This document shows positions 1-64,000 of a DNA stretch of 64,000 nt, in pieces; position 1 is the first letter of the stretch, and each line of letters begins with the position of its first letter. Below the pieces are notes generated by a model. That model saw only the letters and a list, made by a program, of their open reading frames with translations. It was not told the origin of the DNA and made no database searches. The position numbers and the translations under genes were made by a program. The DNA comes from Vibrio sp. B1FLJ16 (GTDB taxonomy: Bacteria > Pseudomonadota > Gammaproteobacteria > Enterobacterales > Vibrionaceae): assembly GCF_905175385.1 (NCBI RefSeq), contig NZ_HG992749.1:1364001-1428000 (forward strand). Direction: 5' to 3'.

Positions 1-1656
1 GTAGACATCACGAACTACGTACTGCTGGAGCAAGGCCAACCAATGCATGCGTTTGATCTGGCGAAGATCGAAGGTGGCATTGTTGTTCGTATGGCTGAGC
101 AAGGCGAGAAGCTTACACTTCTTGACGGCACCGAAGCAGAATTGAACGCTGACACATTAGTCGTTGCAGACCATAATAAAGCACTGGCAATTGCTGGTAT
201 CTTTGGTGGTGAAGATTCTGGCGTAAGCACAGAAACTAAAGATGTGCTGCTAGAGTGTGCTTTCTTCGCACCAGACCATATCCGTGGTCGTGCTCGTAGC
301 TACGGTCTGCACACAGACTCTTCTATGCGTTTTGAGCGTGGTGTTGATTACGCACTACAAGTAAGTGCAATGGAGCGTGCCACTCAACTGCTTGTTGAAA
401 TCTGTGGTGGTGAAGTTGCTCCGGTTGTTGCGGCTGAGTCTGAAGCAGATCTACCTAAGCCAAACAAAGTTGCATTGCGTCGCACTAAACTGGATAACTT
501 ACTTGGTCACCACATTGCAGATGCGGACGTTGTAGAGATTCTTGAGCGTCTTGGTCTAACTGTAGAAGCTACTGTTCTTGAAAACGGTGAGTCAGGTTGG
601 CTGGCTGTAGCGCCGACGTGGCGTTTCGATATCGCTATCGAGCAGGATCTGATTGAAGAAGTTGGCCGTATCTACGGCTACGACAACATTCCAAACCAGC
701 ACCCAGCGGCAGCGCTTAAGATGCACAACCACGTTGAAGCGGATCTACCTCTAAAACGCGTTCGTGACTTACTTGTTGACCGTGGCTACCACGAAGCAAT
801 TACCTACAGCTTCGTTGAGCCAGAGCAGCAAAAACTGGTTGTTCCGGGGGTTGAGCCTCTAGTGCTTCCAAACCCAATTTCAGCAGACATGTCTGCAATG
901 CGTCTTGGTCTTATCCAGGGGCTATTGAACACGGTTGTTCACAACCAGAAGCGTCAACAACCGCGCGTTCGTCTGTTCGAATACGGTCTTCGTTTCATCC
1001 CATGTGAATCTGCTGAAAACGGCATGCGTCAAGAGCCAATGTTAGCAGGTGTTATCGCTGGTACTCGTGGTGAAGAGCATTGGGACATCGAGACAAATAC
1101 CGTGGATTTCTTCGACCTTAAAGGTGATTTAGAAGCGATTCTTGAGCTGTCAGCTAACGAAAAAGCATACTCTTTCGCTGCAGCTAAACACCCAGCACTT
1201 CACCCGGGTCAATCTGCGGCAATTATCGTAGATGGCAAAGAGGTAGGTGTTATCGGTACTGTTCACCCAGAGCTTGAGCGTAAGTTTGGTCTTAACGGAC
1301 GTACTATCGTATTTGAAATCGAATGGTCTGCAATTAACACGAAAGTGATTCCAGAAGCGGTACAGCTTTCTAAATTCCCATCAAACCGTCGTGACATCGC
1401 TGTTGTTGTTGATGACGCGATTGCTTCAGGTGACATTGTTAATGCTTGCCTAGAGCAGGGTGGCGAATTCCTGAAAGATGCGAAACTATTCGATGTTTAC
1501 GTAGGTAAAGGCGTTGAAGAAGGTAAGAAGAGCCTTGCAATCGCTCTGACTCTACAATCAGTAGAGCGCACGCTTGAAGATGCAGACATCGCAGGAGCGG
1601 TAGAAGCTATCGTTGCTCACGTATCTGAGAAGTTTGGTGCAACTCTACGTGACTAA
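1..1656 (+). CDS. pheT: Phenylalanine--tRNA ligase beta subunit (5' truncated by window edge)
   Basis: Beta chain of the cytoplasmic alpha2-beta2 enzyme that charges tRNA-Phe. The frame is open from base 1, so the N-terminal third (EMAP-like tRNA-binding domain and first B3/B4 segment) lies outside the window. What is present reads as B3/B4 ([11 protein letters not shown]), then B5, the catalytic-like core ([32 protein letters not shown]), and a C-terminal anticodon-binding ferredoxin-like domain starting near [14 protein letters not shown]. It ends in a normal stop and is followed at once by a strong hairpin. In many enterobacteria ihfA follows pheT directly; here it lies 1.7 kb away behind an opposing gene. 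The identification is secure. Confidence 0.97.
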
Positions 1657-1685
1657 GCTCTAAATTAACTAACTCTAGAGTGATA

Positions 1686-1716
1686 AAAACCCTGCCGGAC
1701 CGGCAGGGTTTTTTTA
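1686..1716 (+). terminator. Rho-independent terminator of pheT
   Basis: A GC-rich stem built from ACCCTGCCG and CGGCAGGGT is followed by a run of seven T. It lies 30 bases after the pheT stop and ends the pheS-pheT unit before ihfA. The preceding A tract means it could also work for the convergent AEC gene. Confidence 0.93.
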
Positions 1717-1718
1717 TG

Positions 1719-2597
1719 CTATGCCAATGACAGAGTGTAACTTAATAGAAGTGGCAGTGTTAACACGCTGAAAAAGTTACCAAACAATACCATCGAAGCT
1801 ACATTTACTGGCTCTATGTTAAGTCGTTCAGCAAATAAATAGTTCATAACTGCTGGTGGTAACATGGTGAAAAGCACCATCATTTGTAACTGCATAGTCG
1901 GCAGAGGGATGAACCAGTAGATAACGGCAAATGCAATCGCTCCGGTTGTCAGTGATTGCACTGTACATATTACACCGACTTTTAAACCATCTAAACGTAA
2001 GCTACACATCTGTGCACCAAGAGAAATCAGCATGACGGGTACCGCGGCTTGACCTAGTAAAGCGGTCGCTTCATAGAGTGGCGTCCAAACATCTATCCCC
2101 GATAAGTTAAAACCTAGCGCAAGAGCTGCTGAGAAAAAAACGGGCATTTTAATGATTTGCTTAAGTGGATTTCCGTTACTTATCAGCATCATTCCTACGC
2201 TGATATGCAAACAGGCCGATACAACGAACAATAAAACTGCCGAAGAAAGCGCAACGTCACCAAATGTGTAAGTAAATAGAGGGATAGCTAAGTTTCCACT
2301 GTTACGAAACATGTGTGGTGGAGCCCATGCTTTGAAGTTTAATCCCGTCGCTTTACAGATAGGTATCATCATCAGTCCAGGTACCAGAACAGCAACAATA
2401 GCAGCGAAAAGAAGGGGGCCTTGTTCTGCATCGAGAGGCATGCTGACAAGTGAAGAAAACACAAGCGCGGGCGTAAAGACGTCAATATTTATTCGATTAA
2501 TTGGGCGGAAATCTGGCTTTAGGTGGCGTCCTACCAGATAACCAATACCTACTAAGGCAAATACAGGAAACAGAATATTGATGACTTGATTGATCAT
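1719..2597 (-). CDS. AEC (auxin efflux carrier) family transporter
   Basis: A 292-residue inner-membrane protein with about ten hydrophobic segments and the two-half layout of the AEC/Mem_trans family. It starts MINQVINILFPVFALVGIGY, with the typical family N-terminus, and has a conserved FRNSGNLAIPLF segment near residue 98. Bacterial members are predicted secondary carriers for small organic acids such as malate or malonate; the substrate cannot be read from sequence. It stands alone on the minus strand, tail to tail with pheT, and splits pheT from ihfA. The ribosome-binding site is weak (AAGAGC upstream). A repeat element lies directly upstream of its start. Confidence 0.88.
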   Translation of the reverse strand: MINQVINILFPVFALVGIGYLVGRHLKPDFRPINRINIDVFTPALVFSSLVSMPLDAEQGPLLFAAIVAVLVPGLMMIPICKATGLNFKAWAPPHMFRNSGNLAIPLFTYTFGDVALSSAVLLFVVSACLHISVGMMLISNGNPLKQIIKMPVFFSAALALGFNLSGIDVWTPLYEATALLGQAAVPVMLISLGAQMCSLRLDGLKVGVICTVQSLTTGAIAFAVIYWFIPLPTMQLQMMVLFTMLPPAVMNYLFAERLNIEPVNVASMVLFGNFFSVLTLPLLLSYTLSLA

Positions 2598-2615
2598 GGC
2601 TGCTCTTAAGTAGGT

Positions 2616-2812
2616 AACCTCAGTTCGGGATAATTTAAGCCATTCAGCACAACTCTTTTCGCGCCTAACTGCGTTAAAATCACCGCAATAGACTAGCTAT
2701 TGACTTGTGATTTTGCCTTGTTATCCATCTAAAATTGCTGTACTGACTCATCAGTTCGACTAACTATATGAAAGATCGAGCTATATAGACTTTCTTATCC
2801 CGAGCTGAGGTT
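2616..2812. repeat. Inverted-repeat element (MITE-like), divergent subfamily
   Basis: About 197 bp bounded by 18-bp terminal inverted repeats, AACCTCAGTTCGGGATAA on the left and TTATCCCGAGCTGAGGTT on the right, with one mismatch. AGGT flanks both ends and may be a target duplication. The centre (roughly 2670-2730: taactgcgttaaaat, agactagctatt, ttttgccttgttat) resembles the core of the repeats at 6792, 41026 and 53754, but the ends differ. It has no coding capacity and is probably non-autonomous. Confidence 0.75.
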
Positions 2813-3342
2813 AGGTAGTAAAAAATGTGATAATTCAGTTACAAAGTAACCCTGATTTCACACTATCAACCTTTGTACGATGAGTCATTGCTAAACAGTA
2901 AGAACCTTGGGTTGAATCAAGCTTTTAAATTGACTGGTTGGTTATGTCGTTTAAACGGTAGCAGCGCTATTCGAACAGCAGAAAAACACTCAAATTACTG
3001 AAATACTGATAAGTTTTATGTCAGGTGTTTGTAAAATAGTCTATAGTTGATTCTTTTATTAAATAGGGCGAAATATTGCGTAGGCCTTATTTTTTGGTTT
3101 TTTTAAATCAAAATTTTTTGTATTTTTGTGTATTTTATAAATGAAAAATATTGAGATGATGGTGTTTCGCAATAATTAATACATTAGCGATTTACCTATT
3201 CGTAGAGAAAAATGTTGGCGAAAATCATGAGCTTGTCATACACTTCCTGATGTAACCCCGATATGTTGTTGAATTGGTAGGGTAAAACTGCTCTGGCGCT
3301 ACACAAGGTAGCATTGTTTAACATAGCTTTGAGGAAAGTTTT
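2813..3342. other. 530-bp intergenic region upstream of ihfA
   Basis: No credible gene. The segment from about 3080 to 3180 is very AT-rich with T and A runs, as expected of a promoter upstream region or a nucleoid-protein binding zone. The ihfA promoter should lie between about 3200 and 3330, but I cannot fix its boxes. A good ribosome-binding site (GAGGAAAG) precedes ihfA. Confidence 0.5.
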
Positions 3343-3651
3343 ATGGCGCTCACAAAAGCCGAATTGGCAGAAAACCTGTTTGATAAATTGGGATTTAGTA
3401 AACGGGACGCCAAGGAAACGGTGGAAGTGTTCTTTGAAGAAATTCGCAAGGCACTAGAAAGTGGCGAACAGGTAAAACTGTCAGGTTTTGGTAATTTTGA
3501 TCTTCGTGACAAAAACGAACGACCTGGTCGTAACCCGAAAACTGGTGAAGATATTCCAATTACTGCTCGACGTGTAGTTACGTTCCGCCCGGGTCAGAAG
3601 TTAAAAGCTCGCGTAGAAAGCCTTAAGAAAGAACAGCAAATTAGCAAATAG
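3343..3651 (+). CDS. ihfA: Integration host factor subunit alpha
   Basis: One subunit of the IHF heterodimer, a sequence-specific DNA-bending protein used in recombination, replication and sigma-54 promoter activation. At 102 residues it matches the DNABII family. It starts [13 protein letters not shown], carries the conserved [20 protein letters not shown] segment, and has the beta-arm proline in [14 protein letters not shown] (about residues 64-77). The start is supported by GAGGAAAG about 7 bases upstream. It appears monocistronic, with its own terminator and a 745-bp upstream region, rather than read from pheT. The identification is secure. Confidence 0.97.
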
Positions 3652-3707
3652 ATCATCTTCTTAAGTGATTTTTTGTTGTGTGTGCAGGTAGTATCTGCAT
3701 GCAAAGA

Positions 3708-3735
3708 AAACCACCGCATGCGGTGGTTTGCTATT
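3708..3735. terminator. Bidirectional terminator between ihfA and relV
   Basis: A perfect 22-bp palindrome, AAACCACCGCATGCGGTGGTTT, between the convergent ends of ihfA and relV, with T-rich and A-rich flanks. It can serve both genes. Confidence 0.85.
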
Positions 3736-3752
3736 TTCAGGGCGGGCTTTTT

Positions 3753-4526
3753 CTAAGCCGCTTCTAAATGTGTTGTTAAGTAAGGCTGCCATGCTTGCTG
3801 ATACAAGTTTTTTGCTTGGTTACGCATGTTTCTGATGGATGCCATTTCGAACTCAGTCAGACTGCGTTTTTCCATACTCGCCTGTCGTTCAATCTTCTGA
3901 ATATTCTCATAAAGCTCGTGTTCTGTACCGTTTTTTACATCGGCAATTGCTTTCAAATGCACCTGAACTTCTGCAATAAGATTGGTTTTGGGTAAACGTA
4001 CCAGTAAGTTCAAATCTCGGTAACCTGAAGGCCCCGGTTTTTTGAAACGGTTTTTAACTTTAACAATCGTCGTTTCACGTTCTAGTGTCTCGTAAATGGA
4101 TACTAAACTTGCCACATCTTCTGCCACAATGGTCGCGCGAGCTAGGTCGGTAATGCGCTCAACTTGACCGTTTAACTCGTGGGCTATTTTTTCTTCCGCG
4201 CGATGTTTAGATTTAACACCAGCAAAGTAGGGTTGAGAGTCAGTGAGTAGGGCAGTACTTTTACAAATGGTTTCAAGCTCATACTGCGCTTGATGTGCTT
4301 TGCTATAAAGGATATCAAAATCTGTGTATGGCTGAGTTGGTTTGGAGTCGATAGATTGAATGCCATACAAACCACTGAGGCTGTGTTTGAAGAACTTCGG
4401 ACAAACTTCGTTTTGGCTGGTACTACGGGTTTGATCGTTAGTTGTAGTAATCGGAATTGCGGCGAATGCAGGTGCACGGCTTAATACCAAAAGCATCAAT
4501 GCTGTTGTACGTAAAAATAAGCTCAT
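3753..4526 (-). CDS. relV: RelV-type small alarmone (p)ppGpp synthetase
   Basis: A 257-residue protein with a RelA/SpoT nucleotidyltransferase domain (about residues 85-215) and no hydrolase, TGS or ACT domain. It makes (p)ppGpp from ATP and GDP/GTP. Visible landmarks are SKHRAEEK around K107, the ITDLARAT motif (D127, R130), FKKPGPSGYRDLNLLVR and the EVQVHLKAI strand (E186, Q188). RelV is known from Vibrio cholerae, where from memory it also lies close to ihfA. The first 22 residues look like a signal peptide (MSLFLRTTALMLLVLSRAPA then FAA), which is odd for a cytoplasmic enzyme. AAGGAGAG precedes the start. Confidence 0.9.
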   Translation of the reverse strand: MSLFLRTTALMLLVLSRAPAFAAIPITTTNDQTRSTSQNEVCPKFFKHSLSGLYGIQSIDSKPTQPYTDFDILYSKAHQAQYELETICKSTALLTDSQPYFAGVKSKHRAEEKIAHELNGQVERITDLARATIVAEDVASLVSIYETLERETTIVKVKNRFKKPGPSGYRDLNLLVRLPKTNLIAEVQVHLKAIADVKNGTEHELYENIQKIERQASMEKRSLTEFEMASIRNMRNQAKNLYQQAWQPYLTTHLEAA

Positions 4527-4659
4527 TCACTCTCCTTACTTGCTTGCACTTAGAAAAAGGGAAACGTAAAGGTCGCTAAGTTTGCAAATTAGGTCGTTAC
4601 TTATTTATGGAGGTTAAATAATATATTCCAAGGTTTATAAATGTATTTATAGAGGAACT

Positions 4660-4725
4660 ATGTATCAGATCACCATTTTTCTTTTTATTATTCTGCTGTT
4701 TCAGCCTCTGAGCTTTGTAGAGTAG
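4660..4725 (+). CDS. Possible 21-residue hydrophobic small protein
   Basis: A short frame encoding MYQITIFLFIILLFQPLSF plus two residues. It is one strongly hydrophobic segment, and GAGGA lies four bases before the ATG. It sits 110 bases ahead of another tiny frame and tpm. It could be a small membrane peptide, a leader, or chance. No family is recognised. Confidence 0.3.
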   Translation: MYQITIFLFIILLFQPLSFVE

Positions 4726-4756
4726 CACCACCGTACCATCTATTGGTTAACGAAAG

Positions 4757-4834
4757 ATGAACGACATAGACAAATTCGAAAAAATCATTAGTCTTACTTC
4801 ACAAAGTAATACTAAGTCGGCAAGTAGAAAGTAA
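4757..4834 (+). CDS. Possible 25-residue peptide immediately upstream of tpm
   Basis: A short frame starting [16 protein letters not shown] and ending in a Lys-rich tail. Its stop codon lies two bases before the tpm start, so it could couple translation of tpm, whose own ribosome-binding site is poor. The upstream signal (CGAAAG) is weak and no homologue is known to me. Confidence 0.25.
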
Positions 4835-4836
4835 AC

Positions 4837-5484
4837 ATGAGAGATCCAGAATTTTGGCACAATAAATGGGCCAGTAACAAAATTGGATTCCACCTGGAAG
4901 ATGTGAATCCGTTATTGCCTCAGTACTGGCATCATACCAATCCGAAACGAGAAGATACGGTCTTGGTTCCGCTCTGTGGTAAGTCTGAAGACCTTGTATG
5001 GCTGGCAACCAAACATAACGAAGTGATTGGGGTTGAGTTAAGTCAAATTGCGGTGCGCGCTTTCTTTGCGGAGCATTTTTATACTCCGACGGTTACACCG
5101 ATAAGCGGCATGCACGAACTCTATCAGTTCGATGAACTCTCGATTTACACCGGAGACTTTTTTACCGCACCTGTGTCTCAAGCAGATATTGTTTATGATC
5201 GCGCAGCGTTAGTTGCGCTGCCGCAAGAAATGCGAGAAGAGTACGCGAGCCGTTTACAACAGCTTCTCAATCCGGGAGGTCGTATTTTACTTGTGACACT
5301 CAATTACGCTCAGCAAGAAATGGCGGGTCCTCCATTTAGTGTTCCGGTTAACGAGATTGAACAATTGTTCTCTGATTATAAGGTAACGTGCCTGAACGTG
5401 GATGAAGCAGATGAGAGTCATCCGAAAATTGCTAAGCAGGGCCTGAATCGTTTCTCTGAAGAAGTGTACTTAATCGAAGCTTAG
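4837..5484 (+). CDS. tpm: Thiopurine S-methyltransferase
   Basis: A SAM-dependent cytoplasmic methyltransferase of the TPMT family, 215 residues (usual bacterial length about 215-220). In bacteria these enzymes methylate thiopurines and inorganic selenium or tellurium species. Family marks are [14 protein letters not shown] at the N-terminus, the SAM-binding [16 protein letters not shown] segment (about residues 43-58), GVELS, and [13 protein letters not shown] (about 118-130). It lies between relV (divergent) and purT (convergent) and looks monocistronic. The ribosome-binding site is weak (AGAAAG). A tiny frame ends two bases upstream. Confidence 0.93.
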
Positions 5485-5514
5485 TGATTTTTGGAGCTAG
5501 TGGGTGAAGACAAA

Positions 5515-5562
5515 AAAGCGCAGTTTACTATTTTCTTTATTAGGAACTAGTAGCTGCGCTTT
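5515..5562. terminator. Hairpin between convergent tpm and purT
   Basis: The stem AAAGCGCAG / CTGCGCTTT, with a second TACTA/TAGTA pairing inside, lies between the two convergent stops. The flanking A and T bases suit termination from both sides. Confidence 0.75.
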
Positions 5563-5591
5563 AGTGATTCTAGAGTTTTAACGAGAGTAAT

Positions 5592-6767
5592 CTAGTAAAT
5601 GATATTTACTTTAGATGCACTTTCTATCGCGTCCTGAACTGACTCTTGCGTGTTCTCACGACGAGTGAGTACAACACCTAAACGACGGCGACCATCGATT
5701 TCTGGTTTTCCGAACAGACGAATTTGCGTTTGTGGTTGTGCCAGAGCTTCAGACAGGTTATCAAACCGAATGTTCGTTGAAGTACCTTGACCTAGGATGA
5801 CCGCTGATGCTGATGGGCCATACTGAACGATTTGATTGATTGGCATACCTGTGAACGCACGCACATGCAGCGCAAATTCAGACATTTCCTGAGAAATCAG
5901 CGTAACCATACCTGTATCGTGTGGGCGAGGAGAAACCTCGTTGAAGATAACGTTGTCACCTTTCACAAATAGCTCAACGCCAAAAATACCGTAACCGCCT
6001 AGCGCATTAACTACCTTCTCAGCTGCGTACTCTGCCGCTTTTACTGCGTTTTCTGACATTACTTGTGGTTGCCATGATTCACGGTAGTCACCATCTTCCT
6101 GGCGGTGTCCGATTGGCGCGCAGAAATGAACGCCATCAACAGCGCGTACGGTTAGCAAGGTGATTTCGTAGTCGAAATCAATAAAGCCTTCAACAATTAC
6201 ACGACCAGCACCAGTACGACCGCCTTCTTGTGCATAATTCCACGCTTTTTCAATATCGCCTTCTGTTTTGATAACGCTTTGGCCTTTACCAGATGAACTC
6301 ATCACTGGTTTAACAACGCATGGGATACCTACGAACTCTACTGCAGCTTTGAAGTCATCGTAGTTATCTGCAAATCGGTAAGGAGATGTGGTTAGTTCAA
6401 GTTCTTCCGCCGCTAAACGGCGAATACCTTCACGGTTCATTGTGAGCTTAGTCGCTTTCGCTGTTGGAACCACATTTAAGCCTTTCGCTTCTAGTTCAAC
6501 CAGCTTGTCGGTAGCGATAGCTTCAATTTCCGGTACAACGTAGTCAGGTTGTTCTTTGTTGATGATCTCTTCTAAAGCTTGACCATCCAACATATCAAGT
6601 ACGTAGCTGCGGTGAGCGACTTGCATTGCTGGTGCATTCGCGTAACGGTCACAAGCTATGACTTCTAAACCAAGTCGTTGGCATTCTATTGCTACTTCTT
6701 TACCAAGTTCGCCAGAGCCTAAAAGTAATACACGGGTAGCATTCGCGCTAGTTGCAGTACCGAACAT
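5592..6767 (-). CDS. purT: Formate-dependent phosphoribosylglycinamide formyltransferase
   Basis: The folate-independent GAR transformylase of purine synthesis: formate + ATP + GAR give formyl-GAR. The 391 residues match E. coli PurT. It is an ATP-grasp enzyme with an N-terminal Rossmann-like part ([20 protein letters not shown]), the ATP-binding loop [10 protein letters not shown] (about residues 156-165), and the metal/ATP segment [16 protein letters not shown] (about 274-289). AAGGGAA precedes the ATG. A repeat element occupies its leader, and a PurR-type operator with a promoter lies upstream of that, so purine repression is expected to act from about 230 bp away. Confidence 0.96.
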
Positions 6768-6791
6768 ATTGTTCCCTTACAAAATATATTG

Positions 6792-6970
6792 ATACCAATC
6801 TTATGTAGATAAGTGGTCATTCTAGCTTGTTAAAATGCTCGATAACTGCGTTACCTTTTTCGTTAACAAAGTAGTTTGATTGTAGAATAACTACTTATCG
6901 AAAATATCCGCCTTGTTCTCAAGCATTTTTCCTACGCTATTTCTGAACACTTACGTACTGAGATTGGTAT
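6792..6970. repeat. Palindromic repeat element, copy A (purT leader)
   Basis: A 179-bp element with perfect 10-bp terminal inverted repeats (ATACCAATCT / AGATTGGTAT). It shares length, ends and internal text (ggtcattctagcttgtta, ataactgcgtta, gccttgttctcaagcatttt, ctacgctatttctg) with the copies at 41026-41197 (same orientation) and 53754-53916 (opposite orientation). It is non-coding and should fold on itself. It sits between the purT promoter and the purT start codon. Confidence 0.85.
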
Positions 6971-6992
6971 GATGAGACAGAATTTTCAGGGG

Positions 6993-7030
6993 ATCATACT
7001 GATTTTTTTCTGCAAAGCAAACGTTTGCGT
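6993..7030 (-). promoter_or_regulatory. PurR-type operator and promoter for purT
   Basis: AAGCAAACGTTTGCGT at 7015-7030 differs by one base from the classical PurR box ACGCAAACGTTTGCGT. On the minus strand TTTGCT (7021-7016) and TATGAT (6998-6993) are 17 bp apart and make a plausible -35/-10 pair, the operator covering the -35. The predicted transcript would start near 6986 and read through repeat copy A into purT. Confidence 0.8.
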
Positions 7031-7048
7031 AAGGATTTTTGCCAATAA

Positions 7049-7075
7049 AAAAGCTCTACTTGTTGTAGAGCTTTT
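7049..7075 (-). terminator. Rho-independent terminator of cdd
   Basis: An 11-bp perfect stem (AAAAGCTCTAC / GTAGAGCTTTT) with a five-base loop, 20 bases past the cdd stop. It separates cdd transcription from the purT promoter. Confidence 0.9.
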
Positions 7076-7094
7076 GTCGACTTGGCTGCGTGAC

Positions 7095-7982
7095 TTACAC
7101 GTTAACGAAACTTAGTGGAATGTCTGGGTTAAGTGCTTCCAGTGTCGATTGCGTGTCAGCCAGATGGCTAATCTTACCTTCTGAGTTCTCAACCAGAGCT
7201 GCGGTTTTGATCTTATCGAACGTTTCGCCTGCTAGCAGAACCTGAATCAGCGCAACCTGAAGAGGAGGAAGGCTAGGATTGAATGCCGCATTTTCAGCGT
7301 ATGCACCTTGGAAAACTCGGCCATCAGTAAGCTCTAACGCTAAACCACTAAGGTTATTGGTGTAAGGAGCATGGCTCATGTTCATTGCGTCGACAGCTTT
7401 TTGAATCAATGTGTCACTGTCGTCACAGCCGAACTGATGTTTAACCTCTGCCATTAAGCCTGATGTGATGCCCAGATCTGCAGGGCCGAACGCTTCAGGA
7501 AGGTACTCGTGCAGTGATTTCTCTTCACGTTCTGGCAGCTGTACTTTTAACTCTTTGGCTGTAGAAAGCTCATTCATGAACTGACGACAGTGACCGCAAG
7601 GGCTGAAGTTAATGGTAATGTCCGTCAGGCCGCGTTCACCTTTCATCCAAGCATGGCTGATTGCTGATTGCTCGGCGTGAACGGTTTGACCTAGCTGAAC
7701 ACCAAGGAACTCCATGTTTGCCCCGAAGTAAAGACGCCCTGAAAGGCCGCGAACAATTGCGCCAACATAGAATTCAGAAATAGGAGCGTAAGAATAAGCA
7801 GCAGCAAAAGGAAGCAGAGCGACACGCAGCTCTTTATCTGATAGGCCAGTAGCGGAAAGTAACTGTTCAAACTGCTGTACTGAAAGAGTGGCATCAAAAT
7901 CATCGGCTAAGACGATTGGAGCAAGTTGGTTTGAAAGTGCTTCAGGAGCGCTTGCTAGCGCTTGTTCAATGCGACTTTTCAT
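7095..7982 (-). CDS. cdd: Cytidine deaminase (long, two-domain form)
   Basis: Converts cytidine and deoxycytidine to uridine and deoxyuridine in pyrimidine salvage; cytoplasmic, zinc-dependent homodimer. The 295 residues are the long enterobacterial/vibrio form: a catalytic domain holding [12 protein letters not shown] and [16 protein letters not shown] (the His-Ala-Glu and Cys-x-x-Cys zinc site, about residues 102-135), then a degenerate C-terminal repeat of the fold. AAGGAT precedes the ATG. The gene follows a LrgB/LrgA pair on the same strand, as in the E. coli yohJ-yohK-cdd arrangement. Two CRP-like sites lie upstream. Confidence 0.96.
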
Positions 7983-8037
7983 GTGGAATCCTTGTTATTG
8001 CATGGACAGTTATTCTATGCAAAGTAGAGAAATGTTC

Positions 8038-8102
8038 TGTGCTTTAGATCACGGTATGTGCTGCAAGTAATTTCTTCGTTACACAATTAGAGTGATGTCA
8101 CA
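8038..8102 (-). promoter_or_regulatory. Pair of CRP-like sites upstream of cdd
   Basis: TGTGCTTTAGATCACG (8038-8053) is a fair match to TGTGA-N6-TCACA. A weaker one, with a good TCACA half, lies at 8087-8102. Their centres are about 49 bp apart. E. coli cdd is controlled by two CRP sites about 50 bp apart with CytR between them; the same control here is inferred, not seen. Confidence 0.4.
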
Positions 8103-8273
8103 CATGTATTCGATTGCACAGGCGTTGAGTGTTAATCGCGTCTCATAAATATATCAACTCAAACGTATATACCCAAACAATTGAAGATCGTGTGTTACGA
8201 CAATTAATGGTCGAAGCTGTCAACTAAGCTTATCGAGACATGGCCAAAGTAGAGAGTAGGGAAAGGAAACTAT

Positions 8274-8302
8274 TCGGCCTGCAGAGAGAGGAGGCAGGCC
8301 GA
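8274..8302 (-). terminator. Hairpin after lrgB
   Basis: TCGGCCTGC pairs with GCAGGCCGA around an 11-base loop, just past the lrgB stop. The following T-tract is poor, so it may act as an mRNA-stabilising stem or a weak terminator between lrgB and cdd. Confidence 0.55.
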
Positions 8303-8312
8303 GTATTATTGA

Positions 8313-8990
8313 CTATTGGTAGAACCAGACTGCTAAGGCGAAAAAGCTCGGAGCCAAAACAGAAGTGATAATGCCGCACAATACTAGTGCCAGTGATGAA
8401 AATGCTGCGTCAGCGGGTTGTTTCTCTACACAGGTCGCTGTACCAAGAGCGTGTGACACGGTACCCATAGTAAGGCCGCGGGCAATAGGGTGCTTAATAC
8501 CAATGAGGTTATAGATTGGGTAGGCGATGATCGCGCCCAGCAAACCAACCAGAAGAACCATTATTGCAGCAACCGCCGCTTCTCCGCCAAGATGACTGGA
8601 GATTTCCATCGCGATAGGGGTGGTTACAGATTTACCTACTAGACTTGCGATTAAACTAAGCTCGGTATGGAATGCCACGGCAATCAAGGTCGTCGTCATC
8701 ATTGACATCACGCTGCCCAGAACACAAGCGAAGAAGATAATACGCCAGTTTGCTTTGATTTGCGGAAGCTGTTCATAAAGTGGATAAGCCAACGCCACTA
8801 CCGCAGGCTGTAATAAGAAGCTGAACACTTCATTGTCGGCGTAGTAAGTATCAAAGGGTACCTTTAAATACGTCAGCAATGGAATGATAACCGCGATACT
8901 GATAAGTAGCGGGTTCACAAGTGGGTGGTTGGCCTTAACTGCAATTTTTCGGGCAATAAGGAAAACGACAACAGTGAGGATAATCCACAT
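8313..8990 (-). CDS. yohK: LrgB/CidB family membrane protein
   Basis: A 225-residue polytopic inner-membrane protein, usual length for LrgB. Segments such as FLLQPAVVALAYPLYEQL (about residues 59-76), LVGKSVTTPIAMEIS (about 116-130) and ARGLTMGTVSHALGTA are family hallmarks. LrgA/LrgB (CidA/CidB) pairs have been described as holin/antiholin-like proteins and, more recently, as exporters of pyruvate or other metabolites; the role here is not decided. It is translated from a strong AAGGAGAAG just behind lrgA (the lrgA stop lies one base before this ATG), so the two are coupled. The yohK name rests on the neighbouring cdd. Confidence 0.87.
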   Translation of the reverse strand: MWIILTVVVFLIARKIAVKANHPLVNPLLISIAVIIPLLTYLKVPFDTYYADNEVFSFLLQPAVVALAYPLYEQLPQIKANWRIIFFACVLGSVMSMMTTTLIAVAFHTELSLIASLVGKSVTTPIAMEISSHLGGEAAVAAIMVLLVGLLGAIIAYPIYNLIGIKHPIARGLTMGTVSHALGTATCVEKQPADAAFSSLALVLCGIITSVLAPSFFALAVWFYQ

Positions 8991-8991
8991 A

Positions 8992-9366
8992 TCAGTGCTT
9001 CTCCTTAAGCAGGTAATCTAACAGCCACGCCAAACTTACTAAAACGATCAATGTTCCACCTACTGCGCTTGCCAAAATAGGCAAGGCGTTGGCAAATAGA
9101 AGGTCGAAATGCTGCATAAGGCCGACACTAACAGGAACAAACAACAAAATCATATAGCGTATGAATAGAGTCGCGCCGGGTTTGACCCATTCAACTTTGA
9201 CGATGCCAATGACCATAGTAAAAAACAAGATGAGCATGCCGATGACACTGCCCGGAACAGAAATGTCAGTGAACTTTTGAATAGTAACTCCGATACCAAG
9301 TGCGCCCATGATGAGAGAGAGGGAAATAAGCAGTTGGATCAGGTGTAATAATCGATCTTTTATCAT
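8992..9366 (-). CDS. yohJ: LrgA/CidA family membrane protein
   Basis: A small polytopic protein of about 124 residues with four predicted membrane segments, partner of the LrgB protein encoded next. The family segment [15 protein letters not shown] is visible mid-protein. I chose the ATG at 9366 ([11 protein letters not shown]). A GTG further upstream at 9396 is possible but lies inside a terminator-like hairpin and would add an atypical N-terminus. No strong ribosome-binding site is seen at either. The short gap to sbcB is filled by the hairpin, so this pair probably has its own promoter. Confidence 0.82.
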
Positions 9367-9388
9367 TTTGAAAGCATATAAAAACGTC

Positions 9389-9410
9389 AAGTGCACCCAA
9401 AGGTGCCCTT
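9389..9410 (-). terminator. Hairpin between sbcB and lrgA
   Basis: On the minus strand AAGGGCACC pairs with GGTGCACTT (one mismatch) around a four-base loop, followed shortly by a T run. It lies 15 bases past the sbcB stop. Confidence 0.6.
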
Positions 9411-9424
9411 GATTGACTGATAAA

Positions 9425-10846
9425 TTAAGAGGCCAGGCTCTCCACGTAGCGATAAACAGATTTTAATAGCGCGATTTTCTTTTCATCACTCTCGTGCTCG
9501 TGAACTAAGTTTTCCAAATTCATCATGTACTCTTCGATTTGGCTTTCAAATACTTCACGGCAGTGCAGTGCCCAGCGTCTTTGTTCTTGTTCATCGAGCG
9601 TACCCGGGAAGTTTCGGGCTCGATAACGGAACAGCAATGGCTTAATACGTTTATCATCGAATTCGATATCCAGTGCTGCGAGGTTGTTCGGGTCAGTTTC
9701 TCGGATGATATCCATTGCTGTGCGATCTGCTGGAGAGAAGAATCCATCGTAAAGCTGGGTATCCACATCATCATCCTTTTCAAATTTGCGCTCAACGGCA
9801 AACAGGCTGATCAGCTTCTCACGAATCTCTGGGTGCTGACGAAGTAACGCTAGGTTAGTTAAACACTGTTGACGATCAATACCGATAGACTCTGCATTTT
9901 CAGCTGTCAGTGTTTTTGCTGGCGCTAGTATAGGGCACTTGTTCAGGTGTACCAGTTTGACAGGCACAGGTAACAGATCACCGAGTTCTTCACGCTTGGT
10001 GTATAGTCTTTCATGTAGTTCTTCTGCGGACAAATCAAGGATTGGCTGAGGATCTTTTGCCAAATCAATGGTGATTACCGCATTATTATTGGTCGGGTGC
10101 CATGCAACCGGAACAATCCAGCTGGTGTACTGGCACTCACGTCCTAACATCCCTGATACGTGCATCAGAGGTGTCATATTGACGATATCGACCAGCTCGT
10201 TCAGCTTACGTTTTTGACGCATCGAGAAGAAATACTCAAACAGTTTAGGTTGAGCAGCTTTGACTTTTTTCGCCATCTCGATAGTCGCGATAACGTCAGC
10301 CATCGCATCATGCGCGTTGCTGTGTTCGATCCCATTTCTAACGGATAGATGCTCTAGCTTAAAACTAGTAAACCCGTCTTCATTTTCAGGCCACTCAATG
10401 CCTTCTGGACGAAGCGCATGGCATGCACGCATAACATCAAGTAGATCCCATCGTGAATTGCCGTTCTGCCAGCTCCATGCATACGGATCAATGAAGTTGC
10501 GGTAACAGGCATAGCGCGTTACTTCGTCATCAAAACGAATACTGTTGTAACCCAAACTGGTGGTGTTTGGCTTGGATAATTCTGCGTGGATTTTGGCAAT
10601 AAATTCAGGTTCAGAAAGGCCATCCTGAACAGCCTTTTGAGGGGGAATTCCTGTAATCAATGCCGCTTCAGGTGAAGGGAGATAATCAGCAGGCGGCTGG
10701 CAATACATAACTAAAGGTTCGCCGATGATATTGAAGTTTTCATCTGTACGAACACCAGCGAATTGACTTGGACGATCCTTGGCGGGGTTGGTGCCCCAAG
10801 TCTCGTAGTCAAAGAAGAAAAAAGTGGGCTGATTATCTTGGTGCAT
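9425..10846 (-). CDS. sbcB: Exodeoxyribonuclease I
   Basis: A 3'-to-5' single-strand DNA exonuclease acting in mismatch repair and recombination clean-up; it binds SSB. At 473 residues it matches E. coli ExoI. The DEDDh exonuclease motifs are visible: [12 protein letters not shown] (D, E; about residues 10-21), [20 protein letters not shown] (about 98-117) and [19 protein letters not shown] (His and Asp). A SH3-like and a helical C-terminal domain follow. The ribosome-binding site is weak (GGTAAGC). It is monocistronic by context. Confidence 0.96.
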
Positions 10847-11277
10847 TGTGCTTACCGTTTACGGAACCGATGAGAGTATTAGACCATTCAAAGCCTTAAC
10901 TCGCAACGAAAGATGTGTGTTTACACGGTGAATATGAAAGAGCACGTCGGTAAACATTTGCTTGGTTAGTGTCGAGCTAATGCCGGTGTGATTTATAAGT
11001 TGATAGTTAGTTGTACTGAAAAGTGATTCCTTTACATAACGCATTTTGAAAAGCTTAATTTTCTCGCCCGTATGACTCTCGTGTCTTTTAGCAGTATCTA
11101 TCTTCAATTTGTCTGGTTTGGTCTTGCTTTCATCGCATTTTTCTTAGTTTACTTTAGGTTATACGTGTGGTGATGAATACAAGCTTGCAGTAATACAGTA
11201 ATCGGTTAGGCTTGGTGGTTGGGTGCTTATGTTTAATGTAGCATCATTCATACACACATTTTCTTGGGGAGAATCAG
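10847..11277. other. 431-bp intergenic region without a credible gene
   Basis: It lies between divergent sbcB and a VOC gene and must hold both promoters. An 82-codon minus-strand frame at 10859-11107 has no ribosome-binding site or recognisable domain and is judged chance. No strong palindrome was seen. Confidence 0.5.
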
Positions 11278-11664
11278 GTGCTTCTTAAAGGTTTTCATCA
11301 TGCAGCGATCATTTGTTCGGACTACCCAAAATCAAAGGCGTTTTATACAGAAACCCTTGGTTTAAAAGTCATAGCTGAAAATTATCGGGAAGAAAGGCAA
11401 TCCTACAAGCTTGATCTTGCGCTGCCTAATGGTAATCAAATTGAGCTGTTTTCTTTCCCAGAGCCGCCACTGAGGCCTAGTCACCCTGAAGCGAGGGGGC
11501 TTAGACATTTGGCATTCATTGTTGAGTCCGTTGAAGATATGGCAATGTATTTGGTTTCTAAAGGAGTGGATGTCGAAGCGATTCGAACAGATGAGTTCAC
11601 CGGAAAGAAATACACATTTTTTAAAGATCCAGACGGACTTCCGCTAGAATTGTACGAAAACTAA
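11278..11664 (+). CDS. VOC (glyoxalase I-like) metalloprotein, YaeR/GloA2 type
   Basis: A 128-residue vicinal-oxygen-chelate protein. Opening text FHHAAIICSDYPKSKAFYTE, followed by LGLKVIAENYREERQSYKLD, closely follows the E. coli YaeR pattern. The metal-binding positions H8, E56 (QIELFSFP) and E125 near the C-terminus (DPDGLPLELYEN) are present. Family members include lactoylglutathione lyases and thiol-transferase-like enzymes; the substrate is unknown. It starts with GTG behind a strong GGGGAG. Single gene. Confidence 0.85.
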   Translation: MLLKGFHHAAIICSDYPKSKAFYTETLGLKVIAENYREERQSYKLDLALPNGNQIELFSFPEPPLRPSHPEARGLRHLAFIVESVEDMAMYLVSKGVDVEAIRTDEFTGKKYTFFKDPDGLPLELYEN

Positions 11665-11755
11665 CTGTTACTGCCAGGCAGTTAATTCAGCAGATGTCAG
11701 ATGTTGTGAAGTTCTGCCATATGATATTATTGCTGTTTTTCGGTAGACATAGCAG

Positions 11756-12331
11756 ATGAGTAACGACCATTTCCAGGGCAAGTACGAAGTAGAACTAAAA
11801 TATCGTCTTCGCTCAAAATCAGAGTTCTTAGACATCTTGAATCAAATACCTCATGAAGTGATGCTTGAAGATAACATTGAGTGCGACTGGTATTTTGATT
11901 TTCCTGATAAAACGCTAAAAGCCGAGAATAAAAGCCTCTGCATTCGTACAATGGAACCGTCCGGAATTAACTTGTGGATTGTAAAAGGTCCTGAGCCAGA
12001 TAGGTGTGAAGCTACCAATATCACCAATGCTAAAAATGCCGTTAGTATGCTCGAAACCATGGGTTACGAGGTTGTTCTAAAAGCAGAAAAAGTTCGCAGT
12101 ATCTACTTTGTAGGTGAGTTCCATATTACGGTTGATTCTTTAGCTGGTATTGGTGATTTTGCTGAGTTCGCTGTCATGACTGATGATGATGCTCTGCTAT
12201 CACGATATAAATCTGAACTTGAAGCGCTCGCACTCAAGTTTGGACTTACTCAATCTGCTCTCCAAACGAAGTCGTATAAGCAAATGTTTGAGGAAAGTGC
12301 AGAAGCCATGAACACAATAACCCCGCAGTAA
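11756..12331 (+). CDS. CYTH-domain protein, class IV adenylate cyclase-like (CyaB)
   Basis: A 191-residue protein with a CYTH (CyaB/thiamine-triphosphatase) tunnel fold. The N-terminal ExExK signature is KYEVELKYRLRS (about residues 9-20). Other charged strands expected of the tunnel are CIRTME (about 61-66), WIVKGPE and CEATNI. The layout is close to CyaB of Aeromonas and Yersinia, which make cAMP, but the family also includes triphosphatases, so activity is uncertain. It overlaps no neighbour; the ribosome-binding site is weak. It may be read with the small membrane-protein gene 30 bases downstream. Confidence 0.75.
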   Translation: MSNDHFQGKYEVELKYRLRSKSEFLDILNQIPHEVMLEDNIECDWYFDFPDKTLKAENKSLCIRTMEPSGINLWIVKGPEPDRCEATNITNAKNAVSMLETMGYEVVLKAEKVRSIYFVGEFHITVDSLAGIGDFAEFAVMTDDDALLSRYKSELEALALKFGLTQSALQTKSYKQMFEESAEAMNTITPQ

Positions 12332-12361
12332 ATTCGTTAGATTTATCTGAGTTGATTAAAC

Positions 12362-12796
12362 ATGGAATTCATACAAGTACAACTAGAGTCAGAATTAGTC
12401 ACGCTAGATATGATCGTATTCTGGGGATCCATAACGTGCTTTATTGTTTTTGTTGCGGGCATGGTGAGAAGAGAAAGTGCGTTTAGTATCAGCATGAAAG
12501 TGCTGCTATTTGCCCTGATCTTTACGCTCTTTACCTATCCAGTAGTTTCCAGATTTCATCAGTTAGAGATTTTGGACAGTCGTATACACTTAGGCTATGT
12601 GTGGTCGGCGCTAGATAAAGATATTGAAAAGTCAGATATAGAGAGAGTAACCTTCGATGTCGGGACTAGGAACAGAAACTGTCATATAAACTTGAATACC
12701 TTTTCTGGTGATAGGCATCGTAGTGTGGTCCTATCTCGTGATGTGGCGGTTTGCAAGACTAAAAAGGCGGAACTGGAAAGTTATCTGGGCATTTAA
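12362..12796 (+). CDS. Small membrane protein of unknown function
   Basis: 144 residues, no family recognised. Two hydrophobic segments are visible, about residues 17-37 (MIVFWGSITCFIVFVAGMVR) and 46-66 (MKVLLFALIFTLFTYPVVS), followed by a soluble, charged C-terminal half with two Cys (NRNCHINL and AVCKTK). The C-terminal part resembles a small beta-rich domain facing one side of the membrane. It begins 30 bases after the CyaB-like gene and may be co-transcribed. No clear ribosome-binding site. Confidence 0.55.
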   Translation: MEFIQVQLESELVTLDMIVFWGSITCFIVFVAGMVRRESAFSISMKVLLFALIFTLFTYPVVSRFHQLEILDSRIHLGYVWSALDKDIEKSDIERVTFDVGTRNRNCHINLNTFSGDRHRSVVLSRDVAVCKTKKAELESYLGI

Positions 12797-13021
12797 CTTG
12801 AGTGGCTTATGAGTTCGTTAGCTGCTTATTGGCTTGGAACGCTCAGAATCAGGATTTCAATGGATGAAAATTATACGATAGTTTGTTCTAGGACTCTCAA
12901 CAAACTCTGATTACTGAAATACCAGAGTTTATGATCTTCACACCTTAGCTTAGTTTCAATAGACATAAGAAAGTTGATATAGCAGAGTAGGTTAGTTCAA
13001 TAACACAAAAAGGACGTATAA

Positions 13022-13402
13022 ATGTTTAGTCACGTTATGGTTGGCTCAAATGATATCGATGAATCCAAAAAGTTTTACGATGCCATATTGTCAGTGCTTG
13101 GTTACCAGGAAGGTATCATAGATCCATATGGCCGCTGCTTCTATTTTCATCCAGAGGGTACTTTCGCTATTACCGCACCAATTAATGGTGAAGAAGCTAC
13201 TTCAGGTAATGGAATGACTATCGGATTTAAAGTGGATAGCCCAGAATTAGTTGAGTTGTGGCATAAAACTGGTCTGGAAAGTGGTGGTGTAGAATGTGAA
13301 GATCCTCCGGGTGTGAGAACTGGTGGTCCACGAGAACTGTATCTCGCTTATTTGCGAGATCCTGCAGGCAATAAACTTTGTGCAACTCACATTATGTCGT
13401 AG
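13022..13402 (+). CDS. VOC family (glyoxalase/bleomycin resistance-like) protein
   Basis: A 126-residue single-domain VOC protein opening MFSHVMVGSNDIDESKKFYD, with the ligand-shaping YLAYLRDPAGNKLCA at the end, a common pattern in uncharacterised dioxygenase-fold proteins. H4 and the region of E/Y near the C-terminus fit the usual metal site, but the final Glu is replaced (NKLCATH), so metal binding is uncertain. AAGGAC precedes the ATG. Single gene with its own terminator. Confidence 0.8.
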   Translation: MFSHVMVGSNDIDESKKFYDAILSVLGYQEGIIDPYGRCFYFHPEGTFAITAPINGEEATSGNGMTIGFKVDSPELVELWHKTGLESGGVECEDPPGVRTGGPRELYLAYLRDPAGNKLCATHIMS

Positions 13403-13437
13403 CCAAAACCGCATTACTTTATTGCTAAAATCTAAAT

Positions 13438-13460
13438 CCAACGCTAGGCGTTGGTTTTTT
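13438..13460 (+). terminator. Rho-independent terminator of the VOC gene
   Basis: CCAACGC and GCGTTGG form a seven-bp stem with a three-base loop, followed by six T. Confidence 0.9.
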
Positions 13461-13561
13461 ATTGTCTTAAAAGAATAGATATTTGTAGAACTGCAGAAGG
13501 GGGGCGGGAGTCAATATGCGAAGCCCGTTAACGCGTGGTTAGTCAGGCTCCGCGTACAGCT

Positions 13562-13801
13562 TTAGTCTTGAGCGAATTTAACTCTGATTTTGCTCTTGGC
13601 TACGTTTGTGTGATGTAGACCTTCAAGTGCATTTTTCGCTTCCTCAGCATCCGGCATTTCAACGAAAGCGAAGCCTTTAGATTGCCCGGTTTCCTGGTCT
13701 AATACGAGGTTACATTCATTGACCGTGCCGTAGGCTGAAAAAAGAACACGAATCTCATGCTCTGTGGTGGTTCGCGCAAGGTTGCGGACTAAAAGTTTCA
13801 T
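13562..13801 (-). CDS. RRM-domain RNA-binding protein
   Basis: A 79-residue protein that is a single RNA-recognition motif. RNP2 is KLLVRNL (residues 2-8) and RNP1 is KGFAFVEM (residues 42-49), both intact. Small bacterial RRM proteins of this kind are common in Vibrio and cyanobacteria, where some are cold-inducible. The frame stays open to an upstream ATG that would add 28 residues unlike any RRM leader, so the start at MKLLVRNLA is preferred. The ribosome-binding site is weak. RNA targets are unknown. Confidence 0.88.
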   Translation of the reverse strand: MKLLVRNLARTTTEHEIRVLFSAYGTVNECNLVLDQETGQSKGFAFVEMPDAEEAKNALEGLHHTNVAKSKIRVKFAQD

Positions 13802-14052
13802 AGTGTTTTGCCTGTAGTAAGTTGCGGCCATTGTCTCAGGTATATTCTGACAAACCAAGCAATTAATACCCGTCACTGGGTTCAAAAAATCCTAAGAGTA
13901 TGTTTGCTGTACAGATTATTGAGATGTTTCTTCACATCGCATTTGCTAACGGGCCAGTCAACATCGATGACAACGCAAATATTTCTTATAAAGTTCCGAA
14001 AGTCATATTAGATTTAAGGTATCATGCACAATTGATTAAATTGTAGTTACTC

Positions 14053-14343
14053 ATGAATATACCGGTTAAAAACACTTCTCCCGAAACACCCTCCTGTTCT
14101 AACTGTAAAGCCTGTTGTTGCCGGCTCGAAGTTATGATCATTTCAGATACTGGTGTGCCAGAACAGTACATCTTACGTGACCAGTATGGAGGTGAAACCA
14201 TGATGAGGCTGGATGACGGGTGGTGCGCAGCTTTGGACAGAGAAACGTACATGTGCACCATTTACGAGAACAGGCCCTGGATATGCCGTGAGTTCGAAAT
14301 GGGGTCATATGAATGCATCGATGAGAGAGTAAAATTTCTTTAA
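14053..14343 (+). CDS. YkgJ-family cysteine-cluster (zinc/iron-binding) protein
   Basis: A 96-residue protein with the family cluster CSNCKACCCRLEV (about residues 15-27) and further Cys in WCAALDRETYMCTIYENRP and WICREFEMGSYEC. This is the UPF0153/YkgJ pattern (Cys-x2-Cys-x2-Cys-Cys plus downstream Cys). The family is thought to chelate a metal ion; biological role unknown. Its end is eight bases from the stop of the convergent TetR gene. No strong ribosome-binding site. Confidence 0.85.
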   Translation: MNIPVKNTSPETPSCSNCKACCCRLEVMIISDTGVPEQYILRDQYGGETMMRLDDGWCAALDRETYMCTIYENRPWICREFEMGSYECIDERVKFL

Positions 14344-14350
14344 CTCTCAA

Positions 14351-14902
14351 TTAGCCCTCAATTTGGTCCAGTATTTGAATACATTTATTGGCAATATCTT
14401 GGCTGCTCCCACTCACATGAGCAGTCACAATCGCACCTTCTTTAATAATGCAGACAGCATCAATCAACGCGTCGCTTGGGCTTTGCAGATGCTTAGCTAT
14501 CAATGACCGAACTTCTTTTTTGTGTTGGCTACAAAAGCGGGCAACGTCACAGTTCAAATCACTGAACTCAGCAGAAGTATTAATAAAAAAACAGCCTCTG
14601 AAGTCACCTAGTTCTGGTTCTTGATTATTGAACCAGCTCGCTAATGCGGAAAATAACCTATGTATCACTTCCCGATTTGAGGCTGCTCCGGAAAGCTTTG
14701 TATCAAGCCAGCCAGAAAACGTGTCGTGCCTTTGTTGTAAAGCGGCCAAAACTAACGCTTCTTTACTTGCAAAATGGGTGTAAAGCGTACGCTTAGCGAC
14801 ACCGGATACGTTAAGTATTTCATTGATGCCTATCGAATTAATCCCGTTGGTATAAAAAAGGGACAACGCAGTATCGACAAGTAACTGACGCTTTTTGCTC
14901 AT
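14351..14902 (-). CDS. TetR/AcrR family transcriptional regulator
   Basis: A 183-residue one-component repressor. The N-terminal helix-turn-helix (about residues 5-50) reads ALSLFYTNGINSIGINEILN then VSGVAKRTLYTHFASKEALV, a textbook TetR segment; the rest is the ligand-binding helical domain. The start at 14902 is fixed by a strong AGGAGGA; an upstream ATG in frame would lie across the operator. It is divergent from an HPP-family gene, and two palindromic operators fill the gap, so it very likely represses both itself and that gene. Inducer unknown. Confidence 0.9.
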   Translation of the reverse strand: MSKKRQLLVDTALSLFYTNGINSIGINEILNVSGVAKRTLYTHFASKEALVLAALQQRHDTFSGWLDTKLSGAASNREVIHRLFSALASWFNNQEPELGDFRGCFFINTSAEFSDLNCDVARFCSQHKKEVRSLIAKHLQSPSDALIDAVCIIKEGAIVTAHVSGSSQDIANKCIQILDQIEG

Positions 14903-14935
14903 AAGACTCCTCCTGGAAAAGCAGTTTGACAAAAG

Positions 14936-14978
14936 TAGACCGGTTTGTCTATTTTTGTTTTGTAGACAAATCGGTCTA
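14936..14978. promoter_or_regulatory. Two TetR-type operators in the TetR/HPP divergent promoter
   Basis: TAGACCGGTTTGTCTA (14936-14951) and TAGACAAATCGGTCTA (14963-14978) are near-identical 16-bp palindromes (TAGAC-N6-GTCTA) in mirror orientation, together forming a larger inverted repeat with one mismatch. The centre spacing is 27 bp. They lie between the divergent starts and are the likely binding sites of the adjacent TetR protein. Confidence 0.85.
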
Positions 14979-14995
14979 CTTGTTTGGAGCTTAAA

Positions 14996-15449
14996 ATGAA
15001 AAATATAGGATTATCGATCATTGCAGGTGTTGGGGCATTTTTAGCAATCGGGTTACTCTCTTTTTTTTGATTCAACTATGAGTGATGTTGCTCTGCTAAT
15101 GGCACCTTTTGGAGCAACGGCTGTTTTAGTTTTTGGTGTGCCGGATAGCCCTTTGGCTCAACCTAAGAATGTTATTTTCGGGCATCTGATTACATCGCTA
15201 GTTGGTGTCATTTTTACCCAATATATCGGCGTCTCGCCACTGACACTTGCGCTAGCGACTGGTATTGCTGTGAGTCTGATGCTGATAACGAAAACCACCC
15301 ATCCGCCAGCAGGAGCAAACCCTCTGTTAATAATGCTTTCTGGTCAGGGGTGGACGTTCCTGGTCACGCCAGTTTTACTGGGCGCTATTCTGATCGTTTT
15401 AGTCGGTAAAAGTATGCAAGGGTTGCTCAAACAGTGGGCAAAAAGTTAA
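14996..15449 (+). pseudogene. HPP-family membrane protein, frameshifted at a T8 tract
   Basis: The natural start is the ATG at 14996, behind TGGAGC. It reads MKNIGLSIIAGVGAF and on to LLSFF, where it meets a stop at 15068-15070 caused by a run of eight T (15061-15068). With seven T the frame continues into DSTMSDVALLMAPFGATAVL and the rest, ending with the diagnostic THPPAGANP motif. The repaired product is 150 residues with about four membrane segments, right for the HPP family (some plant members transport nitrite). The downstream part alone could start at 15078 but has no ribosome-binding site. Real mutation, phase-variable switch and sequencing error are all possible. Confidence 0.85.
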
Positions 15450-15482
15450 AGTGCAGCAAGGCTTGATGTGCATGGAGGCGCA

Positions 15483-16061
15483 ATGAATATCGGGATTTAT
15501 ATCTACGATGAGGCAGAGGTTCTGGATTTCTCTGGCCCCTTCGAAGTGTTTAGTACAGCGAAGCGATTAGCAACAAGCGACTGGAACGTCTTTCTCGTGG
15601 CCGAAAATAAGGATGCTGTTGCTGCAAGAGGCGGATTCAACATCTTGCCCCACTATTCCATTCAAGATCACCCTGATATTGATTTACTCGTTGTTGTTGG
15701 TGGTGTACACACGCAGGAAATGACGAAATTAAATGTACTGAACTGGATAAAGTCAGTCGATAAAAGTGCGAATCGGGTTGTGTCTGTCTGCACTGGTGCA
15801 TTCTTGTTAGCGAGTGCGGGACTACTTGATGGATGTAAGGTTACGACTCATTGGGAGGATATTCCTGACTTGAAAAGCAGTTTTCCAGATTTACTTGTTA
15901 TCGACAATAAGCGCTGGGTTACCTGCGGAAAGTACATCACATCTGGTGGTATCTCTGCAGGTATCGACATGAGTTTACATTTGGTGTCTCAGTTACATAG
16001 TGATGAGCTAGCGAAAGTCGTTGCGCGCCAAATGGAGTACCACTGGCAGATAAACAGGTAA
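15483..16061 (+). CDS. DJ-1/PfpI family protein (GlxA N-terminal-like)
   Basis: A 192-residue class I glutamine-amidotransferase-like fold with the nucleophile elbow VSVCTGAFLLASAGLLDG (Cys at about residue 103) and the acidic partner in YDEAEVLDFSGPFEVF (about residues 7-22). It resembles the N-terminal domain of GlxA/FtrA-type AraC regulators but has no AraC helix-turn-helix, so it is likely a stand-alone hydratase/isomerase such as isonitrile-hydratase-like proteins. GGAGG sits six bases before the chosen ATG, inside a slightly longer open frame. It is followed 34 bases later by a racemase gene and may be co-transcribed. Confidence 0.85.
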   Translation: MNIGIYIYDEAEVLDFSGPFEVFSTAKRLATSDWNVFLVAENKDAVAARGGFNILPHYSIQDHPDIDLLVVVGGVHTQEMTKLNVLNWIKSVDKSANRVVSVCTGAFLLASAGLLDGCKVTTHWEDIPDLKSSFPDLLVIDNKRWVTCGKYITSGGISAGIDMSLHLVSQLHSDELAKVVARQMEYHWQINR

Positions 16062-16095
16062 TTTAGTGTTGAGTGACGCAGGTAAAGGAAGATAA

Positions 16096-16800
16096 ATGAA
16101 GACAATAGGTATGTTAGGTGGGATGAGTTGGGAATCAACCGCCAGTTACTATAAAGCGCTTAATGAAGGTGTTAAATCTCAGTTGGGTGGCTTACATTCG
16201 GCGAAGATCTGTTTATACAGCGTCGATTTTGATGAAATAGAAAAGCTACAGCATCAGGGTAATTGGTCAGAAACGGCTTTGATTCTGGCAGAAGCCGCTA
16301 AATCAGTAGAACGTGGCGGTGCCGATTTTTTAATGATTTGTACGAACACAATGCACAAAGTTGTGCCAGAGATTGAATCGCAAATATCTATTCCGATCTT
16401 ACATATCGCCGACGCGACAGCAAAAAGCCTGGTACGAGACGGAGTTACGAAAGTTGGTTTACTGGGAACACGTTTTACAATGGAACAAGATTTCTACAAA
16501 GGCAGGATCACCGAAAAGTTTGGAATAGAAGTTATTGTTCCTGACGCCGACGAACAAACTTTAGTTCATGACATTATTTATCAAGAACTTTGCCTGGGAC
16601 AAATTAATAGTGACTCCAGAGAGCGTTACTTGGAAATAATTGCCAATTTACAGGCCCAAGGAGCTCAGGCAGTGATTTTGGGATGTACTGAAATTGCATT
16701 GTTAGTGAAACAAAGTGATACGACAGTACCCTTGTACGACACTACACAAATTCACGCTACGCATGGCGTTGAGTGGGCTCTAGGGCAGTTAAGGAAGTGA
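16096..16800 (+). CDS. Aspartate/glutamate racemase family protein
   Basis: 234 residues, the usual length of the Asp/Glu racemase superfamily (YgeA-like). The two catalytic cysteines are in MICTNTMHK (about residues 79-87) and LGCTEIALL (about 194-202), and the opening TIGMLGGMSWESTASYYKAL is a family hallmark. It should interconvert L- and D-amino acids without pyridoxal phosphate; the amino acid is not predictable. AAAGGAAG precedes the ATG. Its stop overlaps the GTG of the disrupted acetyltransferase gene that follows, suggesting an operon. Confidence 0.88.
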   Translation: MKTIGMLGGMSWESTASYYKALNEGVKSQLGGLHSAKICLYSVDFDEIEKLQHQGNWSETALILAEAAKSVERGGADFLMICTNTMHKVVPEIESQISIPILHIADATAKSLVRDGVTKVGLLGTRFTMEQDFYKGRITEKFGIEVIVPDADEQTLVHDIIYQELCLGQINSDSRERYLEIIANLQAQGAQAVILGCTEIALLVKQSDTTVPLYDTTQIHATHGVEWALGQLRK

Positions 16801-17231
16801 GTTTGGAAATCGTCATTGGGAATAGCCCTGAGATCATAGAAAGTGCACAAGCTATCCGTTATCAGGTATTTACGCTTGAGTAGCAAATACCGAGAGAACT
16901 GGATCTGGATGGCTTAGATGAAACCTCGATTCACGCCTTAGTAACCCAGAATGATGCTTTGGTTGCTACCGCACGTTTAACCATCAAAGCAGACCGATCT
17001 TCTGTCATGGCGAGAGTTGCCGTTACCGAGCCTTATCGAGGTTTGGGAATCGCCTCGAAAGTCGTTCAGTCGTTAATGGATTACGCTCAAAACAATGGGG
17101 TAAGCTCGATCGAAATTCATGCTCACGGGTATCTGCGAAACTACTATGAAAAGTTTGGCTTTGAGTTTATCCGAGAAGTGGAAATAGTGGGGGAACATCA
17201 GTTAATCGAAATGCAGTATCACACTGGGTGA
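16797..17231 (+). pseudogene. GNAT acetyltransferase interrupted by an in-frame amber codon
   Basis: The frame starts at GTG 16797, overlapping the racemase stop, and encodes a 144-codon GNAT domain. At codon 29 (16881-16883) TAG stands where the family normally has Gln in a pattern like VF-x-x-EQ-x-IP (here AIRYQVFTLE, stop, QIPRELDLDG). A single C-to-T change explains it. The acetyl-CoA loop is intact: RVAVTEPYRGLGIASKVVQ. A remnant could start at a TTG at 16959 but would lack the first strands. The gene is likely inactive. Confidence 0.85.
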
Positions 17232-17305
17232 CGTTGTCACCTTTATTTTCGAGTGTTGGTTGTAGGTAGGCGTTAATACTGAGGATATGCCTATATGGAG
17301 TGATG

Positions 17306-17710
17306 ATGGATTCAAAGCAAGTCGTGCTTAGCTTCTGGGATGCAATGAAGTCAAATGACTTCACTCAAGCGAGCCAATTCCTGAGTGAAGGTTTTGAAGG
17401 ATACTGGCCACAATCCGGCGAGCTAATTTTAGGCCGAGAAAATTTCGCGGCCATTAATTCGTACTATCCAGCTCATGGTGTCTGGCAATTTGAAATTCAC
17501 TCTGTCGTGTGTGAAGGGGACTCCGTGGTGACCGATGTATCAGTAACGGATGGTGCACAAAGTGCCAGAGCGATAACGTTTCACACAGTTAAAAATGGGT
17601 TGATTGTTAAACAAAAAGAATTCTGGCCAGACGAAATGGCAGCACAAGATTGGCGAGCGAAAAGGGTGAAAATTGTGCCAGTTGAATCACAAACCGAGCT
17701 GAGTGTTTAG
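17306..17710 (+). CDS. NTF2/SnoaL-like fold protein
   Basis: About 134 residues opening MDSKQVVLSFWDAMKSNDFT, followed by FLSEGFEGYWPQSGELILGR, the usual start of a SnoaL-like (nuclear transport factor 2 fold) protein, with the beta-sheet core VVCEGDSVVTDVSVTDGA afterwards. These small proteins bind hydrophobic ligands or act as isomerases, hydratases or unknown; no specific function can be given. Three possible starts (GTG 17300, ATG 17303, ATG 17306) crowd behind GGAG; I use the last, which gives the best spacing. Confidence 0.75.
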   Translation: MDSKQVVLSFWDAMKSNDFTQASQFLSEGFEGYWPQSGELILGRENFAAINSYYPAHGVWQFEIHSVVCEGDSVVTDVSVTDGAQSARAITFHTVKNGLIVKQKEFWPDEMAAQDWRAKRVKIVPVESQTELSV

Positions 17711-17737
17711 TTAGTTATCTCGTCAGGGGGGAAGGTT

Positions 17738-18310
17738 ATGATTTTAGAAACAAGCAGGTTGATCCTGCGTCAGTGGAAAAGTGAAGATTTCCAGCCTTAC
17801 GCTGAACTGTGTGCAGATCCACATGTGATGAGATACCTCCTTTCAACACTTTCCAGCCAAGAGAGTGAAGAGCAAGCCACTAAAGCTCAAAACCTTATTG
17901 CTAAGAACGGCTGGGGTTTTTGGGCGGTCGAACTAAAATCAACAGCTCAGTTCATAGGGTTTGTTGGTTTACATCAGCAGGATGAAGACAGTGGCTTTCC
18001 GAATGCGCCATTTATTGAGATTGGTTGGCGGTTGTTGTCTGAGTTTTGGGGGCAGGGCTATGCACCTGAAGCAGCGGAAAAAGCATTAGAGTTTGCTTTT
18101 GAAGAGCTCGACGTTCCGACCGTCTATGCATTTACCACCTTACAAAATGTACCTTCACAGCGCGTCATGCAGAAAATAGGTATGGTTGATACTAAGCAAA
18201 ACTTCAATCACCCGAAGGTTGAGAAAGGGCATCCCTTAGAAAGGCATTGCTTATACAAAATCACTAAAGAAACCTGGCGTGAAATCCCAAGGTCTACAAC
18301 TCGTTGTTAA
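17738..18310 (+). CDS. GNAT family N-acetyltransferase (RimJ/RimL-like)
   Basis: A 190-residue acetyltransferase opening ILETSRLILRQWKSEDFQPY, typical of RimJ/RimL-type GNATs, with the acetyl-CoA loop in LLSEFWGQGYAPEAAEKALE (about residues 97-116) and the C-terminal ENVPSQRVMQKIGM-like segment (NVPSQRVMQKIGMVD). Substrate may be a protein N-terminus or a small amine. A strong GGGGGAAGG precedes the ATG. Its stop is followed by a terminator shared with the sugar-transport operon. Confidence 0.85.
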   Translation: MILETSRLILRQWKSEDFQPYAELCADPHVMRYLLSTLSSQESEEQATKAQNLIAKNGWGFWAVELKSTAQFIGFVGLHQQDEDSGFPNAPFIEIGWRLLSEFWGQGYAPEAAEKALEFAFEELDVPTVYAFTTLQNVPSQRVMQKIGMVDTKQNFNHPKVEKGHPLERHCLYKITKETWREIPRSTTRC

Positions 18311-18320
18311 ATCAGGTAAC

Positions 18321-18344
18321 CCAGCCTTCCCATTGGAAGGCTGG
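18321..18344. terminator. Bidirectional terminator between GNAT and ABC permease genes
   Basis: CCAGCCTTCC pairs with GGAAGGCTGG around a four-base centre, between two convergent stops. Confidence 0.85.
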
Positions 18345-18367
18345 CAATATTTCCGCTTTTGAATTTG

Positions 18368-19390
18368 TTATTTTCTACTCACCAGATGGTTAGAGGCAGC
18401 AGCAGCCAAAAGTGCCGCGCCAATTACCAAGGTTTGGTAGTACGCAGGAACCAGCGTCAGCATACCGACTGTAAGAGTCATAATGATCAGGGCACCAATG
18501 AATGATCGCAGTACTTTTCCTTCCCCGCCGCTGAATGCTGTGCCACCAATCAGTACCACAAGAATAGCGGTTAGCTCCATACCATCTCCAGAGAGAGGAT
18601 CACCAAGGGACATAAAGCTAGAGCGTGCGATTCCAGCCAGTGCAGCTGTTGCTCCAACAATCGCATACAGAGCAAATACCACTAAACCCGTTTTAATTCC
18701 CGATAGTTTAGCTGCGGTAGGGTTACCACCCGTTGCGGCCGCGTACTTACCCAACAAAGAACGGTTTTGCAGGATGATGAGTAATGCCGTGACACCAACC
18801 GCGACCCAAAACGCCATTGGTAAGCCAAGCAGTACAGCATCGCGCCCATAGTCATTAAACCAGGCTGGCATTTTCATATCGCCCATAGATTTGATTGCAG
18901 ATACGCCATCTTGTACTAGAAGCAGGGCAACGCCTTTATAAAGGCTCAACGTAATCAAGGTAGCAATAACGGGAGTGATGTTAAATTTGACCACCAGAAG
19001 TCCGTTTATTGCACCTAACAGCACGCCGCAAAACACGGTAATCGAAAATGCAGCCCAGAACGGCACACCATTGATCGCAAGCATGGCATAAATCACGGCG
19101 GTTAACCCCATGGTGCTACCGACGGAAAGATCGATGTACCCAGACACCATGAGTAACGTGAACGCCCCGGCTAAAACAAGCAAAGGAGCGGAAACGCGCA
19201 GGATATTGATGATATTTTTCTTGTAAAGAAAGTTACCGCGTTCAAAAAGCGCATACTGATCTAAGTTAACGCTGCTCAGGAACACGACGATAGCTGCAAG
19301 CACAAAGTAGATGTAATAGTTACGAATAAACTCTGCGGCTTGGTTACCGAATGTTGGTGATGAGTTGAGTGATTTAGTAGTTTCAGACAT
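18368..19390 (-). CDS. Ribose-type ABC transporter permease (second subunit)
   Basis: A 340-residue polytopic inner-membrane protein of the RbsC/BPD_transp_2 family (usual 320-345). The hallmark cytoplasmic loop reads AAATGGNPTAAKLSGIKTGL (about residues 219-238), and GGTAFSGGEGKVLRSFIGAL lies near the C-terminus. It is last in a minus-strand operon of binding protein, ATPase, permease and permease, and forms the channel with the preceding permease. It is intact, unlike its partner. It imports an unidentified sugar or polyol. Confidence 0.9.
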   Translation of the reverse strand: MSETTKSLNSSPTFGNQAAEFIRNYYIYFVLAAIVVFLSSVNLDQYALFERGNFLYKKNIINILRVSAPLLVLAGAFTLLMVSGYIDLSVGSTMGLTAVIYAMLAINGVPFWAAFSITVFCGVLLGAINGLLVVKFNITPVIATLITLSLYKGVALLLVQDGVSAIKSMGDMKMPAWFNDYGRDAVLLGLPMAFWVAVGVTALLIILQNRSLLGKYAAATGGNPTAAKLSGIKTGLVVFALYAIVGATAALAGIARSSFMSLGDPLSGDGMELTAILVVLIGGTAFSGGEGKVLRSFIGALIIMTLTVGMLTLVPAYYQTLVIGAALLAAAASNHLVSRK

Positions 19391-19404
19391 AACTTACACC
19401 TTGA

Positions 19405-20434
19405 TTATTTACTTCGTAAGGACAGAGCCCAAGTTTGGGCGGTAATTGCCAAGAACACAGCTACGGCTCTGAGAATGAATTGCCAATCCGGAGAGAGCGT
19501 TAAACCGGTTGCGGCAGATGTCACAACAGCAAGAATAATCGCACCGAAGAACATCCCGATTACAGAGCCGAATCCTCCGGCAATGGCAATACCACCAAGT
19601 AGTGCGATGACTAACGCATCAAACTCCATCAGAAGACCACGATTAGAGAAACCAGACTTGAATTCTGAAGAGAGAAGAATGCCGACTATTCCCGCCACTA
19701 ACGCGCTAAACAAATAGAGATAGGTAACGTGTTTGGCGTTATCAATACCAGATAGCTTAGCTGCCTCTGGGTTAGCTCCAATCCAATAAGTGATGCGCCC
19801 AAACACGGTCTTACGTTCAATAAAGATGGCGATAAAGAAAAGGATCAGCATGAATAAGACCGGGAACTGCATTGAAGTGCCAAATACTTTCAGGTTACCT
19901 AAGATGCCAAACTCAGCAGGCAGGTTCGTGTTTCTCTGTGAGCCTTCAGTGATAACCTGAGCAATACCGCGCGCGACCATCATAGTGCCGAGGGTGACTA
20001 TGATTGACGGAATACGAAACTTAACGACGAAAAGCGCATTCAACCCACCTATCGCAAGCGCACCTAATAAAGCACCTGAAACGGCTAGCCAATATGGTAA
20101 CCCGAGTCCACTCGAAAGGGAGCTTGCTCCTGTTGCTGCTTGAGCAAACCACACGGATAAAACCCCTGATAAGGCAACAATACCGCCGACAGAGAGATCA
20201 AAATTGCCTGAGATAAGAAGGAATGAAACCCCGATGCCTAATGAGATGACGGCCCAGTTATTGGTCACCAGGTTCATCATGTTCTGAACCTGAAAAAAGT
20301 TCGGCACGAATACAGAGGCAACCAAAAAAAAGCCCGATGGCAACGATGGCAACCAGTGATGTGATGTACATTTGATCACTCAGGCGTCGGTATTCGACAG
20401 GTGAGTTATTTGGTTTGACTGACGTGTTCATCAT
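19405..20434 (-). pseudogene. Ribose-type ABC transporter permease (first subunit), frameshifted at an A8/T8 tract
   Basis: The natural start is the ATG at 20434, overlapping the ATPase stop by four bases. It reads MMNTSVKPNNSPVEYRRL and on to VAIVAIGLF. At the eight-base run 20324-20331 the frame is lost; with seven bases it continues as LVASVFVPNFFQVQNMMN into a full permease of about 342 residues, the same size as its partner. The conserved GANPEAAKLSGIDNA loop is intact downstream. A shorter frame beginning with GTG at 20379 covers the rest but has a nonsense N-terminus (MIKCTSHHWLPSL), so I do not accept it. As sequenced the importer would lack one permease. Confidence 0.85.
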
Positions 20435-21939
20435 ACTACTTCCTCTAGACCACCCGTAGCGGCGTTCAAAATAAAGTTGGTATCAACATCCGGCCCGTTG
20501 TTAATTTCCGATACCAGAGAGCCGTCATAAAGTAAGAAAATACGGTCACAGACTCCCAGTATCTCCTCTAATTCGGTGGAGAAAACCGCGACAGAGTTAC
20601 CTTCGTTAGCCAAGTCTTTTACGAGGTCATAGATCTCTTTTTTCGCGCCAACATCGACACCGCGAGTCGGTTCATCCAGCAGCAGAAGCTTAGCTTGAGA
20701 GAATAAACACTTAGCAATGACGATTTTTTGCTGGTTACCGCCAGACAGTTTTTCTGTGTGCTTTTCTATTGAACTGGTCGCAATCGAGAGCTTTTCCACG
20801 TAGTCAATAGCAGCGTTGAGTTCATCTTTCTCTCTGAAAACGCCAAAATCAGACATTCTGGGCAGGTTCATTACCGGAATGTTTTCCCGGATAGTCAGGC
20901 TGGTAAATAAGCCTTGAGTTCTACGTTCTTCAGGCACTAAAGCGATACCTGCAGCGATGGCTTCGCGTGGAGACTTTCCGACGTCTTTTCCGTTGAGCCG
21001 GATAGTGCCTGATGCTTTATCGGCCCCGAAGATAGCGCGGGCAATTTCTGTTTTTCCTGCGCCAACCAGGCCATAGAAACCCACGATTTCGCCTTTCTTA
21101 ATATCGAAGGAGACGTTTTTAAGTCGATGGTTAGTCAAGCGTTGAACCGACAAAAAGACCTCGTCTGTGATTGCATCGCGAGGAGAGTAATCATGCTTGA
21201 TGCTGCGGCCAATCATCATGTTGATAAGCTCAGCGCGGCCATCGATCTCTGCCATTGGTTTGGTCGCGATGTGTTTACCATCGCGCATTACGGTAACGCG
21301 ATCACCTAACGAAAGGATCTCATCCAGTTTATGAGAGATATAAATCACGGTAACGTTTTGATCTTGTAAGCGTCGAATTACCGTAAATAGTCGTTCGACT
21401 TCTCGCTCTGATAGCGCAGCGGTTGGCTCATCCATTATGATGACATTCGCACCGGAAGAGGCTGCTCTGGCTATTTCGACAATCTGTTTTTGCGCTACAC
21501 CCAGTGTCGATACTCTGGCGTGAGGATTGATAGAAGGCTCAATAGTAGCAAGTGTTTTCATTGCTCTCTCTTCTAAATCGGAACCCACTAAAAAGCCGAA
21601 CCAGCTCTTCTCCATGCCCAAGGTTAAGTTTTCAAGAACAGTCAGTTCATCGACGACGTGCAGTTCCTGAAAAAGGGTAGCGATACCCGACTCACGTGCA
21701 GACTGGGTGCCATTTGGCGTGTATACCTTGCCATTAACTTTCATCGTCCCTTGCGTCGGTTGGATAGCGCCGGTAATCATTTTCACTAGTGTTGATTTTC
21801 CCGCCCCATTTTCGCCAATCAAACAATGGACAGTACCGGACTCGATTGCAAAGCTGACGTCATTAACAGCCCTTACGCCCGGGTAATCTTTGATAAGCCC
21901 CTCAATCGAAAGGACGGGTGTTGTATTCTGACTATTCAA
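20431..21939 (-). CDS. Ribose-type ABC transporter ATP-binding protein (two ATPase domains)
   Basis: A 502-residue tandem ATPase of the RbsA/MglA/LsrA type, energising sugar import from the cytoplasmic face. The first domain has Walker A GENGAGKSTLVKM (about residues 43-55), the signature STLGVAQKQIVEIARA and Walker B VIIMDEPTAALSEREVE. The second has a degenerate Walker A (GLVGAGKTEIARAIFG), signature LSGGNQQKIVIAKCL and LLLLDEPTRGVDVGAKKEIY. It overlaps the next permease by four bases (ATGA), so the two are coupled. The operon reads away from the SorC-type regulator. Confidence 0.95.
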   Translation of the reverse strand: MNSQNTTPVLSIEGLIKDYPGVRAVNDVSFAIESGTVHCLIGENGAGKSTLVKMITGAIQPTQGTMKVNGKVYTPNGTQSARESGIATLFQELHVVDELTVLENLTLGMEKSWFGFLVGSDLEERAMKTLATIEPSINPHARVSTLGVAQKQIVEIARAASSGANVIIMDEPTAALSEREVERLFTVIRRLQDQNVTVIYISHKLDEILSLGDRVTVMRDGKHIATKPMAEIDGRAELINMMIGRSIKHDYSPRDAITDEVFLSVQRLTNHRLKNVSFDIKKGEIVGFYGLVGAGKTEIARAIFGADKASGTIRLNGKDVGKSPREAIAAGIALVPEERRTQGLFTSLTIRENIPVMNLPRMSDFGVFREKDELNAAIDYVEKLSIATSSIEKHTEKLSGGNQQKIVIAKCLFSQAKLLLLDEPTRGVDVGAKKEIYDLVKDLANEGNSVAVFSTELEEILGVCDRIFLLYDGSLVSEINNGPDVDTNFILNAATGGLEEVV

Positions 21940-22022
21940 GATGATCTCTCCTAATCACTGAGATTTTGAATATGTTTCTTAGGAGGAGAGGTCAGCGGTG
22001 GCTTTGCTGACCTCACATAGGG

Positions 22023-23048
22023 TTAGTTGCTGAACTGATTTTTTAGCCATTGCTCTGCGTCAGGCTTAGGCATTGACCAGTAAGAAATCGTGTATGCGTC
22101 GTAGAAGAACTCTTGTGCTTCATCGCTTCTTGGTGCAACTTTCTTATTGATTACATCCATAACCAAATCGATGCGTCCACGAGCGGTTTCGATTGGCGGC
22201 AGACCCATTGACACTTTCAGGCTTGATTCAGGATCGTAAATCTGACCAAATTCCACTGAGTCGAAGTCCACGCTGGCAACAATCTCAGTGACTGGTTTGC
22301 CGTTTTTGAACTTACCGCGACCTAGTTGGTTCAGACCAGCCATAGTGCCAACAGTCAGGTTTGAAGCTTCTGAGTATATTAGGTTCACCTCAGGTTGCTG
22401 AGTAAGAAGGTCTACGATGATCTGTTTCGCGGCTTCTTGACCACCACTGGCATCCAGAGCGCCCAAGTTTTTTGCATTTGGCGCGACAGAAAGAACGCCT
22501 TGAGCAAATGGGTTAGTACGGCCAGAGGTAACTTCAGTGTGGTTTGGCCAGCCTAGTTGCACCATCACAATAGGTTTATTCGGGTTTGCTGCCATCCACT
22601 CTTTAGCCATCTGTGCACCCATGTCGAACGATACGGTTGCTTCATCACTTCGGGCCGTTGGGATACCAGTGTCGGTAATAGGGCTAAAGAATGAGGTCAT
22701 CGCGATGTTTTCTTCCAGCGCTTCCATTACACCCGGCGTTGCCGCTTCTCCATCCCAAATATGCAGAGATGCGCCGTCAAATGCGCCCGCCGCTACCTGG
22801 TCAACGTTTTGAGTCATGACCGCTGAGTCAGCTTTGCCATCAAAAATGACCACCTCTGCACCATACTTCTCTTTTGCATAACGTTTCGCCTCTGTCGCTT
22901 GTGACTGATGGAAAACGTTTGACAAGTCTGAAACGAAAAACGCAATTCTTTCATTAGCTTGTACTGTGGCAGCGAGGCTTGAAGCGACAATAATACTCGT
23001 AGCAATAAGTCCTTTGTTAAACAGATTCTTTAAAGTCACTGACTTCAT
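22023..23048 (-). CDS. Periplasmic sugar-binding protein (ABC importer)
   Basis: A 341-residue type I periplasmic binding protein of the ribose/LacI-like fold, with a signal peptide (KNLFNKGLIATSIIVASSLA, cleavage near TVQA-NE). The mature part opens RIAFFVSDLSNVFHQSQATE, typical for sugar binders. The start at 23048 is chosen because GGAGAA lies just before it; an ATG four codons upstream overlaps that ribosome-binding site. It is first in the importer operon and divergent from the SorC regulator. Ligand unknown. Confidence 0.92.
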   Translation of the reverse strand: MKSVTLKNLFNKGLIATSIIVASSLAATVQANERIAFFVSDLSNVFHQSQATEAKRYAKEKYGAEVVIFDGKADSAVMTQNVDQVAAGAFDGASLHIWDGEAATPGVMEALEENIAMTSFFSPITDTGIPTARSDEATVSFDMGAQMAKEWMAANPNKPIVMVQLGWPNHTEVTSGRTNPFAQGVLSVAPNAKNLGALDASGGQEAAKQIIVDLLTQQPEVNLIYSEASNLTVGTMAGLNQLGRGKFKNGKPVTEIVASVDFDSVEFGQIYDPESSLKVSMGLPPIETARGRIDLVMDVINKKVAPRSDEAQEFFYDAYTISYWSMPKPDAEQWLKNQFSN

Positions 23049-23170
23049 AATATTCTCCATTTTCTATTTGGCATTTACTCGTCGTCTTTGAAGCAACAGC
23101 TGCTTTTCTTCCGTTAATTAACGTTCTTATATAGCTGACAAAAGCAGTACAACACGTCCTTCTCATTGGA

Positions 23171-23206
23171 GTGAATTATCTTTCACAACGATGAAATATA
23201 TTTCAC
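23171..23206. promoter_or_regulatory. Tandem GTGAA-N6-TTCAC palindromes
   Basis: GTGAATTATCTTTCAC (23171-23186) and ATGAAATATATTTCAC (23191-23206) are two 16-bp palindromes whose starts are 20 bp apart, two helical turns. A third copy is at 23372. They are not CRP sites, because the GTGA/TCAC halves are eight bases apart rather than six. They lie upstream of the binding-protein operon and are probably operators of the local SorC-type regulator or a second factor. Confidence 0.65.
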
Positions 23207-23251
23207 GTGTTAAAAATTAGTGAACAAAATGTAACTGGTCAATGGTATACC

Positions 23252-23326
23252 GATACGATTTGTATCACTTTGGTCTTTAATTGTGATCGTGCGCACCATA
23301 ATGATTAAATTGATACGTTTGGTATC
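23252..23326. promoter_or_regulatory. Two GATAC-N5-GTATC palindromes
   Basis: GATACGATTTGTATC (23252-23266) and GATACGTTTGGTATC (23312-23326) are perfect-armed palindromes exactly 60 bp apart, in the middle of the divergent promoter region. A third copy lies just upstream of the iron alcohol dehydrogenase gene (29651). They are strong candidates for operators of a cluster regulator. Confidence 0.7.
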
Positions 23327-23371
23327 ATTTTTACTTGTAAAGGTGTTTTTTTGTGCTTAATTTTTACTCAG

Positions 23372-23387
23372 GTGAAATAAATTTCAC
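23372..23387. promoter_or_regulatory. Third GTGAA-N6-TTCAC palindrome, upstream of the SorC regulator
   Basis: GTGAAATAAATTTCAC has seven-base perfect arms and starts 60 bp after the second GATAC site. A further half-like copy (GTGAAATGAAATAATT) lies at 23447-23462 close to the regulator start. It suggests autoregulation. Confidence 0.65.
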
Positions 23388-23474
23388 ACATCAATAACAT
23401 TTAGTGTCGATTGAGATTCATGTGTTTGAGCCAATAAAAAGGGCTCGTGAAATGAAATAATTGAAGGTAGATTT

Positions 23475-24434
23475 ATGACGATGAGCGAGCGTGACGACAT
23501 ATTGAGACAAACCGCCAAGATCCTGACCTTACGTTATATGGAGAATCGCAGTCAGTCGGATATTGCTAAACAGCTTGGGTTGTCTACGGCGAAAGTGAAT
23601 CGCGTTATCAGGCAAGCTCACGATGATGGCTTGGTTGAGATAACACTGAAGCTGCCTCAAGAGAGAATGCACAATCTCGAACAACACCTTATCAAATTGT
23701 TCGGTTTAAAGACTGCGGTCATTCAGCCCAGCCTGAGTAAAGATGACTCGGTGATAACGCAGCAAGTCGCACTAGCCGCTGGAGAGCTTTTAATCGAAAC
23801 CGTCAAACCAGACAGCATTATCTGTATTAGCGGTGGTAAAACCATGGCTCAGATTGTAGAGCAAGTTAAACCAATGAGCTTCCCCAAAGTACGTGTCGTG
23901 CCTGCGACTGGGGGTATCCAGGGGCACCACTATACAGACGTAAATTATCTAGCTTCGAAACTGGCAGAGAAACTCGGAGGAACAAGTACTCAACTACACG
24001 CTCCGTTATTTGTCGATACGGATGAACAACGCACTCTGTTAATGGAGATGCGCAGTGTTAAAGAGGTGCTTGATCTGGCGAGAAATGCGGATATCGCGCT
24101 GGTAGGTATAGGTTCAGTGGCGAATGAAAGCGACAGTTATTACGACTTGCGGACGCTTAGTGGTCATCAGACGGAAGCGTTGATGAGTACGCAATGCCAG
24201 GGGGAGATCCTTGCTCATCTTTACGACGACTACGGCAGAACGTGTGCAGATCATTTAAACCGCAAGCTAATTGGATTGAATCTAAAAGAACTTGGCAACG
24301 TTGAACACAGTATTGGCGTTGCCGCAACTCACTCAAAAGTGTCCGCGATGCTGGCAGCGCTGCGAGGTGGACTAATTAATGGCTTAGTCTCTGATGAAGA
24401 CACAGTGGCAAGTGTTTTGGAACAAGCAGAATAG
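23475..24434 (+). CDS. SorC/DeoR-type sugar-sensing transcriptional regulator
   Basis: A 319-residue regulator of the SorC family (LsrR, EryD and B. subtilis DeoR are members). The N-terminal helix-turn-helix is YMENRSQSDIAKQLGLSTAK then VNRVIRQAHDDGLVEI (about residues 19-54). The rest is the sugar-phosphate-binding domain with VRVVPATGGIQGHHYTDVNY (about 139-158) and IALVGIGSV. It heads the catabolic genes on the plus strand, faces the importer operon, and sits among repeated palindromes, so it is the obvious local repressor. The effector is probably a phosphorylated intermediate made by the FGGY kinase. Confidence 0.9.
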   Translation: MTMSERDDILRQTAKILTLRYMENRSQSDIAKQLGLSTAKVNRVIRQAHDDGLVEITLKLPQERMHNLEQHLIKLFGLKTAVIQPSLSKDDSVITQQVALAAGELLIETVKPDSIICISGGKTMAQIVEQVKPMSFPKVRVVPATGGIQGHHYTDVNYLASKLAEKLGGTSTQLHAPLFVDTDEQRTLLMEMRSVKEVLDLARNADIALVGIGSVANESDSYYDLRTLSGHQTEALMSTQCQGEILAHLYDDYGRTCADHLNRKLIGLNLKELGNVEHSIGVAATHSKVSAMLAALRGGLINGLVSDEDTVASVLEQAE

Positions 24435-24443
24435 GGAACAATT

Positions 24444-25430
24444 ATGCAAACAAGAGAAATTGGTAACTCAGGTATTCAGGCGTCGGTTATCGGGTTAGGA
24501 ACATGGGCAATGGGTGGTTGGATGTGGGGTGGCACAGATGAAAGAGCCTCCATTGAAGCGATTCATGCGTCACTGGATAGTGGTGTTTCTCTTATTGATA
24601 CCGCCCCAGCGTATGGCTTGGGTGTCTCAGAAGAGATTGTAGGTAAAGCGATAAAAGGTAAGCGAGACAAAGTGGTACTCGCAACCAAATGTGGATTAGT
24701 TTGGCATACCAATAAAGGTAATCACTTTTTCGATGAAAATGGGAAACCGGTACATCGTTACTTGGGCGCAGACGCGATTGAATACGAAGTTGAGCAGAGT
24801 TTAAAACGTCTGCAAACCGACTATATCGATTTGTACATCACGCACTGGCAAGATCCAACTACCCCGATTAGTGAAACCATGCAAGCACTGGAATCGTTAA
24901 AACAGGCCGGGAAAATCCGGGCAATAGGCATCAGTAATGCGAGCAAAGAGGAACTGGCACAGTATCAGGCTGTAGGGACGGTCGATGCGGTACAGGAAAA
25001 ATACAACTTGATTGAGCGTCAATTGGAGCAAACTTTGCTGCCAGCGACGATAGCATCAAATGTATCGTGTTTGAGTTATTCATCGTTGGCGATGGGCTTG
25101 TTAAGCGGAAGAGTGAGCCCAGAGCGTATCTTCACTGGCGACGACCAGCGAATTACTGACCCTATGTTTACGGTTAAAAATCGCCAATGGGTTCAGAAGT
25201 TCTGCCAGTCTATTGCGCCGATTGCACAGCAAAAAGGCATAACGGTTGCTCAGCTAGTCATCGCCGCGACCTTACAACAGCCGGGAATTACCTATGCGCT
25301 TTGCGGAGCACGCAATAGTGAACAAGCGATTGAAAACGCTGCGGCAGGTAATGTTCAGTTATCACAAGAAGATGTCGCTTTCATTGACGCTAAGTCTCGT
25401 GAGTTTTTTGGCCAATTAGAGTTGGCATAA
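24444..25430 (+). CDS. Aldo/keto reductase
   Basis: A 328-residue NAD(P)H-dependent oxidoreductase with the (beta/alpha)8 AKR fold. The catalytic tetrad region is visible: DTAPAYGLGVSEEIVGKAIK (Asp, Tyr), VVLATKCGLVWH (Lys) and YITHWQDP (His). The N-terminus MQTREIGNSGIQASVIGLGTW is typical of the YajO/Tas/IolS branch. It starts nine bases after the regulator stop behind AGGGAA, so it is in the same transcript. In the cluster it probably reduces or oxidises the sugar or the aldehyde released by the aldolase. Confidence 0.9.
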   Translation: MQTREIGNSGIQASVIGLGTWAMGGWMWGGTDERASIEAIHASLDSGVSLIDTAPAYGLGVSEEIVGKAIKGKRDKVVLATKCGLVWHTNKGNHFFDENGKPVHRYLGADAIEYEVEQSLKRLQTDYIDLYITHWQDPTTPISETMQALESLKQAGKIRAIGISNASKEELAQYQAVGTVDAVQEKYNLIERQLEQTLLPATIASNVSCLSYSSLAMGLLSGRVSPERIFTGDDQRITDPMFTVKNRQWVQKFCQSIAPIAQQKGITVAQLVIAATLQQPGITYALCGARNSEQAIENAAAGNVQLSQEDVAFIDAKSREFFGQLELA

Positions 25431-25471
25431 ACCGTAAGATTAAGAAGGCGTTAACTGGCTGGCAGGGAGCA

Positions 25472-27247
25472 ATGATGGATAATCACACGACACGGTTTGG
25501 CCACCTAAAGGATCAAAACGATTTCGAAGTCGTCGTTATTGGTGGCGGAATCAATGGTATTAGCGTCTTTCGGGAACTCGCACTCCAAGGTGTGAATGTC
25601 TTGTTGGTCGATAAGGACGATTTTTGCTCTAAAGCAAGTGCAGCGCCTTCGCGCATGATCCATGGTGGATTACGTTACTTGGAAAATGGTGAATTTGGGT
25701 TAGTAAAAGAAGCGCTTTTTGAGCGAAATCGTTTATTAAGTAATGCGCCACATCTGGTTGCTCCGCTTGAAACGACGATTCCGATTTTCTCCACGTGGTC
25801 GGGGCTTTTCGACGGCATGTTTAAGTTTCTAGGCGTCAAAGATCGTCCGTCTCAGCGTGGATCTGTGGTGATAAAACTTGGTCTTAGCCTTTACGACTGG
25901 TTTACAAAGCGTGACCAAATGATGCCAAAGCACAAAATGCACTCAGCTAATGATACGCATCAGCGCTGGCCTTTAATGGGAAAGCAAGTTAAACACAGTG
26001 CAACCTATTTTGATGCGTGGATCCGTTCTCCGGAACGTTTAGCGATGGAGCTGATTCAAGAGGGAGTAAACGCTGGTGGTGTGGCGTTGAATTACACCAA
26101 AGTCACGCATCTCGAAAATGGAGAACTGGTATTAGCTAGCCAAACAAGTGAGCAAGTAGTAAGGGTTAAAACCCAGCATATTGTGAATGCAACTGGAGCC
26201 TGGGTTGATTTCACGAACGGTTTATTAACGGCACCAAGTCAATATATGCAAGGAACTAAAGGTTCGCACATTATTGTTGAAAATGAGCAATTGTTGTCCG
26301 AGCTAGATGGCAACATGCTGTTTTATGAGAACAGTGAAGGTCGTGTCTGCATACTGTTCCCGTACTTCGGTAAGGTGCTGATTGGTTCAACTGATATTCC
26401 TGTGAGTGATCCTGAGACGGTTCGCTGTACGGACGAAGAGATCCAATACCTGTTGGAATCTCTCAGAGGAATATTGCCGGGGCTCGATATTAGCGAAGAC
26501 CAAATTGTGTATCAGTTTTGCGGGGTTAGACCTTTACCTTCCGTCCATACTTCGACAACAGGTCAGATACCTCGCAGCCATTCAATTAAACGAAATCGAG
26601 TTGAGTCTACAGACATCTATTCACTGATTGGCGGTAAGTGGACGACGTTTCGCGCCTTCGGCGAAGAGGTGGCTGACGAAATACTTGTTTCTCTCGGCAA
26701 GGAAAGAATTTGCAGCACTAAGCAGAAGCCGATAGGTGGTGGTGTGAGATATCCCGTGAGCAAAGTAGACCGACAATCATATATCAATACGTTAGCTCAT
26801 CAATACCACACTTATTCAAAGGCACAGATAGAAGCCTGGTTTATGCGCTACGGCACGCGATGCGAAGCATTGCTTGAGTGGCTGGTGGATTATCATGATT
26901 CGGAACTCTCGTCACTCAGCTACTACACCAAAGGCGAATTGAAGTACATCCTGAAGCATGAATATGTCGAAACCACACTGGATATTTTATTACGTCGTAC
27001 CTCTATCGCGATTGAAGGCAAACTTAACAACTCTGTTTTTGAAGAGATATCGACGTTGGTTGCTCAACATTTTAACTGGAGCGATTCAGAGCAGGTAACA
27101 GACCGAACTAATACCAAGCAAGTACTATCGCGTTTCCATGGTGTGGAACTCGATATTGCGCCGGTAGCTAATCAACTAAAGCGCACCGCAACGATTACGG
27201 ATAAAAACCAATCATTAAATGGAGAAGAGTATGTATTTAACCAGTAA
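25472..27247 (+). CDS. GlpD/EryB-like FAD-dependent polyol-phosphate dehydrogenase
   Basis: A 591-residue flavoprotein of the glycerol-3-phosphate dehydrogenase family. FAD-binding glycines are in VVVIGGGINGISVFRELALQ (about residues 20-39); SRMIHGGLRYLENGEFGLVK (about 66-84) is the canonical GlpD/GlpA stretch; GGKWTTFRAFGEEVAD lies before the C-terminal domain. These enzymes are usually membrane-associated and pass electrons to quinone. Genome copies of true glpD lie elsewhere in vibrios, and the neighbours here suggest a different polyol phosphate (EryB, for example, oxidises erythritol phosphate). Its end overlaps the aldolase start by 17 bases. Confidence 0.85.
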   Translation: MMDNHTTRFGHLKDQNDFEVVVIGGGINGISVFRELALQGVNVLLVDKDDFCSKASAAPSRMIHGGLRYLENGEFGLVKEALFERNRLLSNAPHLVAPLETTIPIFSTWSGLFDGMFKFLGVKDRPSQRGSVVIKLGLSLYDWFTKRDQMMPKHKMHSANDTHQRWPLMGKQVKHSATYFDAWIRSPERLAMELIQEGVNAGGVALNYTKVTHLENGELVLASQTSEQVVRVKTQHIVNATGAWVDFTNGLLTAPSQYMQGTKGSHIIVENEQLLSELDGNMLFYENSEGRVCILFPYFGKVLIGSTDIPVSDPETVRCTDEEIQYLLESLRGILPGLDISEDQIVYQFCGVRPLPSVHTSTTGQIPRSHSIKRNRVESTDIYSLIGGKWTTFRAFGEEVADEILVSLGKERICSTKQKPIGGGVRYPVSKVDRQSYINTLAHQYHTYSKAQIEAWFMRYGTRCEALLEWLVDYHDSELSSLSYYTKGELKYILKHEYVETTLDILLRRTSIAIEGKLNNSVFEEISTLVAQHFNWSDSEQVTDRTNTKQVLSRFHGVELDIAPVANQLKRTATITDKNQSLNGEEYVFNQ

Positions 27248-28076
27248 AGTCAGGATGAACCGCCTGTTTAAACAGGGTCGATGCCTCGATGTTGCTATCG
27301 ACCACGGGGTTTGCAATGAACCTATGTTTCTTGATGGGCTGGAGGATATGGCTTCGGTAGTGAATCAACTTATACAAGCTAAACCTGATGCCATTCAAAT
27401 GAATGCCGGGCAAGCCGATCTTCTACAAACCGTAGACGGTAAAGATAAGCCCGCGCTGGTTATGCGAATAGATTTAGGCAATCCCTACAATGCTGAAAGA
27501 CATCGTCATATGTGGTCATTGTTGCAAAACGCCGAACAACCGCTGATTCAAGCGCTGCAAATGGACGCTGCATGTGTGGTGGTCAATCTGTTTATGCTGC
27601 CGGATGAACCGGAACTGTTCAAGCAGTGTGTGGCCAATATCAGCAGAGTCAAAGCGGAGTGCGAAAAGTACGGTATGCCACTGATGATAGAGCCGTTGGT
27701 GATGCAGCCGAACACACAAGGACAGGCCTATATGGTCGATGGGGATTGTCAGAAGATCGTAACACTGGTTCGCATGGCTCGTGAGTTGGGTGCTGACATT
27801 ATCAAAGCTGATCCAACCACAGACGCAGAAGATTTCCACAAAGTCGTAGAAGCGGCTCGTTGTCCGGTATTGGTACGCGGCGGCGGGCGTGAAGATATTG
27901 AATCCGTTTTCAATAAAGCTCGAGCACTGTTAGATCAGGGAGCTCTAGGCATGGTTTACGGTCGTAATATTTATCAGCACCCGAATCCAAGTCGTGTGGT
28001 CGATGCGTTAATGGCGATGATTCATAACGGCGCGTCTACGTCTGACGCGATGAATATCTACTTTGGTGAAAGTTAA
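27231..28076 (+). CDS. DhnA/LsrF-type class I aldolase
   Basis: A 281-residue (beta/alpha)8 enzyme of the DhnA/DeoC/FbaB family, which includes archaeal-type fructose-bisphosphate aldolase, LsrF and ADH synthase. CLDVAIDHGVCNEPMF near the N-terminus and GADIIKADPTTDAEDF, with the probable Schiff-base Lys at residue 192, are diagnostic; VLVRGGGRED and MVYGRNIYQHPNP form the phosphate-binding end. GGAGAAG fixes the start at 27231, inside the end of the previous gene. It likely splits a ketose phosphate into DHAP and an aldehyde, or does an LsrF-like thiolysis; the reaction is not known. Confidence 0.87.
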   Translation: MYLTSKVRMNRLFKQGRCLDVAIDHGVCNEPMFLDGLEDMASVVNQLIQAKPDAIQMNAGQADLLQTVDGKDKPALVMRIDLGNPYNAERHRHMWSLLQNAEQPLIQALQMDAACVVVNLFMLPDEPELFKQCVANISRVKAECEKYGMPLMIEPLVMQPNTQGQAYMVDGDCQKIVTLVRMARELGADIIKADPTTDAEDFHKVVEAARCPVLVRGGGREDIESVFNKARALLDQGALGMVYGRNIYQHPNPSRVVDALMAMIHNGASTSDAMNIYFGES

Positions 28077-28091
28077 AAACTGGGAGGGAGT

Positions 28092-29573
28092 ATGACGTCA
28101 TACGCACTTGGAATTGACTGCGGCAATACGGCAATAAAAGCAGCCTTGTTTGATAGTCATGGAGCTGAGATTGATACCGTTGCGATTAATTTCCCGACGC
28201 ATATTCCTAAACCTGAACATACCGAAGCAGACATGAATGAATGTTGGCAGTTATGCGCAGATGTAATCAAACGTCTCATCGAAAAAACCAACATTGATAA
28301 CTTGAGCATCAAAGCTATTGGTGTCAGTGGACATGGTAATGGCTTGTATCTTCTTGATGAAAAGCTTTCTCCTTTGTTGGCTATCAAGTCACTTGATAAT
28401 CGCGCGGCTTGTGAAGTACAAGCTCTAGAATCATCAGTCGGGTATGTGGATCTCAAGCGCAGAAATCGACAAGGTGTTTGGTCATCTCAAAGTGCGGTTT
28501 TGCTGATGTGGCTCAAACAGAATAACCCTCAAACCTATGAAAGAATTGGTCAGGTTCTGTTTTGCAAGGACTACATTAACTTTCAGCTAACTGGGGAGTG
28601 TGTGACCGAGTGGAGTGATCTTACGGCTTCTGGACTATTTGATTTTGAACAGGACAAGGTATCAGAAGCGCTGCTTCGCCACTATGACTTAACTGATATT
28701 CAAAACAAGCTGCCAATGATCGTTGAAGGCAACCAGATTATTGGCGGAATAACTGATGCAGTATCAAGATTGACCGGACTAGCTACAGGGACGCCTGTTA
28801 TCGCAGGCTTGTTTGATGTTGTTGCGGGTGCGTATGGTTCTGAAGCGACGAATCTTGGCGACGTATCTGTTGTGGCCGGAACATGGAACATCAACCAAGT
28901 GGTAACGGATTCACTCCCGCCAGAGCAAGTGTTTATGGCGTGTAAACTCACGAGGCAGAGTTATCTGGCGATTGAATCCAGTACTTGCTCGGCTTCTAAC
29001 CTGGAATGGCTAGTGCAACGCTTTTTTGCTGCCGAAAGAGAGCAGGAGGTTAAGCAGGGTAGCAATATATTTGAGCGCTTGAATCGGAAGCTAGAAGACG
29101 TAGAGCTGCAAGATGCTTTGCCTGTTTTCCTTCCCTATCTTTATGGTTCTACTGAGCGAACGTCCACGGCAGCAAACCTCTTTGGCCTTAAAGGTTGGCA
29201 TGAGGACATTCATATCGTTTATGCCTTCTACGAAGGAATTGTGTTCGCCCATTTGGAGCACGTTCAACGCTTGCGCGAGTCTGGCTACAAGGTCGAAACC
29301 ATCTCTATCAGTGGCGGCGCTTCGAGAAGTGACTACTGGTGTCAGCTGTTTGCAGATGTGCTTGATGTAAAGGTTATTGCGATGAACTGTAAAGAAGTTG
29401 GCGCAAGAGGAGTGGCGATGCTGGCATTGGAAGCGGCAAAAAATGGCACTAAACCTGAAGAAAACCAATATGTTAGTCAAAGAGCTTTCACTCCTATAGA
29501 CGATCGCAGAGCCTATTATAAACGACGTTTTCAGAAATATTGTGCATTAAGGGATGTTCTAAATACGATTTAG
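28092..29573 (+). CDS. FGGY-family carbohydrate kinase
   Basis: A 493-residue two-domain sugar kinase. The N-terminal phosphate loop is YALGIDCGNTAIKAALFD (about residues 4-21). ADMNECWQLCADVIKRL and VSGHGNGLYLLDEKLSPL follow the pattern of L-xylulose kinase (LyxK) more than LsrK or GlpK, from memory of those sequences. The C-terminal domain has ISISGGASRSDYWCQLFADV (about 396-415). It phosphorylates the imported sugar or polyol in the cytoplasm. It follows the aldolase by 15 bases with a strong GGGAGGG. Substrate unknown. Confidence 0.9.
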   Translation: MTSYALGIDCGNTAIKAALFDSHGAEIDTVAINFPTHIPKPEHTEADMNECWQLCADVIKRLIEKTNIDNLSIKAIGVSGHGNGLYLLDEKLSPLLAIKSLDNRAACEVQALESSVGYVDLKRRNRQGVWSSQSAVLLMWLKQNNPQTYERIGQVLFCKDYINFQLTGECVTEWSDLTASGLFDFEQDKVSEALLRHYDLTDIQNKLPMIVEGNQIIGGITDAVSRLTGLATGTPVIAGLFDVVAGAYGSEATNLGDVSVVAGTWNINQVVTDSLPPEQVFMACKLTRQSYLAIESSTCSASNLEWLVQRFFAAEREQEVKQGSNIFERLNRKLEDVELQDALPVFLPYLYGSTERTSTAANLFGLKGWHEDIHIVYAFYEGIVFAHLEHVQRLRESGYKVETISISGGASRSDYWCQLFADVLDVKVIAMNCKEVGARGVAMLALEAAKNGTKPEENQYVSQRAFTPIDDRRAYYKRRFQKYCALRDVLNTI

Positions 29574-29650
29574 TCAGTTTGTTTAAGTTTTCTGGCCACT
29601 TGATAGCTGTGGTTGGATGACTGCGCGAAAAATTCATTAATTCATATATT

Positions 29651-29665
29651 GATACTAATCGTATC
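29651..29665 (+). promoter_or_regulatory. GATAC-N5-GTATC palindrome upstream of the iron alcohol dehydrogenase gene
   Basis: GATACTAATCGTATC, same arms as the two sites at 23252 and 23312, placed 21 bases before the ATG at 29687. It implies a separate promoter for the two dehydrogenase genes under the same regulator as the importer. Confidence 0.7.
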
Positions 29666-29686
29666 GATATAAATTTGAGGTGATTT

Positions 29687-30844
29687 ATGAGTCAATCTAT
29701 TGTTTTACCGAAGTTTTTAGAAGTTGGGGAAGGCGCTCTCAATCGCGCTGGGGATATTGCCATTCAACTCGGATGCAAGCGAGTGATGATAGTGTCAGAT
29801 AGAGTGATGGCGTCGCTCGGGCAAGTTGACCATATTAGGGAGATCATCAGTCAAGCGGGTTTAGAAGCGGATGTGTTTACTGACACAATGCCAGAGCCGA
29901 CGGAAACGTCGATCCTTCCCGCCGTCACACAAGCAATAGATGGACACTACGATGGCATTGTTGCGCTTGGGGGCGGTAGCGTGATCGATAGTGCGAAAGC
30001 CATTGCGTTATTGGCACAATACCGCGGTCGTATCCGTGATTACTCCGTTCCTAACATCGTAACGTCACCAATTATGCCGCTCATTGCTATTCCAACCACG
30101 GCGGGAACCGGATCTGAAGTGACGCGAATGACCATCATCACTGACGAATCTAATGATGAAAAGCTGTTATGCATGGGGCCTGGATTGATCCCGTCGGCTG
30201 CGATTATTGATTTTTCCTTAACGATGACCGCACCGGCTCGAATCACGGCTGATACCGGTATTGATGCACTGACGCATGCCATTGAAGCCTATGTAAGCGG
30301 CAAATCGGGATTATTCACGGATCAGCAAGCAATACTGGCAATGAAACTCATCGCTCCAAATCTTCGCGAAGCGGTAAACAACCCCGAAAATAAACTGGCT
30401 AAAGAGCAGATGATGCTTGGCGCAACGTTAGCAGGGATGGCGTTTTCTAATGCATCCGTGGCTTTGGTTCATGGGATGAGTCGCCCAATTGGTGCTCATT
30501 TCCATGTCCCACACGGGATGAGCAATGCGATGCTTTTACCGACGGTAACCGAATATTCCATTCCTGCTGCGAAAGAAAGATATGCAGACTGCGCTCGTGC
30601 GATGGGCGTTGCAGACATGTCCATGAGTGATGATGGTGCGGTGGCTCTACTGCTTGAGGAGCTGAAGCAAATCAATAAAGACCTGTCAGTCCCTTCAATG
30701 AGTGAATTTGGGATTGATAAACAAGCTTTCTGGTCGAGTTTGGAAGTTATGTCAGAGCAAGCGCTGGCTTCCGGATCGCCTAACAATAACCCCCGAGTAC
30801 CGGATAAGGAAACCATGATTGAGCTTTATAAAGCCGCTTGGTAG
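29687..30844 (+). CDS. Iron-containing alcohol dehydrogenase
   Basis: A 385-residue group III (Fe-ADH) NAD-dependent dehydrogenase, the family of FucO, EutG and AdhB. The cofactor loop is GIVALGGGSVIDSAKAIALL (about residues 90-109); PTTAGTGSEVTRMTII and the metal site THAIEAYVS plus VHGMSRPIGAHFHVPHGMSN (two His) are intact. It may reduce an aldehyde such as lactaldehyde or glycolaldehyde, or oxidise a polyol. It has its own ribosome-binding site (GAGGTG) and a cluster-type operator upstream, and is followed 61 bases later by the aldehyde dehydrogenase gene. Confidence 0.92.
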   Translation: MSQSIVLPKFLEVGEGALNRAGDIAIQLGCKRVMIVSDRVMASLGQVDHIREIISQAGLEADVFTDTMPEPTETSILPAVTQAIDGHYDGIVALGGGSVIDSAKAIALLAQYRGRIRDYSVPNIVTSPIMPLIAIPTTAGTGSEVTRMTIITDESNDEKLLCMGPGLIPSAAIIDFSLTMTAPARITADTGIDALTHAIEAYVSGKSGLFTDQQAILAMKLIAPNLREAVNNPENKLAKEQMMLGATLAGMAFSNASVALVHGMSRPIGAHFHVPHGMSNAMLLPTVTEYSIPAAKERYADCARAMGVADMSMSDDGAVALLLEELKQINKDLSVPSMSEFGIDKQAFWSSLEVMSEQALASGSPNNNPRVPDKETMIELYKAAW

Positions 30845-30905
30845 CGATAAATCACAACTTAGCTAAAACAAAATTCAGCCCTGAATATAATCCAAGGAAG
30901 AAAGT

Positions 30906-32429
30906 ATGATCAGCAATTTTATCAATAATGATTACGTAGAAAGCAAATCTGAAAAACAACAAGCAGTTTATGACCCAGCGACAGGAGAGATCCAAAACCA
31001 CGTTATTCTTTCCACACGATCGGAAGTCGAGAGGGCAATTGAATGTGCTCAGACCGCATTTCCAGCTTGGGCTGCAACAACACCTCTGAGTCGCTCGCGC
31101 GTTCTATTTAAATTCAAATCGCTACTGGAAGATAATCGCAATGAACTCGCCGAACTCATCAGTCGCGAGCATGGCAAGGTGTTTAGTGATGCGTTAGGAG
31201 AAATAACGCGAGGGCTAGAAGTTGTCGAATTCGCCTGCGGTATTCCGCATTTGCAGAAAGGCGAGCACAGCTTAAATGTTGGATCTGGCGTGGATTCTCA
31301 CTCACAAATGATGCCATTGGGTGTGGTCGCGGGAATTTCTCCATTCAATTTCCCCGTCATGGTACCAATGTGGATGTTCCCAATTGCTATTGCGACGGGT
31401 AATACGTTCATTCTCAAACCATCAGAAAAGAACCCATCCGCTTCTCTGTTTGTCGCCGATTTACTCAAACAAGCCGGGCTACCAGACGGTGTATTTAATA
31501 TTGTTCAGGGGGACAAAGAAGCGGTAGATGCCTTGCTACAGCACAATAGAATTCAAGCGGTGAGTTTTGTCGGTTCCACCCCCATCGCAGAATACATTTA
31601 TTCAGAAGGCGCTAAATATGGTAAGCGTGTTCAGGCGCTTGGTGGCGCTAAAAATCACATGGTTGTCATGCCAGACGCTGATCTTGATGGTGCGGTCAAT
31701 GCGCTGATGGGCGCTGCCTATGGTGCTGCAGGAGAACGTTGTATGGCGATCTCTGTTGCCGTTGCTGTCGGTGATGATACGGCGGATGCACTTTCGCGTC
31801 AGCTTCAGGATAAGTTAGCCACACTAAAAGTTGGTCAGGGGTACGGTCAATCGATTGAGAATGACATGGGACCGTTGATTACGAAAGAGCATAAGCAAAA
31901 GGTGTGTGGCTACATTGAGAAAGGTGTGGAGCAAGGCGCTGTTCTTGTCGTAGACGGCAGAGAGTTAGAACTGGCCAAGTCGAGCAATGGCTATTTTGTC
32001 GGTGCGACTCTGTTCGACCACGTTACAACCGACATGAGCATCTATAAAGAGGAAATCTTTGGCCCTGTGCTTTGTATTGTCAGGGTGGATAGCTACCAGC
32101 AAGCTCTTAATATCATCAATGAGCACGAATACGGTAACGGTACCGCTATTTTTACTGCCGATGGCGATACCGCACGTGATTTCACAACCAATGTACAAAT
32201 CGGCATGGTCGGGGTTAATGTTCCTATTCCTGTACCAATGGCATTCCACAGCTTTGGTGGCTGGAAACGTTCACTGTTCGGACCGCTTCACATGCATGGT
32301 CCAGACGGTGTACGTTTCTTCACTAGAATGAAAACCATCACAACGCGGTGGCCTGAATCCAACGTTAAAGTGGATAATAGAGAAAGCACACAATCACAAG
32401 CCGAATTCGTCATGCCAACAATGAAATAA
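30906..32429 (+). CDS. CoA-acylating aldehyde dehydrogenase (methylmalonate-semialdehyde dehydrogenase-like)
   Basis: A 507-residue ALDH whose active site AAYGAAGERCMAISVAVAVG (Cys at about 279) matches MmsA/IolA, the branch that makes acyl-CoA and releases CO2. The Rossmann part contains GISPFNFPVMVPMWMFPIAI and FVGSTPIAEYIY; the end has MAFHSFGGWKRSLFGPLHMH, also MmsA-like. A dedicated malonate- or methylmalonate-semialdehyde-like product from the aldolase would fit, as in inositol breakdown, but no other iol genes are here. AAGGAAG precedes the ATG. Confidence 0.9.
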   Translation: MISNFINNDYVESKSEKQQAVYDPATGEIQNHVILSTRSEVERAIECAQTAFPAWAATTPLSRSRVLFKFKSLLEDNRNELAELISREHGKVFSDALGEITRGLEVVEFACGIPHLQKGEHSLNVGSGVDSHSQMMPLGVVAGISPFNFPVMVPMWMFPIAIATGNTFILKPSEKNPSASLFVADLLKQAGLPDGVFNIVQGDKEAVDALLQHNRIQAVSFVGSTPIAEYIYSEGAKYGKRVQALGGAKNHMVVMPDADLDGAVNALMGAAYGAAGERCMAISVAVAVGDDTADALSRQLQDKLATLKVGQGYGQSIENDMGPLITKEHKQKVCGYIEKGVEQGAVLVVDGRELELAKSSNGYFVGATLFDHVTTDMSIYKEEIFGPVLCIVRVDSYQQALNIINEHEYGNGTAIFTADGDTARDFTTNVQIGMVGVNVPIPVPMAFHSFGGWKRSLFGPLHMHGPDGVRFFTRMKTITTRWPESNVKVDNRESTQSQAEFVMPTMK

Positions 32430-32591
32430 CGCATTGACGTGAGGAGGTAAGTGGTAGGTTTGCTTTTGATGTTTGTTCATTTAGCGTAGGGACTAATTGG
32501 ATACGCGATCCTGTCCTCTTCATGTTTTTTAATGGTTCACTTCTCTCCGAGGAATGAGCTTTTCATTACCACAAAAAACAAGGAGAAGGCG

Positions 32592-35500
32592 ATGATAGCC
32601 ACCAGCCTAACACAGTCCTTAGAGACTTGGCGTCGCCCTGTTGTTAATAGTATTCTAGCGGGAATGTATGGAGTCTCGCTGAGTACTACTGCGTATGCTG
32701 CGCAAGGCCCTGGTCTGGGTAACCTGAGTTATAGTTCGAGCGAAGCGTTTACTCATGTATCCAGCCCCCTCATTGATGATTCAACCAATTTCTTACCTCC
32801 TGATTACCCTAGCACGAAACATTACGGCGTAAATGTAATGACCATGCTAAATGGTTATATGGTTGGTGTTTTTGCGCCTGATAGTGGGGGAGGCCCCGGC
32901 GGATGGATTGCTGTCGATGTATCTAACCCTACAGCGATGCAACTTGTTAAAACAGTTTATGAGCCAGATCTGTCAAATACCAATCGGACAGGTGATGGCT
33001 TGAGAACGTCTGAGTTTAGAGAACCTCATTCGTTTGGTCTTGGCGAGAATAATACCATTGCAATCCAAACAGGTAAGGGCATTGAAATCTGGGATTGGTC
33101 CGATGTTAACAATCCAGTTCGTTTGTCTAAGCTCGCTATTTCCGGTGTTAATTTCGGTGACTATAACAATGTCTCCTGGCAACTCTTTTGGCAAGCTCCG
33201 TACTTGTATGTTGCAAGAGGCAATGCAGGTTTATCCATTGTCGACACCAGTGATATGAGTAACCCTACTTTGGTTAAAACAGTTCCGAACTCAGCACTTG
33301 GCGGATTTAACGTAGGACCGATATTTGCGCTCGGAAATCGAATGTTTATCTCCAGTATGGAAGGTACGGCAGGTTTTTCGCTCCTCAATATTGATGACCC
33401 TACCAACCCGACTCTCGTGAAAACAGTGAATAGCCTACCGGAGAAATACTACGCGTCATGTTGGGACGGTAAATATGCCTATTTTGGCGCGCGAAGTACT
33501 ACTGATTCGCTGCGGATATACGATACAACGACCACGCCAATGATGCTGGTTAATGAGTCATTAACTGGCTTTGAGAACCTATATTGTAACGTGCAAGACA
33601 ATAAACTCTTTCTTGGAAATCAAGACGATATTGCAGTGCTAGATATAAGCGATATTAACAATATTCAAGAGATAGGCAGAAGCTCTCTTAACGCGACCAG
33701 TACCAATACCGATCATGGTCAGGTTTTCCCATTCGGCAACTTGGTCTGGGTGGGTAATGACCACGGGTCAGGCAGTGGTCTTATTGCGCACCAAAGTAGT
33801 CCGGATATGGTACCACCTTACATTTCTGCAACTGACCCTGCGATAGAATCTACGTTACAGCCGCTGACAACACGTGTTGGTATTGCACTTTCTGACAGTG
33901 TGTTGATGGAGTCTGTGAACAGCACTACGTTTACGGTTACTAAATTGGGAAGCAGTACGCCACTTCAAGGGGAGTACAGTGTGAACCTAGGATTTATCCA
34001 TTTCACACCTGCTCAAGATCTTGAAGCAGACAGTATTTATCAAGTGGTATTAGAGGGAATAGAAGACTTCTCAGGCAACCCAATGGCTCGAACGGAGTAT
34101 CGATTTGCCACTGGTTCTCAAGCTGGGCATGACATCAGTGTCACCGCAAGTGATAAAGTGACATTGGGCAGCAGTATTAACGTTAGTGCCACTAGCTCTC
34201 CAATGTTAGGCGGTACTATGGAGTACTCTTGGAACTTCGGTGATGGCACTGCTTCAACGGCTTTTTCATCCAATAGCAGTGCAAGTCACATCTACAGCGC
34301 CCCCAACAATTGGTCCGCGGTCGTCACAGTACGTGAAACAACAATTGATGGTGTGTTTGAAAGCAGTAAGTCGATGCCAATAACGGTATATAGACAACCT
34401 ACGGCCGTTGCTCCGACAGCATCTTCAACAATTATTGAATCCGGCGGTCAAGTCATAGTAGTTAATGAAGACAACGATTCAGTCAGTGCCATCAGTAATA
34501 GCGCGCCATACAACAAACTTTGGGAAACCGCAGTAGGTGATCAGCCCAGAACCTTGGCCGCAGCTCCTGATGGAAATGTGTGGGTTGTGAATCAGGCTGA
34601 CTCTACCATTTCTATTCTCTCCAGCGTAGGACAATTGGTCGAGACAATTTATCTTCCAAGAGCTTCGCAACCCTATGGAATCGCGTTTTCTCCTGATGGA
34701 AATGACGTGTTCGTTTCATTGCAGGCGAGTGGTCAGCTGGTGAAAATTGATCCTGGCTCGCGAAATATTGTGGCGACAACCGATGTCGGGTATAGCGCTC
34801 GTGGCCTAGCGATAGACAGTTCTTCATCGCAAGTACTGGTGACCCGATTTATTTCTCCTCAATCCTATGCTGAAGTCGTCGCAGTTGATGCCGGTAGTAT
34901 GTCCATCGACACCAACTATCAAATTGCAAAGGATACGATAACTATTGATGGGCCAGACCGCAGTCGCGGAGTGGCGAACTACTTAAGTTCAGTTGTCATT
35001 TCCCCCGATGGATACAGCGCTTGGGTCCCATCAAACAAGGCCAACGTGGATCGCGGTTCTTACTTAGAGGGTGATGACGCACTAAAGCTAACCTTCGAAA
35101 CCACAATCCGGGCGGTAGTTAATCGGTTAGATTTGACTGCTCAAGCAGTTCAGTCAAACGCTTTAGACATTGACAACCGTGCACAACCTAAAGCGGTCGT
35201 GTTTAGTGATATTGGCGACTTAGCATTCATTGCCTTAGAAGGACAAAACAGCATCGAGATTCGAAGTACCTACACTTCAAATCGAGCAGGAGAAATTTTT
35301 GATACTGGTTTAGCACCTCGCGGATTAGTGTTGTCGGGCAATACGCTCTTTGTACACAATTTTATGTCCCGAACGATTTCTGTTCATGATGTCGATGAGT
35401 TCTTACAAAGCAGGGGCAATATTTCTACGGTGGCGCAAATTGGAGTTGTCGCGAATGAAGTACTTCACCCGAGGGTGTTGAAAGGAAAGCAGATATTCTA

Positions 35501-37151
35501 CAACGCAGCTGACGCCAGAATGACTCAAGACGGTTATATATCGTGTGCTAGCTGTCATGCGGACGGAGACAGCGACCACCGAGTCTGGGACTTTAGTGAC
35601 CGAGGTGAAGGGTTAAGAAATACGATTTCATTATTGGGCAAAACAGGAACCGGAAACGGCCGAGTTCACTGGACGGCAAACTTCGATGAAATTCAGGATT
35701 TCGAAAACGATATTCGTTATGCATTTGGTGGTCGAGGCTTTATGGTTGATGCTCTGTTCAATCTAACTGAGAATCCGTTAGGCACGGCTAAATCTGGAAA
35801 AAGTGAAGACCTGGATAACCTTTCATTCTATGTAAGTAGTCTGAACAAGTTTCCACAAAGTCCAAATCGAGACAACACGGGGTCTCTAACTGCGGAAGCT
35901 CAAACGGGTCAGGCTCTGTTTGCTGCCAAAGGATGTGATTCATGTCATTCGGGAGTTTATTACACTGACATGCAGCGACATGATGTCGGAACGATGGATG
36001 CATCTTCTGGCCTTGGTAGCGGAACGTCTTTATCTGGTATAGGGTTCGATACACCAAGTCTAATTGGTCTTTGGGCAAGTGCGCCGTACTTGCATAATGG
36101 CCAAGCGGCTACGTTAGATGACGTGTTGCAAACTGGCTCGCAGCATACGGTGTCTAGTAGTAGCGAAAGAGCTGCATTGGTGGCCTATCTTGAGCAAATT
36201 GAGTATGAAGGACCTGCAATTGTGGTAGCCGATCCACCACAAGCAACGAGCTACACTTACCTTAGTGACTTGAGCGAAACCTATTCTACCAATGGTTGGG
36301 GGCCTATTGAGAAAGATACCAGTGTTGGTGAAAGCGCTGCCGGAGATGGAGTTACTATCTCTATTGGCGGGAGTGAGTTTAGCAAGGGGCTCGGTGTTCA
36401 TGCTTATTCCGAAGTGATTTATGACTTAACTGGTGGAAACTATGACCAATTTACCGCGTTCATCGGTGTCGATGATGAGAGCGGTAGCGCAGGCTCTGTG
36501 GTGTTTGAGGTCTGGCTAGATGGTGTGATGGCTTATCAGAGCGGTACGTTAGTAGGAAATGATGTGGCGGAGTATGTCTCGGTCAATATTAGTGACACTG
36601 TACAAGAGCTCAAACTAGTCGTCACTGATGGCGGTGATGGCGTTGGTAATGACCATGGTTCTTGGGGTGATGCAAAACTTCGCACGCCAAGCCAGGGAGG
36701 TTCTTCTGCGGTTCCTGGGCTGTTCTACGGAACCCTTTCAGGAGATATTAACGTGACGGATCCAAACCCTAAAACATTGATCACGACGAGCTTGAACGAA
36801 ACGGAAGATTCGATAGCGGGCAATACTACGGAAGTTTATACAGGCTATATCTATGACGCTGATGGGCAGATTTCGTTCAGTGAGAACAATGACGATAAGA
36901 CTCGCCTTTGGATTGATGGTCAGCTTGTATTAAGTAGTGATTTATGGAGTGACCGTGTGTCTACAGCTAATCTCAACTTGTCACCAGGATGGCATCAGTT
37001 CGAACTCAGATTAAGTAACGGTAACGGTGGTAGTGGTGCACATACCGGATTTGCGTTTGCTTATGATCCAAATGGTGGCACGAACTGGGTTCATCCATCA
37101 GACAATGGAACAGGAAACTTGTTTATGACTGAAGATCCGGGAAGTAACTAA
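32592..37151 (+). CDS. Large secreted multidomain protein: beta-propellers, PKD, di-heme peroxidase-like domain, NPCBM and PA14
   Basis: 1519 residues with a signal peptide (SILAGMYGVSLSTTAYA, cleavage near residue 37). Domains in order, rough residues: LVIVD-type propeller 60-400; SbsA-like Ig 406-510; PKD 512-600 (YSWNFGDGTAS); YVTN propeller 606-936; MauG/cytochrome-c-peroxidase-like di-heme domain 945-1210 with two CxxCH sites (C985-H989, C1115-H1119) and SAPYLHNGQAATLDDVL; NPCBM carbohydrate-binding 1218-1366; PA14 1373-1505. AAGGAG fixes the start at 32592. It follows the aldehyde dehydrogenase by 162 bases on the same strand with no visible terminator between. An extracellular redox enzyme on a glycan is the best guess. 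Confidence 0.8.
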   Translation: MIATSLTQSLETWRRPVVNSILAGMYGVSLSTTAYAAQGPGLGNLSYSSSEAFTHVSSPLIDDSTNFLPPDYPSTKHYGVNVMTMLNGYMVGVFAPDSGGGPGGWIAVDVSNPTAMQLVKTVYEPDLSNTNRTGDGLRTSEFREPHSFGLGENNTIAIQTGKGIEIWDWSDVNNPVRLSKLAISGVNFGDYNNVSWQLFWQAPYLYVARGNAGLSIVDTSDMSNPTLVKTVPNSALGGFNVGPIFALGNRMFISSMEGTAGFSLLNIDDPTNPTLVKTVNSLPEKYYASCWDGKYAYFGARSTTDSLRIYDTTTTPMMLVNESLTGFENLYCNVQDNKLFLGNQDDIAVLDISDINNIQEIGRSSLNATSTNTDHGQVFPFGNLVWVGNDHGSGSGLIAHQSSPDMVPPYISATDPAIESTLQPLTTRVGIALSDSVLMESVNSTTFTVTKLGSSTPLQGEYSVNLGFIHFTPAQDLEADSIYQVVLEGIEDFSGNPMARTEYRFATGSQAGHDISVTASDKVTLGSSINVSATSSPMLGGTMEYSWNFGDGTASTAFSSNSSASHIYSAPNNWSAVVTVRETTIDGVFESSKSMPITVYRQPTAVAPTASSTIIESGGQVIVVNEDNDSVSAISNSAPYNKLWETAVGDQPRTLAAAPDGNVWVVNQADSTISILSSVGQLVETIYLPRASQPYGIAFSPDGNDVFVSLQASGQLVKIDPGSRNIVATTDVGYSARGLAIDSSSSQVLVTRFISPQSYAEVVAVDAGSMSIDTNYQIAKDTITIDGPDRSRGVANYLSSVVISPDGYSAWVPSNKANVDRGSYLEGDDALKLTFETTIRAVVNRLDLTAQAVQSNALDIDNRAQPKAVVFSDIGDLAFIALEGQNSIEIRSTYTSNRAGEIFDTGLAPRGLVLSGNTLFVHNFMSRTISVHDVDEFLQSRGNISTVAQIGVVANEVLHPRVLKGKQIFYNAADARMTQDGYISCASCHADGDSDHRVWDFSDRGEGLRNTISLLGKTGTGNGRVHWTANFDEIQDFENDIRYAFGGRGFMVDALFNLTENPLGTAKSGKSEDLDNLSFYVSSLNKFPQSPNRDNTGSLTAEAQTGQALFAAKGCDSCHSGVYYTDMQRHDVGTMDASSGLGSGTSLSGIGFDTPSLIGLWASAPYLHNGQAATLDDVLQTGSQHTVSSSSERAALVAYLEQIEYEGPAIVVADPPQATSYTYLSDLSETYSTNGWGPIEKDTSVGESAAGDGVTISIGGSEFSKGLGVHAYSEVIYDLTGGNYDQFTAFIGVDDESGSAGSVVFEVWLDGVMAYQSGTLVGNDVAEYVSVNISDTVQELKLVVTDGGDGVGNDHGSWGDAKLRTPSQGGSSAVPGLFYGTLSGDINVTDPNPKTLITTSLNETEDSIAGNTTEVYTGYIYDADGQISFSENNDDKTRLWIDGQLVLSSDLWSDRVSTANLNLSPGWHQFELRLSNGNGGSGAHTGFAFAYDPNGGTNWVHPSDNGTGNLFMTEDPGSN

Positions 37152-37215
37152 GTCAAAGTTCGTTGTTTCGTTCGGAGTTAGAAGTAAGAGGGACACTATA
37201 GACTCCCCCTACTTA

Positions 37216-37241
37216 AAGGGCTTACTACAAAGTAAGCCCTT
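37216..37241 (+). terminator. Rho-independent terminator after the large di-heme gene
   Basis: AAGGGCTTACT pairs with AGTAAGCCCTT around a four-base loop, 65 bases past the stop. Confidence 0.88.
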
Positions 37242-37339
37242 GTCTTTATGTGTATTTCAACTCGTGCAGTTGCGCTTACCGGTTAAAAGCAATAGGCTAC
37301 GTTTAGCCGTATTAAACTTTTCAGGAAGCAAGACGTTCT

Positions 37340-38125
37340 ATGTCCACCACTCAATCGCCAAGTTCAAGTAAAGGTTCGACTCTTGATCGTGTACTGCAAG
37401 TATTGCTGATTGTCGCCAAAAGCCGCGGGCAAATGAATCGAGAGTCAATCGCAGAACAACTTTCAATGCCGATTGCTTCCGCTAACAAGTTAATCACTCA
37501 ACTGGTCTCGCTTGGTTATTTGCAAGAAAACATAGTTCTCCACGTCATAGCAGGTCCAAAACTTAAGTCACTGGCACACGATATCCTCAAGAACCAACGT
37601 TTCTCTGATATGCGTACTTCAGTTTTGCGCGCGCTTTCCGATAAGATAGGAGAAACTTGTGGCATCTCGGTTCCGAATGGGATTGAGATGATTTACTTTG
37701 AACGAGTGAACTGTAACTGGCCGTTACAAATCAACCTGGCAGAAGGCAGTAGTGCACCTATCGCTGCAAGCGCATCCGGAAAACTCTACCTTTCGACACT
37801 TGATGAGAACATCAGAGAAAATGTAATCCAGCATATGGGGCTTACGGAATACACTCCGCAGACTATTACGCATGAAAGGTTATTTCTGGAAGAGTTACGC
37901 AGGATACAAGATCAAGGATTCGGTGAAGACAATGAAGAGTTTATTGACGGAATGGTGGCAATATCAGTCCCGATTCGCTCAAACGGGGTAGATTTTGGAT
38001 ATCTGTTTTGTCACGCACCAAGCTTTAGAACTTCACTTGAAAAGTTAAAAACCTATATTCCGGACATGCAATCTGCAGCCGAAGAGATATTGAACTTTAC
38101 CATTGAAGAATTAGGCTTAAGCTAA
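37340..38125 (+). CDS. IclR-family transcriptional regulator (1)
   Basis: A 261-residue regulator with an N-terminal winged helix (about residues 15-75: TLDRVLQVLLIVAKSRGQMN, ESIAEQLSMPIASANKLITQ) and a C-terminal IclR effector domain (about 85-255) carrying the family stretch APIAASASGKLYLSTL and EEFIDGMVAISVPI. It is clearly related to the IclR gene that faces it 22 bases away; both share NWPLQI and ASASGKL, so they arose by duplication. It probably controls the neighbouring lactonase, the di-heme gene or the sugar cluster. Effector unknown. Confidence 0.9.
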   Translation: MSTTQSPSSSKGSTLDRVLQVLLIVAKSRGQMNRESIAEQLSMPIASANKLITQLVSLGYLQENIVLHVIAGPKLKSLAHDILKNQRFSDMRTSVLRALSDKIGETCGISVPNGIEMIYFERVNCNWPLQINLAEGSSAPIAASASGKLYLSTLDENIRENVIQHMGLTEYTPQTITHERLFLEELRRIQDQGFGEDNEEFIDGMVAISVPIRSNGVDFGYLFCHAPSFRTSLEKLKTYIPDMQSAAEEILNFTIEELGLS

Positions 38126-38147
38126 TTCAAATCGCTATGTTTATTAT

Positions 38148-38945
38148 TTAATGTTTTGGAAACTGCGCCAACATATCTCTGTAAACCATCTCTAGATTTA
38201 CCTGCGCTGAACGTAGGATAGGGAGATAGTTTTCTAAGTCTGAGACGCTTTTGCGGCTTTTAGGACAATGACAAAACAGAGCAGCTAAAAAGTTTCCTTC
38301 CTGATCATAGAGTGGGAGTGCGATAGCTGCCATTCCATCAATGAACTCCTCGTCGTCAATGCTGTAGCCTCGTTTTTTAATTAGGCTGAGTTCTTTCTTA
38401 AGCGTTTGTAAATCGGTAATGGTATTTTTGGCGTGTTGGATCAGTTCCATTTTGCTTAATACGCGGCGCAATTGTGTTGTAGAAAGGGTACTTAAAAACA
38501 GTTTTCCACTCGCCGACGCCCATAGTGGAATAGGAAAACCGACAGGAATAACAATTTGTAGCGGCCAGTTTGTTTGGATTCGATCGTAGTAAACCATGTG
38601 ATCACTTGGCGTATCGTTAGCTAACGCAAGTCCACAAGTTTCTTTTAGCTTCCTTGATAAGCCATGCAGGATTGCCTGGCGCTGGAGTTTATGTTGATTG
38701 GTCCAGTTTACATCTAAAGCGATAGAAACCAGCTGAGCACCAGGGTAGAAATGGCCACGCTCATCTGTCTGGACATATTCTGCCTCTTCTAGCTGTTGGA
38801 GTAGACGATGGCAGGTAGGTTTAGGGATGCCTGATTCGAAAATAATGTCGGAAGCCGAAACTGGGCTTTTAGATTGGCCTACTCTTTGGATTACATCAAT
38901 GAGACGATCTACTGAGTTTATTTTTTCCGACACCTTGAACCTCAT
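38148..38945 (-). CDS. IclR-family transcriptional regulator (2)
   Basis: A 265-residue paralogue of the convergent IclR gene. The winged helix is VDRLIDVIQRVGQSKSPVSA and GIPKPTCHRLLQQLEEAEYV (about residues 12-60), then the effector domain with PIPLWASASGKLFLSTL and DDEEFIDGMAAIALPLYD. It reads away from the lactonase gene, which lies upstream on the same strand with only 58 bases between them, so both may be in one transcript. A small palindrome AACTAATTGGTTAGTT (38960-38975) lies just upstream of the start and may be an operator. Confidence 0.9.
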   Translation of the reverse strand: MRFKVSEKINSVDRLIDVIQRVGQSKSPVSASDIIFESGIPKPTCHRLLQQLEEAEYVQTDERGHFYPGAQLVSIALDVNWTNQHKLQRQAILHGLSRKLKETCGLALANDTPSDHMVYYDRIQTNWPLQIVIPVGFPIPLWASASGKLFLSTLSTTQLRRVLSKMELIQHAKNTITDLQTLKKELSLIKKRGYSIDDEEFIDGMAAIALPLYDQEGNFLAALFCHCPKSRKSVSDLENYLPILRSAQVNLEMVYRDMLAQFPKH

Positions 38946-39003
38946 TGATAACAGCGCGTAACTAATTGGTTAGTTGTAAACCATAAGACGTTATATTCCC
39001 AAA

Positions 39004-39945
39004 CTATTTCGCGACTTTCAATAAGCTCTGTGATTCATTGGCGTGACTGAGTATTGGAATACTAGAGCTATCAACCAGTGATTCTGCTCGGCCTTGTGTA
39101 GGAGCGTCTAAAATGAATAGATTTCCAGATTGAGGGAACCGTTCTTTTTCCTCAGAGGTTAACTCGTAGTCTGCAGTAGCGACAAAAAGAGTCGTAAAAT
39201 TTTCACCGCCAAAAGTGCAGCGAGTGGCATGTTTTACTGGCAACTCTATTTGACCGAGTTTAGCCGGTTTTCCGATACTCTTTTTGTTGGGAGCGTAGAA
39301 TGAAACCATGCCGCAATCCCAATGACACACAAGTAGGTTACCTGAGTTATCCACCGTTAGCCCGTCAGGATAACCTTGCTGTGGTGTAAACTCTACAAAG
39401 ACCGATTTATCGATTATTATCGTCATCGAATCATCGAGTTGATACTCAATAACTTTTCTTTGAAACATGTTTGAGCAGTATGCGCGCTTTAACTCTGGAT
39501 TGAACGCTATTCCATTAGCCACACTAAAATTGTCGTCCATTTCAATGGCAAGACCGTTATCGAACTGGAATAGCTTTCCGTCCGGAGCCTCAAGATCTTC
39601 ACCATTCATTGAACCAAACCACAGCTTTCCATTCGGAGCGGTAACTGCATCGTTCAGATGAAGGTTGGAAGCCTTGGAGCATGGGTCGATGATGGGCACG
39701 TATTTATCAAAAAATGAAGAACAGTAGAAAAGCCCTTGTTTGCTTGCGCAGAGCCAACCGTTGTTATCACATCGAGCGATAGCGGTGATATCAAATGGCA
39801 CGTTGAAGGTTTCTGTAGTGCGCCAACGCATGTTCAATTTGTAAATGGATTTACCCGCGGCGTCTATCCAAACCAGTTCTCTGCTCTCTGGTAACCAAAT
39901 TGGAGACTCACCAATCTTGCATACGATACTTTCCAAGGAATACAT
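39004..39945 (-). CDS. SMP-30/gluconolactonase family (regucalcin-like) protein
   Basis: A 313-residue six-bladed propeller hydrolase. The metal-site pattern is present: GESPIW (Glu at residue 13), SVANGIAFNPELKRAYCSNM (Asn) and QGYPDGLTVDNSGNLLVCHW (Asp). Such enzymes open sugar lactones to sugar acids, cytoplasmic here since no signal peptide is seen. With the IclR genes next door, it suggests oxidation of a sugar to a lactone somewhere in this island. Divergent from the amino-acid binding-protein gene. The ribosome-binding site is weak. Confidence 0.88.
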   Translation of the reverse strand: MYSLESIVCKIGESPIWLPESRELVWIDAAGKSIYKLNMRWRTTETFNVPFDITAIARCDNNGWLCASKQGLFYCSSFFDKYVPIIDPCSKASNLHLNDAVTAPNGKLWFGSMNGEDLEAPDGKLFQFDNGLAIEMDDNFSVANGIAFNPELKRAYCSNMFQRKVIEYQLDDSMTIIIDKSVFVEFTPQQGYPDGLTVDNSGNLLVCHWDCGMVSFYAPNKKSIGKPAKLGQIELPVKHATRCTFGGENFTTLFVATADYELTSEEKERFPQSGNLFILDAPTQGRAESLVDSSSIPILSHANESQSLLKVAK

Positions 39946-40154
39946 AATTCAGCCTAAAGTGATATTATTTGTATCAATATGGTTTAATATTGGCATTTAT
40001 GCAAATTATCTCATAGCGTTATTGGTGGTCTTAGGGATCTAAAAGTGCTCAAACTAGACGTTTGTGCCTTTTATTGACTAAATCATTGTTTAGGGTAGTT
40101 TTCTATATTTTACTCGTGTATAACAAGGCTTTAACAGGTGATAAAGGAATATCT

Positions 40155-40943
40155 ATGAAAAAGTTATTGTGTGTTGCTGCACTGGGGTTAACTGCTTCGA
40201 CGTCAGTATTCGCTGATCCAATTTTAGACGACATTAAAAGCAACGGTGAATTAAAGGTCTGCTTTGATTCAGGTTATATGCCTTTTGAAATGACGGCAAA
40301 AAATGGTCAATATATTGGTTTTGATATTGACCTAGGTAAGCAAATGGCACGCGCTATGGGCGTCGACTTCGTTCCTGTAAACACTGCGTGGGATGGCATC
40401 ATTCCAACGCTTTTAACAGGTAAGTGCCATGTTATCATGGGCGGGATGACCATTACGCCGATGCGTAATATTCAGGTTAATTTCGCTGACCCATACGTGA
40501 TCATTGGCCAATCTATTCTTCTTGCACCAAAGCATGAAGGTAAAGTGGCTAGTTACCGAGATTTAAACAACGCTGATTTTGTTGTAGCAACGAAGCTAGG
40601 GACAACAGGTGAGCAGGCTATTAAACGCTACTTACCAAAAGCAAAAGTAAACTTGTATGAAACGCAGTCAGAAGCGGTTCTGGAAGTTGCTAATGGTAAA
40701 GTGGATGCGTTTATCTACGATTTCCCGTACAACTCAATCTACAACAATGAGAACAAAGGGCAGTTAGTTCACTTAGCTGAACCGTTTACCTATGAACCTC
40801 TTGGCTGGGCAGTACCTCAAGGTAACCCAGATACAATCAACTTCCTAAACAGCTACCTACGTCAAATCAAAGGTGACGGAACTTATGACCGCATCTACGA
40901 TAAGTGGTTTAACGACGATAAATGGCTAGCGCAGGTTAAGTAA
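40155..40943 (+). CDS. Amino-acid ABC transporter periplasmic binding protein (SBP family 3)
   Basis: 262 residues with a signal peptide (MKKLLCVAALGLTASTSVFA, cleaved before DPIL). The family-3 signature GFDIDLGKQMARAMG follows FDSGYMPFEMTAKNGQYI, and GGMTITPMRNIQVNFADPY forms the ligand cleft. It delivers a polar or basic amino acid to the permease encoded 315 bases downstream. AAGGAAT supports the start; the longer open frame upstream lacks a ribosome-binding site. Exact ligand unknown. Confidence 0.92.
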   Translation: MKKLLCVAALGLTASTSVFADPILDDIKSNGELKVCFDSGYMPFEMTAKNGQYIGFDIDLGKQMARAMGVDFVPVNTAWDGIIPTLLTGKCHVIMGGMTITPMRNIQVNFADPYVIIGQSILLAPKHEGKVASYRDLNNADFVVATKLGTTGEQAIKRYLPKAKVNLYETQSEAVLEVANGKVDAFIYDFPYNSIYNNENKGQLVHLAEPFTYEPLGWAVPQGNPDTINFLNSYLRQIKGDGTYDRIYDKWFNDDKWLAQVK

Positions 40944-40969
40944 ACGCGTTTCATTTTTCAGGTGAAAAT

Positions 40970-41025
40970 ATTAGCTTCAGGATTATATCTTTTCCAATTA
41001 CGGAATTTGATTTCCTGAGGCTAAT
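40970..41025 (+). other. Inverted repeat in the ABC operon spacer
   Basis: ATTAGCTTCAGGA (40970-40982) and TCCTGAGGCTAAT (41013-41025) pair with one mismatch around a 30-base loop. It follows the binding-protein gene and may stabilise or partly terminate its mRNA, giving more binding protein than permease. It abuts repeat copy B. Confidence 0.5.
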
Positions 41026-41197
41026 GCAAATCGCAGTAAATAACTGGTCATTCTGGCTTTTAAATACTCGATAACATCGTTAACTTTTCGTTTCAAAGTA
41101 AGTTGATTATCGAATAACAACTTCTCGAAAATTATTGCCTTGTTCTCAAGCATTTTTTCTACGCTATTTCTGATCACTTATTTGCTGTGATTGGTAA
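41026..41197. repeat. Palindromic repeat element, copy B (inside the ABC operon)
   Basis: About 172 bp, same family and orientation as copy A: ggtcattctggct, ctcgataac, ttgttctcaagcatttt, ctacgctatttctgatcac. The ends are imperfect inverted repeats (CAAATCGCAG / near-complement GTGATTGGTA). It lies between the binding-protein and permease genes, transcribed if they form one operon. Confidence 0.82.
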
Positions 41198-41257
41198 CTT
41201 TTTGCCTTTCTCTTTTGTATCCAATCAAGTTTGTTCAAAACTAAATCTCGGAATCAC

Positions 41258-42205
41258 ATGCAAAATAATCTTAAATCCCTTATATGGAATGCAGTTTTTG
41301 TTCTTGTTTTGCTATCAATTTGTGGCCTTGTTTATCTTTCAGGAAAGCGAATTGATTACAACTGGAACTGGGATCGTGTACTTCCTTACATTGCTACTAA
41401 TGCGGCCTCATCGGTTACGGCACCAGTAGACGGCAATATTATCCTCGGCGAGGACAATCAATTAGCTCTCGAGAATCTCAGCGGTGAGGTTGTCCTAAAG
41501 CTAGGTAACCATAAATCACTGAATGTTTACGAAGGAGACATCATTTTTGAAGGCGATACGTTAGCAACCGATCAAGAATGGCGTATTGGTCCTATTCTAG
41601 AGGGCGTTATTACTACGATAGAAATATCTATTTGCTCACTGATAATTGCTTTAGTTTTGGGGTTGGTGATAGGTTTGATCCGTATATCAAGCAACCCCGC
41701 GCTTAAAAAGCTCGCTATTGTTTATATTGAAGTCATTCGTGGAACACCACTCTTAGTTCAAATCTTTATTGTCTATTTCTTTTTGGGCACTGTGTTTGAT
41801 TTGGAGCGTTTTACTGCAGGTGTTATTGCACTTTCGGTATTTACGGCGGCGTATGTGGCTGAAATAGTTCGATCTGGCATTCAATCCATTCCTAAAGGGC
41901 AGATGGAAGCCGCGCGATCGTTGGGCATGAACTACCCCAAAGCAATGATCTACGTGATTTTACCACAGGCGTTTAAACAAACGTTGCCTCCTTTAGCTGG
42001 GCAGTTTATTAACCTGATTAAAGATTCATCCTTAGTGTCTGTAATCTCAATTACCGATCTAACCAAAGCGGGCAGGGAGGTTGTGAGTGGCAGTTTTGCT
42101 CCTTTTGAAGTGTGGTTTACTGTTGCGGCACTTTACTTAGTTCTGACTAGCGGTTTGTCTTGGGCAATACAAATGTTAGAAAGACAACTGGCAGCAAGTG
42201 ACTAA
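41258..42205 (+). CDS. Amino-acid ABC transporter permease with extra periplasmic loop domain
   Basis: 315 residues; the HisM/GlnP-type permease core (GVITTIEISICSLIIALVLG onward, with RGTPLLVQIF and the EAA loop MEAARSLGMNYPKAMIYVIL) occupies about 110-310. Unusually, one membrane segment (about 9-28) and an ~80-residue loop come first. The loop (TAPVDGNIIL ... VYEGDIIFEGDTLA) reads like a biotinyl/lipoyl-type hammerhead. Similar long permeases exist in other gammaproteobacteria. The ATG at 41258 is chosen over an upstream TTG. Confidence 0.9.
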   Translation: MQNNLKSLIWNAVFVLVLLSICGLVYLSGKRIDYNWNWDRVLPYIATNAASSVTAPVDGNIILGEDNQLALENLSGEVVLKLGNHKSLNVYEGDIIFEGDTLATDQEWRIGPILEGVITTIEISICSLIIALVLGLVIGLIRISSNPALKKLAIVYIEVIRGTPLLVQIFIVYFFLGTVFDLERFTAGVIALSVFTAAYVAEIVRSGIQSIPKGQMEAARSLGMNYPKAMIYVILPQAFKQTLPPLAGQFINLIKDSSLVSVISITDLTKAGREVVSGSFAPFEVWFTVAALYLVLTSGLSWAIQMLERQLAASD

Positions 42206-42218
42206 TTAGGAGTAAGTT

Positions 42219-42953
42219 ATGGAACAAATTATTACAGCGAGACAGGTCAATAAAATTTACCCTAATGGCTGCCATGCTTTGAAGGACGTCTCGGTAGAGG
42301 TTGCAAAAGGCGAAGTGATTGTGATTGTCGGACCCTCTGGCTCTGGTAAGTCGACATTCCTTAGAACGATTAACCAGCTAGAGACCATAAACAGCGGTAG
42401 CATTGTTGTTGATGGCATTGATATGTACGACAAATCAACTGATATCAATAAACTTCGCGCAGATGTTGGTATGGTGTTTCAAGGTTTTAACCTTTTTCCT
42501 CATAAAACAGCGTTAGGAAATGTCATGCTAGCACCACTAAAAGTGGCCAAGCGAGACGCTAAACTAGTGGAAAAAGAGGCGAAAGATCTACTTAATAAAG
42601 TGGGTTTAGCCGAGAGAATGGACAACTACCCAAATCATTTGTCTGGCGGACAGCAGCAGCGTGTAGCCATTGCGCGTGCACTTGCTATGAAGCCAAACAT
42701 TATGCTATTCGATGAGCCTACCTCAGCGCTCGATCCAGAAATGGTCGGAGAGGTGCTAGATGTAATGAAAGATTTAGCAAAAGATGGTATGACGATGGTT
42801 GTTGTGACTCACGAAATGGGCTTCGCAAAAGAAGTGGCTGATAGAGTGTTGTTCATGGAAGATGGTGAGCTATTGGTGTCAGACACCCCGGAGCGATTTT
42901 TTGACAACCCAACGAACGCACGATTGAAACAGTTCTTATCGAAAGTGTTGTAA
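42219..42953 (+). CDS. Amino-acid ABC transporter ATP-binding protein
   Basis: A 244-residue ATPase of the GlnQ/HisP type. Walker A is [18 protein letters not shown] (about residues 38-55), the signature [15 protein letters not shown] (about 142-156), and Walker [26 protein letters not shown] precedes the ATG, 14 bases after the permease stop. It completes the three-gene importer with the family-3 binding protein and permease. Only one permease gene is present, so it likely forms a homodimer. Confidence 0.95.
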
Positions 42954-43005
42954 TATAGGCGTCTAGGTGTAAATGAGGGTGTTCATATCATCCTCATTTA
43001 TCTAT

Positions 43006-43270
43006 ATACCCAAGTGACCTCAAGATGCAGGATACAGAGCACTGTCACTGATTCAAGTTCAAGGAAAGCAACGCAGCGGAATAGCGAGCTATTTCCAAGT
43101 TGTTTGACGATGAAATTGTGTCAGTGACATGCTGCCAAAGGGCGAGTTGCCTTGGCTTGCATACTTCGTTAACGATTTTTGATTTGGAACCACTAGATCA
43201 TCAAATCGTTGCCTCGTCTGTAAGCCAAGTCATCCTCGCTGAACCAAGCATCTTGAGGTTACTTGGGTAT
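43006..43270. repeat. 265-bp inverted-repeat element (second family)
   Basis: Terminal inverted repeats of 23 bp with one mismatch: left end begins ATACCCAAGTGACCTC at 43006-43028, right end finishes GAGGTTACTTGGGTAT at 43248-43270. The flanks are AT-rich, with TATA overlapping both ends. No open frame that looks real. It is unrelated to the 41026-type repeat. A partial match to its end lies at 8169-8188. Confidence 0.8.
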
Positions 43271-43694
43271 AAATATCAATCGCTTTAAATGCTTTCCCTT
43301 GCCGTAACTACTACTAGCAGACCGTATAAACTCTCAAGCTACACTCCCCGCCAAATAATTGCTTTGCTGAACGGGAACTAAGTAGAGTTGTTCTCTTCTC
43401 TGCGCCCACCAATGTGTCTAAACAATCTGGAAAAATAGCCTAGGTTTATATTAGGTAATAGAGTAGTGATATTTGATGTTCCATATGATTTTTGGATAGC
43501 TCCAAATATCGCGCAGAAAAAGTATTGTCTCAGTACAGCCGATATTCAAAAGTCATTGTTGTTTAATATGTTAATGCGTTTGAAAGTGCCATCGGATACC
43601 TCCAGCACAGCAATTAAGATGTTATGCTTACGCACGAGTGTTTACTGGTTTACCGCTTAGCGTGGTAGCCGCTGTTCTAACATTAGGAAACCAA
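43271..43694. other. Intergenic DNA before a VOC gene
   Basis: 424 bp without a credible gene; one short plus-strand frame (43466-43660) lacks a ribosome-binding site and overlaps the real start of the next gene. It should hold the promoter of the VOC gene, but no clear boxes were recognised. Confidence 0.5.
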
Positions 43695-44111
43695 ATGAAG
43701 CAGAATATTGTCCATATTGCGTTAGTAGTGAAAGATTACGATGAAGCAATTGATTTTTACGTAAACAAGCTTCAGTTTGAGCTTATTGAAGATACATACC
43801 AACCGGAAGAAGATAAACGCTGGGTCGTAGTCGCCCCGCCTAACTCACACGGTGTGTCATTGCTGTTGGCAAGAGCATCAAAACCAGAACAACTTGATTT
43901 TATTGGTAACCAGGCTGGTGGGCGAGTCTTTCTTTTCCTGAATACGGATGATTTCTGGCGTGATTACGAACGCATGAAATCGATAGGCATCAAGTTTGTC
44001 CGTGATCCGAAAGAGCAGGAGTATGGCACAGTTGCCGTTTTTGAAGATTTGTATGGCAATCTCTGGGATCTCCTCCAGCTAAAACCAGATCATCCAATGG
44101 CCAAAAGGTAA
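43695..44111 (+). CDS. VOC (glyoxalase-like) superfamily protein
   Basis: A 138-residue VOC domain: IVHIALVVKDYDEAIDFYVN then LQFELIEDTYQPEEDKRWVV at the start, GRVFLFLNTDDFWRDYERMK in the middle, and AVFEDLYGNLWDLLQLKP at the end. The pattern His at residue 6 and Asp/Leu near the end differs from true glyoxalase I (no terminal Glu), so it is probably a ligand-binding or dioxygenase-like relative. TAGGAAA precedes the chosen ATG; 19 more codons upstream are open but look unlike the family. Monocistronic. Confidence 0.8.
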   Translation: MKQNIVHIALVVKDYDEAIDFYVNKLQFELIEDTYQPEEDKRWVVVAPPNSHGVSLLLARASKPEQLDFIGNQAGGRVFLFLNTDDFWRDYERMKSIGIKFVRDPKEQEYGTVAVFEDLYGNLWDLLQLKPDHPMAKR

Positions 44112-44199
44112 ATTTCGTACTCGATTAGAAGTATCTGCCACTCGTGGCATCTTTATATGTACGGTACTTCTGCTTCATAAGCTGAGATCTGGTTAAAAT

Positions 44200-44280
44200 A
44201 TGGTATCGAATAACATCAGGAATGTAGTTTTTGACATTGGCAATGTGGTCGTTCGCTGGGCACCTTTAGTGATTACCTGA
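44200..44280 (+). pseudogene. Remnant of a HAD-superfamily hydrolase (N-terminus only)
   Basis: A 26-codon frame reads NVVFDIGNVVVRWAP in its middle, the first catalytic motif of HAD phosphatases (DxGxVVxRW, as in YihX), then stops. No other HAD motif follows before the next gene at 44293. It looks like the stump of a deleted gene. Confidence 0.6.
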
Positions 44281-44292
44281 ATTAGGAGAGTT

Positions 44293-44718
44293 ATGGATAT
44301 TTCACTTCAACCGACTTTTGATTTCTCTAAATCAGCGACAATCACTTTCGACAATATGCGCGCTTATTATGAGCATTATTCTGTTGATTGGAAGCAACCA
44401 AATATATTGGAACAAATTATCAAACTGGAAAGTTGGGATATTTTGTTTGATGGTAAAGTAGTTGGCGCGATACGACTGGAATATGATGGTGACCACTGTT
44501 ATTTACGTGATTTACAAGTCCTCTCATCATTTCAAAATCAGGGAGTTGGAGCAGCGGCGCTTGCAGAAACGTCAAGGTTGGCTATCGACTCCGGAGCAAC
44601 GCAAGTTAGGTTGAAGGTATTTAAAATCAGCCCTGCATACCACCTGTATGTGAGAAACGGTTTCGTTGTAGAGAAAGAGGACGACAGGTTTTACTACATG
44701 TCTCGTCCAGTCTTTTAA
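44293..44718 (+). CDS. GNAT family N-acetyltransferase
   Basis: A 141-residue acetyltransferase. The strand-4/loop signature is YLRDLQVLSSFQNQGVGAAA then LAETSRLAIDSGATQVRLKV (about residues 72-110), followed by YHLYVRNGFVVEKEDDRFYY, the common C-terminal pattern. A strong AGGAGAG precedes the ATG. It lies 13 bases downstream of a HAD-hydrolase remnant, which may mark a deletion joint. Substrate unknown. Confidence 0.87.
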   Translation: MDISLQPTFDFSKSATITFDNMRAYYEHYSVDWKQPNILEQIIKLESWDILFDGKVVGAIRLEYDGDHCYLRDLQVLSSFQNQGVGAAALAETSRLAIDSGATQVRLKVFKISPAYHLYVRNGFVVEKEDDRFYYMSRPVF

Positions 44719-44748
44719 TGTATTTCACTTTTCAAAAAAGGTAGATAA

Positions 44749-45222
44749 GTGACAACTAAAACATGGAGTGTTGAGGTCGGTTCACTGAGCAAAAATCAGA
44801 TCTTATTAAGACTTTCCCAACAAAAAATTAATCTCAACGCGTATGCGACTATGCTTTTTATGTCTGAGGCTTTTACCGTGTCTGCCGTAAGTAAGCGAGT
44901 CAACGTTGTACAAGTCAGTACTGAAGAACTCGGTTTTCCAGATGGAGCGTTATACGCCGACATAGTGCAAGCTGCCCAACGAGTAGGGTTGGAGCCGTGT
45001 CCACTTGAACTCGCACCTTATCTTAGATTGGTATATTCAGAACAAACAGATGCTGCACCGTTAACTGTCGCTTCAGCTCGGGCTTTCACTGATGAATCCT
45101 ATCCAAATGGGTTTTATCTGAGTTCTAAAAATGATGAACTATGGCTAAGAGGATATCGTTCAACCAGTGATTGGATATGGTCGCCAGAAACCATCTTTGC
45201 GTTTGTAGATAAGCGTGTTTAA
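44749..45222 (+). CDS. Conserved hypothetical protein
   Basis: 157 residues starting with GTG, preceded by AGGTAG. The protein has no signal peptide or membrane segment. Two segments look conserved: LGFPDGALYADIVQAAQRVG then LEPCPLELAPYLRLVY (about residues 63-97), and GFYLSSKNDELWLRGYRST (about 121-139). Similar proteins are sometimes listed as 'helicase' without basis; I see no helicase motif. Nearby genes are small and unrelated. No function assigned. Confidence 0.65.
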   Translation: MTTKTWSVEVGSLSKNQILLRLSQQKINLNAYATMLFMSEAFTVSAVSKRVNVVQVSTEELGFPDGALYADIVQAAQRVGLEPCPLELAPYLRLVYSEQTDAAPLTVASARAFTDESYPNGFYLSSKNDELWLRGYRSTSDWIWSPETIFAFVDKRV

Positions 45223-45266
45223 TAGCACGTTAGTTAAACATTAATCATTGCGACTCAGGAGATGTT

Positions 45267-45587
45267 ATGTCTGAAGATATTATCAAGTCGTCGGCCGCGA
45301 CTATACAGTTTGGGGTGGCAAGAGCGGATGGAAAGCTTTCTTTAACACCGTCAGAAGTCATTTTTAAGCCATACGGTCAGAAACTTGCACTTGGCCCCTA
45401 CATATTAAAGCGTGATGAAATCACCTCGGTAGAAAAGTGTATCGGAAAAGGTGCTGGCATTATGCCTGTAACAAGTGAAGCAATCCGAATTACGCTGTCT
45501 GATGAGAGAGTCTTTGAGTTTATTATTGCAGAGCCACATCAGTGGATAGAAGCATTCGGAGAACTGAGCGTCGACGCTAAAATGTAG
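45267..45587 (+). CDS. Small protein with probable bacterial PH/GRAM-like domain
   Basis: 106 residues. The core GKLSLTPSEVIFKPYGQKLA (about 23-42), a short strand pair around LKRDEITSVEKC, then AIRITLSDERVFEFII and a final helix starting HQWIEAFGEL matches the usual seven-strand plus helix plan of bacterial PH/GRAM domains. That is a pattern judgement, not a search result. AGGAGATG precedes the ATG. It is followed 12 bases later by a GFA-family gene, probably in one transcript. Confidence 0.6.
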   Translation: MSEDIIKSSAATIQFGVARADGKLSLTPSEVIFKPYGQKLALGPYILKRDEITSVEKCIGKGAGIMPVTSEAIRITLSDERVFEFIIAEPHQWIEAFGELSVDAKM

Positions 45588-45598
45588 CGGAGCATTTT

Positions 45599-46018
45599 AT
45601 GGAAAGTGTGTATAAAGGTTCCTGCCTTTGCGGGCGTGTTCGTTATGAACTTACAGGTACGTTTCAGTCATTCTTCTTATGCCATTGTCATCGTTGTCAA
45701 AAAGATACTGGTTCAGCCCATGCCGCGAATCTGTTTGCCAGAGAATCAACGCTAATTTGGACTCAGGGTGAGAGTGACGTTAAGATCTATCATCACGAAA
45801 ACACATTACATAGTAAGAGCTTTTGTCAGAATTGTGGTTCGGCACTGCCAACCGTAGCTCAAAGTATTCAATCTATAGTCGTGCCTGCCGGGAGTCTTGA
45901 TAGTCCGGTTCCTGTATCACCTACGGCAAGAATATTTGTTGCTAGTTGCGCAAGTTGGGTGAATGAACTCTCTCAGGTGCCAAGTTATGAGCAATTACCT
46001 GAGCAAAACAAGAATTAA
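45599..46018 (+). CDS. GFA (glutathione-dependent formaldehyde-activating-like) family protein
   Basis: A 139-residue zinc protein. The family opens YKGSCLCGRVRYELTG (Cys-x-Cys), followed by CHCHRCQKDTGSAHAANLFA (Cys-x-Cys-x2-Cys) and FCQNCGSALPT (Cys-x2-Cys), all intact. Most members have no known substrate; the glutathione adduct role applies to Gfa of Paracoccus. CGGAG precedes the ATG. It lies directly after the PH-like gene. Confidence 0.88.
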   Translation: MESVYKGSCLCGRVRYELTGTFQSFFLCHCHRCQKDTGSAHAANLFARESTLIWTQGESDVKIYHHENTLHSKSFCQNCGSALPTVAQSIQSIVVPAGSLDSPVPVSPTARIFVASCASWVNELSQVPSYEQLPEQNKN

Positions 46019-46052
46019 ATATTAAAGCGTAGTGTAGTACTAAGGGAAAGTA

Positions 46053-46769
46053 GTGTCAGTAGAGTTTATTTTAGGATTCATTGCGATGCTCACCTCCGCC
46101 ATTGCAGGTCTTATAGGATTTGGCGGAGGGATGTTACTCATTGCAATTTTGCCCAGCTTCCTTAGCCCAAGCTTAATTATTCCGATTCATGGCGTTACCC
46201 AGTTAGCCAGTAATTCTTCCAGGATGTTTTTCTCGCTCGCCCATGTTCAATGGTCGTTACTTCCTAAGTTCTTGGTTGGTTCTTTAGTAGGTATGCTGGT
46301 ATTCGGTCTCTTTTTATCGAATATCTCGTTTGAGTACGTTCCTGCTGCAATCGGAACATATATTTTATTGAACCTTTGGAGCAAGCGATTTGCACACTTC
46401 ATTCGTCGGTACGAAAGCTACTATCTGATCGGTTTTCTGCAAACTGGTTTAGGGCTGATTGTCGGCGCGGTGGGGCCATTGTCACTTGCCGTGCTTACCA
46501 AGCAGCTAAAATCGAATGATGCTGTTATCGCTACGAGCTCAATGTTTCTGACTATCAGCCACCTGGCTAAAATACCCGTCTATGCTGCGGTGACGAGTGA
46601 CTTGGTGTCAAATATGAGTGTTATGGTGTTTATGGTTCTAGGTTCCATCTTAGGGTCCTTTATTGGCACCAAAGCCAGGTTCAAGGCGGGTAATAAAAAG
46701 GTGATTTGGATTATAAAAATCTTGCTCACTGTATTAGCGGTTCGGATGCTGGTTAGCGTTTTACTTTAA
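46053..46769 (+). CDS. TauE/SafE family membrane protein (sulfite exporter-like)
   Basis: A 238-residue polytopic inner-membrane protein with about eight segments. The TauE/SafE hallmark ITSAIAGLIGFGGGMLLI-like text appears as LTSAIAGLIGFGGGMLLIAI (about residues 13-32), and a second half begins LIVGAVGPLSLAVLTKQL, showing the internal repeat. Family members export sulfite, sulfoacetate or other anions. Starts with GTG behind AGGGAAAG. Monocistronic. Confidence 0.85.
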   Translation: MSVEFILGFIAMLTSAIAGLIGFGGGMLLIAILPSFLSPSLIIPIHGVTQLASNSSRMFFSLAHVQWSLLPKFLVGSLVGMLVFGLFLSNISFEYVPAAIGTYILLNLWSKRFAHFIRRYESYYLIGFLQTGLGLIVGAVGPLSLAVLTKQLKSNDAVIATSSMFLTISHLAKIPVYAAVTSDLVSNMSVMVFMVLGSILGSFIGTKARFKAGNKKVIWIIKILLTVLAVRMLVSVLL

Positions 46770-46864
46770 GAAAACGAACTTTATATGTGCTACTGAAAGT
46801 GAAGGCTTTGATTAAGTTTTTGTGTTGGTATGCTTCTAAAACGTGCCTCTGGAGACGGAAAAAT

Positions 46865-46882
46865 TGAATTCGATCGAATTCA
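46865..46882. promoter_or_regulatory. Perfect 18-bp palindrome
   Basis: TGAATTCGATCGAATTCA is self-complementary over all 18 bases and lies 92 bases before the next gene. It could be an operator; there is no T-tract, so it is not a classic terminator. Confidence 0.45.
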
Positions 46883-46974
46883 GGCTAATAGACTTATACT
46901 TATTTTCTTTAAGAATTTGTTTGTACAGTAGTATTGCTTTGACAGTCGTTATAACTAATTCAAGGTAGAACTAC

Positions 46975-47712
46975 ATGTTGTTTCGGATTTTATTCGCTTT
47001 TTCCATTCTGTTTTCATTCACCAATGTAGCTTCTGCTTCGAAAATATATACATGCAAATTTGGTGAAAAGAGCGTTTTTCAAGATGCCCCATGCGCTGAA
47101 GATTTTGACTACGGTATAGAAGAAATCGATACTTTTGATGGGTGGAAGTACGGTATGAATATTCTAGCTGTCAAAAGAGAGTCGAAGTACAGGAAACTGC
47201 CAATTGTTCCAGGGCAAACATTATTAATTAGTAAATACAATGAAAGGCTTTTAGATAGCAATCCCGAAGCAAGAATATATACCTACAGCACGGTTATAGC
47301 GGGGAAAAAAACAAAAGTTATGCTGTTTTTCACTCAAAAGACACAGAAGTTATACAAAATAAACGCTAGCTTAATCGTTGCTCAGCTACCCGTTGATGAA
47401 AAACAGTATTTCTATTCCAGTTTAGTTGAACAGCTTACATTAAAGTATGGCGCTTACTTAGAAGCTAGAAACTACCCTCAGTCGAGTAATTTGTTAGCAA
47501 AGTTAATTCTCAAAGATCTTGTTGGTACAGAGAAAGTATGGGGAGTAAACTCCGATAACGTTGTCTCACTGAGGGGGAATGGGCCAGTAAATCAGATATA
47601 TGAGTTGAGTTATAAATACTTACCTTTACTAAAGCAAAGTATTTCTGAAACTACCTTAGAGATTAAAGAGAGCACGGATAAAGCGATAATTCGTGCTGCT
47701 GACAAGCTATGA
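46975..47712 (+). CDS. Secreted protein of unknown function
   Basis: 245 residues with a signal peptide (MLFRILFAFSILFSFTNVAS, cleaved near ASA-SK). The mature N-terminus IYTCKFGEKSVFQDAPCAED recalls a DUF4124-like beta-hairpin with a Cys pair. The rest is mixed, without recognised motifs (VPGQTLLISKYNERLLDSNP, STVIAGKKTKVMLFFTQKTQ). Lower GC than its neighbours by eye. CAAGGTAG precedes the ATG. Likely periplasmic; function unknown. Confidence 0.65.
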   Translation: MLFRILFAFSILFSFTNVASASKIYTCKFGEKSVFQDAPCAEDFDYGIEEIDTFDGWKYGMNILAVKRESKYRKLPIVPGQTLLISKYNERLLDSNPEARIYTYSTVIAGKKTKVMLFFTQKTQKLYKINASLIVAQLPVDEKQYFYSSLVEQLTLKYGAYLEARNYPQSSNLLAKLILKDLVGTEKVWGVNSDNVVSLRGNGPVNQIYELSYKYLPLLKQSISETTLEIKESTDKAIIRAADKL

Positions 47713-47874
47713 AACAGACCGCTTTATGCGGCTAGTGACGTTCGGACTTTATACTCAAACTAAATCGTTGCGTATTAGAAAAAACGAGCAGAGTGTTTTT
47801 TTACCTGCAGTACGTGCATTTTTAGTCTGACGTATTAACATAGCGTCCAGAATTCAATTAGTAAGAGATAGCTT

Positions 47875-48204
47875 ATGTCTTTACCTCCTTGTCCGAACTG
47901 CCAATCCGAATACGTTTACCAGGATCAGAACCACCTTATCTGTCCTGAATGTGCTTATGAATGGAACCCTTCAGAAGTTGAAGAAGCTTATAGCGTCAAT
48001 GACGCAAATGGCACTTTGCTGGCTGAAGGCGATAAAGTGACTCTCGCTAAAGATCTTAAGGTGAAAGGCAGTTCTCTTGTTTTAAAAATAGGAACGAAAG
48101 CTGTCATTAGACGCATTGTTGAAGGTAAAGATCATCAGCTGGACTGTAAAGTGGACGGCGCAGGTGAAATGATGGTGACCGCTAAATTTGTTAAGAAGGC
48201 TTGA
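47875..48204 (+). CDS. YjdM/PhnA-type zinc-ribbon protein
   Basis: 109 residues. The N-terminal zinc ribbon [20 protein letters not shown] then PECAYEW (two Cys-x2-Cys) is followed by the PhnA/YjdM domain [20 protein letters not shown] then [20 protein letters not shown]. Once named PhnA, this protein is not the phosphonoacetate hydrolase; its role is unknown. Monocistronic; the ribosome-binding site is modest (AAGAGA). Confidence 0.88.
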
Positions 48205-48243
48205 GCTTACAATTCATAATTTAGTTATATGGAGATAACCAGG

Positions 48244-48639
48244 ATGGCAGGGATAACCAACCTAAATGAACTACTGAAGTCATTAAGCCCTACGTTGTTA
48301 GAGCCTGAATTTGTGTTTTGTAGCGTGAACGGGGAGCTGAAAGATTATCTCCCGCTCGACATTGTTGCGACATTTAAGGAAAAAGAGGGATTAACCCTTG
48401 TGCTCGAAAAATCTGTCGCTATTGAAGCCGGATTATCATTTGAAGGTACGTTTAAGCAAATAACACTTACGATTCATTCGAGTCTGGAAGCAGTTGGGTT
48501 AACCGCTACTGTGGCAACTAAGCTCGCGTCAAAAGGCATCAGTGCCAACGTTATTGCGGCTTACTTTCACGATCATATCTTTGTTCAATCCTCTAAGGCA
48601 AATGCTGCACTTAAAGCGCTACGTGAACTATCGGAGTAA
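48244..48639 (+). CDS. ACT-domain protein
   Basis: 131 residues. The C-terminal half is an ACT-like domain: ITLTIHSSLEAVGLTATVAT then KLASKGISANVIAAYFHDHI (about residues 73-115), the pattern of small ligand-binding ACT proteins related to the aspartokinase regulatory domain. The N-terminal half (ITNLNELLKSLSPTLLEPEF) matches its usual partner domain. The ATG at 48244 is preferred over one five codons upstream because GGAG lies nine bases before it. It probably binds an amino acid. Confidence 0.75.
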   Translation: MAGITNLNELLKSLSPTLLEPEFVFCSVNGELKDYLPLDIVATFKEKEGLTLVLEKSVAIEAGLSFEGTFKQITLTIHSSLEAVGLTATVATKLASKGISANVIAAYFHDHIFVQSSKANAALKALRELSE

Positions 48640-48734
48640 CGTTTCAGCCCTTAAACTCAATTACTCACAGGCAGTCAGAATGAGCCCTACACCTAAGTAC
48701 ACCGTAGGGCACATGTTGTGGAGCCGATAGAATA

Positions 48735-48935
48735 CTAGGAAATATATCTGCGGAGTTCGTGGGGGTACACTCTCATTCCATTTGACGTGTTTTCATAAAC
48801 AGACTGTTCCTCAATATAAGACCAGATGTAGGCCTCGGTTCTTGTTTGTGCTGCGAGTTGAGAGATCACTGTATCGATATCATGGCCAGAATAATCTTTG
48901 TGATGAATCAACATTTCCTTAATAACGGATAACAT
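48735..48935 (-). CDS. Small conserved-looking protein of unknown function
   Basis: 66 residues starting MLSVIKEMLIHHKDYSGHDI, rich in charged and aromatic residues, no membrane segment. AAAGGGA lies upstream at a good distance from the ATG, which favours a real gene. It stands alone on the minus strand. No family recognised. Confidence 0.5.
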   Translation of the reverse strand: MLSVIKEMLIHHKDYSGHDIDTVISQLAAQTRTEAYIWSYIEEQSVYENTSNGMRVYPHELRRYIS

Positions 48936-49167
48936 AGCAATTCCCTTTAATGTAAATAAATTACAAATATGTACTATAAAAACGTAGTTTGGTTTTTTAA
49001 TGTGATCAAGGTTAGTTTAAAATTTAATATTAAATTCACGAATGTAGTTTTTATACATTAATGGATCTAGGGAACGTATCCGGCCGAGTTTAAACAAATT
49101 TTTGCTTATTGTGGTTCGCTCACGTGTGGATTGGATGATTGGGTGTAGAGATGGCGTGAATGAAAAG

Positions 49168-49211
49168 AAAAACGGCGCATACGTTCTATACATGAGTCGC
49201 AGCGCCGTTTT
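49168..49211 (-). terminator. Terminator of the amidohydrolase gene
   Basis: On the minus strand AAAACGGCGC pairs with GCGCCGTTTT around a 23-base loop, ending in a T-rich run, 36 bases past the stop. Confidence 0.75.
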
Positions 49212-49246
49212 GAGACTAAGCTCGTTGAGCTTTGAGGTCTAATCAA

Positions 49247-50962
49247 CTACTGAGTGTAGACGAGGTTACCTTCTTTGTATGTTTTTAATACTTCTATTGT
49301 GTTTATCTTTTCAGGCTCGATGGTCAAGGGGTTCGCAGATAGAACTACAAGGTCTGCAAGTTTACCCACTTCAATGGTACCTTTCTGATCTTCTTCGAAG
49401 TATTGATACGCTGCATTTTTAGTAACTGACGCTAGTGCTTCATACGCGGTCGCTTTTTGCTCTTCACCCAACGTTTGTCCAGAGCGTGTCACCCGGTTTA
49501 CCGTGTTGTACATGAGACGGATAATATCTGGGTCAACAACAGGCGCATCATTATGCGTTGTATAATTGATGCCTAAGTTACTGGCCGAACGGGTCGGGCT
49601 AATGCGCATTGCACGTTCTTCACCGAAGACTTCATCACGATGCCAGTCTCCCCAGAAGAAGGTATGTGCACTGAAGAATGAAGGGATCATTTGATATTTA
49701 ACCATCTCTTCTAATTGGTCGTCACGAGTCGTCTGTGAGTGAATGGAAACAGGACGAATTATTGAAAAGTCATCCGTTTCAGTGGAGACGGCATCGAGCG
49801 CAGCTAAATACATATCGACAGAAGCGTCGCCATTGGTATGGACAATGAATTGGGTATCTTTGTCCAGGTATTCTCTTAGTTTGGCTTCAAGAAACTCTCT
49901 GGTCAGCGTTGGGTAGCCTACATAAGTGGCCGGTTCACCAGCTGGTGGATTTAGATATGGCTGGGTCATGAACGCAGTCTTGCCCTGAGGTGAACCATCA
50001 AGAACAATTTTAGCTCCGGCAATTCTAAAGTTATTGGTATAAGTTTTGCTCGGTGCGTAACCATCCAGTTTCATCATGCTGTACGCATCCCAAGTCGGAT
50101 AAGCGGCAATATCCAAATATAACTCGCCAGCTTCTCCGAGCTGTTCATAAAGTAAAACCTGATCTTTGCTTGCTGCACCTTCCTGTACTGTCGTTATCCC
50201 AAAGCTCGCGTAATATTCTTGTGCCGCTGCAAACGCGTTTGATAATGAATCTTCCGTCTGCGGCGCTGACGAAAGTCCTCCCATCGCGAGATACATTGCA
50301 GTTTCTTCTAACACCCCGTTTGGCTCATCACTTCCGGAAACTCGAACGATTTTACCGCCGTCAGGGTCAGCTGTGGTTGCATCTATACCTAATACTTCTA
50401 GTGCTTTACTGTTCACAACAGCTAGGTGAAAGGATACGTGGACGATGACAATTGGTACTTCGGTACTGATTTGGTCAAGATCGTAACGAGTAGGATGTCT
50501 TTGTTCGGCTAACAGTGAGTCGTCGTAACTCATGCCGACCATCCACTGTCCCTCAGCTAACTCCTTATCATCCCAAAATTGCTGCATTTCATTGACTAAT
50601 AGTGCAATGGTGTCGCTGTTTCCGATAGGAGAAGGTGCAAGGTTAGCGAAGTTAACTGTCTGTGCAACCATCGATAAATGCCCGTGTGCATCGATAAAGC
50701 CAGGAACTACGGTTTGCTCTTTGAGGTTGATAATCTGAGTATCTTCTGATGAATAGTCTTCACTGTTGACGTTTAAGCCAACAATTTTACCGTCTTTGAT
50801 CGCTAACGAACTCGCTGTGCTCTGCTCACCATCCATAGTAACGATGGTGCCGTTGTATAAAACTGTATCAGCCTCGACTTCTGGGGTGGTATCGTCGCTA
50901 TTACAACCCGCCAATAATGCAATTGTAAGAGCAGTGAGGGTGAACCTTCCTTGGTTTGTCAT
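49247..50962 (-). CDS. YtcJ-like amidohydrolase, lipoprotein
   Basis: A 571-residue metal-dependent amidohydrolase of the YtcJ/NfdA type (usual 530-570). A lipobox (TALTIALLAGC, Cys at residue 20) indicates lipid anchoring outside the cytoplasm, likely the periplasmic face of a membrane. Metal motifs: VPGFIDAHGHLSM (two His, about residue 90-102), IVHTNGDASVD and THNDAPVVDPDIIRLMYN. YtcJ-type enzymes hydrolyse amides and N-formyl compounds; substrate unknown. AAAGGAGATT precedes the ATG. Monocistronic with its own terminator. Confidence 0.9.
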   Translation of the reverse strand: MTNQGRFTLTALTIALLAGCNSDDTTPEVEADTVLYNGTIVTMDGEQSTASSLAIKDGKIVGLNVNSEDYSSEDTQIINLKEQTVVPGFIDAHGHLSMVAQTVNFANLAPSPIGNSDTIALLVNEMQQFWDDKELAEGQWMVGMSYDDSLLAEQRHPTRYDLDQISTEVPIVIVHVSFHLAVVNSKALEVLGIDATTADPDGGKIVRVSGSDEPNGVLEETAMYLAMGGLSSAPQTEDSLSNAFAAAQEYYASFGITTVQEGAASKDQVLLYEQLGEAGELYLDIAAYPTWDAYSMMKLDGYAPSKTYTNNFRIAGAKIVLDGSPQGKTAFMTQPYLNPPAGEPATYVGYPTLTREFLEAKLREYLDKDTQFIVHTNGDASVDMYLAALDAVSTETDDFSIIRPVSIHSQTTRDDQLEEMVKYQMIPSFFSAHTFFWGDWHRDEVFGEERAMRISPTRSASNLGINYTTHNDAPVVDPDIIRLMYNTVNRVTRSGQTLGEEQKATAYEALASVTKNAAYQYFEEDQKGTIEVGKLADLVVLSANPLTIEPEKINTIEVLKTYKEGNLVYTQ

Positions 50963-51390
50963 TCCAATCTCCTTTGGATATCAAGACATTAAGTTGGTGC
51001 CAGATGGCTAACGATAAAAACCTAATCAGTAGGCGGGTAGTGCCAGTTACGTTCATTTTGGGTGACAAAAGAAGACGTTATTGGTGCAGTGAAAGAGAGC
51101 TGACTTATGGCTCTCAGTTTTTGTAGGAACGAAATATTTAAAAGATGTATGAGTCTTGTTTGAAAAGAGAGGCGGTTCCTGTACGCATGATCCGTAACAA
51201 GCCTTTGAGAAGTGGACTGTGGAAAGGTGTTTTCTTGAAATGGTAACGAGCTTTAAACTGCCGCTATTGTTTGAAATAGGGTGCAATATGATTAAGAGGT
51301 TAAGATCACTATTTTAATGCATACCTAATGTAACAGAGCGCATACAGTGGCTTTCTTTTCGATGAGCACCCGAATTTTATCGTTTAATAA
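50963..51390. other. 428-bp intergenic region
   Basis: It lies between two minus-strand genes. A 77-codon minus frame (51053-51286) lacks a ribosome-binding site and homology and is judged chance. The amidohydrolase promoter should be here. Confidence 0.5.
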
Positions 51391-51945
51391 TCAGTTTACG
51401 TAACCACTCCCAATAGCCCGAAAAGGCATATTTAAGTTGAGCTCCGGAATCTGCTGACCTACCCAGGCTGGGAAAGTGTTGCTGTTGGGGCCGGGAAACA
51501 GAGTGTATTCATCCGCCCAAGGGTAGTGTGCGACAGCGTTCTGAATTTTCGGTATGAGTTGCTGGGCTTTGTCACCTTTTATTGAGAGTACTTTTTCTGG
51601 CTTTGCCCCGTACCAATAGCGATCTGGAGTAGACGTTTGATAAGCATATAGCGCTGGTTGGCCACGGCCGACTCGCCATCCAACCACTTCATAGACGGTA
51701 TATTCATTTGCGTTCTCTGGTTTAATCGCGAGCCAAGTGTGCACTGCGAACCAGCCACGCCATCCAAAGGCATCTGCGGCATAGAACTCAATGACCGCTT
51801 GTTTAACATCAGCAGGATTAGGAGCGATACCTGCCGGTTCCCGGCTGGCAGTACGCCAGTCTCCCTGAGTGCAGCCACTAAGTAGAGCACAGACAGTTAA
51901 GATAACTGGCTTAATCAGGTGTTTTAAATTTTTTGTATTTTTCAT
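51391..51945 (-). CDS. DUF3750-like lipoprotein
   Basis: 184 residues with a lipoprotein signal (VILTVCALLSGC, Cys at residue 25). The segment DAFGWRGWFAVHTWLAIKPE (about 58-77), VVGWRVGRGQPALY and the ending NMPFRAIGSGYVN match DUF3750 proteins, which are probably periplasmic and have no known function. The ribosome-binding site is weak. It stands alone between the amidohydrolase and the polyamine cluster. Confidence 0.72.
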   Translation of the reverse strand: MKNTKNLKHLIKPVILTVCALLSGCTQGDWRTASREPAGIAPNPADVKQAVIEFYAADAFGWRGWFAVHTWLAIKPENANEYTVYEVVGWRVGRGQPALYAYQTSTPDRYWYGAKPEKVLSIKGDKAQQLIPKIQNAVAHYPWADEYTLFPGPNSNTFPAWVGQQIPELNLNMPFRAIGSGYVN

Positions 51946-52257
51946 CCCTAGTTCTCAACGTTCTTTCTAATGTCATAGTCTGCGACAAGTTCTTAGTAAA
52001 TAAGGAAAGCCCTGATCGTAATTATAAAACTATATTCCTCTATACGCTTTTGTGGCTGCTTTAGGGCAATCAATGTTCATAGTGAATTGAACTAGGTGTG
52101 TAAAACAGGCGTAACTTTGAACATATGGTAGTGAGAGCGAAGACTATGGATGGTTTTTGCAAGAGTAGGTTGGTGAAACTGATGATGTCAGTTTAATAGC
52201 TAGGATAAAAAAGCCCTGCTCATTCAAAGCAGGGCTTGCGGTTATCAATGATGACGC
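51946..52257. other. 312-bp intergenic region with a terminator
   Basis: No gene. It contains the terminator of the NhaC-family gene at 52205-52237 and otherwise nothing I can name. Confidence 0.5.
52205..52237 (-). terminator. Rho-independent terminator of the NhaC-family gene
   Basis: A ten-bp stem (AAGCCCTGCT / AGCAGGGCTT) with a seven-base loop is followed on the minus strand by six T. Confidence 0.93.
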
Positions 52258-53733
52258 TTAAGCAATAACAAGGAAGAAGATTGCTGTCGCGACAATACCG
52301 ATCAATGCGTAAGGGAGCTGAGTAGTTGCGTGTTGCATTGAAGTACAACCAGAGCCTTGTGCAGAAAGTACAGTCGAGTCACTGAAGAAACATGAGTGGC
52401 TGCCAGCAGCAGATGCAGAAAGCAGAGCCGCAACCGTTAGATGCAGTGGCACGCCAAGTTGCTCACCCAATGGCAGAACGATAGGCATTGCAACTGCGAA
52501 CGTACCCCAAGAAGATGCAGTCGCGAATACCAGAGCGCCGGTAATCAGGAAGATGATCGCAGGGAAGTACGATGCATTCAGGTATGGACTTACCGTTTCG
52601 ATAACGTACTGCGTTACGCCTAAAGAGTCGTTAACGTTTTTCAGCATGAAGCCGCCGATTACGGTCGCTAGAGGCAGCAGCATAACCTTAATGCCATCGT
52701 AAACCGCTTCGAACATATCATTCATCGAAATTAATCGTTGGAAACCGTAGAAGCATACTGTAAAGATAATCGCTACAAATACGCCTGCTAGCAGGTCAAT
52801 ACCGAAGTACCAGCTTGCAGCCACCAGGACAACCATAGGCAACAGGAAGTTGATTAGACCCATTGTAGGGTTGGTATGAGCAGCAATGTCAGAACCAAAA
52901 TCAACATCAGTCGCGCCATCCGGACGAACCTGACCATTCTTCGCACGTTGCTCTGCCACTTTCATCGCTCCAAGATCCGGGATCTTTTCCAATGCAACTA
53001 ACAGAACGATTGCTAACGTTACCCAACCGTAAGCCATGTATGGAATCGCTTCGATGTAAGTCTGGATACCTTTACCTGTTTCTGCAACGCCGTTTGACTC
53101 TAGCAAAGAACTAAAGAAGATCGCCCACGTAGAGATTGGTACAAGGATACAGATCGGTGCTGCCGTTGAGTCAACAAGGTATGACAGTTTCTCACGGGAG
53201 ATTTGGTAGCCGTCAGTGACTTTCTTCATTGATGAAGAGATGGCAATCGCGTTTAGGTAATCGTCAATGAAGATCAGAATACCAAGAACAAATGTCATCA
53301 CCATTGACTGCTTGCGGCTCTTAACTTTTGTTACCAGCATATCTGAGAAGCTCAGGATACTACCACCTTTCTCAAGGATAGCAATCAGGCCGCCCATCAA
53401 GCCACATACTAGAATGATCCATGCAATGGTTTCATCCATCATAACTGTCATTGAGATATCAACGATTTGCTCAACTGCCTCTGTAGGGTTCAGCAGTAAA
53501 ACTCCGGCAATTGCGCCGCTAAAAAGCGCTTCTACCGTTCGGTGCGTCGTTAAAGCGAAGACTAAAACCAATGCGGTTGGTAACAGGCTCATCCAGCCGT
53601 ATACTTGGCCCTCTTCGTGATTCAATCCAATCGTCGTAAAAAGTACGAATGTCGCAATACAAATTAACGAGATAACAATATGTTGAATGTTGAATTTTAA
53701 CGGCGCATCCATCGCCTTTGTTTGCGTAGTCAT
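52258..53733 (-). CDS. NhaC-family Na+/H+ antiporter-like transporter
   Basis: A 491-residue polytopic inner-membrane protein of the NhaC superfamily, about eleven segments. Conserved stretches include IFIDDYLNAIAISSSMKKVT (about residues 152-171), STAAPICILVPISTWAIFF (about 186-204) and ASSWGTFAVAMPIVLPLGEQ. Family members can be sodium/proton or amino-acid/proton exchangers. Placed behind puuA in a polyamine cluster, it may carry agmatine, putrescine or GABA. I chose the second ATG (53733), since AAAGGA lies only two bases from the first. It is separated from puuA by a repeat element. Confidence 0.85.
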   Translation of the reverse strand: MTTQTKAMDAPLKFNIQHIVISLICIATFVLFTTIGLNHEEGQVYGWMSLLPTALVLVFALTTHRTVEALFSGAIAGVLLLNPTEAVEQIVDISMTVMMDETIAWIILVCGLMGGLIAILEKGGSILSFSDMLVTKVKSRKQSMVMTFVLGILIFIDDYLNAIAISSSMKKVTDGYQISREKLSYLVDSTAAPICILVPISTWAIFFSSLLESNGVAETGKGIQTYIEAIPYMAYGWVTLAIVLLVALEKIPDLGAMKVAEQRAKNGQVRPDGATDVDFGSDIAAHTNPTMGLINFLLPMVVLVAASWYFGIDLLAGVFVAIIFTVCFYGFQRLISMNDMFEAVYDGIKVMLLPLATVIGGFMLKNVNDSLGVTQYVIETVSPYLNASYFPAIIFLITGALVFATASSWGTFAVAMPIVLPLGEQLGVPLHLTVAALLSASAAGSHSCFFSDSTVLSAQGSGCTSMQHATTQLPYALIGIVATAIFFLVIA

Positions 53734-53753
53734 AAAATGCATTTCCTTTGTTT

Positions 53754-53916
53754 ATGCCAATCACAGTGAATAAATGAGCAGAAATAGCGTAGGAAAAATG
53801 GTTGATAACAAGGCAAAAATTTTCGATAAGTAGCTAGTCTACAGTCAAAATTTATAACGCAGTTATCAAGCATTTTAACAAGCTAGAATGACCAGTTATT
53901 TACTACGATTGGTATT
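53754..53916. repeat. Palindromic repeat element, copy C (between puuA and the NhaC-family gene)
   Basis: About 163 bp, same family as copies A and B but inverted: it opens ATGCCAATCAC and ends GATTGGTAT, with agaaatagcgtagg, aacaaggcaaaaatt, ataacgcagttat and agctagaatgacc inside. Its right end overlaps the puuA stop codon. Confidence 0.85.
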
Positions 53917-55258
53917 ATGCCGAGTGCAACATCCAGTCAATTTCTAATGGCGTGATAGCGCGCTCAAATTCAGCGAGTTCACTGCGTTTGCAGGCCAAAT
54001 ACAGATCGATAAATTCCCTTGAAATGTATTGAGCCAACTCACTGCGATCCAACTGTTCCAGAGCTTCTGACATACGGACAGGTAAGTCAATTGCATCATC
54101 GCTTAAGGTTGATGGACATTGTTCTTTGGTATAGTTTTCACTCGCTAATACTGCGGAAAGTACTACTGCAGCGAGGATATAAGGGTTAACGTCAGCTCCG
54201 GCGATACGATGTTCAATACGGCGATTTTTGCTATCGCTGATAGGAACACGTAACGCCACGCCACGATGGTTTTCGCCCCAGTCAGCTTTCGTCGGGACGT
54301 AAGCGCCAGGAATAAAGCGGCGGAAAGAGTTAACATTAGGACAAATTAATGCCATGGCTCCCGATGTTTGTTCGAGCATCGCCGCCATAGTTTGGTAAAA
54401 GAGAGGACTTGCTTTGCCATCTTGCTGGCTAAAGTGATTGTTGCCTTCACTGTCAACCAGACTCAGGTGGATGTGCATACCGTTACCAGCCTGATCACCA
54501 AAAGGTTTGGCCATAAAAGTCGCATCAAATCCGTGCTGGTGTGCAACTTGACGAATCAAACGTTTCGCAATGATGATTTCATCACAAGCGCGGAGTACAT
54601 CTTTTGAATGGTTGAAGTTGATTTCAAATTGACCCGGAGCGGATTCTGAAAGGGCTCCGGAAGTATTTAAGCCTTGATCTAACGCGATTTTGTTTAAGTC
54701 TGACAAGAAGTCTGCGTAATCGTCTAATCCATCTAAGTCATACACTTCCGTGTCTTTTTCGCGCGTTTTCTTAGTAGGGTTTATTGCAGTTAACGGCGTA
54801 CCGTTTTCACCGCGCTGCTTATCAACCAGATAAAACTCAAGCTCCAGGGCGACACAAGGGTATTGATCTTTAGCCTGTAACTTCTCAAGCATAGAAGCAA
54901 CAATGTTACGAATGAAGAGGGGACTTGGCTGTTTACCTGAGTCATCCATCATGCAAAGAAGTAGTTGACCAACTTGTTCTTTGGCCGTTGGCATTAATGT
55001 TCCGCTGATTGGAAAACAAAGGTTGTCTGGCTCGCCTAAATCTTCTCCAAGTCCTGCAGATTCAACAACGTTACCTTTTGTGTCCAGAGTAATAGTAGAG
55101 AGAGGCAGTGCGACACCTTTATCCAGTTTTTCCAATGCATCGACTGGAATGCGTTTTCCTCTCGGTGTTGCATTTATGTCAGTAAAGATGAGGTCGATAA
55201 ACTCAATGTCGGGCCATTGTTGTTTAAAATTTTGAACTTCCTGTAGATACGATTCCAT
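53915..55258 (-). CDS. puuA: Gamma-glutamylputrescine synthetase (glutamine synthetase family)
   Basis: A 447-residue glutamine-synthetase-fold enzyme that joins glutamate to putrescine with ATP, the first step of the Puu pathway. Landmarks: FIDLIFTDINATPRGKRIP near the N-terminus, the metal/substrate segment NGMHIHLSLVD (about 260-270), VNSFRRFIPGAYVPTKADWG and NRRIEHRIAGADVNPYILAA. Assignment over true GlnA rests on the puu neighbours and lack of the adenylylation-type C-terminus. The ATG at 55258 follows GGAG; a TTG upstream in frame overlaps it. Divergent from puuD. Confidence 0.9.
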   Translation of the reverse strand: MESYLQEVQNFKQQWPDIEFIDLIFTDINATPRGKRIPVDALEKLDKGVALPLSTITLDTKGNVVESAGLGEDLGEPDNLCFPISGTLMPTAKEQVGQLLLCMMDDSGKQPSPLFIRNIVASMLEKLQAKDQYPCVALELEFYLVDKQRGENGTPLTAINPTKKTREKDTEVYDLDGLDDYADFLSDLNKIALDQGLNTSGALSESAPGQFEINFNHSKDVLRACDEIIIAKRLIRQVAHQHGFDATFMAKPFGDQAGNGMHIHLSLVDSEGNNHFSQQDGKASPLFYQTMAAMLEQTSGAMALICPNVNSFRRFIPGAYVPTKADWGENHRGVALRVPISDSKNRRIEHRIAGADVNPYILAAVVLSAVLASENYTKEQCPSTLSDDAIDLPVRMSEALEQLDRSELAQYISREFIDLYLACKRSELAEFERAITPLEIDWMLHSA

Positions 55259-55450
55259 TTTCTTCTCCAAATAGCCAGTGAGTAGAAATTAGAGATAGCT
55301 GAATTAACAATTTAATTACAAAGCGTTAATTAATGCGGATGTCATTTCAGTTATATTTAATTTAAACAATCACTTAATGTGTATTCTGGCTTATTAATGG
55401 GTTATTTTTGTGCTTTGTTGTTAACTATTTTGTAACAGTCGTTTTTATTT

Positions 55451-55468
55451 TGTTCAATATAATGAGCA
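55451..55468. promoter_or_regulatory. Probable PuuR operator
   Basis: TGTTCAATATAATGAGCA is an inverted TGTTCA/TGAGCA pair and resembles the E. coli PuuR site (core ATATAATGAACA). It lies in the divergent puuA/puuD spacer. The rest of the 339-bp spacer is AT-rich and shows no gene. Confidence 0.6.
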
Positions 55469-55597
55469 TAAATATTCGTTTTTATGGCCTAAAAAGTGCG
55501 AAAGATCACATTGTGGCGATAATATAGAACTTCGGTGTTGATAATTTTGTACATGGTTTGTAGTGTTGTTGTTAAATAAATTGAACACGGATATGTC

Positions 55598-56344
55598 ATG
55601 ACAAACACACGTAAACCCATTATCGGCGTTGTTAGTTGCACCAAGGAGTTAGGTGGCTATCAGATTCAGGCAGTTAATGACTTTTATCTTCGCGCAGTTA
55701 AAGATTTTGGCGGATTACCTGTCATGCTAGCGCCAGATATGTCGAGTGATGAAGTCGCGTCAATTTTAGAATTGTGTGATGGCTTCTTGTTCCCGGGCAG
55801 TCACTCTAACGTTGCTCCGCATCGATACAACGCAAGCCATACTGAGAATAAGAAAGACGAAGCTAGGGATGAACTGGCTTTGAGCTTGATTCGTCAGGCG
55901 GTAGACAAAAACATTCCTTGCCTAGGTATTTGCCGCGGCTTTCAGGAGATGAATGTTGCGTTGGGCGGCACTCTTAACCCTGCGGTTCATGAGTCTGGCT
56001 TTAATGACCACCGTGAAGCTCCTGTAGATGATTTTGAACAAAAATACGCACCTGCCCATGCAGTATTAGTTCAGAAAGAGAGCTTGTTTGAACAATGGCT
56101 AGTAGAAAATAACTGGGAAAACACGAGTTTCTTTGAAGTTAATACATTACATAATCAAGGGGTTGACCAGTTGGCTCCTGTTTTGAAAATCGAAGCAAAA
56201 GCGCCGGATGGATTGGTAGAAGCTTTTAGTCTGGCAGGACAAAAATATTTCGTTGGCGTGCAGTGGCACCCAGAATGGAAAGCAAAAACGAATCATTTCT
56301 CACAAATTTTATTTAAAGAATTTATTATGGCGGCTTCTCTTTAA
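55598..56344 (+). CDS. puuD: Gamma-glutamyl-gamma-aminobutyrate hydrolase
   Basis: A 248-residue class I glutamine-amidotransferase-like peptidase that releases GABA and glutamate. The catalytic Cys is in CLGICRGFQEMNVALGGTLN (about residues 108-127) and the His-Glu pair in VGVQWHPEWKAK near the C-terminus. The opening KPIIGVVSCTKELGGYQIQA is typical of PuuD. First gene of the plus-strand operon, sharing a promoter region with puuA. Confidence 0.93.
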   Translation: MTNTRKPIIGVVSCTKELGGYQIQAVNDFYLRAVKDFGGLPVMLAPDMSSDEVASILELCDGFLFPGSHSNVAPHRYNASHTENKKDEARDELALSLIRQAVDKNIPCLGICRGFQEMNVALGGTLNPAVHESGFNDHREAPVDDFEQKYAPAHAVLVQKESLFEQWLVENNWENTSFFEVNTLHNQGVDQLAPVLKIEAKAPDGLVEAFSLAGQKYFVGVQWHPEWKAKTNHFSQILFKEFIMAASL

Positions 56345-56361
56345 TTTTTGGAGCCACATGA

Positions 56362-56919
56362 ATGGACAATCAAGAGATTGGTCGAAATATTGTTCAGTTA
56401 AGAAAAAAACATGGATTGTCGCAACGAGAACTAGCCGAACGAGCTGGTATTACCCATAGTGCCATCTCATCTATAGAAAATGGCAAGGTAAGCCCTTCGG
56501 TTAGCTCATTGCAAAAAATTGTGAACGTATTTTCTTTATCTCTATCAGAGTTTTTCATTTTTGAACAAACTCGGAACGACGAAGTAAAAGTTGTCGTGAC
56601 ACCAGAAGAACTGGTCGAAATGGGCAGTGAAACGGTGTCGATGAAGCTGGTAACAAACGGCACTAAAGATCAGGTAATCGGATTCTTGATCGAAGAATAT
56701 GCACCACACGGAACCACAGGTTCTGCTGAAATTAAGCATGAAGGTGAAGAAATTGGCACAGTATTAGAGGGTGAAATTACTCTGGAATACAAAGGCCGTT
56801 CTTTTATCATCAAACAAGGTGAGTCGTACGTTATTGATACGACGCAGCCACACAGATTTACGAATCACACAGACAAGGCTTGTCGAATGATAAGTGCGCA
56901 TACGCCAACCACTTTCTAA
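56362..56919 (+). CDS. puuR: PuuR-type repressor (HTH plus cupin)
   Basis: A 185-residue regulator with an N-terminal Xre-type helix-turn-helix (IGRNIVQLRKKHGLSQRELA then ERAGITHSAISSIENGKVSP, about residues 5-45) and a C-terminal cupin (about 105-183, EIGTVLEGEITLEYKGRSFI). In E. coli PuuR represses the puu operon and is relieved by putrescine. It lies 17 bases after puuD with GGAG before its start, so it regulates its own operon. Confidence 0.92.
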   Translation: MDNQEIGRNIVQLRKKHGLSQRELAERAGITHSAISSIENGKVSPSVSSLQKIVNVFSLSLSEFFIFEQTRNDEVKVVVTPEELVEMGSETVSMKLVTNGTKDQVIGFLIEEYAPHGTTGSAEIKHEGEEIGTVLEGEITLEYKGRSFIIKQGESYVIDTTQPHRFTNHTDKACRMISAHTPTTF

Positions 56920-56954
56920 GTGGTGCTTGCCTTGTGTGACAACAAGGAGAGCGT

Positions 56955-58439
56955 ATGAAAACTCAAGAGCAATGGATTGAACTTAAAAACAGTCTGAACA
57001 TCGAAAACAGAGCGTATATCAACGGCGAATACAGTTCTGCGCTTAGTGGCGAAACTATTCCTGTTGTTAACCCGGCAACGGACGAAATTTTTACCGAAAT
57101 TGCACGTTGTCAAAGTGAAGATGTCGATCTTGCTGTGTCATACGCTCGTAAAGTATTCCAGTCAGGTCAGTGGAGCGAAAGCAGCCCTGCGCACCGTAAA
57201 GCAGTGCTAAAGCAATTTGCTGATCTGATTGACGAAAACCGTGAAGAGTTAGCTCTGCTTGAAACTCTTGATACCGGTAAGCCTATCTCTCACAGCTTCT
57301 CAACCGATATTCCTGGCGCGGCAAACTCATTGCGCTGGTACGCAGAAGCTATCGATAAAGTGTACGGCGAAGTTGCCCCGACAGAAAAAGACGTTCACGC
57401 ATTTGTTTCACATCAAGCTATTGGTGTTGTGGCAGCTGTGGTTCCTTGGAACTTCCCGCTTTGGCTAGCTTGCTGGAAACTAGGTCCTGCACTTGCAGCT
57501 GGTAACAGCGTTATTCTTAAACCTTCAGAAAAATCTTCTCTCACTGCGATCTTCCTGGGTCAACTTGCTGAGCAAGCTGGTTTGCCAAAAGGCGTATTCC
57601 AAGTCATTACAGGCTTTGGTCATGAAGCAGGTGATGCGTTAGCAACTCATAATGACGTTGATTGTATAGCTTTCACTGGTTCTACACGTATCGCTGGCCA
57701 GTTAATGATTCGCTCTGGTGAAAGTAACCTTAAACGCGTATTTGCAGAAGCGGGTGGTAAAAACGCTAACATCGTATTTGAAGATTGCGACGATTTAGAC
57801 CGCGCAGCGGTTGAAACGGCAGCCGGTTGTTTCTATAACCAAGGTGAAGTGTGTGTGGCGGCAACACGTTTACTTGTCCACGAAAGTATTAAAGATCAGT
57901 TTATTGAAAAAGTGATTGAGGCAGCTAAAGCCTTTGCACCAAAAGACCCAATGGACCCAAGTTCTTCAATGGGCGCTCTTATTGACCAAGACCACAAATC
58001 GAAAGTGTTGGAATACATTACGTTAGGCCAGGCAGAAGGTGCAGTATTGCGCTGCGGTGGCAATGTTGAAGGTCAAGGTGCTTTTGTTGAGCCAACCATT
58101 CTGGATAACGTAGACAATCAGTTCCGCGTTGCTCAAGAGGAAATTTTTGGTCCGGTATTATGTGTGATTCCATTTAAGGATGAAGCGCAAGCTATCGAAA
58201 TTGCCAACGACTCAAAGTACGGCCTGGGCGCTGCACTTTGGAGTAGCAACATTAACCGCGTTCATCGCGTCGCTAAACGCCTGCAAGCTGGTTCAGTATG
58301 GGTGAACAACTATAACGAAGGTGACATGACAGTCCCATTTGGTGGATTCAAGATGAGTGGCAACGGTCGAGATAAATCTCTGCACGCCATTGAAAAATTC
58401 GCTGAAACCAAAACTACTTGGATTCGCCTACATCCATAA
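56955..58439 (+). CDS. puuC: Gamma-glutamyl-gamma-aminobutyraldehyde dehydrogenase
   Basis: A 494-residue NAD(P)-dependent aldehyde dehydrogenase. The catalytic region has FAEAGGKNANIVFEDCDDLD (Glu) and CFYNQGEVCVAATRLLVHES (Cys), and the cofactor fold PWNFPLWLACWKLGPALAAG. It oxidises the aldehyde made by PuuB. It lies between puuR and puuB with AAGGAGAG upstream, the same order as E. coli puuDRCB, which supports the name over a betaine- or generic aldehyde dehydrogenase. Confidence 0.93.
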   Translation: MKTQEQWIELKNSLNIENRAYINGEYSSALSGETIPVVNPATDEIFTEIARCQSEDVDLAVSYARKVFQSGQWSESSPAHRKAVLKQFADLIDENREELALLETLDTGKPISHSFSTDIPGAANSLRWYAEAIDKVYGEVAPTEKDVHAFVSHQAIGVVAAVVPWNFPLWLACWKLGPALAAGNSVILKPSEKSSLTAIFLGQLAEQAGLPKGVFQVITGFGHEAGDALATHNDVDCIAFTGSTRIAGQLMIRSGESNLKRVFAEAGGKNANIVFEDCDDLDRAAVETAAGCFYNQGEVCVAATRLLVHESIKDQFIEKVIEAAKAFAPKDPMDPSSSMGALIDQDHKSKVLEYITLGQAEGAVLRCGGNVEGQGAFVEPTILDNVDNQFRVAQEEIFGPVLCVIPFKDEAQAIEIANDSKYGLGAALWSSNINRVHRVAKRLQAGSVWVNNYNEGDMTVPFGGFKMSGNGRDKSLHAIEKFAETKTTWIRLHP

Positions 58440-58470
58440 AATTGCTGACGATTAATAAAGGAATATCACT

Positions 58471-59748
58471 ATGAACAAGCATACGGATTCGTTCTACGCT
58501 AACTCTGTGCCAAACATGCCAGACTACCCACAACTTCAAGACAACATTGAGTGTGATGTGTGTGTCGTCGGCGCTGGCTTCTCTGGTCTTTCTTCTGCAC
58601 TACATCTGGCAGAAAAAGGATTTAAAGTCGTCGTGTTAGAAAGTGCAAAAGTAGGTTTTGGAGCAACTGGTCGTAACGGTGGCCAGATCGTTAATAGTTA
58701 CAGCCGAGATGTTGACGTTATTGAAAGCCGTTACGACCAACACCAGGCAAAAGCACTTTGTGACATGATTTTTGAAGGTGGCGATATTATCCGTGGCCTG
58801 GTTGATAAATACGACATCGAGTGTGACTTAAAGCAAGGTGGCTTGTTTACGGCTCTGAATAAAAAGCAACTTAAAGGCCTGGAAGAACATAAGAAAAACT
58901 GGGAGCGCTACGGCAACGATCAGTTAACTCTTTTGGATGCAAACGAAGTTGAAAAAGCTGTTGGTACTAAAGTGTATACCGGTGGTTTGCTGGATATGCG
59001 TGGCGGACACATTCATCCGCTTAAACTTGCCTTGGGTGAAGCTGCAGCATTTATTTCGCTAGGTGGTCAAATATTCGAACAGTCTGCAGTTGTATCAATT
59101 GAAAAGGGTGTTAACCCTGTAGTGAAAACTGCGAAAGGCAATGTTAAGAGTAAATACGTTGTATTGGCAGGTAATGCATATCTTGGCGGTTTGGCACCAA
59201 ATATCAGCAACAAAGCGATTCCTTGCGGCACTCAAGTTATTGCTACTGAACCACTGAATGAAGAGCAGCTAAAGCAAGTTTTGACCAGTGACTACTGTGT
59301 AGAAGATTGTAACTACCTGCTAGATTACTTCCGTTTAACGGCAGATAAACGAATGCTCTTTGGAGGCGGCGTAGTTTACGGTGCGCGCGACCCAGAAAAC
59401 GTCGAAGCCTTAATCCGTCCTAAGCTGGAAAAAGTTTTCCCTCAATTAAAAGGCATTAAGATAGATTACGCGTGGACAGGTAACTTCCTGCTTACTTACT
59501 CACGCATGCCCCAGTTCGGCTCTTTTGCTGACAACATCTACTACCTGCAAGGTTACAGTGGCCATGGTGTTACCTGTACGCACCTGGCTGGTAAGTTACT
59601 GGCAGAAGCATTAACCGGACATGCTGAACGATTTGATGCGTTCGCAGCATTAAAACACTATTCATTCCCTGGTGGCCGTCACTTCCAAATTCCATTTACT
59701 GCAATGGGTGCGGCATACTACAACCTACGTGACAAACTGGCGATTTAA
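58471..59748 (+). CDS. puuB: Gamma-glutamylputrescine oxidase
   Basis: A 425-residue FAD-dependent DAO-family oxidase. The dinucleotide fold is CDVCVVGAGFSGLSSALHLA (about residues 28-47), then GFGATGRNGGQIVNSYSRDV; the C-terminal YLQGYSGHGVTCTHLAGKLL binds FAD. It oxidises gamma-glutamylputrescine to the aldehyde, releasing ammonia and peroxide. AAAGGAAT precedes the ATG. Order puuD-R-C-B is conserved with E. coli. Confidence 0.93.
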   Translation: MNKHTDSFYANSVPNMPDYPQLQDNIECDVCVVGAGFSGLSSALHLAEKGFKVVVLESAKVGFGATGRNGGQIVNSYSRDVDVIESRYDQHQAKALCDMIFEGGDIIRGLVDKYDIECDLKQGGLFTALNKKQLKGLEEHKKNWERYGNDQLTLLDANEVEKAVGTKVYTGGLLDMRGGHIHPLKLALGEAAAFISLGGQIFEQSAVVSIEKGVNPVVKTAKGNVKSKYVVLAGNAYLGGLAPNISNKAIPCGTQVIATEPLNEEQLKQVLTSDYCVEDCNYLLDYFRLTADKRMLFGGGVVYGARDPENVEALIRPKLEKVFPQLKGIKIDYAWTGNFLLTYSRMPQFGSFADNIYYLQGYSGHGVTCTHLAGKLLAEALTGHAERFDAFAALKHYSFPGGRHFQIPFTAMGAAYYNLRDKLAI

Positions 59749-59765
59749 GAGATAAGGAATATCCA

Positions 59766-60632
59766 ATGAGCAAAGTAGTTAAATTTGCAGCCCTTCAGCT
59801 AACTAAGAGCTGGGATCTGGAAGATAATCTAGAAAAAGCAAAAAAGACGATTCGTGAAGCGGCACAAAACGGAGCGAATGTGATTCTTCCTCAGGAACTC
59901 TTCGCAGCACCTTACTTCTGTAAAAAGCAAGAAGCAAAATATTTTGAACTGGCAGAAGAGACAGAAAATTGCCGCCTGATCAAAGAGATGAGTGCATTGG
60001 CGAAAGAGTTGGGTGTAGTTATTCCAGTCAGCTATTTTGAAAAAGCGGGCAATACGTTTTTTAACTCGCTAGTCATGATTGATGCAGACGGTACAGTACT
60101 GGATAACTACCGTAAGTCGCACATTCCTGATGGTCCGGGTTACAGTGAGAAGTACTACTTCAGCCCTGGTGATACCGGCTTTAAAGTATGGCAAACCAAA
60201 TTTGGTAAGTTTGGCGCTGGTATCTGTTGGGATCAATGGTTCCCTGAGCTTGCTCGAAGCCTTGCTCTACATGGTGCAGAAGCGATCTTCTATCCGACAG
60301 CAATCGGTTCTGAGCCACAAGATCCAACACTGGACTCTCGTGATCACTGGCAACGCACAATGCAAGGTCACTCGGCAGCAAACCTAGTGCCGGTAATCGC
60401 TTCAAACCGTGTAGGCACTGAAGTGGATGACGGCATTGAAACGACGTTCTACGGCTCTTCATTCATCACTGACCACACAGGTGCAAAAATTGCTGAAGCA
60501 CCACGTGAAGGTGAGACGATCATTTACGCAGAAATTGACTTAGAAGCAACGGCGAAAGCTCGTCATGCTTGGGGTCTGTTCCGTGACCGTCGTCCAGAGC
60601 TTTATACAAGTGTTGGTAAGTTAGCTGTTTAA
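59766..60632 (+). CDS. aguB: N-carbamoylputrescine amidohydrolase
   Basis: A 288-residue nitrilase-superfamily hydrolase turning N-carbamoylputrescine into putrescine, CO2 and ammonia. The Glu-Lys-Cys triad is visible in VILPQELFAAPYFCKKQEAK (Glu), NYRKSHIPDGPGYSEKYYF (Lys) and GAGICWDQWFPELARSLALH (Cys about 154). Length is usual. It lies directly before aguA, 12 bases apart, inside the puu operon, which feeds putrescine straight into PuuA. Confidence 0.95.
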   Translation: MSKVVKFAALQLTKSWDLEDNLEKAKKTIREAAQNGANVILPQELFAAPYFCKKQEAKYFELAEETENCRLIKEMSALAKELGVVIPVSYFEKAGNTFFNSLVMIDADGTVLDNYRKSHIPDGPGYSEKYYFSPGDTGFKVWQTKFGKFGAGICWDQWFPELARSLALHGAEAIFYPTAIGSEPQDPTLDSRDHWQRTMQGHSAANLVPVIASNRVGTEVDDGIETTFYGSSFITDHTGAKIAEAPREGETIIYAEIDLEATAKARHAWGLFRDRRPELYTSVGKLAV

Positions 60633-60644
60633 AGAGGCGTTACT

Positions 60645-61727
60645 ATGAAGTTATCTACAACACCAGTACAAGATGGCTTCTATTTTCCGGCTGAATTTCA
60701 GCCGGTAAGTGAAGTCTGGCTAGCTTGGCCTGAACGACGTGATAACTGGCGTGATGGTGCGATTCCAGCACAAGAAACGTTCGCCAGAATCGCAAATGCA
60801 ATAGTCGACGTGACCAAAGTAAGTGTCGCTGTTTCTTCACAGAACTTTGATCGCGCGCGTCAGTTACTGCATTCAGAAGTTAGATTGGTGGAAATTCCGT
60901 TTAACGATGCATGGATGCGCGATATCGGTCCGACGGTTCTTGTTAATAAGGCCGGTGAACGCCGTGGTATTAGCTGGCAGTTCAATGCTTGGGGTGGAGA
61001 ATACAACGGCCTTTATGATAACTGGCAGCAAGACGATTTAGTCGCAGGATCAGTTTGTGACATTATCGGCATTGACTACTACCGAGCGCCTTTCGTGCTT
61101 GAGGGTGGTGCGATTCATACTGACGGAGAAGGGACACTGTACACGACAGAAGAGTGTCTTCTGAGCCCTGGTCGTAACCCGCACCTTAGCCAAGCACAAA
61201 TTGAAGAACAATTGAAAGAATATCTCGGCATCGAAAAAGTCATTTGGGTACCAAATGGTTTATTCAATGACGAAACCGATGGTCACGTGGATAACTTACT
61301 TCACGTGATTGCACCGGGCAAAGTCGTGTTGAGCTGGACTGACGATCCAAGTGATCCACAGTATGAGCTTTCACGACAAGCTGAAAAAGTGCTGAAGTCA
61401 CAGAAAGATGCGAAGGGACGAGACATCGAGATTGTACGTTTACCTTTGCCAGGACCGCTGCACTACAGTGAAGTTGAGGCTAATGGCGTTGAAGCTAGCG
61501 CAGGAATGAACCGACATGCCGGCGAGCGACTCAGCGCATCATATGCAAACTTTCTAATTGTTAACGATCACGTGTTTTTACCAATGCTGGATGACGAAAC
61601 GGATTCGTTAGCGGTAGATATTTTGCAAAACGCGATGCCGGAACATCAAATCATTGCTATACCGTCAAGAGAAGTGCTGCTTGGCGGGGGGAACATCCAC
61701 TGTATAACGCAGCAGATCCCAGCTTAA
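60645..61727 (+). CDS. aguA: Agmatine deiminase
   Basis: A 360-residue guanidine-modifying enzyme (PPAD/ADI-type fold) converting agmatine to N-carbamoylputrescine and ammonia. Substrate and catalytic sites: FNDAWMRDIGPTVLV (about residues 86-100), FNDETDGHVDNLLHVIAPGK (Glu/Asp/His) and the catalytic Cys at residue 353 in GGGNIHCITQQ. Usual length about 365. GAGG precedes the ATG. It makes the operon able to use agmatine as well as putrescine. Confidence 0.95.
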   Translation: MKLSTTPVQDGFYFPAEFQPVSEVWLAWPERRDNWRDGAIPAQETFARIANAIVDVTKVSVAVSSQNFDRARQLLHSEVRLVEIPFNDAWMRDIGPTVLVNKAGERRGISWQFNAWGGEYNGLYDNWQQDDLVAGSVCDIIGIDYYRAPFVLEGGAIHTDGEGTLYTTEECLLSPGRNPHLSQAQIEEQLKEYLGIEKVIWVPNGLFNDETDGHVDNLLHVIAPGKVVLSWTDDPSDPQYELSRQAEKVLKSQKDAKGRDIEIVRLPLPGPLHYSEVEANGVEASAGMNRHAGERLSASYANFLIVNDHVFLPMLDDETDSLAVDILQNAMPEHQIIAIPSREVLLGGGNIHCITQQIPA

Positions 61728-61809
61728 AAAGCGAATGCATCGCCACCAATTCCTCTTTCTTCGTATTGTAGAGAAATGTGGCGCTGCAAAGCGGTTAAAA
61801 GGAATAACC

Positions 61810-63237
61810 ATGGAACAGATAAAAAACAAAAGCCTTCTTTCGTTCATGGCAGCGAGTGAAGCGCAGGGTACTGCAGTAACGAACCCAGCCACTGGCGAGG
61901 TTCTTGGTTATGCGCCAGTAACGACAGAAAACGATATTCTTGACGGTATTGAGCGCGCAAGTGTTGCGCAAAAAGAGTGGGCAGCGCTACCAGCAAAAAC
62001 ACGTTCTGGCTTGCTTAACCGTTGGTACCAACTTCTATTAGAAAATAAAGAAGACCTTGGTCGTCTGATGACTTTAGAGCAAGGTAAACCATTAGCAGAG
62101 GCTCAGGGTGAAGTACTTTACGGTGCCAGCTTTATTGAATGGTTTGCCGAAGAAGCTAAACGCACTTACGGTGATACCATTCCTGCGCCGAGCGCAGACA
62201 AACGTATTGTCACCATCAAGCAACCAATTGGCGTTGCATGTGCAATCACGCCATGGAATTTCCCAATCGCGATGATCACACGTAAAGCGGGTCCTGCATT
62301 AGCTGCTGGCTGTAGTTTTATTGTGAAACCATCTGAAGCAACGCCGTTTTCTGCCTTTGCAGTGGCGGAGCTCGCTTACCAGGCAGGAATCCCTCGCGAT
62401 GTGCTGCAAGTGGTGCTTGGTGAAAGCTCACGTCAGGTAGGTGGCATTTTTACTTCACATCCACTGATTCGTAAGTTGTCTTTCACTGGTTCTACTCAAG
62501 TGGGTAGTGTGCTGATGCAGCAAAGTGCGGGTGACATCAAACGTACGTCGATGGAACTGGGTGGCAACGCACCGTTTATTGTATTTGACGACGCTGATAT
62601 CGATGCGGCGGTGACAGGCGCTATCGCTTCTAAATTCCGTAACGCAGGCCAAACATGTGTCTGTGCTAACCGCTTTTATGTACACAGCAAAGTGTATGAC
62701 GAGTTTGTTGCCAAGTTTGATGTGGCTGTTCAACAGCTTAAAGTTGGTAATGGCTTAGAAGAGGGCGTGAATATTGGCCCTGTGATCAGCGAATCTGCAA
62801 AGCAAGGCATTCAAGCGCTTATTGACGGCGCTATCGAGCAAGGTGCTAAGCCAGTGTCTGAGCTAAAAGAACTGGATGGCCTTTTCATGCAGCCTGTGGT
62901 GCTAAAAGACGTCACTCACGACATGAAGATTGTCTCTGAGGAGATCTTCGGCCCTGTTGCGCCAGTTATCCGCTTTGATAATGACGAACAGCTTATCGAA
63001 ATGGCCAACGATACTATCTACGGCCTTGCATCTTACTTCTACAGCCAAAACATTCACCGCGTATGGAAGATTGCAGAAGCGCTGGAATACGGCATGGTGG
63101 GTATCAACGAAGGCTTAATCTCTACTGAAGTGGCTCCTTTTGGCGGTGTTAAACAGTCCGGTATCGGACGTGAAGGTGCGAAACAAGGTATTGATGAGTA
63201 CATGGACGTGAAATACCTCTGCTTTGGTGGCAACTAA
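61810..63237 (+). CDS. gabD: Succinate-semialdehyde dehydrogenase
   Basis: A 475-residue aldehyde dehydrogenase of the GabD branch, oxidising succinate semialdehyde to succinate. The site residues lie in TSMELGGNAPFIVFDDADID (Glu) and KFRNAGQTCVCANRFYVHSK (two Cys, as in GabD), with ITPWNFPIAMITRKAGPALA for NADP. AAGGAAT fixes the ATG at 61810; a longer frame from 61735 has no homologous look. Followed 14 bases later by gabT. Confidence 0.93.
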   Translation: MEQIKNKSLLSFMAASEAQGTAVTNPATGEVLGYAPVTTENDILDGIERASVAQKEWAALPAKTRSGLLNRWYQLLLENKEDLGRLMTLEQGKPLAEAQGEVLYGASFIEWFAEEAKRTYGDTIPAPSADKRIVTIKQPIGVACAITPWNFPIAMITRKAGPALAAGCSFIVKPSEATPFSAFAVAELAYQAGIPRDVLQVVLGESSRQVGGIFTSHPLIRKLSFTGSTQVGSVLMQQSAGDIKRTSMELGGNAPFIVFDDADIDAAVTGAIASKFRNAGQTCVCANRFYVHSKVYDEFVAKFDVAVQQLKVGNGLEEGVNIGPVISESAKQGIQALIDGAIEQGAKPVSELKELDGLFMQPVVLKDVTHDMKIVSEEIFGPVAPVIRFDNDEQLIEMANDTIYGLASYFYSQNIHRVWKIAEALEYGMVGINEGLISTEVAPFGGVKQSGIGREGAKQGIDEYMDVKYLCFGGN

Positions 63238-63251
63238 TTAAGGATAAAACA

Positions 63252-64000
63252 ATGACAAACAAACAACTACAAGAAAGAAGAAGCCAAGTAATTGCTCAAG
63301 GCATGGGCGCTCTGTACCCACTTTACGTTGAGAAAGCAGAAAATGCGCACGTATGGGATATCGAAGGTAACAAATACATCGACTTCGCAGCTGGCATTGC
63401 GGTAACCAACACTGGTCACTCTAACAAACGCATCACCGAAGCAGTAAAAGCTCAGTTGGATAATTTCTCTCACACCTGTGCGATGGTTACACCTTATGCA
63501 TCATTTGTTGAACTGGCTGAAAAGCTGACAGAACTTGCACCCGGTGAAACTAAGAAGAAAGCAATCTTCCTGACGACAGGTGCAGAAGCGGTAGAAAACG
63601 CAGTAAAAGTGGCGCGCGCTCATACAGGTCGCAGCGGCGTGATTGCATTTAAAGGCGGTTTCCACGGCCGTACCAACATGACAATGGGCCTAACGGGTAA
63701 AGTTGCGCCATACAAAGCAGGCTTTGGTCCGTTCCCGAACGAAATTTACCATGCACCTTACCCAAATGCGTTCCACGGCATCAGCGTTGAGCAAAGCTTA
63801 CAAGCGATTGACGATCTGTTTGCCTGTGATATCGAACCGTCACGTGTTGCAGCGATTATCTTCGAACCGGTACAAGGTGAGGGTGGTTTCTACAAGGCGC
63901 CTGAAGCATTTGCACAAGGTTTGCGTCAGCTGTGTGATAAGCACGGTATCATGTTGATTGCAGATGAGATCCAGACTGGCTTTGCTCGTACGGGTAAAAT
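63252..64000 (+). CDS. gabT: 4-aminobutyrate aminotransferase (3' truncated by window edge)
   Basis: The frame is open to the window end (249 codons of an expected ~425). It starts MTNKQLQERRSQVIAQGMGA, and the class III aminotransferase text follows: VWDIEGNKYIDFAAGIAVTN, FLTTGAEAVENAVKVARAHT, FKGGFHGRTNMTMGLTGK and IIFEPVQGEGGFYKAPEAFA then MLIADEIQTGFARTGK. The PLP-binding Lys lies beyond the window. It moves the GABA amino group to 2-oxoglutarate, giving succinate semialdehyde for GabD. AAGGAT precedes the ATG. Confidence 0.93.
   Translation, partial: MTNKQLQERRSQVIAQGMGALYPLYVEKAENAHVWDIEGNKYIDFAAGIAVTNTGHSNKRITEAVKAQLDNFSHTCAMVTPYASFVELAEKLTELAPGETKKKAIFLTTGAEAVENAVKVARAHTGRSGVIAFKGGFHGRTNMTMGLTGKVAPYKAGFGPFPNEIYHAPYPNAFHGISVEQSLQAIDDLFACDIEPSRVAAIIFEPVQGEGGFYKAPEAFAQGLRQLCDKHGIMLIADEIQTGFARTGK

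What the first reader, a model, noticed from the sequence alone, without database searches (positions are those of the whole stretch)
18368..39945. Catabolic island with a mixed lsr/ery-like gene set and unknown substrate
A ribose-type importer, SorC regulator, FGGY kinase and DhnA/LsrF-type aldolase are the core parts of an lsr operon, yet there is also a GlpD-like dehydrogenase (as in erythritol operons), an aldo/keto reductase, an Fe-ADH, a CoA-acylating-type dehydrogenase, an SMP-30 lactonase and a huge secreted redox protein. No lsrG or ery isomerase was seen. A consistent reading is: polyol imported, phosphorylated, oxidised at the membrane, cleaved by the aldolase to DHAP plus an aldehyde, and the aldehyde reduced or turned into acyl-CoA. 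I know of no described pathway with this exact set.
Basis: partly seen in the sequence, partly recalled or inferred. Interest (0 to 1): 0.8.

Follow-up and report, generated by a model that had tools for sequence, protein, structure and literature searches.

The report
Conserved uncharacterised sugar-breakdown pathway in Vibrio
This stretch of a Vibrio-like genome carries a set of genes for importing and breaking down an unidentified sugar-like compound; the same five-gene core, in the same order, recurs in many marine and plant-root bacteria and I found no published account of what it does.

Summary
The gene set is real. The label "mixed lsr/ery" does not hold: trees place kinase, GlpD-like flavoprotein and regulator away from LsrK/LsrR and EryA/EryB/EryD. 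It is its own pathway. A fixed core (SorC regulator, aldo/keto reductase, GlpD-like dehydrogenase, DhnA-type aldolase, FGGY kinase) stands in that order in 78 of 80 loci examined (best 80 of 297 found), from Vibrionaceae to Rhizobiales, some on plasmids. Around it the importer and downstream enzymes are exchanged. Most marine loci add an iron alcohol dehydrogenase plus a CoA-acylating (methyl)malonate semialdehyde dehydrogenase, a pair also found in DMSP (dddD) clusters, where it is held to turn 3-hydroxypropionate into acetyl-CoA. Most rhizobial loci put a GMC flavoprotein after the kinase; proposed 3-hydroxypropionate dehydrogenases belong to that broad family. Best reading: the substrate is phosphorylated, oxidised next to the phosphate, and cleaved to dihydroxyacetone phosphate (DHAP) plus a three-carbon semialdehyde acid, probably malonate semialdehyde, which ends as acetyl-CoA. 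The DHAP half is well supported by fold and family; the semialdehyde half is inferred from gene linkage; substrate and the reductase's role are unknown. A new variant of a known kind.

The parts
18368..19390 (-). ABC importer permease (ribose family)
   Evidence: ncbifam ribose-type permease models, below cut-off; 83-84% in L052 and L054
19405..20379 (-). ABC importer permease
20431..21939 (-). ABC importer ATPase (AraG/RbsA type)
22023..23060 (-). periplasmic substrate-binding protein (Peripla_BP_4)
   Evidence: no close solved relative, best E 3e-6
23475..24434 (+). SorC/DeoR-type sugar-binding regulator (core gene 1)
   Evidence: PF04198; 30% LsrR, 29% EryD, cluster regulators apart from both, 97/97
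24444..25430 (+). aldo/keto reductase, YdjG/GSP69/IolS-like (core gene 2)
   Evidence: 62-72% in loci outside the close Vibrio group
25472..27247 (+). GlpD-like FAD dehydrogenase (core gene 3); overlaps the aldolase gene
27219..28076 (+). DhnA-type class I aldolase (core gene 4); Lys196 and Glu158 conserved at 99% or more in an alignment of 86
28092..29573 (+). FGGY carbohydrate kinase (core gene 5)
29687..30844 (+). iron-containing alcohol dehydrogenase, DddB-like by linkage (add-on)
30906..32429 (+). CoA-acylating malonate/methylmalonate semialdehyde dehydrogenase; Arg102 and Arg278 conserved
32532..37151 (+). 1539-aa protein with signal-like N-terminus: LVIVD repeats, Big_5, PKD, YncE-like propeller, two CxxCH (1005, 1135), NPCBM
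   Evidence: in 14 of 19 gamma loci
37340..38125 (+). IclR-family regulator
   Evidence: conserved in L034, L045
38148..38945 (-). IclR-family regulator
   Evidence: relatives (37-42%) beside Fe-ADH/MMSDH pairs in L136, L137, L140, L142
39004..39945 (-). SMP-30 / gluconolactonase-like protein
   Evidence: PF08450; directly after the kinase in L052, L054

Best explanation
A self-contained catabolic pathway. The ABC importer brings in a polyhydroxy compound. The FGGY kinase phosphorylates a terminal hydroxyl. The GlpD-like flavoprotein oxidises the carbon next to the phosphate-bearing carbon and passes electrons to quinone. The DhnA-type aldolase cleaves the keto-phosphate into DHAP and an aldehyde. 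In the marine version that aldehyde, or its reduced form, is a three-carbon beta acid, malonate semialdehyde or 3-hydroxypropionate (3HP), which Fe-ADH plus MMSDH carry to acetyl-CoA; rhizobia use a GMC flavoprotein and presumably a housekeeping MMSDH. If the aldehyde is malonate semialdehyde, the linear precursor would be a 5-keto-2-deoxyhexonate 6-phosphate, the kind of compound cleaved in inositol breakdown (recalled). The near-universal aldo/keto reductase either prepares the imported compound or reduces the released aldehyde. Shown: gene set, conserved order, families, linkage of the Fe-ADH/MMSDH pair to dddD clusters. Inferred: every reaction, its order and the substrate.
For: Core order in 78 of 80 loci. 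GlpD-like aligns along E. coli GlpD. Aldolase model (mean pLDDT 83.8) best matches ADH synthase with DHAP or fructose 1,6-bisphosphate bound, then LsrF and archaeal FBP aldolase. It passes the Cgl0159-like Pfam gathering score narrowly, 28.4 against 27. Fe-ADH relatives of 51-62% identity outside the cluster: of the 9 contexts I fetched, 8 have an MMSDH in the stretch, 3 also a dddD-like gene, 4 an IclR gene. All 6 outside hits are among the 9; of the many plasmid hits I fetched three of that identity. MMSDH keeps both arginines found in 17 of 17 family members aligned and lacking in 2 of 2 other window ALDHs. [quoted passage not shown] PMC12632250 (section 7 and passages): loss of a GMC oxidoreductase slows, and loss of a TIGR01722 dehydrogenase severely impairs or abolishes, growth on 3HP. 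Rhizobial GMC is 65% identical to a pRL11 GMC that follows a five-gene ABC transporter and precedes mmsB, much like the gmor arrangement.
Against: An aldolase that released malonate semialdehyde would not need a 3HP dehydrogenase, and a reductase plus a 3HP dehydrogenase would form a futile loop. The cluster Fe-ADHs branch apart from the dddD-linked ones, and the MMSDH is somewhat closer to MMSDHs of other contexts (63-64%) than to dddD-linked ones (60%). One of the 9 Fe-ADH contexts (L135) has no MMSDH, nor has a more distant one (L138, 44%), which I left out of the count. The GMC family is broad: 69 of 240 genomes of that class, with mixed contexts, and the cluster GMC is no closer to the dddD-linked one (57%) than to others (58-67%). 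13 of 61 non-gamma loci show no GMC; L052 and L054 show no Fe-ADH (L055 too, but its contig is 4.7 kb). To my knowledge 2-deoxyhexonates are not common natural compounds.
Confidence: 0.45

Rival explanations
1. Oxidoreductive route for an aldose or alditol: the AKR reduces an aldose to an alditol, the kinase and GlpD-like enzyme turn it into a ketose 1-phosphate, the aldolase gives DHAP plus glycolaldehyde, glyceraldehyde, acetaldehyde or lactaldehyde, and Fe-ADH reduces that aldehyde. This is.
For: An AKR is in 79 of 80 loci, the miss being the short contig L055; Fe-ADH also scores against lactaldehyde reductase models, below cut-off; kinase in a LyxK-containing clade.
Against: MMSDH keeps the two arginines that the two other window ALDHs tested lack, so it looks made for a semialdehyde acid. 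Weak: large pSymB deletions of S. meliloti (about 98% of the replicon in all) gave no growth loss that I could tie to this cluster; but I did not see which deletion covers it, and losses listed include dulcitol, glycerol, L-arabinose and myo-inositol, so these are not excluded (PMC4961836, section 8 and Table 2 passages; supplements not seen).
Confidence: 0.22
2. Aldonate route: AKR (or GMC) oxidises an aldose to a lactone, SMP-30 opens it, kinase phosphorylates the aldonate, GlpD-like oxidises C5, aldolase gives DHAP plus tartronate semialdehyde (from a hexonate).
For: SMP-30 gene follows the kinase in L052 and L054, follows the giant gene in L049, and lies beside the IclR pair in the window, L034 and L045.
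Against: SMP-30 in 6 of 19 gamma loci and 0 of 61 others within the fetched stretches; AKR nearest GSP69, IolS and YdjG, with L-galactose dehydrogenases much lower.
Confidence: 0.13
3. Two neighbouring pathways: the five-gene core and an independent 3HP module sit side by side.
For: The Fe-ADH/MMSDH/IclR module occurs without the core elsewhere (L137, L142); L052 and L054 have the core without it.
Against: 16 of 19 gamma loci have the Fe-ADH, divergently placed in V. penaeicida yet still adjacent.
Confidence: 0.12
4. A divergent autoinducer-2 (lsr) operon.
For: Importer, SorC-type regulator, FGGY kinase and DhnA aldolase are the lsr kinds of part.
Against: No LsrG; kinase and regulator apart from LsrK and LsrR; aldolase 27% to LsrF.
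Confidence: 0.04
5. A variant erythritol (ery) locus.
For: Kinase plus GlpD-like plus SorC-type regulator (one search shows the ery locus of pRL12, named so from its gene set).
Against: 27% to EryB; kinase apart from EryA; no EryC, TpiB or RpiB. R. johnstonii 3841 carries both clusters on one plasmid.
Confidence: 0.02

Closest known systems
DMSP dddBCDRT clusters, DddB/DddC part
   Same: Fe-ADH + CoA-acylating MMSDH pair (about 60% identity), sometimes an IclR gene nearby
   Different: No DddD or BCCT transporter; here joined to a kinase/GlpD/aldolase core
myo-inositol (iol) pathway, last steps
   Same: An aldolase giving DHAP plus malonate semialdehyde, then MMSDH to acetyl-CoA, is what I infer here (iol steps recalled)
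   Different: No inositol dehydrogenase, IolE, IolD, IolB or PfkB-type kinase among the genes identified in the stretch; the keto group would be made after phosphorylation by a flavoprotein
lsr (autoinducer-2) operon
   Same: ribose-type importer, SorC-type regulator, FGGY kinase, DhnA-family aldolase
   Different: No LsrG; has GlpD-like and AKR; kinase and regulator not in the Lsr clades
ery (erythritol) locus
   Same: FGGY kinase, GlpD-like dehydrogenase, SorC-type regulator
   Different: Aldolase instead of isomerases; proteins not of the Ery clades
R. johnstonii pRL12 cluster at 202.8-212.5 kb (GlpD2, FGGY2, class II aldolase, DeoR, ABC)
   Same: Nearest GlpD-like outside the cluster among those compared (41%); its kinase falls in the same 98/98 clade
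   Different: Class II aldolase, DeoR/GlpR regulator, no AKR; itself uncharacterised as far as I know

Membership tests
lsr operon | LsrK-type kinase | tested here: not met
   Kinase in clade with LyxK and FGGY2_Rj, 98/98, LsrK outside on a long branch
lsr operon | LsrR-type regulator | tested here: not met
   30% identity; cluster regulators apart from LsrR and EryD, 97/97
lsr operon | LsrG isomerase present | tested here: not met
   tblastn of E. coli LsrG against window 17000-44000, no match at E <= 1
lsr operon | LsrF-type thiolase | tested here: inconclusive
   Same DhnA fold, 27% identity, 100.1 bits against cut-off 297
ery locus | EryA kinase and EryB dehydrogenase | tested here: not met
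   Trees; 27% to EryB
ery locus | EryC/TpiB/RpiB isomerases | tested here: not met
   tblastn of the pRL12 proteins, no match at E <= 1 in window 17000-44000
DddB/DddC-type 3HP module | Fe-ADH of the MMSDH-linked subfamily next to an MMSDH | tested here: met
   29687-30844 and 30906-32429; 8 of the 9 outside contexts fetched for this Fe-ADH have an MMSDH
DddB/DddC-type 3HP module | Fe-ADH and MMSDH in the same clade as the dddD-linked ones | tested here: not met
   Cluster proteins branch apart from the dddD-linked ones in both trees
DddB/DddC-type 3HP module | Both arginines typical of MMSDH | tested here: met
   Arg102, Arg278 in 17 of 17 MMSDHs aligned, absent in 2 of 2 other window ALDHs; their role is recalled
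DddB/DddC-type 3HP module | Oxidises 3HP to malonate semialdehyde and on to acetyl-CoA | not testable with these tools
   Needs enzyme assays
DddA / Gmor (rhizobial GMC) | Closer to dddD-linked or gmor-like GMC than to other GMCs | tested here: inconclusive
   57% to dddD-linked, 65% to mmsB-linked, 67% to a GMC of another context; Gmor itself not available
iol pathway | Inositol dehydrogenase, IolE/D/B/C | tested here: not met
   None among the families found for the ORFs of the stretch; no direct search with Iol proteins was made

The most novel reading that the evidence does not exclude
A previously undescribed route that makes a 5-keto-2-deoxyhexonate 6-phosphate-type intermediate from a non-inositol deoxy sugar or sugar acid by 'phosphorylate first, then oxidise at the membrane', and splits it to DHAP and malonate semialdehyde, widespread in marine and rhizosphere bacteria, with a secreted haem protein that perhaps frees the substrate in the marine lineages.
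Probability: 0.2. Interest if true: 0.75.

Novelty: new variant of a known kind. Interest (0 to 1): 0.5.

Why it matters
A pathway whose core is kept intact across Alpha- and Gammaproteobacteria, while importer and end-handling enzymes were swapped, probably serves a substrate common to sea and soil. It is carried by well-studied symbionts (S. meliloti pSymB, R. johnstonii pRL12, R. etli p42b), so one growth screen could name the substrate. If the product is malonate semialdehyde, it ties an unknown carbohydrate to the 3-hydroxypropionate chemistry otherwise discussed for DMSP.

Tried and rejected
Rejected: lsr and ery membership. Weakened: 'rhizobial GMC is DddA'. After one search found a 57% GMC beside a dddD-like gene in L165 I took it as DddA-like; some searches showed that GMCs of 58-72% identity occur in many contexts, so it stays inconclusive. 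Also weakened: 'MMSDH is DddC': the tree puts it apart.

Led nowhere: solved relatives of the binding protein (only weak ribose-binding matches); guessed old locus tags of pRL12 and pSymB in papers (none; two papers, each with SMb20484 only, one of which, PMC4961836, I read in part); theme searches (16 papers listed, one read in passages, PMC3245297; none). The aldolase profile in a phylum sample matched in 10 of 398 genomes, two of the places being paralogous aldolases (51-53% to the window's) in L145 and L150; these sit in a sister set (Gfo/Idh, lyxose/mannose-isomerase-like, PfkB) that did not identify a substrate. The giant protein's partial model is poor in its haem part (mean pLDDT 61); its propeller matches known propellers, which says little about function.

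S. meliloti Biolog data (PMC4961836) give no phenotype that I can tie to the cluster. In strain 1021 (L035) the GlpD-like frame aligns unbroken over residues 12-559 of the window's protein, in strain ml56 (L036) it is split.

Full report
Setting. The window is G000:C1:1364001-1428000 of a 4.78-Mb, two-contig genome; among the named loci fetched its aldolase is closest to that of Vibrio pacinii (97%).

Anatomy. A four-gene ribose-type importer runs leftward (18368-23060). A rightward set follows: SorC-type regulator, AKR, GlpD-like, aldolase, FGGY kinase (23475-29573), then Fe-ADH, MMSDH and a 1539-aa protein with a signal-like N-terminus and two haem motifs (29687-37151), an IclR gene, and on the other strand a second IclR gene and an SMP-30 gene. 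GlpD-like and aldolase genes overlap by 29 bases; the other gaps between core genes are 9, 41 and 15 bases, so a shared transcript is likely (inference).

The core is a conserved unit. A tblastn search of plasmids with the aldolase gave 268 records, 180 of them at 60-80% identity, and R. etli p42b and R. johnstonii pRL12 show binding protein, ATPase, permease, regulator, AKR, GlpD-like, aldolase, kinase, GMC oxidoreductase in that order. A scan of one genome per species gave 297 loci that encode the aldolase; the best 80 were kept. 78 of these 80 have all five core genes in order on one strand. In the genus sample, 13 of 196 genomes including this one have a kinase relative of 46% identity or more (one, G059, in two pieces); 27 more passed the threshold with relatives of 29-34%, and the five of those put in the tree group with E. 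coli LyxK. The patchy distribution suggests horizontal transfer (inference).

What is swapped. Grouping the 80 loci by record title, I counted 19 as Gammaproteobacteria and 61 as others. Gamma: Fe-ADH 16, MMSDH 14 (L049 and L050 fell below the threshold because the gene is cut by the end of the fetched stretch; about 245 residues are there), giant protein 14, SMP-30 6, window-type binding protein 11, GMC 0. Others: GMC 48, MMSDH 2 (both Devosia), Fe-ADH 0. The window-type importer is shared at 76-84% with L052 (an Osedax symbiont) and L054 (an Oceanospirillaceae MAG), while the Photobacterium, Hahella and Rhizobiales loci I looked at use a different one.

Not lsr, not ery. On 33 kinases (19 cluster kinases, chosen for diversity) the cluster kinases, E. 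coli LyxK, its Vibrio relatives and FGGY2 of pRL12 form a 98/98 clade; LsrK, EryA, XylB, GlpK, FucK, RhaB and AraB lie outside, on long branches. The cluster kinases alone are not resolved as one clade. GlpD-like proteins plus GlpD2 of pRL12 separate from GlpD and EryB at 100/100; the cluster regulators separate from LsrR and EryD at 97/97. LsrG, EryC, TpiB and RpiB have no match in window 17000-44000.

Chemistry. A GlpD-type enzyme oxidises the carbon next to a phosphate-bearing carbon (recalled for GlpD and EryB). The product would be a keto-phosphate that a DHAP aldolase can cut. The aldolase keeps the Schiff-base lysine (196) and an acidic residue (158) in at least 99% of 86 aligned sequences (catalytic roles recalled or inferred). 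Its model is nearest to ADH synthase with DHAP or fructose bisphosphate bound, then LsrF and archaeal FBP aldolase. DHAP as one product is therefore well founded, though not shown.

The other fragment. Of nine contexts fetched for Fe-ADHs of 51-62% identity outside the cluster, eight have an MMSDH; three of these carry an 837-838-aa CoA transferase and a BCCT transporter, the dddBCDRT-type arrangement. I call that transferase DddD-like from size, two CaiB-type halves (tested for one) and neighbours; no curated DddD model was hit. PMC9327192 (passages read) states that DddA does the same reaction as DddB and that DddABC turn 3HP into malonate semialdehyde and acetyl-CoA. PMC12632250 (section 7 and passages read) reports that deletion of a GMC gene (gmor) slowed, and of dddC severely impaired (in light) or abolished (aerobic) growth on 3HP, with complementation. 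The rhizobial GMC is 65% identical to a pRL11 GMC that follows a five-gene ABC set and precedes mmsB, an arrangement like that described for gmor. I could not compare with Gmor itself. Two unrelated alcohol dehydrogenases with links to 3HP beside the same core is the main argument for a malonate semialdehyde / 3HP product. It is an argument from linkage only, and the GMC half is weak.

Open points. Why the AKR is nearly always there; whether the reductase and the 3HP dehydrogenase form a loop; what the secreted haem protein does; what the substrate is. The own genome holds three further MMSDH-like places of 48-59% identity (one with an internal stop), so the copy here is not the cell's only one.

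Judgement. That statement rests on searches of an open-licence library only; most subscription papers are not in it.

Noticed in passing
window 40062-42953: Glutamine/polar amino-acid type ABC importer right of the island; not seen beside the cluster in L034 or L045, so left out.
   Followed up: partly
window 53915-63237: Glutamine-synthetase-like gene, Peptidase_C26, HTH-cupin regulator, two aldehyde dehydrogenases, DAO oxidase, carbon-nitrogen hydrolase and agmatine-deiminase-like gene: looks like polyamine (putrescine/agmatine) breakdown.
   Followed up: no
L158:7766-12155 (pRL12 202765-207154): A sister set next to the ery locus: class II aldolase, GlpD-like (41% to the window's) and FGGY kinase with DeoR regulator and ABC importer; suggests a wider family of kinase/GlpD/aldolase pathways.
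   Followed up: partly
L145:9398-13030 and L150:6501-10187: Paralogous aldolase (51-53% to the window's) in a shared set with Gfo/Idh oxidoreductase, lyxose/mannose-isomerase-like protein and PfkB kinase (67%, 51% and 43% between the two loci).
   Followed up: partly
L137:6569-11506: Acinetobacter plasmid cassette GntP permease, Fe-ADH, MMSDH, IclR next to BREX genes: perhaps a mobile 3-hydroxypropionate cassette.
   Followed up: no
L036:10239-11884: In S. meliloti ml56 the GlpD-like gene of the cluster is split between two frames; unbroken over the aligned part in strain 1021.
   Followed up: partly
L147 (G565): A giant-protein relative (42%) next to a cluster-type aldolase (70%) in a more distant gammaproteobacterium; the rest of that locus was not resolved.
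   Followed up: no
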